Below are positions 1-64,000 of a stretch of 64,000 nt of DNA, piece by piece. The notes under the pieces are model-generated. The model was given only the letters and a program-made list of their open reading frames with translations, made no database searches and was not told where the DNA came from. Both the position numbers and the translations under genes were made by a program. The first letter of the stretch is position 1. Each line of letters starts with the position of its first letter. The stretch lies in the NCBI GenBank assembly GCA_964036275.1, contig OZ038433.1, positions 21,064,485 to 21,128,484 of the forward strand, written 5' to 3'. Origin of the DNA: Litoditis marina (lineage: Eukaryota; Nematoda; Chromadorea; Rhabditida; Rhabditidae).

Positions 1-466
1 ATATTTGCCTCTTGCTCCAATTGTATTTGTGAACATTATTTGAGTTGATTCATCTAATTTCAAGTTCCGTTTTAACACGGGTCTACTGAAAGTAATCATC
101 TACGACTTCCTCATTGAGTTAATAGACTTGTAATGATTGGTTTGTAGGAAACTATGGTACATCAGTTATGTTACAGAACGACATCAGCACTGAGAAGGAG
201 GAATTACATCCTGTCTACCATACCCAACAGCGAAGTTTAGGCAAAATCGCAACCTCGTTGCTACGGAAAACTGGGGGCTCTTGTTTAGAATACGCTCTTC
301 ACGAATCAGGCGTACATGGTGCTGACTGTCGAATTATGCTGCGTTTTTATTTTCATTCGGCTGTTTTTCCGGAGAGAATTCGTAAACTGGGTGCATATCG
401 AGATAAAATGTGAAATATAGATTTGTTCCCTCCTCACTTGATGCTATAGAGAAAAAAAGGGCTCAC

Positions 467-2389
467 ATTTGAACACATTGGGTTTCCGTCCATATAAGGA
501 GAAGAGCACTGATGAAAGGCACGGTTCCCCCAAAAGTACAAATTGTGCCGAACGCCAGCGTCAGCCAGACCATACTCCGCATGGCGTTTGACAACTTCTT
601 CGACGAAGATTTTCTTCTCTCTCGAAACTCGGAGATTAACCTGAAATCGTTGTGATGTGATCATCGAATCGTTTATCTAATCGATATCGTATCAGTTTCG
701 GATAGTTTCTGTTGAAAGAGGTCGGAGAGTTCGATTTGGGTTGCTGAGAGTAAACGTGTGAACAGGGAATAAAAATGATTGGATCAATATAACAATCCCA
801 ATGAATTCATTAATACTATTAATATATTATCTTTGCTCAGATCAATGAAAATGAACCATAAGTCTCACAGCTCTGCGAGAGAAGGGTGATAAACTTGTAA
901 ACTTCAGTTAATTGCGTATTCTATAGTATGATCAAGTAACTTTCCGATTCTTACAACTTTATTTGGAATTATCATTGTTGCCACTGTTTGATTCACGACT
1001 GGATTACAAACATCTTCCCACAAAAAGGTGTGATTATCTTAGCGTGAACCAGAAAGAAGCCAATAACATACTGTTGAGTGGTGAAGGAGACAACGAAGGC
1101 ATAGGTTACGGAAATAACGACGGTTGAGAGGCCCAGAATACGAATACAGATATTTCCATCGAGTATAATAACATGCACCGATAAATATTCGAAAATAGGG
1201 CGAAGCAGGGGCTCAACATTGAACATACCCTCTCGATGTTGTTGTTCGTTCAAATCACGAGCAAATGATAAGATAATAACTGAAAACTACTAGTGAAGTT
1301 CTGTTAATTTTCATGAAATATAAATCATTTATTGTAAGTTTGTAACTCGCACATCCTTTATTGTAATCTTGTCACTCTCAAAAGAGACCCACTTTTCGTA
1401 GGTGTGTTCGTTTATATTGCTGTGAGTTGTTTTGTTTACAAAAAAAAGAATCAGAACTAATGTAAAGTGTGCATTTTAGTGAATAGAACTGTCACTTCGT
1501 CGCGTTTACGATCAAGTTTGTTTGAATTACAAATCATCATGGTAGTTCGATCTCGAAATACGCCCTAACTCACCAAATTAAAACGAAATCACCGGAATCA
1601 TCCTGATTCTCCCAAGTATTCCATATTCTCCGTTCAACCGAGGATTTTATAAAACTTACGTCCAGCCAGAGAGCAAGAGACGACTGCGCTATTGGAGCAA
1701 ATGTGGAACCGCTTCCGCCTAGAATCTGTGAACTCGATACTTCTGACGAGTACCAGATAGTTGTAGATGATAAGATACATCAGGTTGAACAACATAACGG
1801 CACCTGAACTATGTGCATTGAGAAGAACTGAGTCTTATATAATGCAGTTTGAAACAATTTCTAATTACCTATTTCTTTTTTTCTTTTTCATTTTATTTCT
1901 TGTTTCGCTCGATTCCTTGTCAGATGAACTCTCCTATTTGGTGTTAAAATTGAAAGTGAGAGAATAGAGATTAAATGGTCTCAAGCAATGCAATGTAATA
2001 GGTCGCTCAATTTCTTTTGAACTTTTATAATGAAAATTATGAAGCAGGATGATGAACTCACACAGTACCACGCACACTCCGAACTGTGTGATGCTCCAAA
2101 CAACATCTGTTTTGAAAACACTTAGATTATAATATATAGGATATGGCAAAGGGATATACAGTTGGTAAAGAAGGCCAAGATAGAGTTCCGCGACACAGAC
2201 TTGAACAACGATATAGATCATGAGCCGTTTGTGACTCCTGAGTATAGTCGCGCTGGAGTTTGCTATCGTATATACCGTAATGCACGATAGAATGAGAGTA
2301 GTCAGTGAAGTACATGTACTGTAAATACAAAACGGCTTGTAGTACGGTTGATGGGAGACTAGAGCAGTATAGAGCGTAGTTTCGTTCAT
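467..2389 (-). CDS. Nematode seven-transmembrane chemoreceptor-like gene, copy 1 (3' end not found)
   Basis: Four exons on the minus strand: 2062-2389, 1660-1803, 1072-1279 and 467-640. Each has exactly the length and phase of the matching exon in the complete paralogue at 9.9-12.3 kb. The start is the ATG of MNETTLY, which aligns with MNETDLY there. The translation is a run of hydrophobic segments. It includes QVCVAELYLGLLYQLYIPLP after the second helix, a loop rich in RRKR, and FRERRKSSSKK before a late helix. The layout is that of nematode chemoreceptor GPCRs (Srh/Str-like superfamily), which sense ligands in sensory cilia. Exon 4 ends with a normal phase-2 donor (AT|GTGAGC). I could not find the expected last exon (TM7 and tail) between positions 1 and 466, so it either lies left of the window or is lost. 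Frames of the four exons are intact. Confidence 0.72.
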
Positions 2390-5329
2390 CGCTGTAGATT
2401 AATTAGTCTGACAACTGAAAAACTCGGTTTTAACCAGAATAAAAGACGTTCTTCGAATAGTGTAGGCATGCATGAAGGACGTTCGCCAATTAGAGAGAAA
2501 CATGTACTAAAGTATTATCAACTGTGATCTGAGACCCAAATCTAACCTTTTGCCGTTTGATTATACACAATTCACCAATACTTCTCTGTTAAACTATTAC
2601 ATATCCAGAATCAGATGTTCTCCATTCTCAAACTGGCGGTATTCGGCTCCTTTCTAGAAGTAAATAAGTTTAATAGTGTAAAAAGATGAACTGCGTTCGT
2701 GAGATTTGTTGAAATCGAAAAGTTGTGACAAATATAATTACTTGTTCTCAAAGTAAATAGCTACCTTGAGTTTGTCTCGGGGCAGCTACGTACACAGAAA
2801 AGATGATGAGGGTAATTGGATTGAATTTTGATTCACTAGCTGTTCCATCACTATTATTATTTAACTCTTTCCATTATGAAATTGTAAATTTGAGTGTATA
2901 AAACCGTCAGAAATAGCTCATTTTGGATATAACTCAGCGTCTTGTACAAAAACGTTCGTATTTCGACTGAAATTCCCAAAGTTATTCTTCCGTCTATTAG
3001 TATAATTCGCGAATTCAGAGAATCGGGATTGAACGTCACTCCATCATTCACTCGACTCACTCATGTAAAACAAATCAGCTAATAACACAAAGAAACATAA
3101 TGATCAAAGTAAAAGAGGTTCACGTTACAATGTAGTTCAGCAAGGGGGTGGGTAATCAATTCTAAAAACCACACTACTTTCAATTACAGTCCCAATCAGG
3201 TATCGAAATACTCCAATTTCAATTCCGATCCTAATCAATCTTCATCAATTTGAACTACAATTTCAAATCAATGTTGAGTTTCTTATTCGAACCACCATGT
3301 AGTCCAGATAATTTATTGAGTGGCGACGTTTCGGCAGATTCGCCGTCTTCAGAGCCTGGAAAAGGCATCACGAAGCAAATGACAATAGACCCGATACAGT
3401 CGCGCCGCAACTCAATTCAGACATATTCCAACCAGTACAAACGGAGGGCGTAACTAACTCAAGACCAACAGAAACTTTTACATTCATGATTCCACACTAG
3501 GGTGGTTCAATTCAAACTACCTCGTGTTTCGGTTCAAATAAACAATCTAACATATGCCGAGGTTTATTGACAGCGGAACATGGACATATTAATTCAGTTT
3601 TTCCCCGAATAGAACAGACAAATAGTTAAGAACAAAGTGACTCAATGTTATTCGTTGTAGATCTTCAATTTGTGATCAAGCCACGTTGTATGAACCGCAA
3701 TATGAAACGTTCAAATTCATGGATCAGTTTCGGATCAAGCACTGATCAATGGTGGACAGTTCGATTCCAATTCTAGTCTCAGTTTTTTTTTCTCTCAATT
3801 ATATTCAACTCCAATTCTTTTGGACACATGCAACGATTGAAAATCAATTCCTTTCAATTCTGAAAATCAATTTTATACGAGTTGAATCGATTTCAACGAG
3901 ACCAAACATAAGAGTCCATTTCGCTGTTTTTAGTAAATTTCGAAGAAGTTGGGGCTGGGTAAACTGAGAACCCTCCCTCACACCAAGAACCAGTGCGACA
4001 CTCAACAAAGGAATACATAAAGTTACAATCAGAAAATTTGTGGTTGCCCACTTCTATCTACAGGGCAGGATTATCGTGCTCATAAGGGAAAAGGACAAAG
4101 GACGATTTTTCCCAAATAGAGCTTAAAAAATATCAAAACAACCAGTTTTTCATCAAGTTGAAGAATCTCAACACTTCACACTCTGCCTGAGGTTGTTGAA
4201 TAAGATCTTGAACTTTTCATTCCGCTTGTTCATGGGGGAAATCGTTTGTTGCATACATACACATTTCCGTTTTTAATTAGTGTTTTTGAACCCCGGACTT
4301 CTTTTCTGAGGTTCTGATCTGTGTTTTGAACTATAATTGAATGTGAAACAACACGTATTCAATCGCGAATAAACATTCTTCTAGTCCATTCTATCACCCA
4401 TGGTTTTTTTCTCGTTTTCTAATTTCGCGTTTTATTTCTGAAGATTTCACAGCTAGGCGTTCAACTGCTCCATTCGAGACGAAATTTGCTTGCGCCATTT
4501 GTACCTAGAGAGGTTTTCATAACGTATTCAGCTATTATTTGAACGCAAATCGTCGATAGCACAAAATAGTGATCCTGTTAAAACTTATTAGGACTGTGAA
4601 ATGTTTGTAGACGACCGTTAAGTCCAACACAGAGGAATTGAACCGGTTTCGACACATAAAAAGTTTTGATCGTGTGACTTTTACCAACGTGGTCGGTAGA
4701 ATCGTTCGTTCAGCTATACCACGATGCGTTGAAGCTATCATTCGAATAGTTTCTGGGGTTTACAGGTCAAAAAACAATCAGATTGGCACATCGTTTATAT
4801 TTCCTGTCCGTAAACAAAATGAGCCTCAGCTACAGAAATAGAAACGTCTTATTGAAAGGTTAGCTCCTTTAGCATCTAAAGCCCCGAGGAACTCCATGAA
4901 AGGTTAGAGGTGGGTCGGGTTTCAGGACTTCTCACCTTTACTAATGGAACCCCCAGAAGTACGAGTGAGCATCTCTTTTGAGAGCAATTAGACAATAGGT
5001 TTACATTGACAAAACTATAGCAGAGGTGCCGGTGGGAAAGTAGAGTCACTCTGAATAACTCTCGGCACCCTGCTTACCATTATGGGGTTTTCTGGTGTAG
5101 CGGTAATATTTTATAATGTGCGGTACGTCCTTACAACATGAACCAGGGTTGTATGCAAGTTTATTATATTTATAAGCATTTGGACCGTTGTTGACACTCA
5201 AATAATAATGTAATATAAGGACTGTAATATCCGAATCATACCCTAAACATGGTGGCTCGTGCCTATGAGATATAGATAGAATACACGGTTTTGTGGGCGT
5301 CAATGGACATAGAGAAAGTTGGGTCATTA
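2390..5329. other. Intergenic stretch without a recognisable gene
   Basis: No exon chain or RNA gene is supported here. Open frames of 60-93 codons occur on both strands but show no family features. Around 3130-3290 and 3720-3870 there are loosely similar AT-rich blocks built on TTCAATTCCGAT-like words, perhaps a decayed repeat. The promoter of chemoreceptor copy 1 must lie at the left end of this stretch. Confidence 0.5.
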
Positions 5330-6006
5330 AATATTAAGGAGAATATATAATAATACTGACGGAATGAGAGGGTGTTGACCCAGGAATGAGGGGGGTTGAT
5401 AGAGAGGGTAGAGAGATGTAGAGAGTGCCCTACAGTGTTATAGATTGTAGAGTAGGCAGGTGGTCAGAGGAATATTGCGTAGAGGGTGTCAATAACGGTC
5501 AGCTATCTATAGAGCAGACTACGAGTAAATATGTGTGATATATGATTTAAACTACGGGTTTTTAGTTGATACAATTATGATGACTAATGTGATAACAATT
5601 GTGATAACTATTGTGAATGCTTGTGATTTATATTGTAAATAGACTAGATTGTGACATGTAATTTACGTTGGTATATGATTGTATGGTCTATGAAAGATGA
5701 ATGTTATTATATGAGTGTGATGTGAATATCTAACCTAATAGTAAAGCGAAGCGAACTATTAAAACATGTTGAATCTAACAATTATATATGAAACGAGGGA
5801 GATGAAAAGTGAGATTAATATAAAGTACAAATGAGATCAAAAGGTTATTAAACAAGTGGGTAGCATTCCCAGACCGGTGTTGAGCTGTCCTTCCGTGGTG
5901 TTTTTATACTGGTAACTCGCAGCTGTTCCGTGGGCGAGTTGTTGACGCTTCTCGAATCTTCCTAGGTAGGCTATTTTGAGGTTACTCATGAGTCAGGAAT
6001 CTCACA
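5330..6006 (-). repeat. Putative 3' LTR of the retroelement
   Basis: U3 begins at 6006 (complement) with TGTGAGATTCC next to the polypurine tract. A TATA box (TATAAAAA, complement of 5901-5908) lies about 100 bp in, as expected for an LTR promoter. The left end is estimated; the AT-rich sequence from about 5330 to 5860 shows no coding features. Confidence 0.5.
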
Positions 6007-6134
6007 TCCCCCCTCTTCGACAAGCTGAGGTCTCCGAGGCCATAATTCCTATGTATTCTGATTCCTGACGTAGTTCCACGTTGTCATTTTGTTGTTTCAT
6101 ACCTTTCTGTTTTACTCGCCGTTGTACAAATTAT

Positions 6135-7699
6135 TTACATGACTACATAATCTTCATTCTTTCTAATTCTATTTCCTATTGTGTTACACAAGTTTAATAT
6201 CAATCCTTCTGGGCTGTTCTTGGTCCCTAGCTTTTTGACGTCTTTTCCTGGTCCTGCTTGTGCCGTTACTGATGGTTCCCAAAAGATGGGGGCTTTGCGT
6301 GGCGACTTCAGGCTGTCCTTGTCCTCTTCTCTAATTCCCAGTAGTAGTATACTCGTGGAAACTGATCCTTCTATGGCTCTTTTGATTTGAAATGGTAAGT
6401 GCCGGTCTTTTGTGCTGCTCACAACTGAGATATCTCCCATTCTTAGAAAGTCGAGATGTCCGATCTTAAAAGCGTTGTGTCCTCTCTCCATTTCCTCTCC
6501 AATCATCTCCACATTAACTCCGTTCTCGAATCTATTGGTGTAGATTTCCAGGTATATTTTCTCTTTATACAACCGGAATACTGTTCGTCTTGCTCCTTTC
6601 TGGAGTAGTTGGCGTAACACTGCGTATTCCCATTGATGGTTCGTGAACGGACTTCTTAGTTTGCACGATTCGTAGATGGTTTCTGCTTTCATCATGTCCC
6701 TCAGACTCATGTGGTCTCACGAGATTGCCCGAATTGATTCCATCAAGTATGTCGTCTCTCCCGGTACTACCGTATACCAAACGCGTATCCGAATGATCCA
6801 TGTGCTCGTTCGATTATTTTCACATAATCTCCGGTAGTGGGATTCATTCCGATTTGGTCGGTTCCTGAAAAATTCATGTTTCGAACCACTTATTTCTCAT
6901 TCTGTTGTTGTTCCTCACGCTGTGCGCGTATTCATGATTTTCTTTCATATAATCTCTGATTATGTTGTATTTTCCCATTCTTTTTGGACACTGTACAGCT
7001 CTATCTAATCTTTATTCCATTTCCTAGTTAACATAATGTTCTTGTTGTCTTTTATTATTTCCATCGTCTGTGCTGTGCGCCGCTTCCTTGTCCGACTCGA
7101 ACCGCTGATGCCTTCTGGTTGCTTGCCAGTATCATCGGATGCCATATTGTTGCCGTCATCGTAAGATATTTCCATAATTCTTCTTGTTGTGCTTTCTTGA
7201 ATCCCAGCAGGGTTATTAATTCTATCTTCGCGATTCGAATTGTCTTCATGATGGCTGGTGGAATTATATCGGTGAAAGTTGCTGCCGCGATCACAACGTC
7301 TCCCAGTATTAGATGGCCTAAACCGCTGATAAGGAACTGGTGGAGGTGTTCGTGTTTTGTCACCGCACCATTTCCTCGCAGGGTGCACTGGAGACCATGT
7401 GGAAAACGAGCATTGAATAGCTCTACGTCGATCGTCTTTGTTCCGTTCACGCAGAACACTGTCTTCTTGTTGTTGTATAGCACCATTTCTCTCAAGAAGG
7501 CGTTTTCCCACGCACTTTTTCCATAGACACCTCGATTTTCTTCGGGTTTGCACAGTTGCTCTTGCTCCAACATAGTCAGCACGTCTGGACTGGCCACAAT
7601 GGCCCCATCTAGTGGCCGCTTTTGCTGCTGCCAGTTCTGCCTCGGCGCAGCTCCATAGATGGAAAAATGGTTCTTCCGCCTGACTTCCCCCTGTAACAC
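6135..7699 (-). pseudogene. Broken open frames of the retroelement, downstream of gag (function unknown)
   Basis: Two minus-strand open stretches, 7055-7699 (214 codons) and 6135-6710 (191 codons), are separated by a degenerate segment with stops (a stop interrupts the reading just upstream of 6710). Each contains a similar block. The first runs WENAFLR, KKTVF, RFPHG, GHLILGD and the second WEYAVLR, RRTVF, RFENG, GHLDFLRMGD, in the same order and at similar spacing. This suggests a duplicated domain or two related modules. No reverse transcriptase, protease or integrase motif is visible. Position downstream of gag would fit an envelope-like or accessory frame, but I do not recognise the domain. 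A phlebovirus- or retrovirus-type envelope is a guess that I cannot support. Confidence 0.4.
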
Positions 7700-8058
7700 T
7701 AGGTCGTTCTACTTCCTGTCCGTACTATTCTGTCAATGCTATAACCTGTTGTATTTTGATTTTCGTACCACTGTCCGTGTGTTGTACTCTGTTTCCCCTT
7801 TTTCTTCTGATAAAACACTTTTGTCTAACTACAACCTTTATTCGTTCGGAACAATGATACATCATTACACAGTTTTACAAGTATAATCCCTTCTACTGTT
7901 CTATCATCTACCAACCTAATTATCACCATTTTTGCTTGCATAAAGCCTCACATTGGTTTGAGCGTTTGCAAAAGCTGCAGTATGCATTTTGTCCACACTG
8001 ATGGCCCGGTAAGTATGGTTCCAGACATTTTGAACAACGTTTCAGTGAACCGACAATT

Positions 8059-8899
8059 CTATTCACTTTTTTCCTCCAGTGTTCCTCCTTTTTGACAGAG
8101 GTTGGTGTTATGTTCTTGAGCGCATAAAAGACAAACTACACGATTAGTTGGTGCAATTTTCACAATTTGCGGAATTTGTACTCTGTGTGGAATGCGAAAG
8201 TTTGATTCAAAACGGGGTCGCTCTTGAAATTCTCTCAAGTGTTTGGCCTTCCAGTATTGTTTTCTGTCTTCACGTTTCTCTCGTTCTCTCTTCAGTCTTC
8301 TCTCTCTTCTTTCTTTTTCTTTCACGTTCTTTTCTTTCCTCGCGTCTGCGTTCCTTTTTCTTTCTCCGCTATTCTTCTGCTTCTGAGGTTGCTGCCCTTT
8401 TATTATGTTCTCTGACCTCCTCACCATCATTTTTCGGTAGTTCCTCATCTCCGTTCACTTGCTTCTGTCCCATGTTGGAGGCGCTTCCATTTTTTTCCTT
8501 TTGTTTTGCTGGTATGCGGTTGGTATGTAGTTTGAGGTGGACCCAGTGTGTCCACAAGGCATGGTTCATCGCGGACTTGGGTCGATGTGTCGGATTCCTG
8601 CTGTTCTCCGTCTCGGTCGTTGCTCATCATTTCCTGATGGTTAGAGGTTTCCTGCTTCTGCTCCTTATTCTTCTCGTTTTCAGACCATTCACTAGTTTCA
8701 TCTTCGTTATCGGATAGTTCGGGATTTTTCTCCTTATTCTCGAACACTTCCTGGTATTCCTCCTCGTTTCCAGACATGCGGGTTTCTTCCTGGTTCTTTC
8801 CTGGCATCTTTTCTTCTTGTAGTTGTCGTCGTCGATTGATCGTCTGGTTGCTTGTTGTGTTGACTGTGGACTGGTTCCTTGTCCAATAACTTCATCCAA
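8059..8899 (-). CDS. Gag-like protein region with zinc knuckle (frames disrupted)
   Basis: This is the leading part of the LTR element. An acidic, Glu/Asn/Ser-rich segment (8445-8807) is followed by a highly charged Lys/Arg/Glu segment (8059-8448) that overlaps it by four bases. That second segment ends with CLLCAQEHNTNLC, a CX2CX3HX4C array close to the CX2CX4HX4C zinc knuckle of retroelement nucleocapsids. The charged region would form a long helix or coiled coil. Open frames switch near 8445 and near 8800 (another frame runs 8627-8899). The gene is therefore either broken or uses frameshifting, and decay is more likely given the missing polymerase. The C-terminal basic-plus-knuckle organisation supports RNA binding. 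Confidence 0.5.
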
Positions 8900-9302
8900 A
8901 TTCGAGATAGGTTCTGAATGTGATTGACTTTGTGTTGAGTTTTGAATAAATTTATCTACAACAATTGGAATTACACCATGAGTTTATCATTCTAGGCTTG
9001 ACTCTTGTATGTAGGTTATTCAATACATATTTAATTTTTAGTTGAAGACTGATCTTCTACTATAGTTGCTATAAATCTAGGGGTAGACCATTTCAAATGA
9101 GGGAGGTTACTCATGAGGCAGGAATCTCACATCAAATTGACACTAGCAAAATCTTTTGCAAATAATAGAATGGTTCGTGAAAATACATGCATTTCATCAA
9201 TACGTTTCCAATACATTTCACATGAATAAACAAGGGATGTATTATTGTTATATTTATTTAAAACAAAAATATTTGTTGTCATTAAGACTTTTTGGATGTT
9301 AT

Positions 9303-9457
9303 TATGAAAATATGTGCTCAGTGAAAGGTGCCACTCAAAATCGTTTCGACCCTGATTCAATTGTTTCGACCCTGAATCAAAATCGTTTCGACCCTGATAT
9401 TGAATCAGGGTCGAAACGATTTTGAGTGGCACCTTTCACTGAGCACATATTTTCATA
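9303..9457. repeat. Perfect 58-bp inverted repeat (foldback element)
   Basis: Arms 9303-9360 and 9400-9457 are exact reverse complements, separated by 39 bp. The spacer repeats the arm's own motif, so TTTCGACCCTGA-like units occur three times before the turn. Fragments of the same unit are scattered in the window: 25998 (TTTCGACCCTGAT), 42902 (GAATCAGGGTCGAAACG) and arm-tip pieces near 17186 and 45735 (CACTGAGCACAT, CACTAAGCACATAT). This is a dispersed MITE-like family whose intact copy would form a long hairpin. Confidence 0.85.
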
Positions 9458-9822
9458 AAAACAAGGGATGCTTAAAAGGACGAAATAGTCCTACACAGAG
9501 AGATACCTCAATACATTACGACTAGCACTGACTACGCAAGATAGAACATATTGCAGTTTCATCGCTCCCAACTTCTGCGTCACCTCAAACATAATTAATG
9601 TCTCTACTTATTCTCCCACTTGCGTCTTACAATACCCGTGATATATCGCGAGACTGGTGAACAGGCAAACTGTGAAAGTAGAGGTTGGGAACGAGACGCA
9701 CGGATCTACGTGGATATTTTGAAATTAATATGATGAACTAGTTGCACTTTTACACATATGAAAATTGTTCTTTTCTACATGTTGCAATGCTGAACGAAAT
9801 TTTGGTATACAAGAAAACGGAG

Positions 9823-9881
9823 CCGTGGACTGGTAAGCGTTCGGCTATCGTTCCACGTGCAGGTTCGATCTCACAGTGGTC
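9823..9881 (+). repeat. tRNA-like fragment (possible SINE head)
   Basis: The stretch has a B-box-like GGTTCGATCTC and an upstream TGGACTGGTAAGCG reminiscent of an A box, at tRNA spacing. It cannot be folded into a convincing cloverleaf, so it is probably a decayed tRNA-derived repeat. Confidence 0.3.
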
Positions 9882-9905
9882 TCTTGTTTCCGTTATTATT
9901 GCTGA

Positions 9906-12273
9906 TCATTTTTGAATGTTTACTGTCGAGATCAGCTTGGCTGCGTTTCCTCTGTTCACATTGATCACCACGATAGAAAGCGCTTGAGACGACTTGAATG
10001 AAAGAACATTTCGAAGAAATGTTTTCCGATATTGCGGAACAATAGTCAAACAGGCGATAGACAGACCGATTCCGATCAAATACGAAGGCCAGAACATAAT
10101 TATGTACATGGGATATCTGAAATACAACAAACAACATACTTATAGATACTTGCTTATCATTAATACAAACTAGGTTTTGTTCTGTTCATTCGTATATAAA
10201 AATTCTCCGATCGCCAAACAAGAAATAAGAGCGAGGTGCTTCTGCATTTTTCTATCATTACGATGTGGTAAAGCGAAGGTCAAACCTAAATAACAACGAT
10301 ACATTCAATAAAGAACAAACAACAGTATATAGCTCACCCCTGAATGCTCTCCGCTTTCGCCGAAATTAAGAGAAGCGCGGCGATGAAAGGGACGGCTCCA
10401 CCAAATGTGCATAATGTGCCGAAAACGAGAGTCAGCCAAATCATACTCCGCATCGCATTCAACAGTTTAACTGATGACGATTTCTTTCTTTCACGAAATG
10501 CTGACACGAGCCTGAAATACATTATTCAAATACCTCAGGTTTGAGATCAAGTGAGGATGGCCGATCTCGTTCAGTAGGGTACTTGTATTAGTTCATATCT
10601 CTCTAGCATATAAGCGCGTAACAGGGCTACTACACCCTTTTTCATCTCATTTTTTTCTTCTTACTTGTCTCCAATTGGAGTGCCGCATCCAACAAAGTGG
10701 AATGTCACGTGTAAAATCGCAAATAAATATATTCTATATATATTCGAATATGTCTCTGGAACTATTTGAGAATAGATAACCCAAGGCCCGGTCGCGATAG
10801 TTGCCGTGAGAAGTTTATAATAAGAAAGTAGTTTGAAATTACTGTATTTTATGCCTTTTTGGAGGTAAATACAAAATTACAAAAAATGTCGGATATATAG
10901 TGTTAAGACGACGATTGCATAGGCGGTTTTCCATTTTTCACTCACAATGTCATCTATTATCAATGAATAACTTACTGTTGTGTGGTGAACACGACAATGA
11001 TGACAAAAAGAAGGGTGATAGCAACGGCAGCCACCCCCAGAATGCGAACGTAGATATTATCCTTGAGAATGACCACATGCACAACAAACTCCTTGAAAAT
11101 AGGCAACAGAAGGGGCTCGATTGCGAACATTCCGGCGTGGTGTTCGAGCTCGTTGTTAGTACGGGCTTTTTTCAGTAGAATTACTATAAACAAGGGTACT
11201 GTCGATCTAGTTCTCAAACTGTGTCTCTCGTTTGATCCCGTCAGTCGTAATTCGCAAACTGTCGTGAGACAGCATAACAGACATTCAGCTATGTCACTCC
11301 CTACAGCGAATGAAAAACAAAATTCTAATACGCGTTATTTAATGTTTATATAAATCAAATTACGGTCTCAGCAGCGATTTAACTTTTGCAGTTATCCTTC
11401 CAGACACTGCGAGTGGCAAATGAGCAACTCGCAACCATAGTGAACGAAGGGGAATATCTACCAAGTCAAAAGATTGAAGTTTCATTTGAATGTATCATCT
11501 TCTAGCTAATTCCGAGATGTTTCATGAGAGTTCCAAGAAAAACCACAAACTACATACCGGCAACTACAGAACATACGGCTACAGTCCAGTTGGAAGCCAA
11601 GTGAAACCACTTCCGTCGAGTTTCACTGAACGTAGTGCCTTTTACAATTGTGAAATAGTTGTAGAGAATCAAATACATAAGGTTGAAAAGCATCGTGGCA
11701 CCTGCAAATATCATATATTTCTATCAAAAAACATCAACTATTCAAAGTACTAAAGCATGGCTTTTTGTTTTCAAAAATTATAATGGCTTAAAAACTGGAG
11801 TCGATTGCTCCGTGCAAGTACACTTCAAAAAACTGAGATTCTTGATTAACACCAAGACCACCTGCCAATTATGGAATTCTAGGTAAGTTTAATTGTTTGA
11901 ACTTTTTTCTCTGAAACTTAAAACATATCTCTGATTGAAACTCACACAAAACTATACAAATACCAAACTCTATAACACTCCAAAATGAGTTGGTTCTCAA
12001 AATGCCTAGGTTGTAATATATAGGGTAAGGTAGAGGAAGGTATAGTTGGTACAGAAGGCCAAGATACACTTCAGCCACACAGACTTGGATGACAATATAT
12101 ATCATAAGTCTCTTGTAGCTTTTTAGCATAGTCGCACTCGACTTTGCTATTGTGAATACAGTAATACACGAGAGAAAAAGAGTAGACAGAGAAGTGCAGA
12201 TACTGTAGGTGCGAAATGGAGCATGGTAGGGACTATGAACCAGTAGAGCCTCATACAGATCCGTTTCGTTCAT
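9906..12273 (-). CDS. Nematode seven-transmembrane chemoreceptor-like gene, copy 2 (complete, 354 aa)
   Basis: Five exons: 11946-12273, 11558-11701, 10976-11183, 10338-10511 and 9906-10116, joining in frame to 355 codons including the stop. The exon 3 acceptor (TTTATAG) was chosen because it aligns residue for residue with copy 1. The protein has a short N-terminus with an N-glycosylation site (NET), about seven hydrophobic segments, and LGLLYQLYLPLPYPIYYNLG in the TM2-TM3 region. A basic loop SETRRKWF and FRERKKSSS before TM6 follow. The last exon reads MYIIMFWPSYLIGIGLSIA, then YRKTFLRN and a short basic tail. Pro-rich TM7 followed by YR is typical of nematode Srh/Str-like chemoreceptors; the exact family is uncertain. 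These receptors act in ciliated sensory neurons. An extended upstream ATG at 12471 exists, but copy 1 has no counterpart, so it was not used. Confidence 0.78.
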
Positions 12274-13923
12274 GATTACCAGGTTGTGGAATATATTGTT
12301 TCTGAACTTTTGTAAATAGTAGAGATTATGGCAGTTATAAAGCTGAAGAATAAGTTTTTCCACCCGACGAGTCAGTGAACGGTTGAAAAATGGATGTTCG
12401 CAAGTCGCCGTCAGACAGAGTATGTCTACTATGTTGGAAAATAACATTGATCGAAGGACGTGCAATTTCAAATGTTAAATACAGAAAGAAGGCAGAGTTA
12501 TATGAAAACCTCGAGTTGATTGAACGAACGAGTTCATCGACACTTATGAGAAGAACATATTATTTCATCAAACATGCACACATATATAAGCTTATACAAC
12601 AGAACAACGAATACAAACATAATGGCAGCAAAAAGCAGCCTGGCCTGCTGAAATCTGAGTCTAACGACCGCAGCTGCTATACAACATCTGTAATTTTATC
12701 GCGATAATTTACTAGTAATTCGTTGAGTTGATTACATAGCTTTTTAAGATCTCGTGATAATTCCGATCACAGAAACCTGAATAAAAAGAATTCTGCAGAC
12801 TACACGTTTTTGTGTCGATCTACCACACTAACTTCAATATAAGAAACAAAACTGCTTAAAAAAAGAAATTACAAGGAATTTATCTCCAATTTCGGTTATC
12901 ATTTTTCGGTAATCACCAAACTTCAAATTTTGGCATTCCATAAAGATATTACATTCACTTATTTACCTCGCTTCGTTATGAGAAGAGCGTTAATAAAGGT
13001 TGTAGAGAGAACTGCTACATACTCTGGGAATGAAACATTTCAACAATAAGTCTCAGAGGACACCTAGTTAGGGAGTCAAACGTAGGAGAAAGCATGAGAT
13101 AGATAATGAATTATAATCACGTTAGAAGGAGCATACGAACTAAATTTACCAAATTGGCTGAAAAGGTCGTAAACTAAAATTGATTCGTTGTACGATTAGC
13201 CATGAAGCAGAATTCACTCAGACATGATGATTCAATTTTGTTTCCTTCGTGTTTAGTTCGCCCGCGTTGTGATTCAAGCAAAGTTCGGAGGCTCGAAGGC
13301 ATTGTTGGACCTGAATGGTAGTAGGGAATCGCGTATTCTGTCAAACGACCGGAAGTTCGGGTTGAAGCTCTTTTGTGACCTCATTTATAGTATCTAAATA
13401 TATCCACACACCATCCGCGGCAAAACCAAATCTTCAACGCGCAACCTTTGCTCAAACAACTGATGTAGTTGCTGATCAGCAGCTCATGATTGATCATATC
13501 TCGTCGTCTAATGAATATGTATTGATTTATTCATCAGCAGAAGTTGAATGTATTTTTATAATGGTGAAGTTCGTTTCAGCAGTGTTATAGACAAATACTA
13601 GTTCATAATAGGAGAGTACTGGTTGTCGGAAACTCAGGTAATTATGGCTGCGTAGTAATTAGTTTTAAAACGCTCCCTCTCGAGATCTAATTCTAGACCA
13701 TGTGTCAATCACATTCACTTTGCGAAGTTAGACCGTCAAGTTGTCTGCTAGTTCCTCAGGCGATGGACTGCTTTGTTTCAGTATAATTGATGGTGGCAGC
13801 AACTCAGATGAAACAAATATTTCGAATATTAGGAACATGCGCGATAGTAATGTGACTCAAGAAAACATGAGATGAGCGAATAATTTACTGACAGACGACC
13901 ACAATAAATAACTTGTTCAATAT
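12274..13923. other. Intergenic stretch between the receptor and the peptide array
   Basis: It holds the presumed promoter of receptor copy 2 at its left end. I see no exon chain, RNA gene or clear repeat; the open frames here are short and featureless. Confidence 0.5.
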
Positions 13924-15286
13924 TTAACCGCGGATGCTTCTTCTGATGTTGGCCAAACGGCGTCTGAGGAATCTCTGTTTGCGGATGTTGCGGCGTTTCT
14001 TGATGATACGGTTCTTTCTGACCTTGGCGCCTGAAAAACAACCGTTTATCAATTTTAATCGATTTATATATTGTTTTATGATGGTTCATGTTTAAAATAC
14101 CGCATAAGTTTTAGAGGGCGTCTGGTCTTTTCTGTAACCGATCTGACCCTTTTCAATCAACTTGTCAAAACTTAAGCTAAGGATGAAAGCTCTGAAGTAA
14201 TGTAGTTACCGTGTAAAATGAAAATTTCCAGGGAGAGAAAAATAGATCAAACTCACGCTTGATAGCGTTGCGAAGGTTCTTAGCACGGTTTCTGGAAGCG
14301 GCGACCTTCACTCCTCCGACCTTATGATGACGGCGAGCACTGAAACAGAAAACCGATTTCCAAACAAAGTGCACTTTATCATTCCGTAGATCAAACTACA
14401 CACGTTTGAACAAAATTCATTCGGGTAACAAAGGCTTAAGAATGTTATAGTTATGATAAGATTTTCAGTATAAGGGTGAAATCATGGGTTAAACCTGTCT
14501 CGAGATAGTCTTTTCCAGTGCTGAGTTTGCGTGCGAAAGCGCCTAACACTGGTTTTCGCACTAGGTAGAATCTAGATGTCAAGCCAGTTTTTGAACGCAA
14601 AACTATGAAACGTGCTTCAGTGTAGAAGGTCATCGGTGTTTGGATACGTTAACTCTGCTGATATACGCGTGGTCGCTCTCTCACTCAGGCCTAGGAACTG
14701 CCTACCACGTCACTGAACTTGTCTGGATCGAAATTAGGTCGACGAACTTTCACTATCGGAGTTCACTATTTGTGTTTTCTCCAACTGAGTTTTCAGTTCT
14801 ATCGAACAAACTCAAATTACTTTTTTGCTTTTCAACTTGGAAGATATGGATATGTGGAATTAAATGGAACTCACACTGCTCGATGATGATGTTTCTTCGC
14901 GTCAGCGACGCTGACCACTGAAAAAGTTTCGTTAACATCAGTTAGGTCTATTTCAGGAGCACATTGTGACAACTCACATAATCTGGAATGACCGTTTGCT
15001 GTTGAGTGTACCTATACCAGTCATGTTCATTTATTTATGTTTGTTTCAATGTTGGTTTGGAGAGGACTAAAAATTCCGAAAATGAGGGAAAAGAAATAGT
15101 TAATAGTGTTTTACGCAGACTTTGGACAACGTAAAGTCTAGTGTAAAACTTTTGTTGCTCCGTTGATGTTTGTTGAAAGAAATGACTACCTGATTATTAT
15201 TTTTGTTACTTAATAACCAAATAAAAGAAAAACTAACGAGAGATCATGAAGAGAGCCAGTAGAAGGAAAACGTAGAACGAGCGCAT
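13924..15286 (-). CDS. Secreted cationic peptide gene, array copy 1 (93 aa)
   Basis: Exons 15238-15286, 14875-14917, 14257-14339 and 13924-14030. Exon 1 gives the signal peptide MRSFYVFLLLALFMIS. Its donor is C|GTTAGT instead of the G|GTATG/GTGAG form of the other copies, with phase 1 kept. Exon 2 is V-S-V-A-D-A-K-K followed by three His. Exon 3 begins ARRHHKVGGVKVAASRNR. Exon 4 encodes the Arg/Lys block of the LANIR class: KNRIIKKRRNIRKQRFLRRR, then LANIRRSIRG and stop. There are no cysteines after the signal peptide. It is the leftmost gene of the array and diverges from its neighbours mostly in exons 1-3. The family is not known to me. The signal peptide indicates secretion; the target is unknown. 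Confidence 0.8.
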
Positions 15287-15317
15287 GTTTGAGCTTGGTT
15301 TTTCGCTTAGCTGGGGG

Positions 15318-15325
15318 CTTTTATA
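15318..15325 (-). promoter_or_regulatory. TATA box of peptide copy 1
   Basis: TATAAAAG on the minus strand, about 32-40 bp upstream of the start codon, the same placement as in the other array genes. Confidence 0.65.
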
Positions 15326-15375
15326 GATGGTAAGATGGTAGTATAACAAGTTAGCCAGAGTTGTCTTCCGCAATC

Positions 15376-15660
15376 GAAACCAGTTGGTACCAGATGGAGG
15401 GGCAGGCTAAGCGTAGACGAGAACTGGTTTCTATATCCTAATGAGAAGCATTGTTCCAGGATAAGCAGTCCATGGTGGCTTCGACCAAATGCGAAGAACT
15501 ATGTTGTGGTTTATTAGAACAAGTTGTAGATTCATTATTTGAAGAAAAGTACCGGCTAGGTGTAGACAAGAACTGGTGACTAATATCATAATGAGAAGCA
15601 TTGTTTCCGCATAGACAGTTTCTGGGTGGCCTGGAAAAATCCATAGGTTCTATTTCAGAG
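15376..15660. repeat. Degenerate tandem duplication of about 150-170 bp
   Basis: GGCTAAGCGTAGACGAGAACTGG, followed by AATGAGAAGCATTGTT, recurs downstream as GGCTAGGTGTAGACAAGAACTGG and AATGAGAAGCATTGTT, with further similarity to about 15660. It lies just upstream of array copy 1. Confidence 0.65.
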
Positions 15661-16663
15661 CAAGGTGTAAATCTGTTATGTGAAAATACGGCGTATAAAG
15701 TTGGAACTGATACCCGCTGCATGGAAATTAGACCAAATCCCATGAGTTGAATGCGGAAAAAAAGAAAAGAAATAATCATTGCAAAATTCTTGATAGTTGG
15801 ATGACAATGTGTCAGATATCAATCAGCGCCGGACTTTTTGTACAATTGGCTCATATAAATGGCGGTAATGGGTGAACTGTGACAATTACGTATGCTGCTA
15901 TTATGAGAAAACCGAGCTCAAAGTTATATGTTATATATTAATTGTTAATCTCCGTTGGGTCAAAGTACTCACTAGCTCAGAAGCCTAAATTAGAGAGGTA
16001 TGGCGTCTTCATTATAAGGTGTATCGTAGGCCGAAACGGACGGAAATATCCGCTTCTACATGACGTTAAAAATGTGAATAACAGTTCTGCTGTAATAACT
16101 CTTGTTTCTATTCATCTTTAACAGTGGTTGAATTACGCTGAATTACAACTACCAAGAGTTTTTCTTTTGAAACTTAAAATTAAATGGTCTGGTTAGATGT
16201 GACACAGAAACTCGTACTGTTTCGTGTGGTCTTTTCGTAGTGTTGTTCCATTTTCGAGTCAATTCCCGCAATTTTCCCGACTTTTGAATCACTACAACCA
16301 CATAAATGCTTCAAAGGTGTTCCTCGATCTACGCATACGGTCAAGAGTTTCATCCATGTTTCCTAAATTCATTCGATATATCATAGTGCCATATCGTACT
16401 CTGTGTTAAGTTCAAAATGGCTTGTACAACGCTCATCGCAATCTTTCTCACGTAATTTCTATTAATCTGATCAGCCCTTCTTCTCGTTACACAAACAAAG
16501 TGTTGCAACCTACCGTGACATTTGCTTTGGTTTTCTGATGAAATGTAATAGTTTCCTGTACTTAATAGTATTTTTTGCTCATTTGTTCCTTACAATAATT
16601 TCATAACACACAAAAACGTGGTACCAGTATGATTTATTGCAACAGTATGACTCAAATGTTGTG

Positions 16664-17943
16664 TTAACCGCGTCTGCGAGCCCGTATATTGGCCAGTCGT
16701 CTCATGTTGAATCTTCTTCTTCTGTTTCGCATCCGTTGGCGTCGCAGTCTTCTATTTTTCCGGAAACGACGGAGACGCTCGCGTTTTCGTTGACCTGTTG
16801 TAACAAACCTTCAAGTTAATATTGTATATTTGGACAATTTTCAGTTAAAGTTGATGACCACAGCTCAGTTGTAGCTTGATACACGCCTTAGTTTCGACAT
16901 TTTCACCGAAAAGCAACACATTTGAACTACGAACAGAGCGGGTTTTGGCAACACACCCAGGTTCGATCCCCCGACACGGTTCGCTTTGAAAGAAAGAGCC
17001 TCACATTCACCATGTTCATGGAGGATTTCCATCACATAGCCAAGTTGACATTTGAATAGATCACTGTCATCATCCTTTTTCATACATACTTTACTCACAC
17101 TAAATTCAACTAAACAGTTACTCTGCGGAAAATACTACTTATTTTGGTACATATTTACTACACTAAACATGTTTCAGAAGATCTTTCACTGAGCACATCA
17201 TAAATGTACGATCTCAAACTCATAATGAGAGAAATACGAAAATAAACCGTGCCATAATTGTCGAGAAACGTTTTGGCTAATCTTAAAGGGAAAAAACTAA
17301 CGCATTCTCCGAGCTCTGATTCGCTGGTTCCGTTTAGCTCTGTTGATTTGATCCAACAGAGAATGGGCTTTCTGATTCTGAGTACGGCTGAAAACATACA
17401 GTAAGTATAGACTTGAAACATACAAGAAGGATAAGTCTGCAGAGAAAAACTGTATCTAAACTTTTTGCTTAATCTAACAATAATACAACGCGATATAAAA
17501 TTGTTCTCTTCTACAGTTCGTTCGTTTTTTGAGTTTGTCGGCATTCCTGCGAGCTTGAAGAAAAACTCACAGGGCATGTCCTTTCGAGTGTTTGTCCGAC
17601 AGACTGCATACTGAAAATAAACTTATTGTCTTTCACAAATCAAATAGAATCACTTAAAAATTGGTCGATGTACTCAACAAAACTAGAACTAGATTTGTGA
17701 CCAACAATGTTTTACCATTACAAAAAATAGTAAGAGAAAAAAATACAGCTTGCTGAAAGAGAGATTCTTTAACCTTTTTTTTCAAATTATTTTATTTGTC
17801 CAGGTCCAAATTTGAGATATGTATGTTCTTCTTCAACATGTTGTAAAACTTACAACATCACTAAGTTATATGTGTTAGGTAAGCTTCAACAAACCTGTCA
17901 GGACGCAAACCAGAAGTAGGATGAGTAGGGTTAGAGTGCGCAT
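16664..17943 (-). CDS. Secreted cationic peptide gene, array copy 2, divergent (101 aa)
   Basis: Exons 17895-17943, 17571-17610, 17302-17387 and 16664-16794. The signal peptide is MRTLTLLILLLVCVLT instead of the MRSF form. Exon 2 (CSLSDKHSKGHA) and exon 3 (RTQNQKAHSLLDQINRAKRN, then QRIRARRM) have little similarity to the other copies, yet splice phases 1-2-1 and exon lengths are preserved. Exon 4 is the longest of the array and almost pure arginine: QRKRERLRRFRKNRRLRRQR, then MRNRRRRFNMRRLANIRARR and RG-stop. It keeps the LANIR motif and the final Arg-Gly. It is either an older or a faster-evolving member. Exon 3 ends at a GTTAGT donor like copy 1. An AATAAA lies about 25 bp past the stop (complement of 16633-16638). 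Confidence 0.75.
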
Positions 17944-17976
17944 TATCGCGCGGCTCTCTATCCTCTCGACGTTCAG

Positions 17977-17986
17977 CTTTTATATA
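17977..17986 (-). promoter_or_regulatory. TATA box of peptide copy 2
   Basis: TATATAAAAG on the minus strand, about 34 bp upstream of the ATG. Confidence 0.65.
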
Positions 17987-18830
17987 AGTTGACTGGACAT
18001 GCTTCCGTGTGAGAAACCAGTAGTATGTTATTCCAAGTCCAGGAACTGATTCTCGTTCTCACCACGGTTAATCGAGCGTTATCTTAGATTTAGAATAATC
18101 TTTGGATGGTAGTTCTTAAACAACATTATCTGAACAGAGAACAGTTACGAGAACGAAAATTACGTTGGATGTAAAGCCGACGAAATATTCTGGGTTTGAA
18201 ATGAGATTTGATAATAATGTATAAATTATTACAATTTTGCAATAATTGAGTATCATGATTGAAATTGATATACTAAATTGAATTCATATGACGAAACGTG
18301 TCCCAATGCACCATGTGTTCAAAGCACTATCAACTAACAAAAAGGTGAAGTAATCAAACGACAATAGTCGAGCAGTTCCGAATAGCCAAACAGTAAAATA
18401 CATAAACTTGAGTTGGCCAATGTAACAGTAATACTCATATATCGTGATCTCATTCAGTCATAGTTTGATTCATATAATGTGAGTAAATGATTCATTATAA
18501 CCAAGTATCTATAAACAAAAATAGCCATTCACCAATTCAGCACAGGCCATATGAGCACTGGTTGCTTTTTAACTCGAAAGCCACCTGATTTAAGATCGCA
18601 AATAAAGATTTGACAGTCCGCAGAGCGTCTAGGCGATTGAAAAGAGTTTTGAATAGACAATTGTCAAAATAGTTTTGTAAGAAAGACGGTAGTCAGACAT
18701 ACGTAAAATAATTAATCTTCGTCATGGATGAAATTAGAACATGCAAATAATAATAATTTGACCAGGTGCAGCGTTTGCAAACTAAAAACTTACGTTGACC
18801 ACAATTCGAGATAATTCGTAAATCAATGTT

Positions 18831-18871
18831 ATCGCGCGCAGCGCGGAGCGCTACGCAGATTAGTTTTTGAT
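18831..18871. repeat. GC-rich 41-bp repeat, first copy
   Basis: The GCGCAGCGCGGAGCGCTACG core followed by CAGATTAGTTTTTGAT recurs at 41027-41067 with only two or three differences. The GC core is near-palindromic and stands out from the AT-rich surroundings. A related GAGCGCTTCGCGCGAATC occurs near 43401. Confidence 0.75.
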
Positions 18872-19545
18872 GCATACTTATTGTTTACACAAACCACGAG
18901 TTCGAGAAGCATTCGTGCGCAAATGGACGAAAGCGAAAGTGTTTGGAATGGTTTTGGCAACCTATTGTGAAGTTGAAAATCTCTCTCTGTTTCTTGACTG
19001 ATTTGACAGTAGTTTGTATTTGTAACGTAATATTTTATATTCAGACCTGCAACCTGAATATAACAGGCAATCTCTTGGAGGATATCCGTTCTCTTCTTAG
19101 AAGACCCTTTTCCTCCAACTAACAGAGCCCTTTCGACGCCAACAACATTTTCACACAAGAACCAGTGGTACGAAAGAAACATAAATCCTGTAACGTATCA
19201 TAAGGCTCTTAATTGGTCACCAGCAGATCGGAACAAGACAAAGAAATGTCGTAGAAATAAAATGTTACCTAAGAAATGTTAGATAGGTCAATGGTTTTAT
19301 TCACATTGATAAGCATTCTCCAAAGTATCTAAATTACATGATCCGATTTTGTTTGAAGTGTGAAGTTTCCAAGCCACAAATGTTCCACATAATGAAATCG
19401 CATGAGATCAACTACCAAGTTTTCATTCTTGCTCTTTCCACTTTCTTTCACATTGTCGCATATAAAGATAAGTTGATGGGGAAATATTCATTACATACGT
19501 TTCGAATAAATAAGAGGCAGTTTAAAGTCGGAAATGGTTGTTTTC

Positions 19546-20775
19546 TTATCCGCGTGCGTTTTGCTTTCTGATGTTGGCCAAACGGCGTCGGAGGAATCTC
19601 TGCTTCTTAATGTTGCGTCGTCTCTTGATCACACGGTTCTTTCTCACTCTGGCGCCTGAAATTCACGGGCATGGTATACTCCGTTTCACCAATCGATGAC
19701 TTTCTACAGTAATCTTTCGAATATTCAAGGCTGTTTATCTATTAAACAGACGAACTTTTAGATTCACTGTTTTCTAGGCTCAAGTTAACCAGTGTGGAGA
19801 ACAAAATCACGAAGTTTAAACTATTTTCCATACCTAGAAGATATCAAAAATTTGCTTGAAAGATTTGCAAGCTTACTGTCGAGGGCTATTGTTGCGTGAA
19901 ACAGACTATACAATTGTTTTGATAGGTTCGACTGTGAAAAACACCCTCCAGTTTTGCTTGAAAATAAAGTTCCACAACTAGTGTAGACACAAATGTAGAA
20001 AACTGTGCAATCTCAAAACCACCCTCCATTTTAGTTCGAAAATAATGTTCTACAATTGGTATAAGTACAAATGTCGAAAGTAGTCTTCATACTGGTTTCG
20101 AAATGATTGAGACAACCTTACTGATTTGAAGTGGAAGTGATTTAGTTCACGAAGAGTCAACATTTTCCGTTTTCAACATTACAAATTTCGTTAGTGTTAT
20201 ATCAAATGATTCGAATTGAAACTCACGAACGATAGCTCTGTTGAGTGCACGTGTGCGGGCTCTGCTGGCGGCCAGGCTAACACCACCCTTTTTATGATGG
20301 GCACTGAATAAAAACAGTTTTTCTAGGCAATACAATTTGATTCAGTACATTATATATCTTTAACTTGGAAAAGATACCGAAATTATGTATTGAAAATAAC
20401 TAACTACACTTCAACAAACTTGTATTGTAGATTTTAGGAACTTTTAGCTTTATTTGTATCTGCTCTTATAACTGAATGACTCACACTTTGTGATGACGAC
20501 GACCTCTGGCCTCCGCAACATTCACGACTGAAAACAGAATGTTGACTTATAATAATTACTTCTGACAATTGATTTTAAAACTAGTAACTATATTATTAAA
20601 TGAATACGAGCTCTCAGATTCAGTTAATAGCACAGTGAAAACTGCAGCGAACAGAATGTTGTTATGATCATTAAAGTGGTAAAAAAAGTAGTAATCAAAT
20701 AGAAATAAGAATATTGAGAACCATACCTGCGAGGATGCAGAGCACAAGAAGGAGGAAGATAACGAAGGAACGCAT
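19546..20775 (-). CDS. Secreted cationic peptide gene, array copy 3 (92 aa)
   Basis: Exons 20727-20775, 20485-20527, 20227-20303 and 19546-19655. Signal peptide MRSFVIFLLLVLCILA. Exon 2 is VVNVAEARGRRHHKV. Exon 3 is AHHKKGGVSLAASRARTRAL then NRAIV. Exon 4 is ARVRKNRVIKRRRNIKKQRF, then LRRRLANIRKQNARG-stop. It uses GGATAA rather than GGTTAA at its end, but the C-terminal Arg-Gly is kept. Paired His residues sit on both sides of the exon 2/3 junction. It is the closest relative of copy 1 in exon 4. Confidence 0.82.
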
Positions 20776-20804
20776 GTTCGATGCTTATTCCAACTAGTAG
20801 ACGC

Positions 20805-20812
20805 CTTTTATA
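20805..20812 (-). promoter_or_regulatory. TATA box of peptide copy 3
   Basis: TATAAAAG on the minus strand, about 30 bp upstream of the ATG at 20775. Confidence 0.65.
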
Positions 20813-21517
20813 GACAACATCTGGTCGGATATGAGAGATAATACTTTCGTCTATCTCCCCTAGAAACCAGTTTACATCCTTGTTAACCAATATGTCGCTT
20901 TCTCGGCTAAATATTTGGTATTGACACCGAGGAATTGGAAGGACAACAGAAGAGATATTTTGTACTTTGAGTTCAAGGTCCAGTCTCCAAACGAAAGTAT
21001 TCATTGAGAAAAAATACGGATTAGACGAGTATAGACCGCAAAAAAGTTGCTGATAAAATAAATTGAATTCTTCGATGTGAATGTCGCTTATTATTCACAC
21101 TTTCATGAGAAAAACACACTAGATAACTCTTTCGAAGATTTGGGGAACTATTAGGGAAGAGAAAACGGGGAGAGGAATTCAGCATTAGGGTTTGGTTGTA
21201 ACTTGAAGCGAGGCTGATCACAAAGAGCAAGGAAAGTACCGTTTCATCGAATTCATCGACAGTATAAAAAATCAGCAGGGCTATTTCCGCGTTTCCTCAT
21301 GAAAGTGTTGGCTTGTTAATTGATCAAGTTCCAAGTTTTAGTCCACAAATATTAAAAAAAATTGCACTCTACCAAGTTAGCATTGTTGATTGAGGAAAAG
21401 ATTGTGTTCGTCCAAGGTATCATTAATCAGTACAACAAACAGAAAGTAGGAAAACAATTTATTCGTGGAGAGATGAATTGATTGAATAAATAAATAGAAG
21501 AGAGAGAGAGAGACGGT
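20813..21517. other. Spacer between array copies 3 and 4
   Basis: No gene is seen. It includes the upstream region of copy 3, the 3' flank of copy 4 (AATAAA as the complement of 21458-21463) and a short AG-dinucleotide run at about 21500-21513. Confidence 0.5.
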
Positions 21518-23280
21518 TTAACCGCGATGTTTTCTGGCGGCACGACGTTTGTGGGCCCTCTTAGGTTTGGCGCCTGGAAAGACCTTGTCAGCTACAAAAT
21601 ACTCAAACTCACGTATTGTGAGTCGTTCTGGCGTGATTCCAAGCCGATCGCCTTTTAAGAGTTTAATCCCAGACTGATGGAACAGCAGAGAAACTGCGTA
21701 TTTTTATAAAGAGTTGGAGACACGACAATCGAATTAATTCTGAATATCAAGTTTTCAATAAACACGAACGCAATTCCTCAATTGTATCCTTTGTTTGGTG
21801 AACTGATGAAATTAGGGACCAAGTTCGAACACGTTGCTAATCTGTCTAGTAATATTAGAAAACAGAACAGAATGTTCACAGCACTTTATCTGACAATGAA
21901 AGTTATACTTTTTTATACAAAAACAAATGAAAGATTCACGAAACATTTCAAAATGAGTCTGTGTCAAGTGTTATTGTCGTGTTTCAGTAGCACTTGATAA
22001 TGAACACGTTAATTGCAATTAAACTCACGATGTGCCCGTCTTTTGTGGTGCTTCTTGGGCTTTGGCTTGAGGGCTTTGTTGAGGTCCCGATGAATTTTCT
22101 CGAGAGGTCCTCTGAAACTGACAACTATACTAGAAGTAAATTGAATAGACACGTACATTTAGCATTCCAATGAGGCATCGTGCACTTTTTCATTGCACGT
22201 TCCATAGTTCTGCTGTGTTCAACATGTTTCACGTCTATGCAATAGACTAACAGTATATTACATATTTACAATGCGGTTTTGTTCTGAACGAGTCGATGAT
22301 TAAAGGAGACCGAAAGGCAACATGGTTTCTCTTAAAGCTGCTGTATCCAACTTTTGATTGGACGCGTTGCGTGTCGTCGCGCGAGATTGTCATGTGAATG
22401 TCACGTGGACTGATAAAATTGATATACGAGTTATTTGTGCTCTCTGATCTCAATACAGTTTGAAGCAGCAGGAAACAAAACCTCTGCTCAAGTTGTGTTC
22501 CGGTCTCCTTTAAGTCGTTTCTGCTGGTTTACTGCTACTTTTTCAGCCAAAACTGAGAGTCTTCACCAGTAAATACAGAGAACGTTTTCAAGTGCACAAT
22601 TTACTCGGTATGGCATTGGTTTCCATTTTGTTTTCAAATTTCGTTCATTGGGAACATTTCTATTGTGGTAGGAAGTATGCAATATTACTGTTTCTACAGT
22701 GCAAACAGAGGTTTTCTTTAAACAAATAAAAACTCACACTTTGTGATGAGCTTTTCGTGCATCAGCGACGTTCACAACTGAAACAGTAACCGTACGTCGT
22801 GGTACTTCGTGAAACAACTTCTACCTTTCAATGAGGTCTTATATTTTTTTTAAAATCCAATTTTAACTGAAAGTTATTGTTTTTTGTGCTCATTCTTTCT
22901 CCTGTTTTTTTTTTGTTCGAGAGAGATAGAGAGAGGTTTGCGTGTTGACAAAGCAATAGTGAGGTTCTGACAACTTGGAAAAAACTTCCAGTGTTGTATT
23001 GACCAGTTAGCGAAAGTGAGATACATACTTATTCTCGACCTAGAACTTTTGTATATTAGGTATATAGTTGAATCAAATAATAAAGTTAGCCACTACAGAT
23101 TTTGATCAATTCATTGATTATTATTGTATTTATAAGCTCAAATTCTGGTGTCATTACAGGGGTTTGAATAACTCGTTAATTATTAACGTAATCTAATTCA
23201 GGTATCGGAATGACTGAAAGCTGTGCCATACCTGCGAGAATGCAGAGAACTAGAAAGAAGAATATGGTGAGAGAACGCAT
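21518..23280 (-). CDS. Secreted cationic peptide gene, array copy 4, short form (75 aa)
   Basis: Exons 23232-23280, 22738-22777, 22029-22111 and 21518-21573. Signal peptide MRSLTIFFFLVLCILA. Exon 2 VVNVADARKAHHKV is typical of the family. Exon 3 is replaced by a different sequence, GPLEKIHRDLNKALKPKPKK then HHKRRAH, in which the His pair has moved to the end. Exon 4 is cut to 17 residues, AKPKRAHKRRAARKHRG, which matches the tail of the AAKKHARG class and not the LANIR class. Intron 2 carries two different MITEs side by side. It shows that terminal exons of different kinds can be attached to the same conserved 5' half. Confidence 0.78.
22126..22257 (+). repeat. MITE family A, copy 1
   Basis: About 132 bp with imperfect terminal inverted repeats of about 28 bp (TATACTAGAAGTAAATTGAA at one end, its near-complement at the other, closing with CAGTATA). 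Related copies lie at 33686-33817, 39450-39553 and 42109-42243. It has no coding capacity and sits in intron 2 of array copy 4. Confidence 0.75.
22300..22513 (+). repeat. MITE family B, copy 1 (TTAA-flanked)
   Basis: The element runs from TTAAAGGAGACCG to CCGGTCTCCTTTAA, i.e. TTAA plus an inverted AGGAGACC terminus. The same roughly 210-bp unit is found in the opposite orientation at 55832-56036. TTAA at both ends fits a piggyBac-type target duplication, which is inference. Confidence 0.78.
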
Positions 23281-24420
23281 GTTGCCCAGTGCTTCTCTCA
23301 GTGGATAGAGTCATTTTATAGTGAACATCGAATATGTTCTAAAAACTTGCAACGCTCCCGTGTCCAGCTAGAAAACTTGCCTAAAACTTGGCCTTTTGCG
23401 TTTTATCCAACAAGTGCGGACAACGCGATCCACTCTAATGTACCTGCGACGCACCCATAGGTTGGTAAACCGATAAGTCTAAGGTCGTGTAAGATTCCAA
23501 CCACCCTCTCTCAGCTGCCTGCACTTCTTCACCCCCACACTGCTCTATGATAGTTCGGCAGAGTTGAGAAATTGTGTTGAGGTAGGTAAGTGCAAACTGG
23601 CGGCCAAATTTCTAGTTTTTATTTGTTTTAAGTTTAAAAAAATCCTCCTCTCTCTAAGTTTGACGTTTGTGTTATTATTGTGAGGACAAATTGAAAAACG
23701 CATAACCATAGTACATACAAAAATACAGAAATGTATTTCCAACCTCTCAATTTTCACCAGGATACATGTAATGAATGAAAAAGAAAATGAAGACAAAAGC
23801 TCGATTTCGTTACAGTTTATATCTCTTAGTGGTTTGATGCTATACATTTTTTTCAAATGTTCAATTCATACAATCCGATTCTATAATAATTTGAATGTTT
23901 TGTTTCTAACTTGTATTTTGAATTCGATAACTTGCAACCACGTGCTTGAACTAGTTCTGATCAATTTTTGTGTGTCAGTTCTGTCATTTTATCTGTAAGT
24001 GAAAGTGAATACTAGACACTCAACCGCTTCTTGGTCAAGGCCAAACACGTCCAAATAATACATCACAGTGAGATGGAGCTGGCTTTTTGCCGATAACTGT
24101 GCACACGCCATCTCAATCTTTTTTTTTTGTTATTTTTGGTTGTTGATAGTCACTTGGTCATTAACTTCGTGGCTCAGAAGTTGTGGACTTTTGTACAAGA
24201 CAAATGATTAGAATATTATATAAAAGGTTAATTATTGGTTATTTCGTGCCTCGGTTGAAAAAAGAAAAGCAGACAAAGCCAGTTCGGAAATCCAGAACGT
24301 TTTTGGACAATTGTCATAGCAGAAATAGAAGTTCTGGCAAAAGTATAATAGTTGAAAATCATCATGGAAACATTCATTGGGAAACGAATAAATAAGGTGA
24401 GTATGAATCAGGAGATTTTC
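23281..24420. other. Spacer between array copies 4 and 5
   Basis: No exon chain is visible. It holds the TATA box of copy 4 at its left end. The 103-codon and 75-codon frames around 23545-23998 lie on opposite strands over the same AT-rich DNA and show no family features. Confidence 0.5.
23313..23320 (-). promoter_or_regulatory. TATA box of peptide copy 4
   Basis: TATAAAAT on the minus strand, about 33 bp upstream of the ATG. Confidence 0.6.
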
Positions 24421-25674
24421 TTAACCGCGAGCGTGTTTCTTGGCGGCACGATGTTTGTGGGCCTTCCGGGCCTTCTGTTTGTTCAGGTTACGACGCTTCT
24501 GGATCTTTCTGGCCTTGGCTTCTAAAACATATATGTTAGAATAGCCGTTAACCAAACGAATCAATTTAATGAATAAATTGAGATGAAACACTTAAAATCA
24601 GGTTACACGTTGTATGCAGTGAGTGCACTTCTTTCTCATCCATTCTACATGTGGCTTTGTTGAAAAGTAAAATGTTTGTCAGCTGGATTTACAAAATTGA
24701 TTTCTACAAATTAATATCGAATGAATGTTTAACATTTTCAAATTTTCAATAAGAAAAAGTTGACCTGCAAAATAAGAAGTTTAAGAAGACTTACGGTTGA
24801 ATGCTCTCTTGCGGGCGAATGCCTTTCTTCTACGAGCAGCAGCTAGTTGGGCACCTCTCTTGGCATGGTGGACAGCACCACTGTAAAAACAACTTTATTC
24901 AGTATTTGAATACGTTCTCTGGAATACCCCAGCTGTTTTATCATGTTCTTTGTCTGTTTCGCGAAACTACTATTCTGTTTGGACAAAATAGTAGAAAAAC
25001 ATCAAATGTTTGATAAATTTGAATCTGAAGGCCACTGCTGTATGCGAATTTCACCCTAAAAACAAATACAGTATTCCGTTGGGGATAAAAGATTGTTCGA
25101 TTTTGTCGATTTAAATCAATGCTTCGCGTTTAGAATGTTGTCACATAATTGTTTTACCCCATCGTCTTATAACAGTAATAACATAAATAAGTGACTCATA
25201 ACAGTACAAAGTACAGTTGTACCAATTCTATTTTCTGGAAATTCAAGTTGACTTCAATGTTTTATTAGATTAATATTGTATAGCCGTCATGAACTGTTTT
25301 GCAAAAAAAGTAACTCACACTTTGCCGTGAGAAGCAGCTGCTTCGGATACGTTGACGACTGAAATTAATATAACTATTTCTTTGATCATCTTCTCTGTAC
25401 TTATTTCAATTGTAGCTCTCCTTGTTCTGTGACAAGGTATTTACACCGGTCAACATTCGCGAAATATTCTTGCAACAAGGTTGTGCAGTTCATAAAGTTA
25501 ACAAAAGGAGATAAAGAAGAACTTCTGAAATATTTTTTGACTTTATACTGCTACTGATAGAAATATTGACGTACTGCTTCAAACGACCCCTGTATTGTAG
25601 GTTGAAATAGTAGAAGGAATCTTACCTGCGAGAAGGCAGAGCACCAAGAAGAAGAAAATAACGAAAGAACGCAT
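24421..25674 (-). CDS. Secreted cationic peptide gene, array copy 5 (91 aa)
   Basis: Exons 25626-25674, 25319-25358, 24795-24880 and 24421-24521. Signal peptide MRSFVIFFFLVLCLLA. Exon 2 is VVNVSEAAASHGKV. Exon 3 is GAVHHAKRGAQLAAARRRKA then FARKRAFN. Exon 4 is the second terminal class: QAKARKIQKRRNLNKQKARK, then AHKHRAAKKHARG-stop. From exon 3 on there is no Asp or Glu. Exon 3 is almost residue-identical to copies 7 and 9, pointing to recent duplication or gene conversion. A 15-nt promoter box shared with those copies lies just upstream of the TATA box. Its exons 3-4 and intron 3 also recur at 46.5-46.9 kb on the other strand. Confidence 0.83.
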
Positions 25675-25705
25675 GTTGGCTTGTGTTTCAGTTAGAAGTA
25701 ACCGT

Positions 25706-25735
25706 CTTTTTATAGATGATATCGTATTGGATACC
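25706..25735 (-). promoter_or_regulatory. TATA box and conserved upstream box of peptide copy 5
   Basis: TATAAAAAG (complement of 25706-25714) is preceded by GGTATCCAATACGAT (complement of 25721-25735). The same 15-mer and TATA spacing occur upstream of copies 7 and 9. Confidence 0.65.
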
Positions 25736-27181
25736 GAAAAAAAAGAACGTCGCCCCCAACAAAAACCTGCTAATTCTACCGGACAAGTGCACTTTTCAAA
25801 CGTAGCTTTTTTTCTGGCCGAATTACGAAGAAATGACAACAAAAGATATTCCTAGTGAGTCTCCCTTTGGATTTTCATATTTGTTTGTGAATAAAAAACT
25901 CCTTTACTTCAAACTGAAGAGAACAACGTAATGTCAGAAAATTAGTTTGAATGATATCAAACGAAAACATTTTAGTTTGTATGAAAATATTCAGAGTATG
26001 TTTCGACCCTGATCCAAGCTTGAACCATGTTTTGCGCAAGACATAAATAAGCTAACGTTTAACACTGAAATGAGGTCCATGAAGTTGCATATAAAAACCT
26101 CTCAAAACACCCATGAATAATGCAATACCAAAAGTAAAAAGAAAACATTTCCCAAAATTAACAAACCAAGGTTGCTCGTGTTAGGGTAAGGTTTTATCAT
26201 CGATGGTCATTTAGGTTTTCATTCGAGTCATACCGAAAAAACTTTTTGGAACATGTTAGTATTCATAATGTGGGTCATACGTCAGCACGTTTCTGGTCCC
26301 GATTGGAAATGCGCGGCGTCCGACTTTGAATAAGGTATAAATTTTTAATAAAATATTGCTGTAGGGTGTTGCATTTAACTGCATTTAATTGGATGACATT
26401 CTGGAAAATCCGTCATGAACATCTCCAGCCGTTTATTATGTTTTTTAGTTCTTCAGTTTCAAATTTAACCAATAATGATATTCTTTCGTCTATCGAAAAA
26501 CTGTGTAGGCTGTTCAATGGTTTCTCGTGTTTTCCAGCCAAATCTACTTCCGTACCGACTTCTGGTTTTCCAAATGAAGATGGAAGAATTTCGGCCACTT
26601 GCAACTGGGAACCGCTGGCTCCCAACCCCCAACAGGAGCGAATGTTCCCAATAAGCTAATTTTCTCTTCCAAGGTGTTACATGCATGTCACTGGATCAAT
26701 GTCATTCGAGCATTTGAAACATACCACGATGGAATGCAATTAAGATCAACGAACGGGAAGTTGTGCCCAAAATCATATATGGCATGTATGATGCCTGACG
26801 CCTCGTAACGAACCGACCTGAACTAAAATGGACACACAAAATATGAACTAGTTAGAGATATACAACACATTTTGATCAGAAAACGCTAGTCGACAAATTT
26901 ATTGACACTTTGCCCCAATCGACTTTTGGTCTTCATTCGCCCAACACAGACTTTATACTGCTGAATCGCTTGAACAGAGCCGGGCGAGCTGTTGTTCTTT
27001 CAGGAACTTTCCGAATTGGCAAAGCACTTTTGTAGCGGCCTCGACGAGACAGTGTGCAGGTCAAAGAGACGCAGACTGTCTCAACAAAGATGTCGACATT
27101 GTGGCTAAGTCTCTAAACCAGATGTAACTGCGACGCGACATCGTGGTTCCCGGACATCGCGAATACTAGATTGTCCATAAC
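25736..27181. other. Spacer between divergent array copies 5 and 6
   Basis: This is the intergenic region between the minus-strand copy 5 and the plus-strand copy 6. It contains a fragment of the 9.3-kb foldback repeat (about 25998). Near 27030 a GTAGCGGCCTCGACGAGACA block resembles the sequence after the SINE at 28570. Overlapping frames at 26366-26808 on both strands have no family features. Confidence 0.5.
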
Positions 27182-27189
27182 TATAAAAG
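27182..27189 (+). promoter_or_regulatory. TATA box of peptide copy 6
   Basis: TATAAAAG, 40 bp upstream of the ATG at 27222. The surrounding 60 bp is shared, inverted, with copy 8. Confidence 0.65.
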
Positions 27190-27221
27190 GAGCTTAGCAG
27201 TAACCATTAGCAAGACTGAAC

Positions 27222-29070
27222 ATGCGTTCTTTTGTAATATTACTCTTCTTGGTTCTCTGCATTCTCGCAGGTATTCATACTTATTCAATTTTAAATACAT
27301 GAAAAGCGTATGTGAGCGCACTGATTGTATTTGTAATATATGAAAAACAGAAACGATGGGAAAACCAAAAACTTTACTTTGGAAAAAATTACTTCCACAA
27401 GTGTCAGTCTTACAAAACATATTAACATTTTATGGAAGTTTTCAAACCACCGGACGTGTGTATAAGAAAGAATGAATGTTTCGAAGAGAACATGTCATTT
27501 ATGGTTTGAGGCAACTTACTTGTTAAACTCCGAACTATGTTTTTTTTCTTTAAATTTTTATTCCAGTGGTGAACGTGGCCGAGGCAAAAGCTCGCCATCG
27601 CAAAGTGTGAGTTGTACTACCTTCAAACAGACTTCTAAAACTTCGTTAGCAGGCCTTTCATATATTATGGAAGAACACAATCATTGTGAAACTTTATAAT
27701 CACAAAACATCATTCCAACATTGAGAATACATATCAAACAAACAAACAAGTACCTATCGTACAACTGAACATCTGAGAAAAGTGTTCCGTTATGTTGAAA
27801 TCATTTCCTGCCACTCCAGTCTGGTATTCTCGATAGCTTTGTTTACTTTTTTCTCGAACTTTCCCAGGGTCATTCGGTCCATGCTTTTTCAAAAAAAGCA
27901 AAGACAAATATTATCCTTTCTAACGAAACGACTGCAGTTACTGATTCTACTACTTATAATTCACACCATTCTCACTGAGGCTCCTACAGTACATACTCTA
28001 ACATTTCAATATCTGTTGTCTACTGCGCACTTCAATTTTTCGATATATTTGTAATAGGAACCGAACCAAATAGTAAAGTAGTTAACGTTTCCTATAAAAT
28101 TCATCTAATTCAATCAGATTTGGAGTTTTGCATTCGTACTGTAGGCGTCTCAGTAGGAATGCAAGATACTATTCAATTGAAAAATTGAAACTTTTTAATT
28201 ATCTCAATTTTTATCCAGAGCCGCTCATCATCATAAGAAAGGTGGTGCTTTGGCAGCCGGAAGAGGACGCGCACGCTCCCTGAGCAGAGCTGTTTTCCGT
28301 GAGTTGGACGAAAGTTCTCTCTGACTAACAGTTCTCGGACTTAGACGCTTCCCAGCCAATTGGCCAGTTACAGTCGTGGCCAACAGAAAGGCGAGAGGGT
28401 ACTGTATATCTCACTTTTCGCTATGTACGCGTACATGTCTTTGATGCCAAAGGTTGTGTGCTCTTATCGCGCAGTGGTTAGCGCACTGCTACGGAGCTTT
28501 TGCTCGCAAGTTCGATTCCGGCAAGAGACAGAAACTTATAAATTTGGCACCCACTATATACTATACTCTCGTAGCGGCCTCGAAGAGGGAGTGAGAGAAA
28601 CGCAGACTGTCTGAGACTGTCTGCGGTCTCATTGATCTCCATGCTCTCTCGATATGCAAGCTAGCCGATCGCGTAGATCTTTGTGAGGTCATTCTTATCA
28701 AAACGCCAGCAGCGTGTGAGTAGTTCAGACTTGTTTTCCTCAAAAGCAAAATAGACCTTCGGTTGTTTGCTTTTCCTATTTCAATCTGTAAAATGAAGCC
28801 GATTTTGAAAATCGAATATGCTGAAAAGAGTAAAATCGAACATCAAGAGCCAAAAGTTAGGTATCAATGTAGTTAACGAGAGGTTATAAAACTCATCGAT
28901 AGTTACACTTTCGTTCTGTCGGTTTTATTCTCCACCTGATCCATCTTATTTTACTGTTTTCAGGCGCCAGAGTCAAGAAGAATCGTCTCCTCAAAAAACG
29001 TCGCAACATCAAGAGACAAAGAGTTCTCAGACGTCGTTTGGCCAACATCAGAAGAAGCATCCGCGGTTAA
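27222..29070 (+). CDS. Secreted cationic peptide gene, array copy 6 (91 aa)
   Basis: Exons 27222-27270, 27567-27606, 28219-28298 and 28964-29070, phases 1-2-1, all with GT-AG introns. Signal peptide MRSFVILLFLVLCILA. Exon 2 is VVNVAEAKARHRKV. Exon 3 is AAHHHKKGGALAAGRGRARS then LSRAVF. Exon 4 is ARVKKNRLLKKRRNIKRQRV, then LRRRLANIRRSIRG-stop. Three consecutive His open exon 3. An AATAAA at 29117-29122 suggests a short 3' UTR. Intron 3 carries a tRNA-like SINE. It is the inverted partner of copy 8, with identical exon 4 protein. The function is unknown. The signal peptide plus polycation plus C-terminal Gly suggests a processed, possibly amidated secreted peptide. Confidence 0.83.
28373..28558 (+). 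repeat. tRNA-like SINE, copy 1
   Basis: Begins GTCGTGGCCAACAGAAAGGC and includes GGGTACTGTATATCTCA. A tRNA-like part follows with A-box CGCAGTGGTTAGCGC and B-box GTTCGATTCC, and the element ends near TTTGGCACCCACTATA. The tRNA-like part lies in the 3' half, about 100 bp from the 5' end. Other copies are at 32130, 53132 and 57881 (minus). Confidence 0.8.
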
Positions 29071-29703
29071 GAATTTTCCAAAGTATTTATGCAAATTATT
29101 GTGTTATTGTTGTAAGAATAAAGGTTTTGTCTTTATGTTGTGGTTTTTGGTCTTGCATTTCAGTGTTTTAACTTTCAAGTAAGTAATGTGCATAACTCCG
29201 AGTGTGTTCAGTCAAACTTGAAACCCTAGACAAAGTACGATTTTCCTGGCGTTCCTAATATTTTACCTATCCTTCTGCGCAATACATACAAAATTGATGA
29301 AGTTTTGCAGAACAATCCTACTTTATCTATCCACTAATTTTGAGCACTTTTAGGTGTGAACTCTACATCATACGCAACAGAATCGCAGATTATTTGTTTT
29401 CGCAAACTGTAAGTGGCATTGTCAATGACGTCAGTTTCATTGGTTAAGGTTTGTGTTCCAAGTTAGTCATTATTTCTTTGCTACCATCACCTGCAATTAT
29501 ATGGCGTGTTTTTGTTAGTAATCTGTTAGTTATACCTGCTACAGAAAGCGCTGTAAGACAGAAAACCCGTGTAACATCATTCTGATACATCTTGGGTGTT
29601 GTTATGTTCATAGGCTTATAAAATGACAATTCAACAAACTGATTTGAACGTTTATTTACGAGAGAACATAATAAATAGGGTGATGATGCATCAGGAGATG
29701 TTC
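29071..29703. other. Spacer between array copies 6 and 7 (convergent)
   Basis: It holds the 3' flank of copy 6 (AATAAA at 29117) and of copy 7 (AATAAA as the complement of 29651-29656). No gene is seen. Confidence 0.5.
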
Positions 29704-30773
29704 TTAACCGCGAGCGTGTTTCTTGGCGGCACGATGTTTGTGGGCCTTCTTTGCCTTCTGGGCCTTCTGTTTCTGAAGATTGCGACGCTTCTGGATCTTT
29801 CTGGCCTTGGCTTCTGGAAACACACAATAATACAATTACATTTTTCATAGCATGTCAGACACTCTAAAGTATGGTTTGGAATACAATACAAAAGTTCGGT
29901 TACATTTCAAATTCTCCCAAAATCTAAAACTAGCTGGAAAACACTTACGATGGAATGCTCTCTTGCGGGCGAATGCCTTTCTTCTACGAGCAGCAGCTAG
30001 TTGGGCACCTCTCTTGGCATGGTGGACAGCACCACTGAAATGATAGACTATGAATAGGCAACTGTTTTTGGTAGTTCAAAGAAAGTTTACATTTTGGAAA
30101 CGAACACCTTTCGTAATTCTATTGCTCCCCTGATTTGGATATATTGATTTTCTACATTTCTCAAACCTTTCAAGGTGCTTTCAGACGTTTCTAGTTTGAA
30201 GATCTTTTGAAATGTCTCCATAAAAATTAATATATAGATCGATCAATGGTTTTGCTTTCGGAAAATTAATATTTTTCAAGCTAGAGATTGGATAAAGAGC
30301 AACTCACACTTTGCTGTGAGTAGCAGCAGCTTCGGAAACATTGACGACTGAAAAGGAATGCATATGTGTTTGATTTGTTATTTGTCTATGATTTCGTTCT
30401 TCTTCTATTCTTTTCAGTAGTGGAATTACATATTATTCACAGAATATTTAGGTGGGGCCGACTAAAAATTTCATTCAACTGGATGGACGACGATTAGGCA
30501 AAATTGCGTTCAACTTGGCTCTGTATTTCAATCAGAAATAAAGATGGAACTTTGTTTTTCAACTCTATTTATTTGTTCACTACAGACGTTGTGAGCGGAA
30601 TCTGCTCATCAAAATAAGCTTCATCGTAGCCTACTCGAACCCTACAGAGAGAGAGTTTCTGAACGATACAAATGCTACTCGTGTTATTATATCAAATTTT
30701 CTGATATTGTACAAAGAATCTTACCTGCGAGAAGACAGAGCACCAAAACGAAGAAAATAACAAAAGAACGCAT
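29704..30773 (-). CDS. Secreted cationic peptide gene, array copy 7 (94 aa)
   Basis: Exons 30725-30773, 30308-30347, 29949-30034 and 29704-29813. Signal peptide MRSFVIFFVLVLCLLA. Exon 2 VVNVSEAAATHSKV. Exon 3 is GAVHHAKRGAQLAAARRRKA then FARKRAFH, as in copy 9. Exon 4 is of the AAKKHARG class, with an extra QKAK-type repeat relative to copy 5: NLQKQKAQKAKKAHKHR before AAKKHARG-stop. Upstream DNA to about 30910 is nearly identical to that of copy 5, so the two are tandem duplicates. It sits in the loop of the inverted duplication formed by copies 6 and 8. Confidence 0.83.
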
Positions 30774-30804
30774 GTTGGTTTGTGTTTCAGTTAGAGATCA
30801 CCGT

Positions 30805-30834
30805 CTTTTTATAGACGATATCGTATTGGATACC
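30805..30834 (-). promoter_or_regulatory. TATA box and conserved upstream box of peptide copy 7
   Basis: TATAAAAAG (complement of 30805-30813) and GGTATCCAATACGAT (complement of 30820-30834), arranged as in copies 5 and 9. Confidence 0.65.
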
Positions 30835-31700
30835 GAAAAAAGAACGTCGCCCCCCACAAAAACCTGCTAATGCTACCGGACAAATGCACTTTTCAAACGC
30901 AGATTTTTTTTGCTGAATTACTAAGAAATGACATTGAAGAAATCTAAGAAAATTCTTTTTCACTAAAAATGAGTGAGGGACGATGAATAATGAAATGGCA
31001 TTGTAGATATTGTAAAAATAGACTGACTTTGTTATTTAGAGCTTGCTAAATTCTTCGGTAAGCGGTTTCTTGTACTATTGTATAGAACACTTGTAATTTG
31101 CACAACATCACCACAATTCGAAAGAAGCACAGTTTTCACAGCGCTTTCTGTATAAATTGATAAAGTCCGAACGCACAATGTTTTTTTACCGTTTGCCAAC
31201 TATATTAACTGATATCATGTTTTTATGATTTGACACCGAAAATTCTTTTTTTTTTGTCAGATTCTTTTCCCAGCTTCCTATTGTATCGCGCATGAAGTAG
31301 TTAAAATATTGCTATCGCAAAAATCGCAAAATCTAAATCACTTCTCATCTCCTTTTTTCCACGTATTCATATGCGTAATAACTCAATTGAAAAACTCACA
31401 TGAAGTAGAAAATCACCCAAATGTTCTTACTAGTTCTAACTTTTCACAGATTGAGACACTGAAATGTGAAAAAAAAACATTTATTACGAAAAAAAAGTTG
31501 TTAAAATACTAAGATCATCAAGAAAATCGTACTCCGTGTAGGGTTCTAGGTACGGTTTGAAAGACACTCGGAGTGAAATCCAAGGCACATGTTGAAATCC
31601 TGCAATTCAACAACAAACCACAACAAAACAGAAACCTTTATTTTTACAACAATAACACAAAATCGTTGAACATAATTCGCATAAATACTCTGTACGACTC
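30835..31700. other. Spacer between array copies 7 and 8
   Basis: The first 80 bp belongs to the duplicated promoter region of copy 7. The rest is AT-rich without recognisable genes. The AATAAA of copy 8 is the complement of 31637-31642. Confidence 0.5.
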
Positions 31701-33060
31701 TTAACCGCGGATGCTTCTCCTGATGTTTGCCAAACGACGTCTGAGAACTCTTTGTCTCTTGATGTTGCGACGTTTTTTGAGGAGACGATTCTTCTTGACT
31801 CGAGCGCCTGAAAACAGTAAACTAAGATGCATCAGGTAGAGCATGAAACCGAATAAACCAAAATATGGGGAAAGGGAACTTTTCTTTTGTTGAAAGGTTT
31901 TGTTGTTGAGGAATTCTAACGGTAAAAATAAGTCTGAAATATTCACACACTGCTAGCGTAATGATGAGAATGACCTCACAAAGACGCGATCGGCTAGCTT
32001 GATTATCGAGAGAGCCTGGAGGTCAATGAGACCGCAGACAGTCTCAGACAGTTTGCGTTTCTCTCTTTCTCGTTACTCGTCGGAGATGATCAATTGGCTG
32101 GGAATCGTCTGATTACGAGAACTGTTATAGTCGTCGCCAACGGAAAGGCGGGAGGGTACTGTATATCTCATTTTTCGCTGTGTACGCACACATGACTTCG
32201 ATTTCAGAGGTTGCCGGTTATATGCATTAATAGCGCAGTGGTTAGCGTTAGCGCCCTGCTACGGATATTTTACTCGCAGGTTCGATACCGGCGAGAAACA
32301 AAAGATTATAAATTTGACACCCACTATAATCAGAAAGAACTTTCACAACTCACGGAAAACAGCTCTGTTCAGGGACCGTGCGCGTCCTCTTCCGGCTGCC
32401 AAAGGACCCTTTTTATGATGATGAGCGGCTCTGGAGGAGAAAGTAGACAATCGAATAGACACTTTTTCAGTCTTTTCCATTACTAAAGGGACGCCTACAG
32501 TACGAATGCAAAATTTGCCATCCGTATTTACCACTACGTGAATGTTATCTAAACATTAATACATTTGATTTTCGAGTCTCTGTTACAAAAAATGCTCGGA
32601 AATACGTTTGAAGAGAAATCATACAAACAGAATACAGTTGTGTGTATCTTTTTTCATTGATTTCCGAAAACCTGACAATGAAGTTTCAAAAAGTTAATTC
32701 GAAGGAAGTACAACTCACACTTTACGATGACGGGTTTTTGCCTCGGCCACGTTCACGACTGAAAAAAGTTTGAAAAACAAATAAAATTCTGAGTTTGGTT
32801 AGCTTAAAATTACAATGACATGTCCTTTTGGCAAGATTCGTTCGTTTTTCTATTGTTCGATGGTTTGACTAAATCCATAAGAGGTTTATGTATAAGGCTA
32901 ACATTTACATATTTGGATTTGCCTGTCCCACTTTCTTATTCGTAGAATACAAATATTTTTTTAAGTTCGCAAACGCTTTTTATGAATTTAAAGTTAAATA
33001 AGTATGTATACCTGCGAGAATGCAGAGAACCAAGAATAGGAATATAACAAAAGAACGCAT
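31701..33060 (-). CDS. Secreted cationic peptide gene, array copy 8 (90 aa)
   Basis: Exons 33012-33060, 32719-32758, 32354-32430 and 31701-31807. Signal peptide MRSFVIFLFLVLCILA. Exon 2 VVNVAEAKTRHRKV. Exon 3 AAHHHKKGPLAAGRGRARSL then NRAVF. Exon 4 is identical in protein to copy 6 (KKNRLLKKRRNIKRQRVLRR core, ending LANIRRSIRG). Exon 3 has GP where copy 6 has GGA, a one-codon deletion. Intron 3 has a SINE at a different site and in the opposite relative orientation from the one in copy 6, so it arrived after the inverted duplication. Confidence 0.83.
32130..32328 (+). repeat. tRNA-like SINE, copy 2
   Basis: Begins GTCGTCGCCAACGGAAAGGC, contains GAGGGTACTGTATATCTCA, the A-box region GCGCAGTGGTTAGCG and B-box GGTTCGATACC, and ends near TTTGACACCCACTATA. 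The A-box region has a small internal duplication (GTTAGCGTTAGCGCC). It lies in intron 3 of array copy 8, antisense to the gene. Confidence 0.8.
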
Positions 33061-33092
33061 GTCCAATCTTGCTAATGGTTACTGCTAAGCTC

Positions 33093-33100
33093 CTTTTATA
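33093..33100 (-). promoter_or_regulatory. TATA box of peptide copy 8
   Basis: TATAAAAG on the minus strand, 33-40 bp upstream of the ATG, within the block shared with copy 6. Confidence 0.65.
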
Positions 33101-33685
33101 GTAATGGACAATCTAGTATTTGGGATGTCCGGGAACCACGATGTCGCGTCGCAGTTACATCTGGTTTAGAGACTTATCTACAAGTTCGGCGTCTTTGTTC
33201 GGACTGTTGCAATACTGAGAAAAATGGTGAGACTCGAGCGAATATTCTCTGTACAACCTATTTTTCTAGGTAAACGGGCGTGTTTATCCTAACTATTCTT
33301 TTTCTATTTCCGGTAATAATGAGCAAGTGGAAAAATATCCCAACTCTTCTAGTTTGAAAGTGTATTGAGACCTATTCTGTAGCCTAGATCGTGCCTAAAC
33401 TGAAAAGCATTGCTGAAAAGTACCCCTGAGTAATTTTATGTGGAAGTTTTCAAGAGAAAGATAGTTAACCTTTTCAATGAAATTCGGTTTCTATTGCAAC
33501 TGTTCATATCGCGCTCCATCACAAAAAACTGTTGGTGCGCTTTCTCATTTTTCTGTATGCGTTTTCAAATTTATAACTTTTGACGTGGTTCTTTCATTCC
33601 GGAGCACTTTAACCCTAATCTATATTCTACAAGTTAGAACCACACTATTCATTCTAGTTTGCATTTGAACTAAGGAAAAATGCTT

Positions 33686-33817
33686 GACTAGAAGTAAATT
33701 GAATAGTCACGTAAAGTTGACATTCTGATGAGGTATCGTGCCCTTTGTCATTGCACTTTTCCGAGTTCTGCTGTGTTTAACATGTTCCACATGACTGTGC
33801 AATTGACTAACAGCATA
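33686..33817 (+). repeat. MITE family A, copy 2
   Basis: Starts ACTAGAAGTAAATTGAATAG and ends GTGCAATTGACTAACAGCAT, with the inner TCCGAGTTCTGCTGTGTTTA shared with the copies at 22126 and 42109. Confidence 0.75.
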
Positions 33818-35182
33818 CACGTGTTGTTTGCCACTTCGTTGCGCACTTTTCGAACGAACGCGATTCTGTGATTCTCTTTTCATCTACCTGTTCCGCCTAT
33901 CTACGAACGAACGTTCCGAGAGATGTTTTTTTGCTGAGAGATCTGTTATCTCTCGTCCCGCCAGACTGACCAGTTCTTTTTCATGCCCTATTATCGCGTA
34001 TTCGCTTTCGAACCGGTGAGAAACAAGAAATCCATCAAACGAAAAAAAGCCCACCGACGTTGGTCAATAATCGTACAGCTTCTTTAACTTGAGTAGTGGT
34101 TCTTGTTGACTATCCCACGTCATAATGGAGATAACAGGAGTATTTGGGTTTTTACGTGTGTACTGTGTATCCTCAAATCAAAACTATGAAGAGCACTACA
34201 AAACAGTGCCTAATTAAAACGGCTTTTTGTCAATATGGTATGAAAAGTTAAATCATTCTTTGGATATCGCGACGGGCACTGAAGCGAAAGGAAAATATGT
34301 TTAGCGCTAACTACGTTAACCTTACTTTACTGGATACATTTGTGCATACATCAGTAGACGCGCATTTCTTCGAGACCGTGGTTCTTTTCCAGATCTGATA
34401 ACCAGTTTGTTAGATTTTAAGCTGCAGTCTGTCAATAGTTCACGCAGACTGTCTAGAGCAAGAAAAAAAGTATACAATCATATCTTATTTTCAAACCTCG
34501 AAATTGACTGACAGAGAACATCAAGCAATACATTTCTGTGGAATACGAGATGAAGATCAACGCAGATTTGTAAATGCTTTATTCACTTCATCGCTGCAAT
34601 AATTTAATTGACACATTGTAAACGCTTTCTCTGTCTGAGCTCCATTAGCTATGTAGTTTATACACATCTGAAGACTGAAGTTAGAATGATTTGAATGAAC
34701 GTTGAAAATAAATTAACTTGTTTCGCTTGTCCCTTAAAATATATGTACATACTTAAGAGAGTACTCATACTGTCTACGCAGTTGAAATGAATCTCGTGTA
34801 CGTCAAATCATGACTTTTTTACAGGCTTGTCGGCGTAAAACACGGGCTTCAATATGCGCGCGTAAAAATCATGAACACTGAACTTGTACACTGAACTCAG
34901 CAACTAGATTCAACTGTGTTTGCAAGCTGCTCAACCATATGAGTCTTCTTGCACAACAAAATGAAACACATAATGAGAAGATTAACTACGGTGTATAGCA
35001 CTGATGAACATACCCTATATTGAATAGACACGTCGCACGATTATTATGAAACACAAAACGACTAGTGTAAACCTACGTAATATATGAAGGTCGAGAAATG
35101 ATATATGAAGATAGATAGTCTCAAAAAGAGATCTGACTAAAAAAGTTGGGTAGAAACTATGAATGTGGAGCTTGAGGAAGAG

Positions 35183-37791
35183 CTAACTGTAGTTCGATTC
35201 GTCGGTACAGTTTCTACGCGCCTCGTCCAGAAATCCTGCAAGAAAATTTCCGGTTATTAGAAAAGGTACAATACAAAAATAAACGAAATGAGTATTTCTC
35301 CGTGGCGAGAGCCGATTTTTTGGTTTTTTCTCGTGTTGAGTATAAAACAATTGTAAATACGCAAATCACTTGAAAATAATGAGTTGACGTCATCTGGAAA
35401 AATGTCGATTACCGCGTAATACTAACCTCGTTTCATTTCTCGTATAATTGCGCTCATGAACTTCTCCCACGCCACCAGTGCGAGACAGGGAGGCGAGTTA
35501 GACCCGGACATCAGGTGTATTTCCAGTTGACTCTGTACAAAAATGAGAATGATGAATCACAGCCATAGAATCAGCTACTCTTGACTGTACAACTCCTGAC
35601 GCTCGAAATTTCTCTCAACGCTCGTTTAACTTGAAACCAAGTATTCTCGTGTCAATTGAATCGAACCGCTACTAGACAACGATTACTACAACAAGTAAGA
35701 AAAACATGTGTTTTCATGTTTACAGTTTGGAGCCTAGCGTCACGCTTATATAAGTTTTGAGTCCAGAATTAATGAAAAAAAATGAAACGTTTGAAATCCC
35801 AGCGTTTCATCGTTGTTCTCCTTCAAAACCTCAACTCCTTTACATAGTACATTTTCGTTTTGTAACTGGTGTGGCAAAGAAATCAGTGAAATCCAATCAG
35901 ACGTTCATGCGGAAATCAGACGTATGTTTTCTCGGTAATCTAGTGAGGTTTTTGATGTGTTGTTAGCGCAAAAAAACTGTAATTCGAAGAATTTCGGTGA
36001 CTGGTTCAGACACGGAATTTTCTTGATTCGAATTATGCGGTTACGCGGTTATTCGATATGCAAATGGCTATGAATACGTGTGTAATAGTTTGTTGTTCTT
36101 TCGGACGCAAAACACGAGTTTAGATCAGATAAGTGGATCGCATAAATACCAAATCATGGGAACATCAAGTATCGCAAAACTCATGCAGAATACGCTAATG
36201 TACCCTTTCTCAGAAGTAGATTAACTAAATGACGAACTGAGAGCATAAAAGGAGCAGTAAAACAATCGATGATACCAGTTTGATTACCTTTATTCACATT
36301 CTTTGTCAACAATGACTTGCAGAATGTGTGGAAAATTATGTGTGACCGGCTTGACTTGGACAAAAACTTAATTGAATCAAGTTTGTGTTACATTATGAGG
36401 TTCGTGAAAATAACGTGGAAAGTAAGTGAAAACACTCAATGGTGTCCGTATTCGGTATTAGTTTCTTTAAGTAAGTTTATGGTGTACCGTTTTGACTCAT
36501 TTTTCGTTTGTGGAACGTCTGTCAGTTTGCCAAAAACTACTCCAGCGATTAGTAAAGCCATAAACACCACACTTCTCACAAAACTAGAAGAACCTATGAT
36601 AAAAATGAAAACCCACAAATGTATGTGAAGAACTCAAGTTGTGATTGAACATTGTTTCGCTACTCACTTCTTTTCTGACAATTGGCAAGTCGGAAGTGAG
36701 GCTGGTTCGGTGTACATCTAAGGTCACCTGATCCACTGTCACCTTCTTGAACGCCAGCCAGTTTTCAGCGCCAAAGTTGACACCCCTAAAAAAATTGTGA
36801 TTAGCTGGTTTTGTCGATAACATTATATCTATTCAATTTTTAGAGGGAAACTTGTTGGTTGTTAAAGGGAAACTTAATATTTGAAAAATCGAAACGTTCA
36901 AGTTGATCAGCAATCTAAATTATCATATTCTTCACAAATCCTAATCTATTGATAAAATTTCGTTCACTGAAAAGTTTCACAGAAAAGTCATGAAAGAGAA
37001 GTAAATGGACGATCGTCGAACAAGGGAAAAACTAGAAACTTCACGAACCTGTAAAAGTGTATTTGTCCTATCCTACGTGCCATTGCGTACACATGTGCAA
37101 TGGGACAGAATCCGAGGGTACTAACGGCAGTATCCAAGAAATTCTGAATTCGATGAGCCTGGAAAATTGATTCAAGTGTCTGGACAGTTTCCATTGTTTT
37201 TTTTTTCATAATATAAGTTTTTTTTCTACAAACTTTCTTCTATGGTCTAAAAGACTAAAAAAATCGTTTCATATTTCTCTGATTTTCGACTTCACACTGA
37301 ACTCACAGAACCAAGCTCACCTGTAGCATGAACGCTTTGCATTCGAACAATGTGCTCAAATTGTCCTCAGAACATTGAATTCCAAAGTAATCCTTGAATT
37401 GTGGTTTCAATTGAATGAGCGATCGTAGAATGTGTTGACCGACATCTTTCAGTTTCGCCCTGTAACATCAAAATCTAAATTACTTATTGTTATTTTCTGA
37501 GACACGGATATTTGCCCAGACTATTTCGAATTGCTGACTTGACTTAAGTTGCCGTAAATACATCAAGACAAAATTTCATAGAACAAAACCCAGTCAAAAA
37601 CCCGGTTTGGAATAACATGGTTTTTCATGAACATATTCAAAGTGCTTCTGCAATTTTATCTGAAAAAGGGTGGAAAGATCAACTCACTTCTCCCACACTT
37701 CTCGGATGGCACTCATCTCCTCATCAGTTAGTTCGGACTCTTCCACTTTTTGCTTTGAACACCCGAACGAACGACATAACCATTGAAGCAT
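35183..37791 (-). CDS. Globin-family protein (209 aa)
   Basis: Six exons: 37688-37791, 37321-37459, 37049-37158, 36668-36785, 35427-35532 and 35183-35235, joining in frame to 210 codons. The fold is recognisable from helix A (LTDEEMSAIREVWEKAK) through VGQHILRSLIQLKPQFKDYF to the F and H helices. Key positions are Phe60 (CD1), 21 residues before Gln81 as in myoglobin's CD1-E7 spacing, so E7 is probably Gln. His115 in RRIGQIHF is the likely proximal (F8) haem ligand. VAWEKFMSAIIREM matches helix H. The N-terminus has MLQWLCRSFGCSKQKV, with two Cys and no signal peptide, so lipid modification or redox roles are possible. Nematodes have many such neuronal globins for oxygen sensing or redox work. 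The start ATG is the first in exon 1, but an additional upstream exon cannot be excluded. A 60-codon hydrophobic frame in intron 4 is not part of it. Confidence 0.85.
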
Positions 37792-40654
37792 CGTGCTGGA
37801 AACACCTATTTTACATTGTGGCTTCGAGAACTTCGCATCTTTTCAAGAGGCTGTGAACAGCATGAGATTAATTACTCATGTCACGATGGCTTCAGTAATC
37901 TACCCGCGTTTTCCTCGAGTAACACAACAGATAACTACTGATGAAGTTCTAATGCGGATGAAACATTATAATGTTCTAACAGGAAAAACTATAATGTTCT
38001 CCGTCTCTGTTTGGAGTGTTCATTAAAAGTGCGGAATGCACTTAAATCAATCATCTTCTTAACCACTACTGAATGGCTTGTTCTATTTTGTTAGTATGAA
38101 ACTGGTTTTGTCAAAACTTGCTAAAAATTCAGTAGAAATTAGGCGTGGTTCAAGAGCTGTAGGTAGTTGTTCAGTAACCGTTTGATAGTAACCTGGTAGC
38201 AACGTGCGAAATTGCTAACAAATACCCACTGAATGGCTATTAAATTCCAACTAGTGCACGTTAGGAGCGGGTTAGTAGAAGTCGAGTTTCTATGGGGGTG
38301 CGAGCGGATACATATGCTTTTTTCGTCTTAATAGATTAGAGAGTGAGATAAAAATAACATCAGAAAATAGAAATAAAAATCTCTCTCTGATTTGCAATAG
38401 TCAATGTGTAATGGCGAGAGAAATGTTATGGCGAAAAATCTTCACGAACTGTTCAACTGACTGATTTATACACAGTAAAATGAGTTTTGATATTTATTTC
38501 CATGTTAAGTGGAGCTTTAAAAGACTGAATTATGACGAACGGGAAGTCGTCCACGAGCCAGTGTTCTCGCACAAAGAAAAACGCAGTTACAAGTGGGAAG
38601 GGAAAAATTAGGATTAGATTACGTGAGCTGTCTGGCGCGCTAGTAATCTTCAGATATCCTGTGAGATAATCTCATAATATATTAATATTTTGTGAATCTC
38701 ATGAGGTGATCCGCGACTAAACTTCGCAGATTCTATATGTAGCCTTACAGGTTTTGCACTTAATACTACTACTAACTTTCGAGGTTTGAGACCAAAGTCA
38801 TAAACCAATCATTAGAAAAACCATTCTGGATGTTTGACGGATTACTGTAGAAGGACATCGATTGGTGAAACGAACTATAGACCAAATGTACCGTATGGGC
38901 TTGCTTTGCAGCGCGAATGCCCAAAGCCTATATCACGCCGTCGGACATTAGCTGCGATCAAGAGATGATGTGCAGTCTCGCATTAGTTTGTCTTCTGGCA
39001 TGAATTCCATATGAGAGCAAGCGCGGAACTCCTTCATGAATGCGCACAAAAAGGAAAGTAATCCGCTCTAGGGTTCTACGAATTGTTCTTATTTGCAAGT
39101 TCTTCAATATGAGCTCTTCCTAGTTGGTGCAATAAATTGGAATAACAAATATTTCATTTTCGAAATTTACGAGCAACAGCAGATGAAATAAAAATAATGA
39201 CGGTGAAACACGAAAAAAATTGGAATAGTACGAGCGTCGTAGCAATCTCTTCAAAGCGTGGAAGATCTCACGGGAACTATGTCGTGGGAAGCTACGGGAT
39301 AGTGAGCTACTTTTTTGCAATAATATAGCCAACTGTAAGCATATAATCCGTAAGATATGTGATGAATTCTACTTCCTAGACATCTCATGAAGTCATCTTG
39401 AGCGATGTTTGATTATTACCAGTGCGCTAGAGGAAAAAACAGAGAAAGCATACTAGAAGTCTATTGAATAGTCACGTAAAGTGAGCGTTCTAATGAGGCG
39501 TCGTGCACTTTGTTATTATGTTTCACGTGACTGTGCAATTGACTAACAGTATACTCGAGAGGGGCTGCTAAGACTTCTCAAACACACGCAAACACTCACA
39601 TGTACGGATTTCGCATGATAATTGAAACTGCTCGTGAACGAAAGCTGAAACCTGGAAAAGTTGCATAGTTGCTGGATCTTGAAACTGCAATATACACATG
39701 TAGGTTCAAGTAGGTTCGAATAAATGCTAACAATCATTTTTTTTGAATAAAAATGTCTTATCTATTTTTGTAACGAAGTATAGTTTTTATTCTGAGGTTA
39801 ACGAGACCAAAGCCAAAAGAAGCAGTGATTACGTGCCGTAGCCAGACGATTTTGGCGGAAGTGTGGACTTCCGGTGCCATCTCGAGGTCTATCATCGGAC
39901 ACATTCACAGACCTTCTTTCCGATTGGACTCAGTCGATGAACGCGCATCCGGGAACAATCGACACTTGCAATTTTTCTACGAATAATAATTTATCAACTC
40001 CAAACTGGACAGACACTAGTTGAAGACTGACGAGTGTCCGAAAAGTTGTTTCAATAAAGAGAGAGAATATAAAAAACATGCATAGGGTATATACAGAACT
40101 CGTGCCTGTCTAGGGAAAAGACATACAGACAACTGTACAGAAAAAGACAACTGTAGACTTCAAATGTGTCGGAGACGGTCGGAGACGGTCGAGAGTTGTA
40201 TTGTTGAACAGAAAATGAAGTTTTTCAGAAATTTCCTAAGGGTGTTTCATGTGTACAATGACATGCGTGCGTTGTGAACCATTGTGCAACCTAGGTATTG
40301 TTCTATTTTTGCAGAATACTTCTGCTACAGTATCACAGCAATTCGTATTGTTCACTTTTTGCTGATATAGAGGTCAAATCAAACACAACTCACACATTTT
40401 TTGGTTACCCCACTTTTTGCTAATTGTTCTCTCCTTGCTAGTTGTACTCCTACAACTTCATATATTGCATATTCACAAAGTGGATCTTGTGAACTCATTA
40501 TATTATCATGGAAATCTCAGTTTTGTGTGTGCACGAAGCCGAATGCAGACCATAAAATTGCTGGTGCTGTAGTATAACGCAAGTTAATGGGCTCGTGACT
40601 ATCAACAACTTAACAAAAAACTGAAGTTTTGATTGACAATGACATGTACATCGC
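37792..40654. other. Gene-poor stretch upstream of the globin
   Basis: It includes the globin promoter side and a MITE of family A (39450-39553). No exon chain or RNA gene is seen; the open frames are short and featureless. Confidence 0.5.
39450..39553 (+). repeat. MITE family A, copy 3 (internally deleted)
   Basis: Starts TACTAGAAGTCTATTGAATA and ends TGACTAACAGTATA, about 105 bp. It lacks part of the middle segment present in the other copies. Confidence 0.72.
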
Positions 40655-41026
40655 TTTTGGCGCCGATTCAACGAACGGGACTGGCACCGTCGACAAATTT
40701 ACAATATTTGAGACGCCAACTCTTTTGAAATGTAGTCATTATTCTCAATACCACATCAAAATCCTTCATGCTGAAACTTTCTTGTTTTTCGTTTTGGCGC
40801 CAATTGGCACACGCGTCTGGCGCCGGAACGAAACAAAATTCCTAAGTTTTTGAGCTACCAGCTCACACTACTACATGTGTCCATTATTGAATGGAGAAAA
40901 CTTCAAACGATTCAATCGACGATTTTGTGTGTTTTGGTTTTGGCGCCATTTGGCGCCTGTTCCGAGCGCCAGAAGATAAAATTCGATTTCGAAAATGTAA
41001 ATCTATATATCACATTGGAGTGTTCA

Positions 41027-41067
41027 ATCGCGCGCAGCGCGAAGCGCTGCGCAGATTAGTTTTTGAT
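41027..41067. repeat. GC-rich 41-bp repeat, second copy
   Basis: Matches 18831-18871, with a GCGCGAAGCGCTGCGCAGAT core followed by TAGTTTTTGAT. Confidence 0.75.
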
Positions 41068-41590
41068 CACAACATTGCGGACTTTCAAAAGTGGTTTTAT
41101 GCCATTTTCTCAAAAACTCCTGAACGGATTTTTGAGATTTTGATGGAAAGAGATAGAGGAGGAAAGGCTTTATCATTGAGCTATTCGATATTTAATGTGC
41201 GACCAGTGATCTACAGTTATGCTGAATATCGTCTCGCAAAAATGTCTTCCGACGGCGGCCGCGTGGCGTGGCGCGGCGTGGCGCGGCGGCCGCAAAACCG
41301 ACGAATTCAACCGATTCGTCTGAAATTTGGAATATAGTTAGAAACAGCAGAGTTATGTGTAAATCTGAAATCTTGGACCAATCGGTTAAAAATGAGTCAT
41401 TTTATCGCCTTGGAAACATTGCATTTAGCTGCTTTGACAATCACTTCTAGATGTGCGGAGTGTGCGCAGTGAGCTGTTGTTTCGCCTTTTGGTGGTTTGA
41501 ATAGATCAAAATATATTGGAAAAACAATTGTGTTAATCCGTAGAGATCCTGACTACATAAAAAGGTTAATCGAACAAAAACAAAAATGTT

Positions 41591-41662
41591 GTCCGTGAAA
41601 GGATTCGAACCCTCGGCCTACTGAACTGTAGTGCGCTGCTCTGCCGACTGAGCCAAATCGTC
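41591..41662 (-). pseudogene. tRNA-like sequence, probably a tRNA pseudogene
   Basis: The minus strand has a good D-arm with A box (TTGGCTCAGTCGGCAGAGC) and a T-arm with B box (GGGTTCGAATCC) at tRNA spacing. The acceptor strands (GACGATT against CACGGAC) pair poorly. The anticodon arm around ACTACAGTTCAGTAGG does not give a clean seven-base loop. A working tRNA is therefore unlikely. Confidence 0.55.
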
Positions 41663-41893
41663 ACGAAGGAAGAAAAAATGGACGGCGCCACACGTGCGCT
41701 GCCCGAAATCAAGGATTGATCACGGTTTCTGAGAGAATGCTTACTAACCAGAGTTCTAACGCAGTTTATGTTCTGCAAATCAACTTAGTATTCATTGTTA
41801 CGTTCAAAAAAGTTTAATAATAATTGATTAGATGCTCATTATTTCCTATCTATTGATTCATTATTTCCTTCGGAAATATAGAAAATGAGGACA

Positions 41894-42477
41894 ATTTGTA
41901 TAAAAAAACGATGTAAAGTGAGAGACGATTAGCTTTTGAGATTGAACTGCATGGAATATAGAAAAGGAGGACAATAACTCAAGAGGGAAATAAAAAATCT
42001 AATCTCGCAATTTTCATGATCATCCTGACAGACTGATTCAAAAAATATATGCTAAATCTTTTAGAAAAGTCCGCTTACACTAAAAACGTATCTGAAACAA
42101 AAATCAGCTATACCGTCAGTCTATCGCACAGTCACGTGAAACATGTTAAACACAGCAGAACTCGGAAACGTGAAACGACAAAGTGCACACTTAGGCTATT
42201 AGAATGCTAACTTTACATGAATATTCAAGAAACTTATAGTATACTCTGTTCTGTTATCATTTTTGAATCAATGGTGATAATCATATTAGGACGTTTCATC
42301 TAATTGTTTGCTGCAAGGTTTTTTTTCACTGAAAAACAAAATGTTTTTGACCCATGAAAATTGCGAGATTAGATTTTTTATTTCCCTCTTGAGTTATTGT
42401 CCTCCTTTTCTATATTCCATGCAGTTCAATCTCAAAAGCTAATCGTCTCTCACTTTACATCGTTTTTTTATACAAAT
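41894..42477. repeat. Perfect 125-bp inverted repeat with 334-bp spacer
   Basis: Arms 41894-42018 and 42353-42477 are exact reverse complements by eye (for example CGATGTAAAGTGAGAGACGA in the left arm). The spacer contains a family A MITE (42109-42243). The structure could be a foldback transposon or a recent inverted duplication, and its transcript would form a long double-stranded stem. Confidence 0.88.
42109..42243 (-). repeat. MITE family A, copy 4
   Basis: In reverse orientation: the CACAGTCACGTGAAACATGT end lies on the left and a CTAACTTTACATGAATATTC-type end on the right. It sits inside the spacer of the 125-bp inverted repeat. Confidence 0.72.
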
Positions 42478-43055
42478 ATCTATTAACTTTAAACAGTTTC
42501 GACGACAACTAGTTATTTTCTTACTTTGACGCTAATTGGCGCCAGCGCCAGGCGCCAACAAGATTTTTTCCCATTTTTAGACTAAGCAACTTACTTGACA
42601 TGTGATAATTATTGTCTGTACCAAATTTCAGACTATTTCATGGACGATGTCAAGTGTTTAGGTTTCGGCGCCATTTAGCGCCTAGTCCGAGCGCCAGAAC
42701 GAGAATTCAAGTTTTGCAAACGGAAATCCACATTTTACAAAGTATTCCAACTTTTGAGCTTGAAATGTGCAATGAAGTGAGAGCAATGTTCACTTCTCTT
42801 AATTCTCCACTAGAAGACGGTCAGTAAGTCTTTTCGTCCTGTTTTCATTTTCTCAGAGGGGTTCAACTGATGATGACCCAACCCTCTAAGAAAACCCAAA
42901 ACCGTCTTGAATCAGGGTCGAAACGGTTTTGAGAACATCTCTTACTGAGCCCATTAACCTAATCATATTCCAATTCTATTAATTTGAAACAATGTAGTTG
43001 ACGACAACTGGTGTTTTGCCGCTTTTGGCGCCTATTCGCGCCCGCGCTTGGCGCC

Positions 43056-44523
43056 AGAGATTAGATATACTCTTCATACTCAGCGGGACAGGCTATCGTT
43101 CGCCATACAATAGATATTTGAATAGTAAGCCAAATTGGTTGAATAGTTTTTCCACTACGATGCGGACACAATTCCGTGAGGGACGAGCGACGAGGGACGA
43201 ATTACGGCTGAACTTTTCAACAACGACACGAAACCATAAATCAGGCGAAAATAATCCGATTTGGCTAAAACTCTCACACAATGTTCAATTTGTGATTCTC
43301 AAACGTTTTCTTCTCTTGGTTTTTAGATTATATTTGGAGCTTTTCGTGAATTATAAGGAAAACACGAGTCCGCAATGGCCGAACCAAAGACAACTCACGC
43401 AGAGCGCTTCGCGCGAATCTTTAAAAAAATTAATTTGACGTTCTACTATCCTTCCAAAACGATGATCTCACAACGTGCCTCGGGCGTGAATTTCATGACA
43501 AATCTCGCGGATTCTGAGTATTGAGTGTATTGGAGATGTTTTTACTCTGAGTACCGAGATGAATCACTTGTGTACATGCACGTGTACAGCCATGTAAATA
43601 ATTCAGGTCTCAATGCATGGTCTCATAGTATGATTCGGTGGTGATCTGTTTCAGTTTCAAGTTCCTGATTCAAGCAGAAAAAAGTGGTGGAAATTATCGA
43701 AATAAATTGAAACATCTTTTGCGAGCTGACATAACGCAGAAGTAGCGTGGACGTAGAATTGTGAAATTTCAAAAAAAAGATTATATAATGGAAGTCTGCT
43801 TGTTTTTTTATTGAAAATCTCGGTATTGCTATTCTAAAAAATTGCTTTTTATTCAATTGTGTCAGATGTTAATTTTAGCTGGAATCCTTAAAGTAATACA
43901 CCACCTTTTAGCTCCCAACTAATACATTAATAGCTTCCTCGTTCGGCAACCTTTTCGTTGTGAAAACATTTGTATCCTGACTCGATTATTTTGGTAATAC
44001 TCGACGAGTGAATGCAGCTGTTTGGTAGATATTTCGGTGACGTGGTCTACTGCGTTCAGAATGTTCTCTGAGAATTACTGTAAACATTCAAAGTTCCCAA
44101 TACCTGTTTACTAATGAAACCATGGTCTTCCCTTAGAATTTTGCGATCTGACGTACTAATCGAGGTGGAGAATCGGATTTCAGAGAATGTGAGATATTTT
44201 ACACCAAATTTTGAGGTATTTTTACACGTTCCAAAACACTATAAAACATGAATATGCCAGTTTAAAAACTGATATTAACTCAATGTAACTCTAAAACTTT
44301 ACCACGTGAACCAATGACGAAGACGATGCACCAATACCCGTCATCTTTTCGAACAAACTGTCGTTCTTCTGAAGTTTTACAACCTTAGTTTACACAAAAT
44401 CACCTGTATCGATGGACTATTGACGAAACGTTTTGTTTTGCAGTTCTTGTTTCGCGCCAACTCGTTTTTTTTCAGGCAGACTTTTCAATGGACAGCACTT
44501 TTATCGGACACCTGTTTTTTCGG
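43056..44523. other. Spacer upstream of array copy 9
   Basis: The first 400 bp continues repeat-derived DNA, including a GAGCGCTTCGCGCGAATC word related to the 41-bp repeat. Nothing coding is recognised up to the promoter of copy 9. Confidence 0.5.
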
Positions 44524-44552
44524 GGTATCCAATACGATCTCGTGTATAAAAT
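44524..44552 (+). promoter_or_regulatory. TATA box and conserved upstream box of peptide copy 9
   Basis: GGTATCCAATACGAT (44524-44538) followed by TATAAAAT (44545-44552), 40 bp before the ATG. The 15-mer is identical in copies 5 and 7. Confidence 0.68.
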
Positions 44553-44584
44553 GGTCGTGATCAGGGACGGTAGTACATCCAAAC

Positions 44585-46315
44585 ATGCGCTCATTCGTCA
44601 TTTTCTTCTTCTTGGTGCTCTGCCTTCTCGCAGGTGAGATTTGTACACTCATCGTTGTTTTAAAATCAGAAACACTCATTTTGCATTACTAGTCCGATGA
44701 TTGATTGATTGATTGATTTATTACGCATATAAATACGTGAAAAAATGAGATGAGAAGTGGGAAAAAGTGGTGGAAACAGAAATAAAACATAGAACAAAGT
44801 GATAAAGTGGGATGTGAAATGAGAACAGTACTACAACAACACAGTAACGATATATATGTCGGAATGATGATGGTTCACACAACAATAAAAACGGAAACTG
44901 AGCAAGAAGTTAACTAACACAAGCCACTGACCTACAAAACTCAAATGGGTTCCAACAGAAACGTTCAATTCATTAATTAGTTAAGGGTTTCAAACAAATA
45001 TTTTTTCATACATTTGACTGAAACAGGTACAGATTTATTTTTCGTGATTTTCAAGTATTTAGAACCAGCTCTGACAGTGAAAAATTGTGCTCTAGTCTTG
45101 AATTTGGGAGCGGTGAAACGTAATTTCAACCTTGTACCCCTGGTTCGCGAGTTTTCAAAGGTATAAAACTTTGCAGTCTCAACGCCAGAGTTTCCATGTA
45201 CAATCTTGTGAAGGATTGTCTATTTCCAAGTCCCAAACTCTAGTATACGAGTCGACAACGATTAAATTTCCCTAGATTCAAAAGATGCAGCTATCAATAT
45301 CAACAATTGTCATGATATGAAGTTAGAAAATGCACTTTAATTTGGTTCCTAGCTGAGTTGGAGCACTGGTTACTGCAATACGCAAGCTTACCTAGTCGTC
45401 CCCCACTTGACCCGGTGATTATACTATATTCTTATAATATGTAATTAATTCAAGAGAAGAATGAAACAAAAACAATAATAACTCACGAAACTTACCGCTG
45501 AATTTATCTTTTCAGTTGTCAACGTTTCCGAAGCAGCTGGTACTCACGGCAAAGTGTAAGTTGCTCTTTATCCACTCTCTAGCTTCATCTCATGGTCACA
45601 CGTTGAGAAATTTACTACGATTTTCACAGATGTCTTTATTTTAAGGGGATATTAAGTTCCACCTAAAAATCTCTGAAACAATCTTAGAAGTTTATTTGAA
45701 TAACACAGAATTATGAAAGGTATTTCATCACACAGCACATCACTAAGCACATATTTCCATAATATTTCATGTTTGTTCTTAAAGGGACTTGTTTTTTTTT
45801 CTTTAAGAAAACAACTTCTTTTTCCTACACTAACGCAGTTGCTTATTCATAGTCTATCATTTCAGTGGTGCTGTCCACCATGCCAAGAGAGGTGCCCAAC
45901 TAGCTGCTGCTCGTAGAAGAAAGGCATTCGCCCGCAAGAGAGCATTCCATCGTAAGTGTTTTCCAGCTAGTTTTTCTTTTATTTTCTCCTCTTGTATATC
46001 ACATGCTTGCATGTAAATAAATCAATCAATCAATCTAAGTAAATTTACTAAACCAGTTTTTCAAGACGAAATATAACATACCCAATGTATAAAGTATAAG
46101 AAGATACAAAAAACATATATGAATAACCATACAATACAAAAGTTAAACCTGGAATATATCTACCATGCAACCAAAACCAGTTGACTCATACTGCATGTTT
46201 TTCAGAAGCCAAGGCGAGAAAGATCCAGAAGCGTCGCAACCTCCAGAAACAGAAGGCCCAGAAGGCAAAGAAGGCTCACAAACATCGTGCCGCCAAGAAA
46301 CACGCTCGCGGTTAA
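44585..46315 (+). CDS. Secreted cationic peptide gene, array copy 9 (94 aa)
   Basis: Exons 44585-44633, 45516-45555, 45866-45951 and 46206-46315. Signal peptide MRSFVIFFFLVLCLLA. Exon 2 VVNVSEAAGTHGKV. Exon 3 GAVHHAKRGAQLAAARRRKA then FARKRAFH. Exon 4 AKARKIQKRRNLQKQKAQKA, then KKAHKHRAAKKHARG-stop. The last 64 residues contain about 25 Lys+Arg and no acidic residue. The protein is closest to copy 7. It lies 11.5 kb from the rest of the array, beyond the globin gene and repeats. An AATAAA is at 46362-46367. Intron 1 is the longest first intron of the array. A second set of 3' exons follows directly (46504-46941), so alternative 3' exon use is possible. Confidence 0.83.
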
Positions 46316-46503
46316 GAAACTCTTCTGATACATACTCACCTTATTTATTATTTTATTGCCGAATAAAACTTTTCACTGTAATATGTGTTTTATGCTCACA
46401 GTACTTCATCGAAGAGCAGCAGGTGCTAAATGTAAATTGAAAGTAATACGTAGCAACTACAATCAAGAATGAACGTTCACTGTGATAAAATTTTGTTTTT
46501 GAT

Positions 46504-46941
46504 TTGCTGCTCGTAGAAGAAAGGCATTCGCCAGCAACAGAGCATTCAACCGTAAGTATTCTCAAACTTCTTATTTTGCAGGTCAACTTTTTCTTATTGA
46601 AAATCTGAAAATGTTAAACATTCATTTGACATTATTGATTACTTTGAAGAAATCAATTTTGTAAATCCAGCTACCAAACATTTTACTTTTGAACAAAGCC
46701 ACATGTAGAATGGATGAGAAGGAAGTGCACTCACTGCATACAATGTGTAACCTGATTTCAAGTTTTTATCTCAATTCATTCATTAAATTGATTCGTTAGG
46801 TTTACGGCTATTCTAACGTATATGTTTTCAGAAGCCAAGGCCAGAAAGATCCAGAAGCGTCGCAACCTGAACAAACAGAAGGCCCAGAAGGCCCAGAAGG
46901 CCCACAAACATCGTGCCGCCAAGAAACACGCTCGCGGTTAA
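46504..46941 (+). pseudogene. Partial peptide gene, array copy 10 (3' exons only)
   Basis: It contains the second half of an exon 3 (46504-46551, AARRRKAFASNRAFN, with an intact GTAAGT donor) and a complete exon 4 (46832-46941). That exon encodes AKARKIQKRRNLNKQKAQKA, then QKAHKHRAAKKHARG-stop. The start of exon 3 and all of exons 1-2 are missing. The intron between them matches intron 3 of copy 5, and the AFN end also matches copy 5, so it derives from a copy-5-like gene, not from copy 9. The flanks after the two stop codons (about 46370-46500 and 47000-47130) are also duplicates. It may be dead, or exon 4 could serve copy 9 as an alternative last exon. Confidence 0.7.
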
Positions 46942-49900
46942 CAACATCTCCTGATGCATTATCACCCTATTTATTACTTTCTCTCGTAAATAAGTATTTC
47001 AACTGTAATATTGTGTTGTGTGCTCACAGTCCTTCATCGAAGAGCAGCAGATGCTAAATGTAAATTGAAAGTAATATGTAGGAAACTACAATCAAGAATG
47101 AACGTTCACTGTTGTGAAAATCGTAGTTTTTTTTTCATACTGTGGTCAAGCAAATATGCATGGCCAACCAATATACGTCAATGAAGAATTAAGCTATTAC
47201 AACTTATATGTTACTGCAAGTAGTTAGGCGTGATACATGAATTTGAATTAAAGCAGGACGGTTATGTAATCCAATCCCATGTCAACGGTCCTTCAAATTG
47301 CAATTGAAAAATGTATTGCAGTTTAAAGGACTGAAGCGTTGGGATTGGACCACATCGTCCTTCTTTAAAACAACAGCTGATATAAAGTTCTAGTACGAGA
47401 GAAGTGCGTACTCACAAAAACCAATTTATTCATCTTGCTCAACTTTCACCAAACCAAACAAATTCTTCAAACACAATTTTTGGGCCGACAGTGAAAAAAA
47501 TATACTTTTGGGGCAATTGTTCATATTTGTCCACGCTTCAAACATGTCACCCATTCTTTTGTTATTTGCGAGAGTGGTGTTTTTCTTAAAATGCGTGTTT
47601 CATCTTCGAGAAAATAGCCAACAAATTCAATAGAGTTGAAGACCGTGAAGTTTAAAATTATGAAACTTCACTTTGTTTGAACTTATATAAACATAATTTT
47701 ATAAGAAAACTCAATCTATTTAGCACCCTGAATGAAACGGAATCCTAGAGCATTCCTTTTCCTCCGGTCACCCACATGTCCAGTAATCTTTCACACGCTG
47801 TTCTCAATAAGCGCAGCTGTTCTCAATAACCGCATTCATCAAAATCGACTTCACCTTAGAGAAAAGTTTCAGGTGTGTTTCTTACTGATGGAATCCCGTG
47901 AAAGATTGTGAGAAAGTTATGAGCGAATTTTCTCACAATCCTAATTACTTTATGTCACGGGTGACACCTTTCAGAGAAATGCTGTCCAGCTTGTGCTACA
48001 ATCTCACTTCTATGACAACCACTGACATTTACCGATAATGGGAGATCACTGCACATGCTACAAAACAACTCTCTTCTTTACTTTTCATCAATCATACGCT
48101 TTTTTACCAATACAAAATGTATTTTTAAATCAAACTTCCATTTCGTGTTGACATATGTACGCAAAACTATATTTTTCGTGGAGCTCATAAAATACATGTT
48201 CGATGCCGGAACCTTTAAAGTTTAGTATAGATGACGTATATACTCAAGTTTCAAATCAAATGTGCTTCAAATAATTGTCATTTGCACCTGTTCAGTAATC
48301 TTTGTAAATAGCTGAACAAACATATTTTCCAATAATTCTGCTCCAGCCATTTAGAATAGAATACATGTTTATCTCCAATTTATCACTCGAGTTTCCCAGA
48401 TTCTTGAATGTCAAACTGCAAATTTACGAATGATAGAAAAAGCGCAAGAGAATCAAAAGAAATGACCCCAACTTACAAAGTTGGAAAGAATTCTAAACAA
48501 ACTCTAGGTAGAACTTGGATTTTTTTTTGAAAATTATTTTTCCAAATTATATTTTCTACGGGAGTTCGAAAAATTTGGTTTCTCACGTGTTTTGAATATG
48601 TTGTATAACTCAGTAATTACTCCGAGTTTCTCCTATACTGGAAGTAAATAGAATAGGGCCGTGAAGCCAGGAGAAACATCAACAACTATGTTATCTATAC
48701 ATGTAAATTTTATATCCTGGTGTTTCAATCGTTTCACTTATTATGCATGTTCTAGCATTTTCGTGTTTGTTGTTTCAATCACATTCTCAATTTAACCAGC
48801 TGTAGTCATTTAAATGAGTTCCGAAACTGAACTCTGGTAAGAGTTCATGTATCCCCAAAATCATACGATTTATGTTGATAGCGATTTTGTTTAATGACGA
48901 AATTTATACCGTATATCAAATTTCCTCGGGGGGAGTTGAATCGTTTTACTCATGCACGTTTTGTGTTAAATATAAGAGGCTTTACGTAGTAATTATAGAA
49001 AAAACTAGTTTGTTTTTGTTTTGAGTGAGATTAGTTGTGTGTATGAGATGTTTTACAGAGTTAGCTCTACATGGAGTGACCAATTATTTTTGTAGTTCAA
49101 TCTCCTTCCACACCTTTCACCATGTTCGACCTAATAGCAACGGGATGAAATACAAACACATCGGGATAGGCAAAATACTCCATAAACCCCTGATCTGCAG
49201 AATACGACCCCTATAATGTTAATATCACTCTGATAATACCAAACAACTATAATAATAGAAACACTCTAAGAACATTGATTAGTCAGAATTGCCCGCTCCT
49301 AGGAGGGGCTTCCAAAAAATGATCCTTTCTGACCCAGGCTCGCCTCCCGCGAGAGCCACTGCAGATCTACTTCCATCACAGTAGGAACAATACTGTGGGA
49401 AGGTTCACCGTGAGGCGCACGCCACCTAGCTGAACTATCGGGGGCCCAGTTTCGGGACTTTAGTTGAAGCGAAATTTCATGGGCAGCTAAGTCTCGCGCT
49501 GCGCCGTATGTAGTATGGGAAGCATGATTGTATCACAAAAAAAACGTTTGTGTGTTGTAATCGTTTCAAATGTGTTCTGGTGCACTTCTTTAGTTATTAT
49601 TTGTCGTTACTCCAGTTCCCAATTAAACAACATGTATGCATTATTACCATTAAAGTTGGTATTCATGTAGTTGTTTTGTCATATACAATGAGGCAATGAA
49701 TACACAGAGATGATATTTGTGCAGGATGTACTTTCGGAGAAATTAAAGATTATCAGTGGTTTTAATGTCTTTGAATTTCATTCGAAAAGTCATTTTGAAT
49801 CGTTATCGGCGTAGAACTCCCGTAAGTTGTATGTGCGAGTTTCACCATTCTGGTTACAAATATTAACGAGCGAGAATAATACGTAATTAGCGAATAAGTC

Positions 49901-49951
49901 GTTAAGAATTGCAAGTAGCCATGCACTTTTCATTTTAGTAACCATTCCAGA
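46942..49951. other. Gene-poor stretch before the TRPV gene
   Basis: It begins with the duplicated 3' flank of copies 9/10. The rest is AT-rich with no exon chain. A GC-rich structured block is at 49291-49505. Near 48633 a single end of a family A MITE (TATACTGGAAGTAAATAGAA) is visible. Confidence 0.5.
49291..49505 (-). ncRNA. Candidate structured RNA of unknown class
   Basis: A GC-rich island in AT-rich DNA with several perfect stems. GCCC..CTCCTAGGAG..GGGC occurs at 49291-49309, CACAGTA with TACTGTG near 49376-49400, and GCCCAGTTTCG with CGAAATTTCATGGGC at 49444-49484. On the minus strand ATTTTTTGG (complement of 49312-49320) resembles an Sm-protein site and is followed by the terminal hairpin, as in snRNA and SL-type RNAs. 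I could not match it to U1, U2, U4, U5, SL or SRP RNA. This is a low-confidence call. Confidence 0.25.
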
Positions 49952-50683
49952 ATGGGTACTTTGTCCAGTCGCATACAAAACTCGAATGGAAAGGACCCGG
50001 ACGATATGTGGAGTAACCAGTTTCGCGAACGAGAAACCAATGTTATCTATAGATGGGCGGCACCCAAAGGAGGTATGATTATAGAGAAATTACGTGGACC
50101 CTATATATTCAAGTGCATATACAAACAAACATCAAACAGAGTTAGTCAGTGGCTTATTAGACAAAATTGAGTTTTGTTTCGATTTTGTTGATTGTTGTAG
50201 CTGAATGCTTCCTTTTTAACTCACTTGTGCTATTAACTTAGACTGCGACATCACTGATTTGACAATTCAGCGGGTGAGCTGATCAAACTGTACGAGCGAG
50301 ACGGAGAGGAGGGGGTGCTACTCTTCGCCGAAGACAAAATGAGGCCGATGTTGTATGGGGACGGCACCGACGGACCTCTACTCATCACCAAAAACGAATA
50401 CTTGAAATGGAAAAAGACCACGGTCAGTATGAGATAGTCACTACTTGGAGTTGAAACAGAAGATAATGAAATAATTGAAATGAACGTTTTGAAACATTAG
50501 CGAATATGCACTCATCACATTTTGGAATTCCAAATTGTTCGTCAAGTTCACAAACTCGTTCATTTTCCTTCAAATATTGACGATCGACAGAATAACAAAA
50601 ATGAACGAACAGTCGAAATAATCCAGTGTTAGGACTTAATGATATTTTATTCCCTATTTCGTGTAGTTTTTCTCCGATTCATT

Positions 50684-50720
<37 letters not shown>

Positions 50721-53700
50721 TCATTCAATACATATATATAAAAGTTCAGACTCTTGAGACGGAAAAGAATGCCACAGTTCCGATAGATTTCGACCACTCT
50801 TTCCCGGAACATCACGCATTGTGGAAATTGAACAAACGAGGAGTGGACGGGGAAAATCTCGTTCATCTACTTCTTAGCAGGTGATTTAAGCCACCTACTT
50901 TTTAGCACACTTCTGTCTCTATATTTGCCTGAGTACTCTATTCGAACTCAATTCCCATGAAGAGTACTCATGAACGGACAATGAAATGTGCTACGAAAGT
51001 AGATTTGTCAAACTGTTGTAATCGGAATAACATTGTTTTTTTTCGTTCACATACACTCCGAAAAACAGTTTCCGGGAGAATTCCAGCTATGTTTGTTCTG
51101 TTTGTAGTAGTTAGTAGGACTTGATAAATGAAAAACTTTTTTTTTCCATTTTTGAAATAGGTTTTCAAAAGTTTAAGATAATTGATTCGTACTCGTAGAC
51201 TTCTGTTTTCCCTTGTAATGGAAATGTTCACGGTGTGTACATTCATCCCAAACCTATTCTATTTTCGTTTTCTTCAGGGATCACCAGGCGTATCATGAAG
51301 TAGCTCGCATACTGCTCAAGGCCTATCCCGGATTGGCAAACGATCTCTATCTCGGCGACGAATTTTTTGGTAACTATGTCTTCACTTCTCTTAATGGGAG
51401 CGCAAGCTTATAGGAAACTATATTTCAGCTTCAATCGCTGTATAGTTTCGTGTAACTCTGGAACAAACATGAAAACACGAAATGTTTCTGTTTCAGGTCA
51501 ATCGTGTCTTCACTTGGCTATTGTGAAAGATGACTATGAGACCGCACAACTGCTACTGGAATGTGGCGCTGACGTGAACGTACGAGCAACTGGAACGTTT
51601 TTCCAACCGGAAACGTGGAAACGATCTTCAAAGAACACCGACTATTCAGGCACGGTTGTCACGTAAAACATCAAATATACCATCACACTGTGTAATTTTC
51701 TTTCAGACGGCTTAATTTCAATTAAAAGAAAAGAAAGTACGACTGCTTCAATTACGCGATGCGGAGCGAGCGCGCGTTGCGTTTTTCTCAGCAATGGAGA
51801 GACAGAGAGAGTGTGAAGATCAACGATACACAGATGCGCTGAGAAGTGTGACAGGACACCATTCCTTACATAGTAACAAATTTAAGACTCTCTGTATGTT
51901 CAGGCTGGGCCTATTACGGCGAGTTCCCACTTGCATTTGCCGCCTGTTTCGGTAACAAGGACATGTATGATCTACTAATCGACGCTGGAGCTGATCCTAA
52001 TAGTCGAGATTCTTTTGGAAATACAATTCTACATATGTGTGTCATCAGCAATAGCTCCGTGAGTAACTTATGGCAACAAATATCTTGTATTTTTTAAACT
52101 TGCACCGACAGAAAAACGTTCTTTCTCTAATTGATCAAACTGTTTGAATACATCGCTATCCATATTTGATAAACGATGTGGAACACGAATGAGCATAATG
52201 CAAAATGGTGATTGAAATCATGAAAATTTGAGCATGGTACTTAACATCATACCCTTTCTCTTCTCAACTTATCTCTCCATTTACCCATTCGGAGTGGCAC
52301 ATACTATGTGGAAGTCACGTGTTCAATAGCGAATAACTCTATTTTTGTATATTCATTTCATTGGGTTTATAACGGTTGGAGCTGCCTAGCTGGTTACATT
52401 TTTACAGTTCGTTGTTTTATCATCATCAATATCAATGTTGCAGTCGATGTATTCGTATGCGGTGCGTCACTGGAAGACCCCTGCCGACCCTCATGTTGTC
52501 AATGATGCCGGCTACACTGCCCTCACTCTGGCAACGAAGCTGGGAAGAAAAGAGATATTCCAACAAATGCTGGAACTATCAAAAATAGTACGTTTATTAC
52601 ACATACTTGTGGTTTGAAAAAGGGGGAGTGTACTGTATCTTCCACTTTGTCCTGTGTGAGAGGTGAAAAAAAGTTGATCGTCCGTGTGGTTAGCGTACGC
52701 AAATTGTTGGGCCCGGTTCGAGTTTTACGTGAGGCGGATATTTGATTAATTTGACACGCTCTATAGAGAATGCTCCAATCGGCTAGATCAAACAAACTCG
52801 ATAACACTGGTTGCTAGTTAATATTGTTCTATATATTTGTGAAATTTCGTAGCTCGTAGACATATGTTAGCATTGCTTTGGTATGAAACATGAAACGACA
52901 GTGGTTGTTAACGCAAATGGTTAGTGAAATATCTATTTATTTACTTTATTTATTTATCTACATTCAAAGAATGTGGCACTCGCTCGTCAGAGAAAGGGAA
53001 GAAAAATGGAGAAATAATTGAAGCCACAAAATTTTAAATTGTTCACAGTTTACTTTTTGCACGATGTTGTATCGGAGAGGGTTGAACATTGGTATTTGAA
53101 TATATATATTATTCTCGCCAACAAGCCTATGGTCGTCGCCAACGGAAAGGCAGAAGGGCACTGTGTATCTCAGTTTTCGCTGTGTACGAACACATGACTT
53201 TGATTCGAAACCTTGGCGGAAGTGAGCTGTCGTAGCGTAGTGATTAGCGCGCGGCTACCGATTTGCTCGCAGGTTCGATACCGGCGAGCGCCAAACTTCT
53301 ATAATTCTGACACCCCCTTCAATGCAAATTTGTTATACTTCTATCATCGCCAACGCAACAATAACGAATATAGTTTTAGAAAGTGCATGATGATAGGTAT
53401 TGAATGGAGCACTTCATAGTTTTTTTGAGATTGTATTCCTGTAGGCGTGTTGAAAGATTCAGTGTCAAATCAAAGGAGACAAAGTTGCACAACGCTAGTG
53501 AGAACATGATCGAACACAGGAGAGATTGTACAGGGTTAAGTAAATCGTCACGCAGCTTCGACTAGTAAGAACCACCTCCAAACGAAAGATACCACCACCG
53601 AAGATACTACATTCATTCAGGAGTTCTGGCGCTTCGCTGATATGGCATGTTCGGCTTATCCCCTGAACACACTGGACACCATTCGGTATGATGGGAGCAC

Positions 53701-56700
53701 AGGTGAGTTTGATGTGGCTGTTTTTCAAGTTTCCCAAGCAAGTTTTTCTCGTCAATTCCACAATACAAAGATAAAAAACGGCATAAAACATTTATAAGTT
53801 CACTTTTACACCATTCTTGTTTCTGACAAACAACAAATATAAACCAGTTTTTCTTTGTGTTTTTTTCGAAGGTCAGTTCAAGTCGTTCGAGTTAGTGATT
53901 TCATGTTTGTTCATCACTATACTGATAAAGTTGAGTATTATTATTAAACAACCATCATTTGTCTTGCGTCAGATTACGATTCGGCTCTGATGACAGTTAT
54001 AAACGGAACGACACCAGAACATCTTGACATGATCGAGAACGAAGTCATTCAACGTCTACTGGCCGACAAATGGAACGAGTTCGCCCGGGTACGGTCCTTA
54101 ACGTGAAACTTGAGATATGTAGCTATGTCTAGACTAGCCCTCTTCGAACAAAAAGCAGGCGCATTGCTTTTTTTCTTACCGAGCGCTATGCTATTTTCTG
54201 GGGCTGATTCTCTAAAAGTCCCAAAGTCTCAATGTCCCATTCCAATGTCCCGACGTCCCATGTCAATGTCCAAATGTCTCAATGTATCGTTCCATAGACC
54301 CAATGTCCTATTCCAATGTCTCATTCAAAATTTTATCGTCGAATAAGGACATCCTTCAGTGTCTGCACTCTGCGCATTTGTCATCATTTGTCGTCTACGT
54401 CTCTAACACTTGTGTCTAGCGCTCCCTCACGTCTACACACTTTCTCATACTAATGTCGCGCACTCTCCGCCTAATGTACAGTCTCTAACTTGCTCTTGAA
54501 CAGTCGAATCCACGCATGGAAACGAGACATTGAGACATTGAAATGAGACAAAGGGACATTGAGGCTATGAAATGAGACATCGGGACATTGGGACAATGAA
54601 ATGGGACCTTTAGAGAATCAGCCCCTCTATCCTCGAAAATAGTGTATCGCTTTGTATGACTTTCTTTCTTGGTAAATCATTAATTTAACAACGTTTTCCT
54701 CAGCTCTTGAAGTAACAAGCATATATAATACTTTATTTTTGTGTCTTGTCTAAATCATCCATTTTGATCGACTCAACATTGCGTTGCAGCCGTCTCCCAA
54801 AACTAACAGTATCGTTTTTTGCAGTCGAGACTGTACATTCGTATGGGTATTCTGTTCGTTCACCTTCTCTCGATAAGTGTGGCCATTATTCTGCGACCGA
54901 TCGATATAGTCCGACTACACTATTATGATGTCATGGAGCACACCGCGGACGGACAGCACTTCGATGGTGTGGACCATGAGGACCTTCAAACAGTTGATTG
55001 GGTCAGTTTGGAGGCCGTGTTCAGGAGTATCGTGAATTCCCAAACTTCTAACAAAAATACAATAGATCAATCATTCTATTCAATAAGATACTGGGTAAGT
55101 CTCCGAGCTCGTCCTGACCTGTAAATGATAACTTTCTCATATCGTACAAAACTTTACTACTTTCTCCGTGTCAGGTTCTCTTGATCTCAACTCGGTTCTC
55201 ATTTATTCAAAACAGATTTACGGTTCATTTACTATCACTAACTTCTATGTCTAACAAACTTCCAGTTTCGTCTGGTCTTCGAGTTGTCGGCCTACGCTCT
55301 GACCGTCTACTACTTCACTCAGCAGATGAAAGAAGTCACCGTTCAGGGATTCCATTCCTATCGCAGAAATATGGTGAGCTGTCTCGAGATGATCCAGTAT
55401 ATAAAACATGAAAAAAATCATGTGAAACTTTTGATGGGTCTAGGAGAGGATGTTCGCTGAGGTTTGAAATAACCAAGTTACATCTAACACTTTTCAAAAT
55501 CTGAAACAAGTAAGCGGCTATGACCAGTCAAACCAAAGTAAATCAATGAAGGTCTAAGACTTCAATCAACCAATGCTACTACTAATCCAATCAATTTTCA
55601 GATGACGACCCCAGCGAAGTTCATCTACACCCTGGCCAACTTTGTTTTTCTACTTTGTCTGCCCTGTCGTCTGTTATTACTGAATGAAACAGAGGAAGCC
55701 CTGCTATGCTTCGCAGTTCCCGGCGCCTTCATCTACTGCCTATTTTTCGCCAGGTATCGTGCATTTCCTTCCTTCTCATATGTATACGAGGCTCTCTCTT
55801 TGTTTGAAAAACATGACTTTCATCGTAAACATTAAAAGAGACCAGAACACAACTTGAGCAGAGGTTCTGTTTCAGGCTGTTTTTATTGAGATTAGAGAGC
55901 ACAAATAACTCGTAAATTAGTTTGATCAGTCCACGTGACATCCACATGACAATACCGCGCGACACGCAACGCATCCAAAAAAAAAGTAGGATACAGCAGC
56001 TTTACGAGAAACCATGTTGCTCTCCGGTCTCCTTTAACGTGTTTGTACCAAATTCTGATTTATTAATTAAAGGAGTGTTCGATTTCATTGGCAACATTGA
56101 AGTTTGCATGCGTCGGATAGTTTAAATGGATACTGTAGAAAATCTGACTGGGTGTGATGTGAATTATTGAACTAGTGCAATTCTAGATGAATTACGCGAT
56201 TTCGTTATGTTAAGAGGGATTCGTTATGTTAAGAGAAAGGAGTTTGGTTGCTTGCCGAATAAACATATGGGATAGTTTTTTTCACGATGCGTTTCCTCAA
56301 ACTCAAGGAACTTTTATTGCTTTCAGAACCTTCAAATTGACCGGTCCGTTCGTCCAAATGATCTACAGCATGATTGCTGGTGACTTCGCAAAGTTTTTGA
56401 TCATTTCAGCCATCTTTCTAACTCCATTTGCGTTCGGTAAGTTATGAATTTTGATAATGTTGCTTTCAGTCGCATTGATCTACTTTATCCACATAGTTTG
56501 TTACCTTTTTTTGAAAAAGATTCAAAAATGATGTTTTTCCACTTTCAGTGATGCACTTCCTCGGAGCCAACATAAACTCGAAACAAGATATTCCGTCCGG
56601 AAATAAGTTCAATTGTCCCTATGATGGCTACTTCATATTCACCTATCAATCTCTGTTTGAAACAGCCGTTACCCTCTTCCGAGCCAGTATGAAAAGTTAC

Positions 56701-59662
56701 GATGTGAGTAATCTTATTCTCTGGCAGCGTAGCGACCTTTCCACCCTCATGAGAATTCCATAAACACTTTAAGTTTCAATGACGAAGCATAGCAATCGAT
56801 AGAATCTCCTTAGCAAGTTTTTTTTTGACATATTGCCCATGAAGTATCTCATGGGGGTTTTGAGGGATCGCTACCGCCCTTTCCGCAATTGCAATTGCTA
56901 CGTAGCAATCGCTACCGCGACGCGATTGCTACTAAGAAAGCTGAAAATTTTAAAACCCTCACATTTCAACTTTGGACCAAGAAAATAATCTGCTTGAGAT
57001 TTTGTCAAAAGTAATTTATCGAAACAATTTCAGTATGAAGAACTGGCCTGTGCGAACTATGCAGTGTTTGCGAAGATTATATTCGTGATCTACATGTTCA
57101 TTATGCCGATTATGATGATAAGTATCATTATAGCTATGATGGGTAACACTTACAAAACGGTTATTGCAAAAGCGGAAAAAGCGTGGAAGCGACAGGTGAG
57201 CTGAGCTCAAAAAAGAATAATTGAAAATACAAGCCCAATGAAAAAATATCTGTTCAGTAGTCTAACGAGGACTTGTATTCGTAGTTATATTGAGGTGATC
57301 CCAGAAATACACTCAAATCAGATGTTGGGCGTGAACACTTTTCGATTGGGGATAGAGTGAATTAGGTTCAAGGTAGTAGAATAATGAATGATAGGGATAT
57401 AATGAATATGTCTGACAGAAAGAAAAATAGAATGAGTAGAGGTTGATAAATATAAATGGGAAAATGAAAAAGTTAAAACAAAATAAAGTAAATAAAACTT
57501 AGAAGCCACCTGCGTGGAATCATGTTTATATATCTATATGCCGAAAGGGGCCTTCAACAGCCCTACCCAGTTAGTCCTAAAGTTAATAAGTTAAAAGTAA
57601 AAATAAAAAGAGCTAAAACGTAAAGAAAATGAAATTAAGATTGTGCGTGATGGTTCATTTCAGTATGCATTGATCATCATGAACATGGAACGCTCCATGA
57701 ATGCGGAATCTCTGAAGGAGCACATGCAGAACTACAGTATCAAGTTGCAAGACGGGTAAGAACACCTACACTCAACATTCCTCATGGCTTGAGTTCTCAA
57801 ATCAGGCGAAAAACAGTTTTCTCTAAATTATAAATATTGAATTGAGCTCTCATTCTTATTCGACATGGAAATAGGAAGGGCCAAGTTTATAAATGTTTGT
57901 CTCTCACCGGAATCGAACCTACGAGCAAAAGTTTGGTAGCTGGGCGCTAACCACTACCCTAACGAGAGAACCGAACCGACAAGCTGTCGGATCGAAGACA
58001 TTCGTCCATACACGGCGGAAATTGAGATATACAGTACCCCCACGCTTTTCAGTTGGCGACGACTATAACTTAGTTTCTGAAAAACTAAAATCTGGTTCCG
58101 TTCTTACTCGAACTGATATCGAAAAAGACACCAATTGGCATATTATATTTTTCAGAAAATCGGATTCTCGCGGTCTGCTGGTGGTGCGAAAGACCATCAA
58201 AACCCGTACCTGTGCCAGATTGGACGCCTCTAGAAACTGGACTAGAATAACAAAACAGGTTGGGATATTATATCTAAAAACAACAACAAAAAAGTTAATT
58301 ACCTTGCAGTTTTGATTAAAATGAGTATAAATATGAATGAAAATGATGTTTAAGTGTTGCTTTATAGTTTTCCTTTAATTCTATTCAATTCGTTTCCAAT
58401 CTGTGAGCCAGCACAAAATATTGATTGAATTATTATTGTTAAAGTTAAAACATAGCTATTATAAATTCTATTGTGTTCTGATTCAATTAGGTCCGAAAGG
58501 TTCGAAAGGTTACATCTACATGGAGTGTCCGAAACGTTTTTCTTTGAAACATTTTTGAAATAGTGTTGTTCCATACTTTCAAATTTGTAAATACTCTACT
58601 ATTTCAAACAGATCGCTATCTCAAAGTCGGATATAATGATTATCTTGGCAATTTGCATCAGTATTGGATGTGGTTGGTTGGTATGTTACCTGTTTTCATT
58701 GTAGGTCGTGCAAATTGTTTCTCAAGTCGGTATGAAAGCGGCCAGAGACATGCTCCATGGCTTCGAACTAGTGGAGGACTTATTGGAAGAAGTGGACCGT
58801 CACAATATGGCACACAAACATTCACCGGTACACCAGAATGTAAGTTGTTCGGCTGTCGAACCACTGATCGTAAAGTGTTTGGGATGTGAGTAATCAAATA
58901 GTCAGTCTGTTGCACCAACGTGTTACCCTTGAACAAAATTGTTAACCTAGACTCGGGTATTACATGATAACAGATTTGCGAAACTATTGGGAGGTTTTTT
59001 TATTCACGCATAATACCACGTACAACTAGAAAAATGCTTCAAACACTACGAGTTTCACCACAAACTAGTCTTTAGAGAGTTTGTCTGCGTGTTGTGAGAG
59101 TTCATGGAGTGGTTACAGCGAGAACAACTCTAATTTTCAAATAAATTGTTTAACGCTTCATTCAGACTCATTCAGACAATTTCAGAATAGAAGAGTGTCT
59201 GCTGTTTTTGAGATGGCAACTATCCCGTCCGTGGCTACGAATGATTCGCAACCTCAAATTCGGGTCGCAATGGCAACCCACCTACGACCAGATGCCAGTT
59301 ATCACAGACAGGTATATACGAAAATATAAAAATAGATTTGGTTCAAATTTGTATTGTCAATGTTGTTATCATTATCATTAGGCGTCTACACAGTAAGAAT
59401 TATTACTTGCCAAGTACATTAGATAAACTCTTTTAACACAGAACCCTAACTGGTGTCTCTGTCACACATTTGGTACAATCTATCAACTATGTTCACGTCT
59501 TCGAAGGGAAAAAATCAAACTGGAAAGTTCAAGAGAAAATGAAATGTGGTCTTAAAACAATTTTTCCAGGAAGTAAAGCTGGAGCAGATGTTACCGACAG
59601 CTCCAGCGCAGACACACCACTGGCCTAACATTCCCAGAATTAGAACTCCGACCAAAAAGTGA
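49952..59662 (+). CDS. TRPV cation channel, OSM-9/OCR-like (883 aa)
   Basis: Twenty exons: 49952-50072, 50271-50422, 50750-50880, 51278-51369, 51497-51649, 51904-52058, 52444-52587, 53621-53702, 53973-54088, 54825-55094, 55266-55373, 55602-55753, 56327-56436, 56549-56703, 57034-57195, 57664-57755, 58156-58258, 58705-58839, 59186-59311 and 59570-59662, 884 codons in frame. Ankyrin repeats cover roughly residues 120-315 ([57 protein letters not shown]). Six TM helices span about 385-690. Landmarks are [14 protein letters not shown] (S1), [15 protein letters not shown] (S4), [16 protein letters not shown], the pore segment [18 protein letters not shown], and [20 protein letters not shown] (S6 into the TRP-like helix). 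Family members are ciliary sensory Ca2+ channels acting as heteromers. Intron 5 appears to use a GC donor. Exons 10 and 18 have alternative in-frame donors. An AATAAA is at 59813. Confidence 0.9.
50688..50717. repeat. AT dinucleotide microsatellite
   Basis: An uninterrupted AT run of about 30 bp in intron 2 of the TRPV gene. Confidence 0.9.
52621..52756 (+). repeat. Degenerate tRNA-like SINE, copy 3
   Basis: GGGAGTGTACTGTATCTTCC at the start, then GTGTGGTTAGCGTACGC as A-box region and GGTTCGAG as B-box. Clearly related to the other SINEs but more decayed. In TRPV intron 7. Confidence 0.55.
53132..53320 (+). repeat. tRNA-like SINE, copy 4
   Basis: Begins GTCGTCGCCAACGGAAAGGC, with A-box region GCGTAGTGATTAGCGCGC and B-box GGTTCGATACC, ending near TTCTGACACCCCC. 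In TRPV intron 7. Confidence 0.78.
54200..54625. repeat. MITE family C with 24-bp terminal inverted repeats
   Basis: GGGGCTGATTCTCTAAAAGT at the left end and its near-complement TTTAGAGAATCAGCCCC at the right. Both inner flanks carry runs of AATGTCCC-type words on opposite strands (CCAATGTCCC on the left, GGGACATTG on the right). About 426 bp, in intron 9 of the TRPV gene. I saw no second copy in the window. Confidence 0.82.
55832..56036 (-). repeat. MITE family B, copy 2
   Basis: Inverted relative to 22300-22513. It shares ACACAACTTGAGCAGAGGTT, AGAGAGCACAAATAACTCGT and TCTCCGGTCTCCTTTAA, with TTAA at both ends. In TRPV intron 12. Confidence 0.8.
57881..58063 (-). repeat. tRNA-like SINE, copy 5
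   Basis: On the minus strand it begins GTCGTCGCCAACTGAAAAGC, contains GGGTACTGTATATCTCA, the A-box region GGGTAGTGGTTAGCGCC and B-box GGTTCGATTCC, and ends ATTTATAAACTTGG. In TRPV intron 16. Confidence 0.8.
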
Positions 59663-60238
59663 ACCAAGATTGACGTTTACTTGCAACCTAATTGCTGCTG
59701 TTGATTATTATATATAGTTCCAGTTGTTCATATCCATATGAGCTTGCTTTCGTGTGTTACTAGTTTAGCCTTTCTCTCGTTCAGTATCAATGTTGTATTG
59801 TATTTGATCTTCAATAAACGTTAGTTTACTGTCAATCGATTGGAAGTCAATATTGGGAACATTATTGTTATTATTATTTGGCGTCAACACGTGATCGCTT
59901 GATACTAATCTAAGCTTTTTCGGAGATGTTATTTACACCCACGTGTCCCGGCGAACAAGAACGGAAGCGGGTCACGATAAGGTTGGAAGTTGAGTTGAGA
60001 AATAAGCACTTGGAGGTAAACATGAAGCCGTTGTTCCAGCAAAAACCATAGAAAACTTTAACCCAACACCACCACTGATCTACTTGTTTCATGTTTTTCC
60101 TTTCGCCATAAAAAACTTCCATTCGAATAATTCGATAAGAGAATCCAGAAAAAAACCGCTGCCAAAAGTTATTTCAGTTCATTTTATTTTGCCAGTAGCT
60201 GAATTTCATTCACAGTATTTATGGCAGAACCAAGGTCT

Positions 60239-60419
60239 GGCGGTGTAGCAATCTCTCAAAAATCTCATGAGATACCTCTTGAGTTATTAGCGTGAGCTTC
60301 TCATGAGATTGTATTGATTTCTATGCTACAACATTGAGAGTTCACGAGTAGCTCGTGAGGTATTTTATGAAAAACTCATATAAACTTCCCGTGAGATTGG
60401 AGGTATTTGCTACGCCGCC
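60239..60419. repeat. MITE family D with GGCGGTGTAGCAA termini
   Basis: The left end GGCGGTGTAGCAA and right end TTTGCTACGCCGCC are near-perfect inverted repeats. The interior repeats ATCTCATGAGAT-like palindromic words. About 181 bp. Confidence 0.75.
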
Positions 60420-60821
60420 TGATATACCGTAGTCCAGGCTGTTCTTTAATCGATAGCAGGTACCCCGTGACTCTCAAAATTAATCAAATACTTTTCTCGG
60501 GCAACTACAATCTATTTACGTTTGCCGTAAGCGAAACAAACATTCCAGCAGTTGCCTTCCTCACTTTCAACAATAATTGTACGGTTTTTTTTTCGAAAAA
60601 TCAAGGAAAAAGTGTCGCTAAATACATAGCTCTAGAAGGGTTTACTAACTCGTGATTTTGAACAGAAATAATTGCTATCGTACTAATTTTGTTTGTTACC
60701 TGGAAACAGCGTTGGAGAGAACAAAATACATATTCGTCACATATTTGTGCTATTTGGGGTCACGTTGTCCTGCGCTACTGTATTGAGTTAATTTTACTTT
60801 ATGAACTGATGCCTTTTTCAG

Positions 60822-60980
60822 GCTCTGAAAACGGCAAATTTGCCGGAACGTCGCCACAATAAATCATCCATCATATTACCTCGTACGGTTCAACTACAAA
60901 ATCAAACCAGAAAACAAAATAGTTACAAGTCGAGATCTCGGAAGGCGAAAGAGGCAAAGAGGATACAGAAATCAAAATAG
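60822..60980 (+). other. Candidate alternative last exon of the first TRPV gene
   Basis: A strong acceptor (CCTTTTTCAG) is followed by 52 open codons and a stop, phase 0. It encodes ALKTANLPERRHNKSSIILP, then a basic stretch containing KSRSRKAKEAKRIQKSK. Exon 19 of the TRPV gene ends in phase 0, so splicing over exon 20 to this exon would give a longer, basic tail. There is no other gene to which it could belong between the two channels. Confidence 0.4.
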
Positions 60981-61787
60981 AGACAGAGAGACAGAGAGAC
61001 AGATCCTATGAAAGAGAGAAAGAGAGATATGTTGTATAACGATCTAATTTATCCTCATTTTCGTGATGTCTCGTCATATTGCGAATGGTTTGCCGCGTTC
61101 TGCTAGTTTTTACCCTCTGCAGTAGTTCCTTCATATGAAATATCAGTGTAGTAATTTTTGATCTACAACTGATTTATTTCCCATTCTCATAGACATAGTT
61201 TCGCCTAGCTTCCAGATAAGAAATATGTAAAGTTATAGTTTCGTGTCCTACCTTCGTTAACCGAGCAAAGCACTTCTTTTCACGGCTTTGACTAATGGAA
61301 GTTGTAGTATCTGAGAATTACATTTTCATATCACCTGGCCGCAAACCCAATTTACTTCCGATAATTGCTTTCAAGCATAACAATTCAATTCATTCCACAA
61401 ACTGGATACAATGTTACAGTAAACCCATTCTCGCTGTTTTCAAAAAAAGAACATTCCAGTTCTATCCATTTTAAGCTTTGATTTAGTTTCAACCTCAGCG
61501 AGCGAAATTAGTGTTGTTCCGTATTCGGAACAATGTATGATAATGCTGATTGTGTATATATTATTTTATTGAATAGAATGGAATACTACAGTAGACAGTT
61601 CACGTGACTATGAATTGGACTAGGCAGTACTGTACACATACCCTTTGCGATAGGTATCTGTCAACATCCTATAACTATATTTGTTTTTGTTATAACTATA
61701 ACAGATTACTACTTGTTATTATCATCTCTTTTTTCTGCCCTTTGTCTCCACTTTCCAATATATCAATTATATATGTTTATTACGGTA

Positions 61788-63674
61788 ATGGGAGCTGTGG
61801 CTGCCAAAATTCATGCTGGAAATCAAAAAGTGAAAACATTCGATCCGGACGAAAAATGGAGCAATCTGTATCGAGAAAGAGAAAAGAACCACATCTACCG
61901 ATGGGTTGGGGCCAAGAATGGTAGGGTTGTCTCCCAATAACTGTCCCCTGTACATGAGCCTCGTGGAATGAATCATCAACGAGAAAACGTGTAGATCAGT
62001 GAGACGCAGGCGGCTTGTCTGTCGTCTACGCGTCCGGTCATTCACCGAGGATTTCAATCTTTTTCAACAGTATTGTCGAGAAGGCACTTATTTTCGTCAA
62101 CTGTTTACTTCATATTTCGAGTTTCTCCCTGTTTCAAACAGTTTTTTTTTAAATTTCAAATCTACATTCTTGTTTTACGAAAACTTCATTACAGGATAGA
62201 CCAATCGATTCCATTTCGAAGCAAAAAATCAGTTGGGGAACCAACAGTGAGAAGAACTTTTTCATCTAAATAATCAATTGCTTCATCTAGGTGGAGATCT
62301 TCTGAGCATCTACGAAAAGGACGGGGAGGAGGGTGTGAATCGGTTCGCGGAAGAGAAAATAGCCCCTCTCCTCTACGACGAGGGACTCAACGGGGCTCAC
62401 ACCATCAAAGTAGTCGACTACTTGAAATGGAAACGAGCAATGGTAAAATTGTAGCTAATGTTCGCTTCTCACTTTCCTTAGCATGTTCCGATGGAGCGTA
62501 CATGAGATATGTGACATTATCAGCGACAGCACATTTTGCTACTCGGTTTTCCACACAACTCCGACAGTTTGGTTTACGTTATAAATAAATAATCCGATAA
62601 ATGCTCATGTTGTTGCGTGAAACAGAATTATAGTCTGTTTCACGCAACAATAGCCCTTTAGAGTAAGATTGTGCATTTTGCAAGTACACTTTTGATAGCT
62701 AGAAGTTTTCGGAAACAGTCAAAACTTTTCATTTTGTTCTTCACAGTTGGTGCTACCAACCTGCATCAGATGTAATCAGGAAGTATATTTACTGATTAGA
62801 AAAAAAGTCTTCAAATAATAGAAGGATTAGTGTAGAAAGTTATCGATCGGTGGAACGGAGTATACTTCGATACTATCTCGATTGAATAAGAACATTAGGA
62901 ATCAATGCTACCATCCCTAAAATACGTTTTTCCCCAAAACCCTGTGAACGTCTCCCAATTTGGGCCGTTTCCGATGCTCGCAAATTTGCAGAACTGGAAT
63001 GCAGATTTAATTCAATACCAATTCGGTTAAGAGAAGCTTCGAAAAAAGAGTAGTTTTCACGTAACCTCGTTCCATGTAGTCTGACTCACCAGAATGCGTA
63101 AGCTGAAAATTTCCGGTTCATTGAACCCGTCCCGTGTCTCTGGTTCGAAGAAAGCGTACCCCTATAATCTAAAGTTCTGAACGCACAGTTGTGTGCGGAC
63201 TGCGCATTTGGGTTGAGATCTCAAAGTATATATGGTTCTCATTACAGTTATCGGATCTATTTCAGAACCTAGAACTGGGTGTGACAGAGGGAGAGGAACG
63301 CAGTTACCAGGCCATGTTCACCGAACACAAAGCACTATGGAGACTGAACAAACGTGGCACGGAGGGAGAGAATGTAGTACATTTGCTACTCGACAGGTAT
63401 AGTCTTCAACATTAGTACGTAAACTAAATACATATAATACTGTAATTTAGATCGTGAAACATCATATCAAACATACTTTTCTTGTTGTTCCCTAGCTATT
63501 GTTGCGTTGTTCACTTGTAGTAGTGTTTCTCCCTCAAATTTGAAATTTCGCCCGAATTCGTCGTTGAACTCTCTATTGTCAGAGAGCAGCCCACTTGCCA
63601 CGAAATTGCTCGAATCCTGCTCAAAAAGTATCCCGGGTTGAGCGATGATGTTTGCCTTGGGAACGATTGGTTTG
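61788..63674 (+). CDS. Second TRPV channel paralogue (5' part, runs off the window)
   Basis: Four exons are visible: 61788-61920, 62291-62442, 63266-63396 and 63583-63674. Exons 2-4 have the same length as exons 2-4 of the neighbouring TRPV gene, and all boundaries share its phases. The products align: EKWSNLYREREKNHIYRWVG with [37 protein letters not shown] with the matching exon 2, and HKALWRLNKRGTEGENVVHL with exon 3. Exon 4 is EQPTCHEIARILLKKYPGLS then DDVCLGNDWF. The next exon (first complete ankyrin repeat) is not found before 64000. This is a tandem duplicate whose channel domain lies outside the window. An intact frame suggests a working gene. Confidence 0.82.
62611..62649. repeat. 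Short perfect hairpin shared with array copy 3
   Basis: TGTTGCGTGAAACAGA and its complement flank a few bases. One arm plus GGGCTATTGTTGCGTGAAAC is also found at 19883-19910 in intron 3 of array copy 3. Confidence 0.7.
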
Positions 63675-64000
63675 GTGAGTGTACCGGTAGAAATACCACT
63701 TAATTGGTTATTCAAGTAATGGGTGTACATTAAACTGATTATAATTTTCCCATGTTGAAAGACCGAAATAATATCAATGTGAATGAACTCACTTATTCTC
63801 CGATGAAGCATATAATAGTTGCTAACAAGGTCACTGATCTGAATTGCTACGACGTCCCGGCCTTCTCATCCCAAATCTCAAACACGCTGTTTCTGTACTC
63901 CTTCACCCCTCCGAGACACAAGCACGCGAAACAGAGGCTAAGCGAGAGCAGGTGTTACAAGCCTGTCTGGATATTATATCACTCTGTTGTACTGTAGATA

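Follow-up and report, generated by a model that had tools for sequence, protein, structure and literature searches.

Known Families of Small Secreted Peptides

The survey of nematode antimicrobial peptides in PMC10506718 was, in the part used here, built on five known groups, and by its own account it may overlook rapidly evolved peptides of distant species. The nematode cecropins are characterized there by a mature peptide that forms an amphipathic α-helix (Table 1, within the same portion of PMC10506718). The CS-αβ defensins carry at least six cysteines and the diapausins a six-cysteine motif, the nemapores have a saposin-like fold with three disulphides, and GRSP contain more than 17% Gly in the mature part.

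Tandem, taxon-restricted families of cationic secreted peptides are known among invertebrate antimicrobial peptides, such as those of Hydra (PMC10945409) and the mussel myticalins (PMC5577615), both taken here from the relevant parts of the reports. The myticalins are multigene, linear, and cationic, with a signal peptide, a hypervariable central peptide of 23-42 residues, and then an anionic C-terminal extension cut at a dibasic site; amidation is predicted for many of them (excerpts of PMC5577615). The arminins and periculins of Hydra are clustered paralogues encoding small secreted peptides, and most Hydra peptides are described as charge-bipartite with a complex Cys pattern (excerpts of PMC10945409). 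The molluscidins of oyster and abalone, for which antibacterial activity has been reported, are short and likely unstructured, with many dibasic repeats, no anionic pro-region and, as far as that part of the description goes, precursors without a signal peptide (PMC5577615). SELF-1 of Pristionchus pacificus, a taxon-restricted nematode peptide of 63 aa with a paralogue, has a hypervariable C-terminus (portions of PMC12684174 and PMC10721034).

Gene Structure and Copy Number

The cluster considered here lies in a window of 64,000 nucleotides from Litoditis marina (contig OZ038433.1) and has an ankyrin-repeat gene as a neighbour. As the original prediction held, nine complete four-exon genes with GT-AG introns in phases 1-2-1 (9/9) and one broken copy could be rebuilt between 13924 and 46941, these limits coinciding exactly with the lower boundary of gene A exon 4 and with the position at which the partial copy's exon 4 stops, and the cluster proteins A to I had the claimed lengths of 75-101 aa. 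The count is right for the cluster and too low for the family, as genome searches recovered two intact relatives on the same contig 2.2 Mb away (C4:23329969-23330940 and C4:23333249-23335622), giving 11 complete members.

Five consecutive genes are read from the minus strand. Gene A (93 aa, 13924..15286) comprises exons 15238-15286, 14875-14917, 14257-14339, and 13924-14030, and is followed by the most diverged member, gene B (101 aa, 16664..17943; exons 17895-17943, 17571-17610, 17302-17387, and 16664-16794). For gene C (92 aa, 19546..20775; exons 20727-20775, 20485-20527, 20227-20303, and 19546-19655), the TTATTCAG acceptor, which aligns with the paralogues, was chosen over the top-scored splice option. 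Similarly, the TTTCAG acceptor was chosen for exon 3 of gene D (75 aa, 21518..23280; exons 23232-23280, 22738-22777, 22029-22111, and 21518-21573), for which the top-scored alternative would encode two residues more. Gene E (91 aa, 24421..25674) has exons 25626-25674, 25319-25358, 24795-24880, and 24421-24521. On the plus strand, gene F (91 aa, 27222..29070) is assembled from exons 27222-27270, 27567-27606, 28219-28298, and 28964-29070. The minus strand then carries gene G (94 aa, 29704..30773; exons 30725-30773, 30308-30347, 29949-30034, and 29704-29813) and gene H (90 aa, 31701..33060; exons 33012-33060, 32719-32758, 32354-32430, and 31701-31807). Gene I (94 aa, 44585..46315, plus strand; exons 44585-44633, 45516-45555, 45866-45951, and 46206-46315) precedes the partial copy (46505..46941, plus strand), which retains the full exon 4 (46832-46941) and, from exon 3, the 3′ half including the donor (about 46505-46551); its exons 1 and 2 were not seen.

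A TATAAA element is located at −37 to −41 relative to the ATG in 11/11 genes. GATA-like sites occur within 200 bases upstream of five of the 11, at varying positions.

Further copies were sought with a back-translated RRRL[A/S]NIR pattern over the genome, the reversed pattern serving as control. Eight matches were obtained, six in known exons and two on contig C3, and the reversed control also gave two. The two C3 matches were rejected as family copies because inspection by eye found no exon-4-like frame with Arg-Gly-stop within the surrounding 300 bases, and five protein-search matches on contigs C1, C3, and C16 (E 1.1-7.4) were taken as chance. Since short exons limit genome searches, strongly diverged members may have been missed.

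Selection on the Protein

Across five close pairs and 15 introns, exon identity was 80-100% and intron identity 44-69%. Six of the 15 introns were at or below 48%, the value of a single shuffled-intron control, whereas the F/H introns (55-69% identical) remained above it. The corresponding dN/dS ratios were 0.09 for F/H, 0.06 for G/I, 0.13 for J/K, 0.16 for E/I, and 0.18 for E/G, and purifying selection thus acts on the protein in close pairs. Exons that are far less diverged than introns, together with dN/dS of 0.06-0.18, identify the family as real genes. The protein tree resolves little, with six of eight inner branches open.

Composition and Predicted Structure

In all 11 members the mature part is extremely basic, with Lys+Arg at 37-45%, Asp+Glu at 0-4%, and a net charge of +21 to +33; acidic residues are absent from it in 9/11, and B and D contain two each. 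Gly makes up 3-7% in 11/11, and Ile, Leu, Val, Phe, Met, and Trp together only 10-21%. The proteins had been described as free of cysteines, which holds for the mature part from residue 24 (11/11); the signal region carries a Cys at residue 13 in 10/11, with an additional one in gene B at residue 18, close to where signal and mature part meet.

The retention of charge was assessed on four non-overlapping pairs, which hold 33 amino-acid differences, 23 of them from the single pair A/C. None of the 33 involved an acidic residue (10% expected, P 0.03) and six were Lys/Arg swaps (6% expected, P 0.015), whereas loss of positive charge (10/33 vs 40% expected, P 0.17) was not clearly reduced. Overlapping pairs, in which shared history is counted repeatedly, gave 0/20 and 0/125 Asp/Glu differences (11% and 10% expected) and 0/20 and 20/125 changes from positive to neutral (30% and 33% expected); the conclusion on charge retention is based on the non-overlapping pairs and not on these.

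By eye, the putative signal region consists of a Met-Arg start and a hydrophobic stretch, position −1 being occupied by Ala and position −3 by Ala, Ser, or Thr, a pattern that fits 10/11 proteins with an assumed cleavage after residue 23 and from which gene B deviates. Such a candidate signal peptide suggests that the family proteins are probably secreted. At the other end, all 11 proteins and exon 4 of the partial copy terminate in Arg-Gly-stop after a variable residue, and this Arg-Gly end is a candidate signal for C-terminal amidation, a possible modification.

AlphaFold2 run on the single sequence of gene A exon 4 predicted one helix over residues 2-33, with a mean pLDDT that ranged over 82-94 in the five models and was 94 in the top one. 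Compared with 1000 shuffles, exon 4 had no raised helical hydrophobic moment in any of the 11 (P 0.18-0.98) which, together with the low content of hydrophobic residues, leaves a membrane-lytic design unsupported. An amphipathic-helix peptide was rejected, the charge of exon 4 not being arranged amphipathically in any of the 11.

Comparison with Described Families

The proposal that the family is undescribed agrees with the searches. No Pfam model exceeded its curated cut-off for the 11 proteins, the best sub-threshold match being POP1_C (E 0.0011, gene D). Two profile searches, a check called for by the original prediction, covered 5.8 billion proteins, with nematodes included as shown by a control, and returned no match. 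A search of the PDB with gene A gave a single match at E 0.4. The family thus has no relatives in the databases searched. Five exact family peptide strings did not occur in the open-licence literature searched, and no description of the family appeared in titles and abstract openings of the literature on nematode, hookworm, parasitic-nematode, seminal, and Lys/Arg-rich peptides and on SELF-1. An origin from histones or ribosomal proteins was rejected on the Pfam result for the 11 proteins and the E value of 0.4 for the gene A match in the PDB.

With features tested one by one, the family fits none of the five published nematode antimicrobial groups; it is likewise small, probably secreted, and of nematode origin, but does not share their defining features. 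Although gene A exon 4 models as a helix, the amphipathicity of cecropins is lacking by hydrophobic moment (11/11), and no cecropin model was among the Pfam matches of the 11 proteins. The cysteine-free mature part (11/11) separates the family from CS-αβ defensins and diapausins, and also from nemapores, with no saposin model among the Pfam matches. GRSP are set apart by the low Gly content in 11/11.

With the myticalins, as covered by the part of PMC5577615 used, the family shares multigene and taxon-restricted organization, a probable signal peptide, linear cationic character, and possible C-terminal amidation, but it lacks the acidic extension, has little Pro, carries its own Gly end, and has a longer mature part that is conserved in close pairs. 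Like the arminins and periculins, it forms a cluster of paralogues that are restricted to a taxon and encode small, probably secreted peptides, without the acidic half or, in the mature part, the Cys that the excerpted account gives for most Hydra peptides (PMC10945409). By description, the molluscidins share with the family a short and likely unstructured chain, many dibasic repeats, and the absence of an anionic pro-region, whereas the probable signal peptide of the family is missing from their precursors. The resemblance to SELF-1, also drawn from partial descriptions, lies in small size, taxon restriction, and paralogy, and its hypervariable C-terminus contrasts with a constant Arg-Gly.

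Possible Function and Alternatives

The reading tentatively preferred here is a lineage-restricted family of secreted linear polycations that bind polyanions, probably microbial surfaces. Each gene has a TATA box near the ATG, and in such a scheme a signal peptide encoded by exon 1 together with the first part of exon 2 would lead straight into a mature chain of some 52-78 residues without an anionic pro-region. The C-terminal Gly would probably be converted to an amide, and the resulting blocked Arg-amide end is proposed to confer carboxypeptidase resistance and to remove the last negative charge. The mature chain, at least in its exon-4 part, may form an α-helix with positive charge on all sides, which would bind electrostatically to anionic polymers and surfaces such as bacterial and fungal envelopes, extracellular DNA, and acidic glycans. 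The likeliest use would be antimicrobial defence at an exposed surface. In favour of this reading are the purifying selection in close pairs, the contrast between exons and introns, the charge retained in the mature part, the constant Arg-Gly end, the TATA spacing, the helix modelled for gene A exon 4, and the precedent of tandem, taxon-restricted families among invertebrate antimicrobial peptides. What stands of the earlier interpretation is an apparently undescribed tandem family of probably secreted polycations, for which antimicrobial, polyanion-binding, and effector roles are all candidates; the hydrophobic moment speaks against a classical membrane-lytic helical peptide.

Against this main reading stand the acidic part carried by myticalins and most Hydra peptides and absent here, an exon-4 hydrophobic moment no higher than in shuffles, and losses of positive charge that are not clearly fewer than expected. 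Moreover, for arms-race peptides it would be unusual to see the mature part under purifying selection. If the peptides were antimicrobial, nematodes would also make Cys-free linear polycations, and the family would be a concrete case missed by a survey that, in the portion used, was based on five known groups (PMC10506718). The sequences also raise the question of how an unshielded chain of +21 to +33 gets secreted, and their simple design makes them directly testable with synthetic peptides. It is conceivable, though doubtful, that a long, uniformly polycationic, and probably amidated helix constitutes a novel class of secreted peptides in animals, one secreted without an acidic pro-region, encoded by a small chromosome-restricted family under purifying selection, and acting by bulk charge, not amphipathic insertion.

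Rather unlikely, yet deserving of weight, is a structural or reproductive role in which the secreted polycation would bind the worm’s own polyanions, such as eggshell or cuticle glycans or seminal and sperm-surface material, instead of microbes. The extreme and uniform charge without amphipathicity, the conservative evolution in close pairs, and the missing anionic pro-region all suit this role, as does a TATA box whose leader is probably very short, a design known from abundant tissue-specific products; however, no such family emerged from Pfam, PDB, and protein searches or from the titles and abstract openings of the seminal and sperm peptide literature. Effectors that enter host or prey cells with nucleic acid or the nucleus as their target are improbable: a probable secretion signal and a basic composition like that of nucleic-acid binders are consistent with them, but basic motifs are unavoidable in such a composition and prove nothing, and low dN/dS is atypical of host-facing effectors. 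Because such a make-up trivially yields basic stretches of nuclear-signal type, the idea of nuclear targeting has no support of its own.

Self- or kin-recognition peptides like SELF-1 would also be small and taxon-restricted, and a weak marker hints at diplogastrid ancestry: of 14 sperm-protein loci, six were dropped as read on the wrong strand, and seven of the other eight have Pristionchus mayeri P0011 as best match (86-93%) among the 120 proteins listed of 273. In addition, one FAR-type exon of the genome matches PDB 4uet, from Necator, over 41 residues, 24 of them identical. In the present family, however, the two last residues are constant in 11/11 and close paralogues are under purifying selection, which makes this reading very improbable and led to the rejection of a hypervariable recognition peptide. 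Chance open frames, pseudogenes, or a histone or ribosomal derivative, to which the low-complexity basic sequence and one truncated copy might point, are scarcely credible given 11 intact genes that agree in their splice phases, a dN/dS clearly below 1, introns that have diverged much more than the exons, and no Pfam match over the curated cut-off among the 11 proteins.

A Short Repeat in Exon 4

Exon 4 of the partial copy contains a 9-base tandem repeat of CAGAAGGCC in 3.2 copies (46876..46904, plus strand). At this site gene E is one triplet shorter than G and the partial copy, which fits the gain or loss of one unit.

Gene Set and Promoters

The window spans C4:21064485–21128484. A six-frame scan of it for the signal-peptide motif returned 19 places, nine of which were true starts (genes A–I, window 13924–46315). 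Each of these led to a complete four-exon gene whose introns are GT-AG and lie in phases 1-2-1; the exon number and phases agree with the original prediction. Where several splice options existed, the one with a TTTCAG-like acceptor in line with the paralogues was chosen, and for genes C and D this differs from the top-scored option. Seven genes (A–E, G, and H) lie on the minus strand and two (F and I) on the plus strand, and a broken copy after gene I (46505–46941) comprises half of exon 3 and the whole of exon 4. In the 262 Mb genome (522 contigs), a search with four family members gave matches with E < 1 only on the 55.65 Mb contig C4, namely the window cluster and two further intact genes, J (C4:23329969–23330940) and K (C4:23333249–23335622). 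Five more matches at E 1.1–7.4 fell on other contigs, and a pattern scan of the genome revealed no further convincing copy. A perfect 125-base inverted repeat resembling a foldback element (window 41894–42018 and 42353–42477, 334 bases apart) was also observed.

All 11 genes carry TATAAA at −37 to −41. If transcription begins at the usual distance of about 30 bases past the TATA box, the leader would be about 10 bases long. The messages are probably not trans-spliced, since only single AG pairs, and no TTTCAG-type acceptor, were found between TATA and ATG.

Probably Secreted Polycationic Peptides

Exon 1 (16 codons plus one base) encodes the hydrophobic signal core, and cleavage is predicted by eye after residue 23 (V-A-E-A or similar), with gene B as an exception. 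The mature chain from residue 24 is 52–78 residues long and contains 37–45% Lys+Arg, 4–15% His, 3–7% Gly, and 0–4% Asp+Glu (zero in 9 of the 11 members), with a net charge of +21 to +33. From residue 24 on, none of the 11 members has a cysteine, and for this mature part the original statement on cysteines is right. The original description of the family as secreted polycations is very probably correct: the polycationic character is borne out by composition, while secretion is still a prediction made by eye. Genes A, C, F, H, J, and K form an Arg/Leu/Ile-richer type with R-R-L-A/S-N-I-R near the end, and E, G, and I an Ala/Lys/His-richer type; D and B fall outside both. Every member ends in Arg-Gly, which is noteworthy because a C-terminal Gly is a substrate for peptide amidation, making it a candidate amidation signal.

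Selective Maintenance

Exons are 80–100% identical in five close pairs (F/H, G/I, E/G, E/I, and J/K), with dN/dS of 0.06–0.18. The 15 introns of these pairs share 44–69% identity, often over part of their length only, and one shuffled intron used as a control gave 48%. Distant pairs gave dN/dS of 0.13–0.52 where defined, ratios made less meaningful by partly saturated dS. The members are real, intact, and selectively maintained orphan genes.

Charge conservation was examined in four non-overlapping pairs comprising 33 amino-acid differences, 23 of them from A/C. None involved an acidic residue (expected 10%, P 0.03), six were Lys/Arg swaps (expected 6%, P 0.015), and 10 were losses of positive charge, not clearly depleted against the expected 40% (P 0.17). 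The absence of acidic differences, taken with the lack of clear depletion of charge loss, indicates that acids are avoided while the exact charge number drifts. Exon 4 of gene E is one triplet shorter than that of G and the broken copy, a difference that fits a 9-base repeat in that exon.

Exon 3 of G (29949–30034) and I (45866–45951) shows 100% identity across its 86 bases, even at silent sites; in the signal region of this pair (residues 1–23), silent sites have diverged strongly (dS about 0.9), and intron identity is 54–59%. Gene conversion over a short tract may explain the identical exon, as may an unusual constraint.

Relatives and Known Peptides

The family had been proposed as undescribed, and it still appears to be so. 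None of the 11 proteins exceeded a curated Pfam cut-off, the best sub-threshold match being POP1_C with gene D (E 0.0011), and a PDB comparison of gene A alone yielded a single match (E 0.4). Two profiles, built from nine and from six members, retrieved nothing at E 0.01 and E 10 from 5.8 billion proteins, nematodes included, in a search whose word-based preselection may overlook distant relatives. A nematode protein used as positive control in this collection gave 273 hits, the 120 listed including Caenorhabditis, Pristionchus, Haemonchus, Necator, Ancylostoma, and Steinernema. Because this control retrieved nematode proteins, the absence of relatives is informative for annotated proteomes; unannotated genomes are outside its reach.

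By defining features, the family belongs to none of the five nematode antimicrobial groups of PMC10506718. The nearest kinds compared outside nematodes were linear cationic peptides, among them myticalins and molluscidins (PMC5577615), and clustered, taxon-restricted Hydra peptides (PMC10945409). An acidic part is present in myticalins and in most of the Hydra peptides, and molluscidins have neither an acidic part nor a signal peptide; the present family combines a predicted signal peptide with no acidic part. An orphan family is of limited surprise, as orphan genes are common in nematodes and account for about 10% of the genes in each Pristionchus species according to PMC12684174. What is unusual is how extreme and one-sided the charge is, together with the invariant Arg-Gly C-terminus and the lack of an acidic pro-region.

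Shape and Possible Function

Run without an alignment, AlphaFold2 modeled the peptide encoded by exon 4 of gene A as a single helix (residues 2–33; mean pLDDT 94 for the best model); basic Ala/Leu/Arg-rich peptides often come out as helices in such models. Amphipathicity at 100 degrees was not above chance in the 11 members for either exon 4 (shuffle P 0.18–0.98) or the whole mature part (shuffle P 0.08–1.0). This lack of amphipathicity favors a mode of action based on charge over one based on membrane insertion. An antimicrobial role is put forward tentatively, at somewhat below even chances, and its main rival is a structural or reproductive role in binding polyanions.

Neighboring Frames and Genome Observations

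On the plus strand, at window 51304–52614, two frames score above the Pfam cut-offs for ankyrin repeats and a third scores more weakly; membrane-like frames continue from there to about 56.4 kb and look TRPV-channel-like by eye, without Pfam confirmation. Two related chemoreceptor-like frames lie on the minus strand (1937–2389 and 11872–12471), with Srh as best Pfam match, below cut-off. Several overlapping long minus-strand frames at 6138–8983, one with a zinc-knuckle-like CxxCxxxxHxxxxC motif seen by eye, are perhaps a degraded retroelement; the four of them compared with Pfam gave nothing over cut-off. The genome has a nematode character: besides the Srh-like frames and the sperm-protein matches, it matches the nematode FAR family, and the same search gave none in 14 control genomes. 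For seven of eight usable sperm-protein loci, the best match among the 120 proteins listed was from Pristionchus mayeri (86–93%), no more than a weak pointer to a diplogastrid. Genome-wide, 163 major sperm protein matches were obtained, fragments included, some of them in short tandem series on contig C3.
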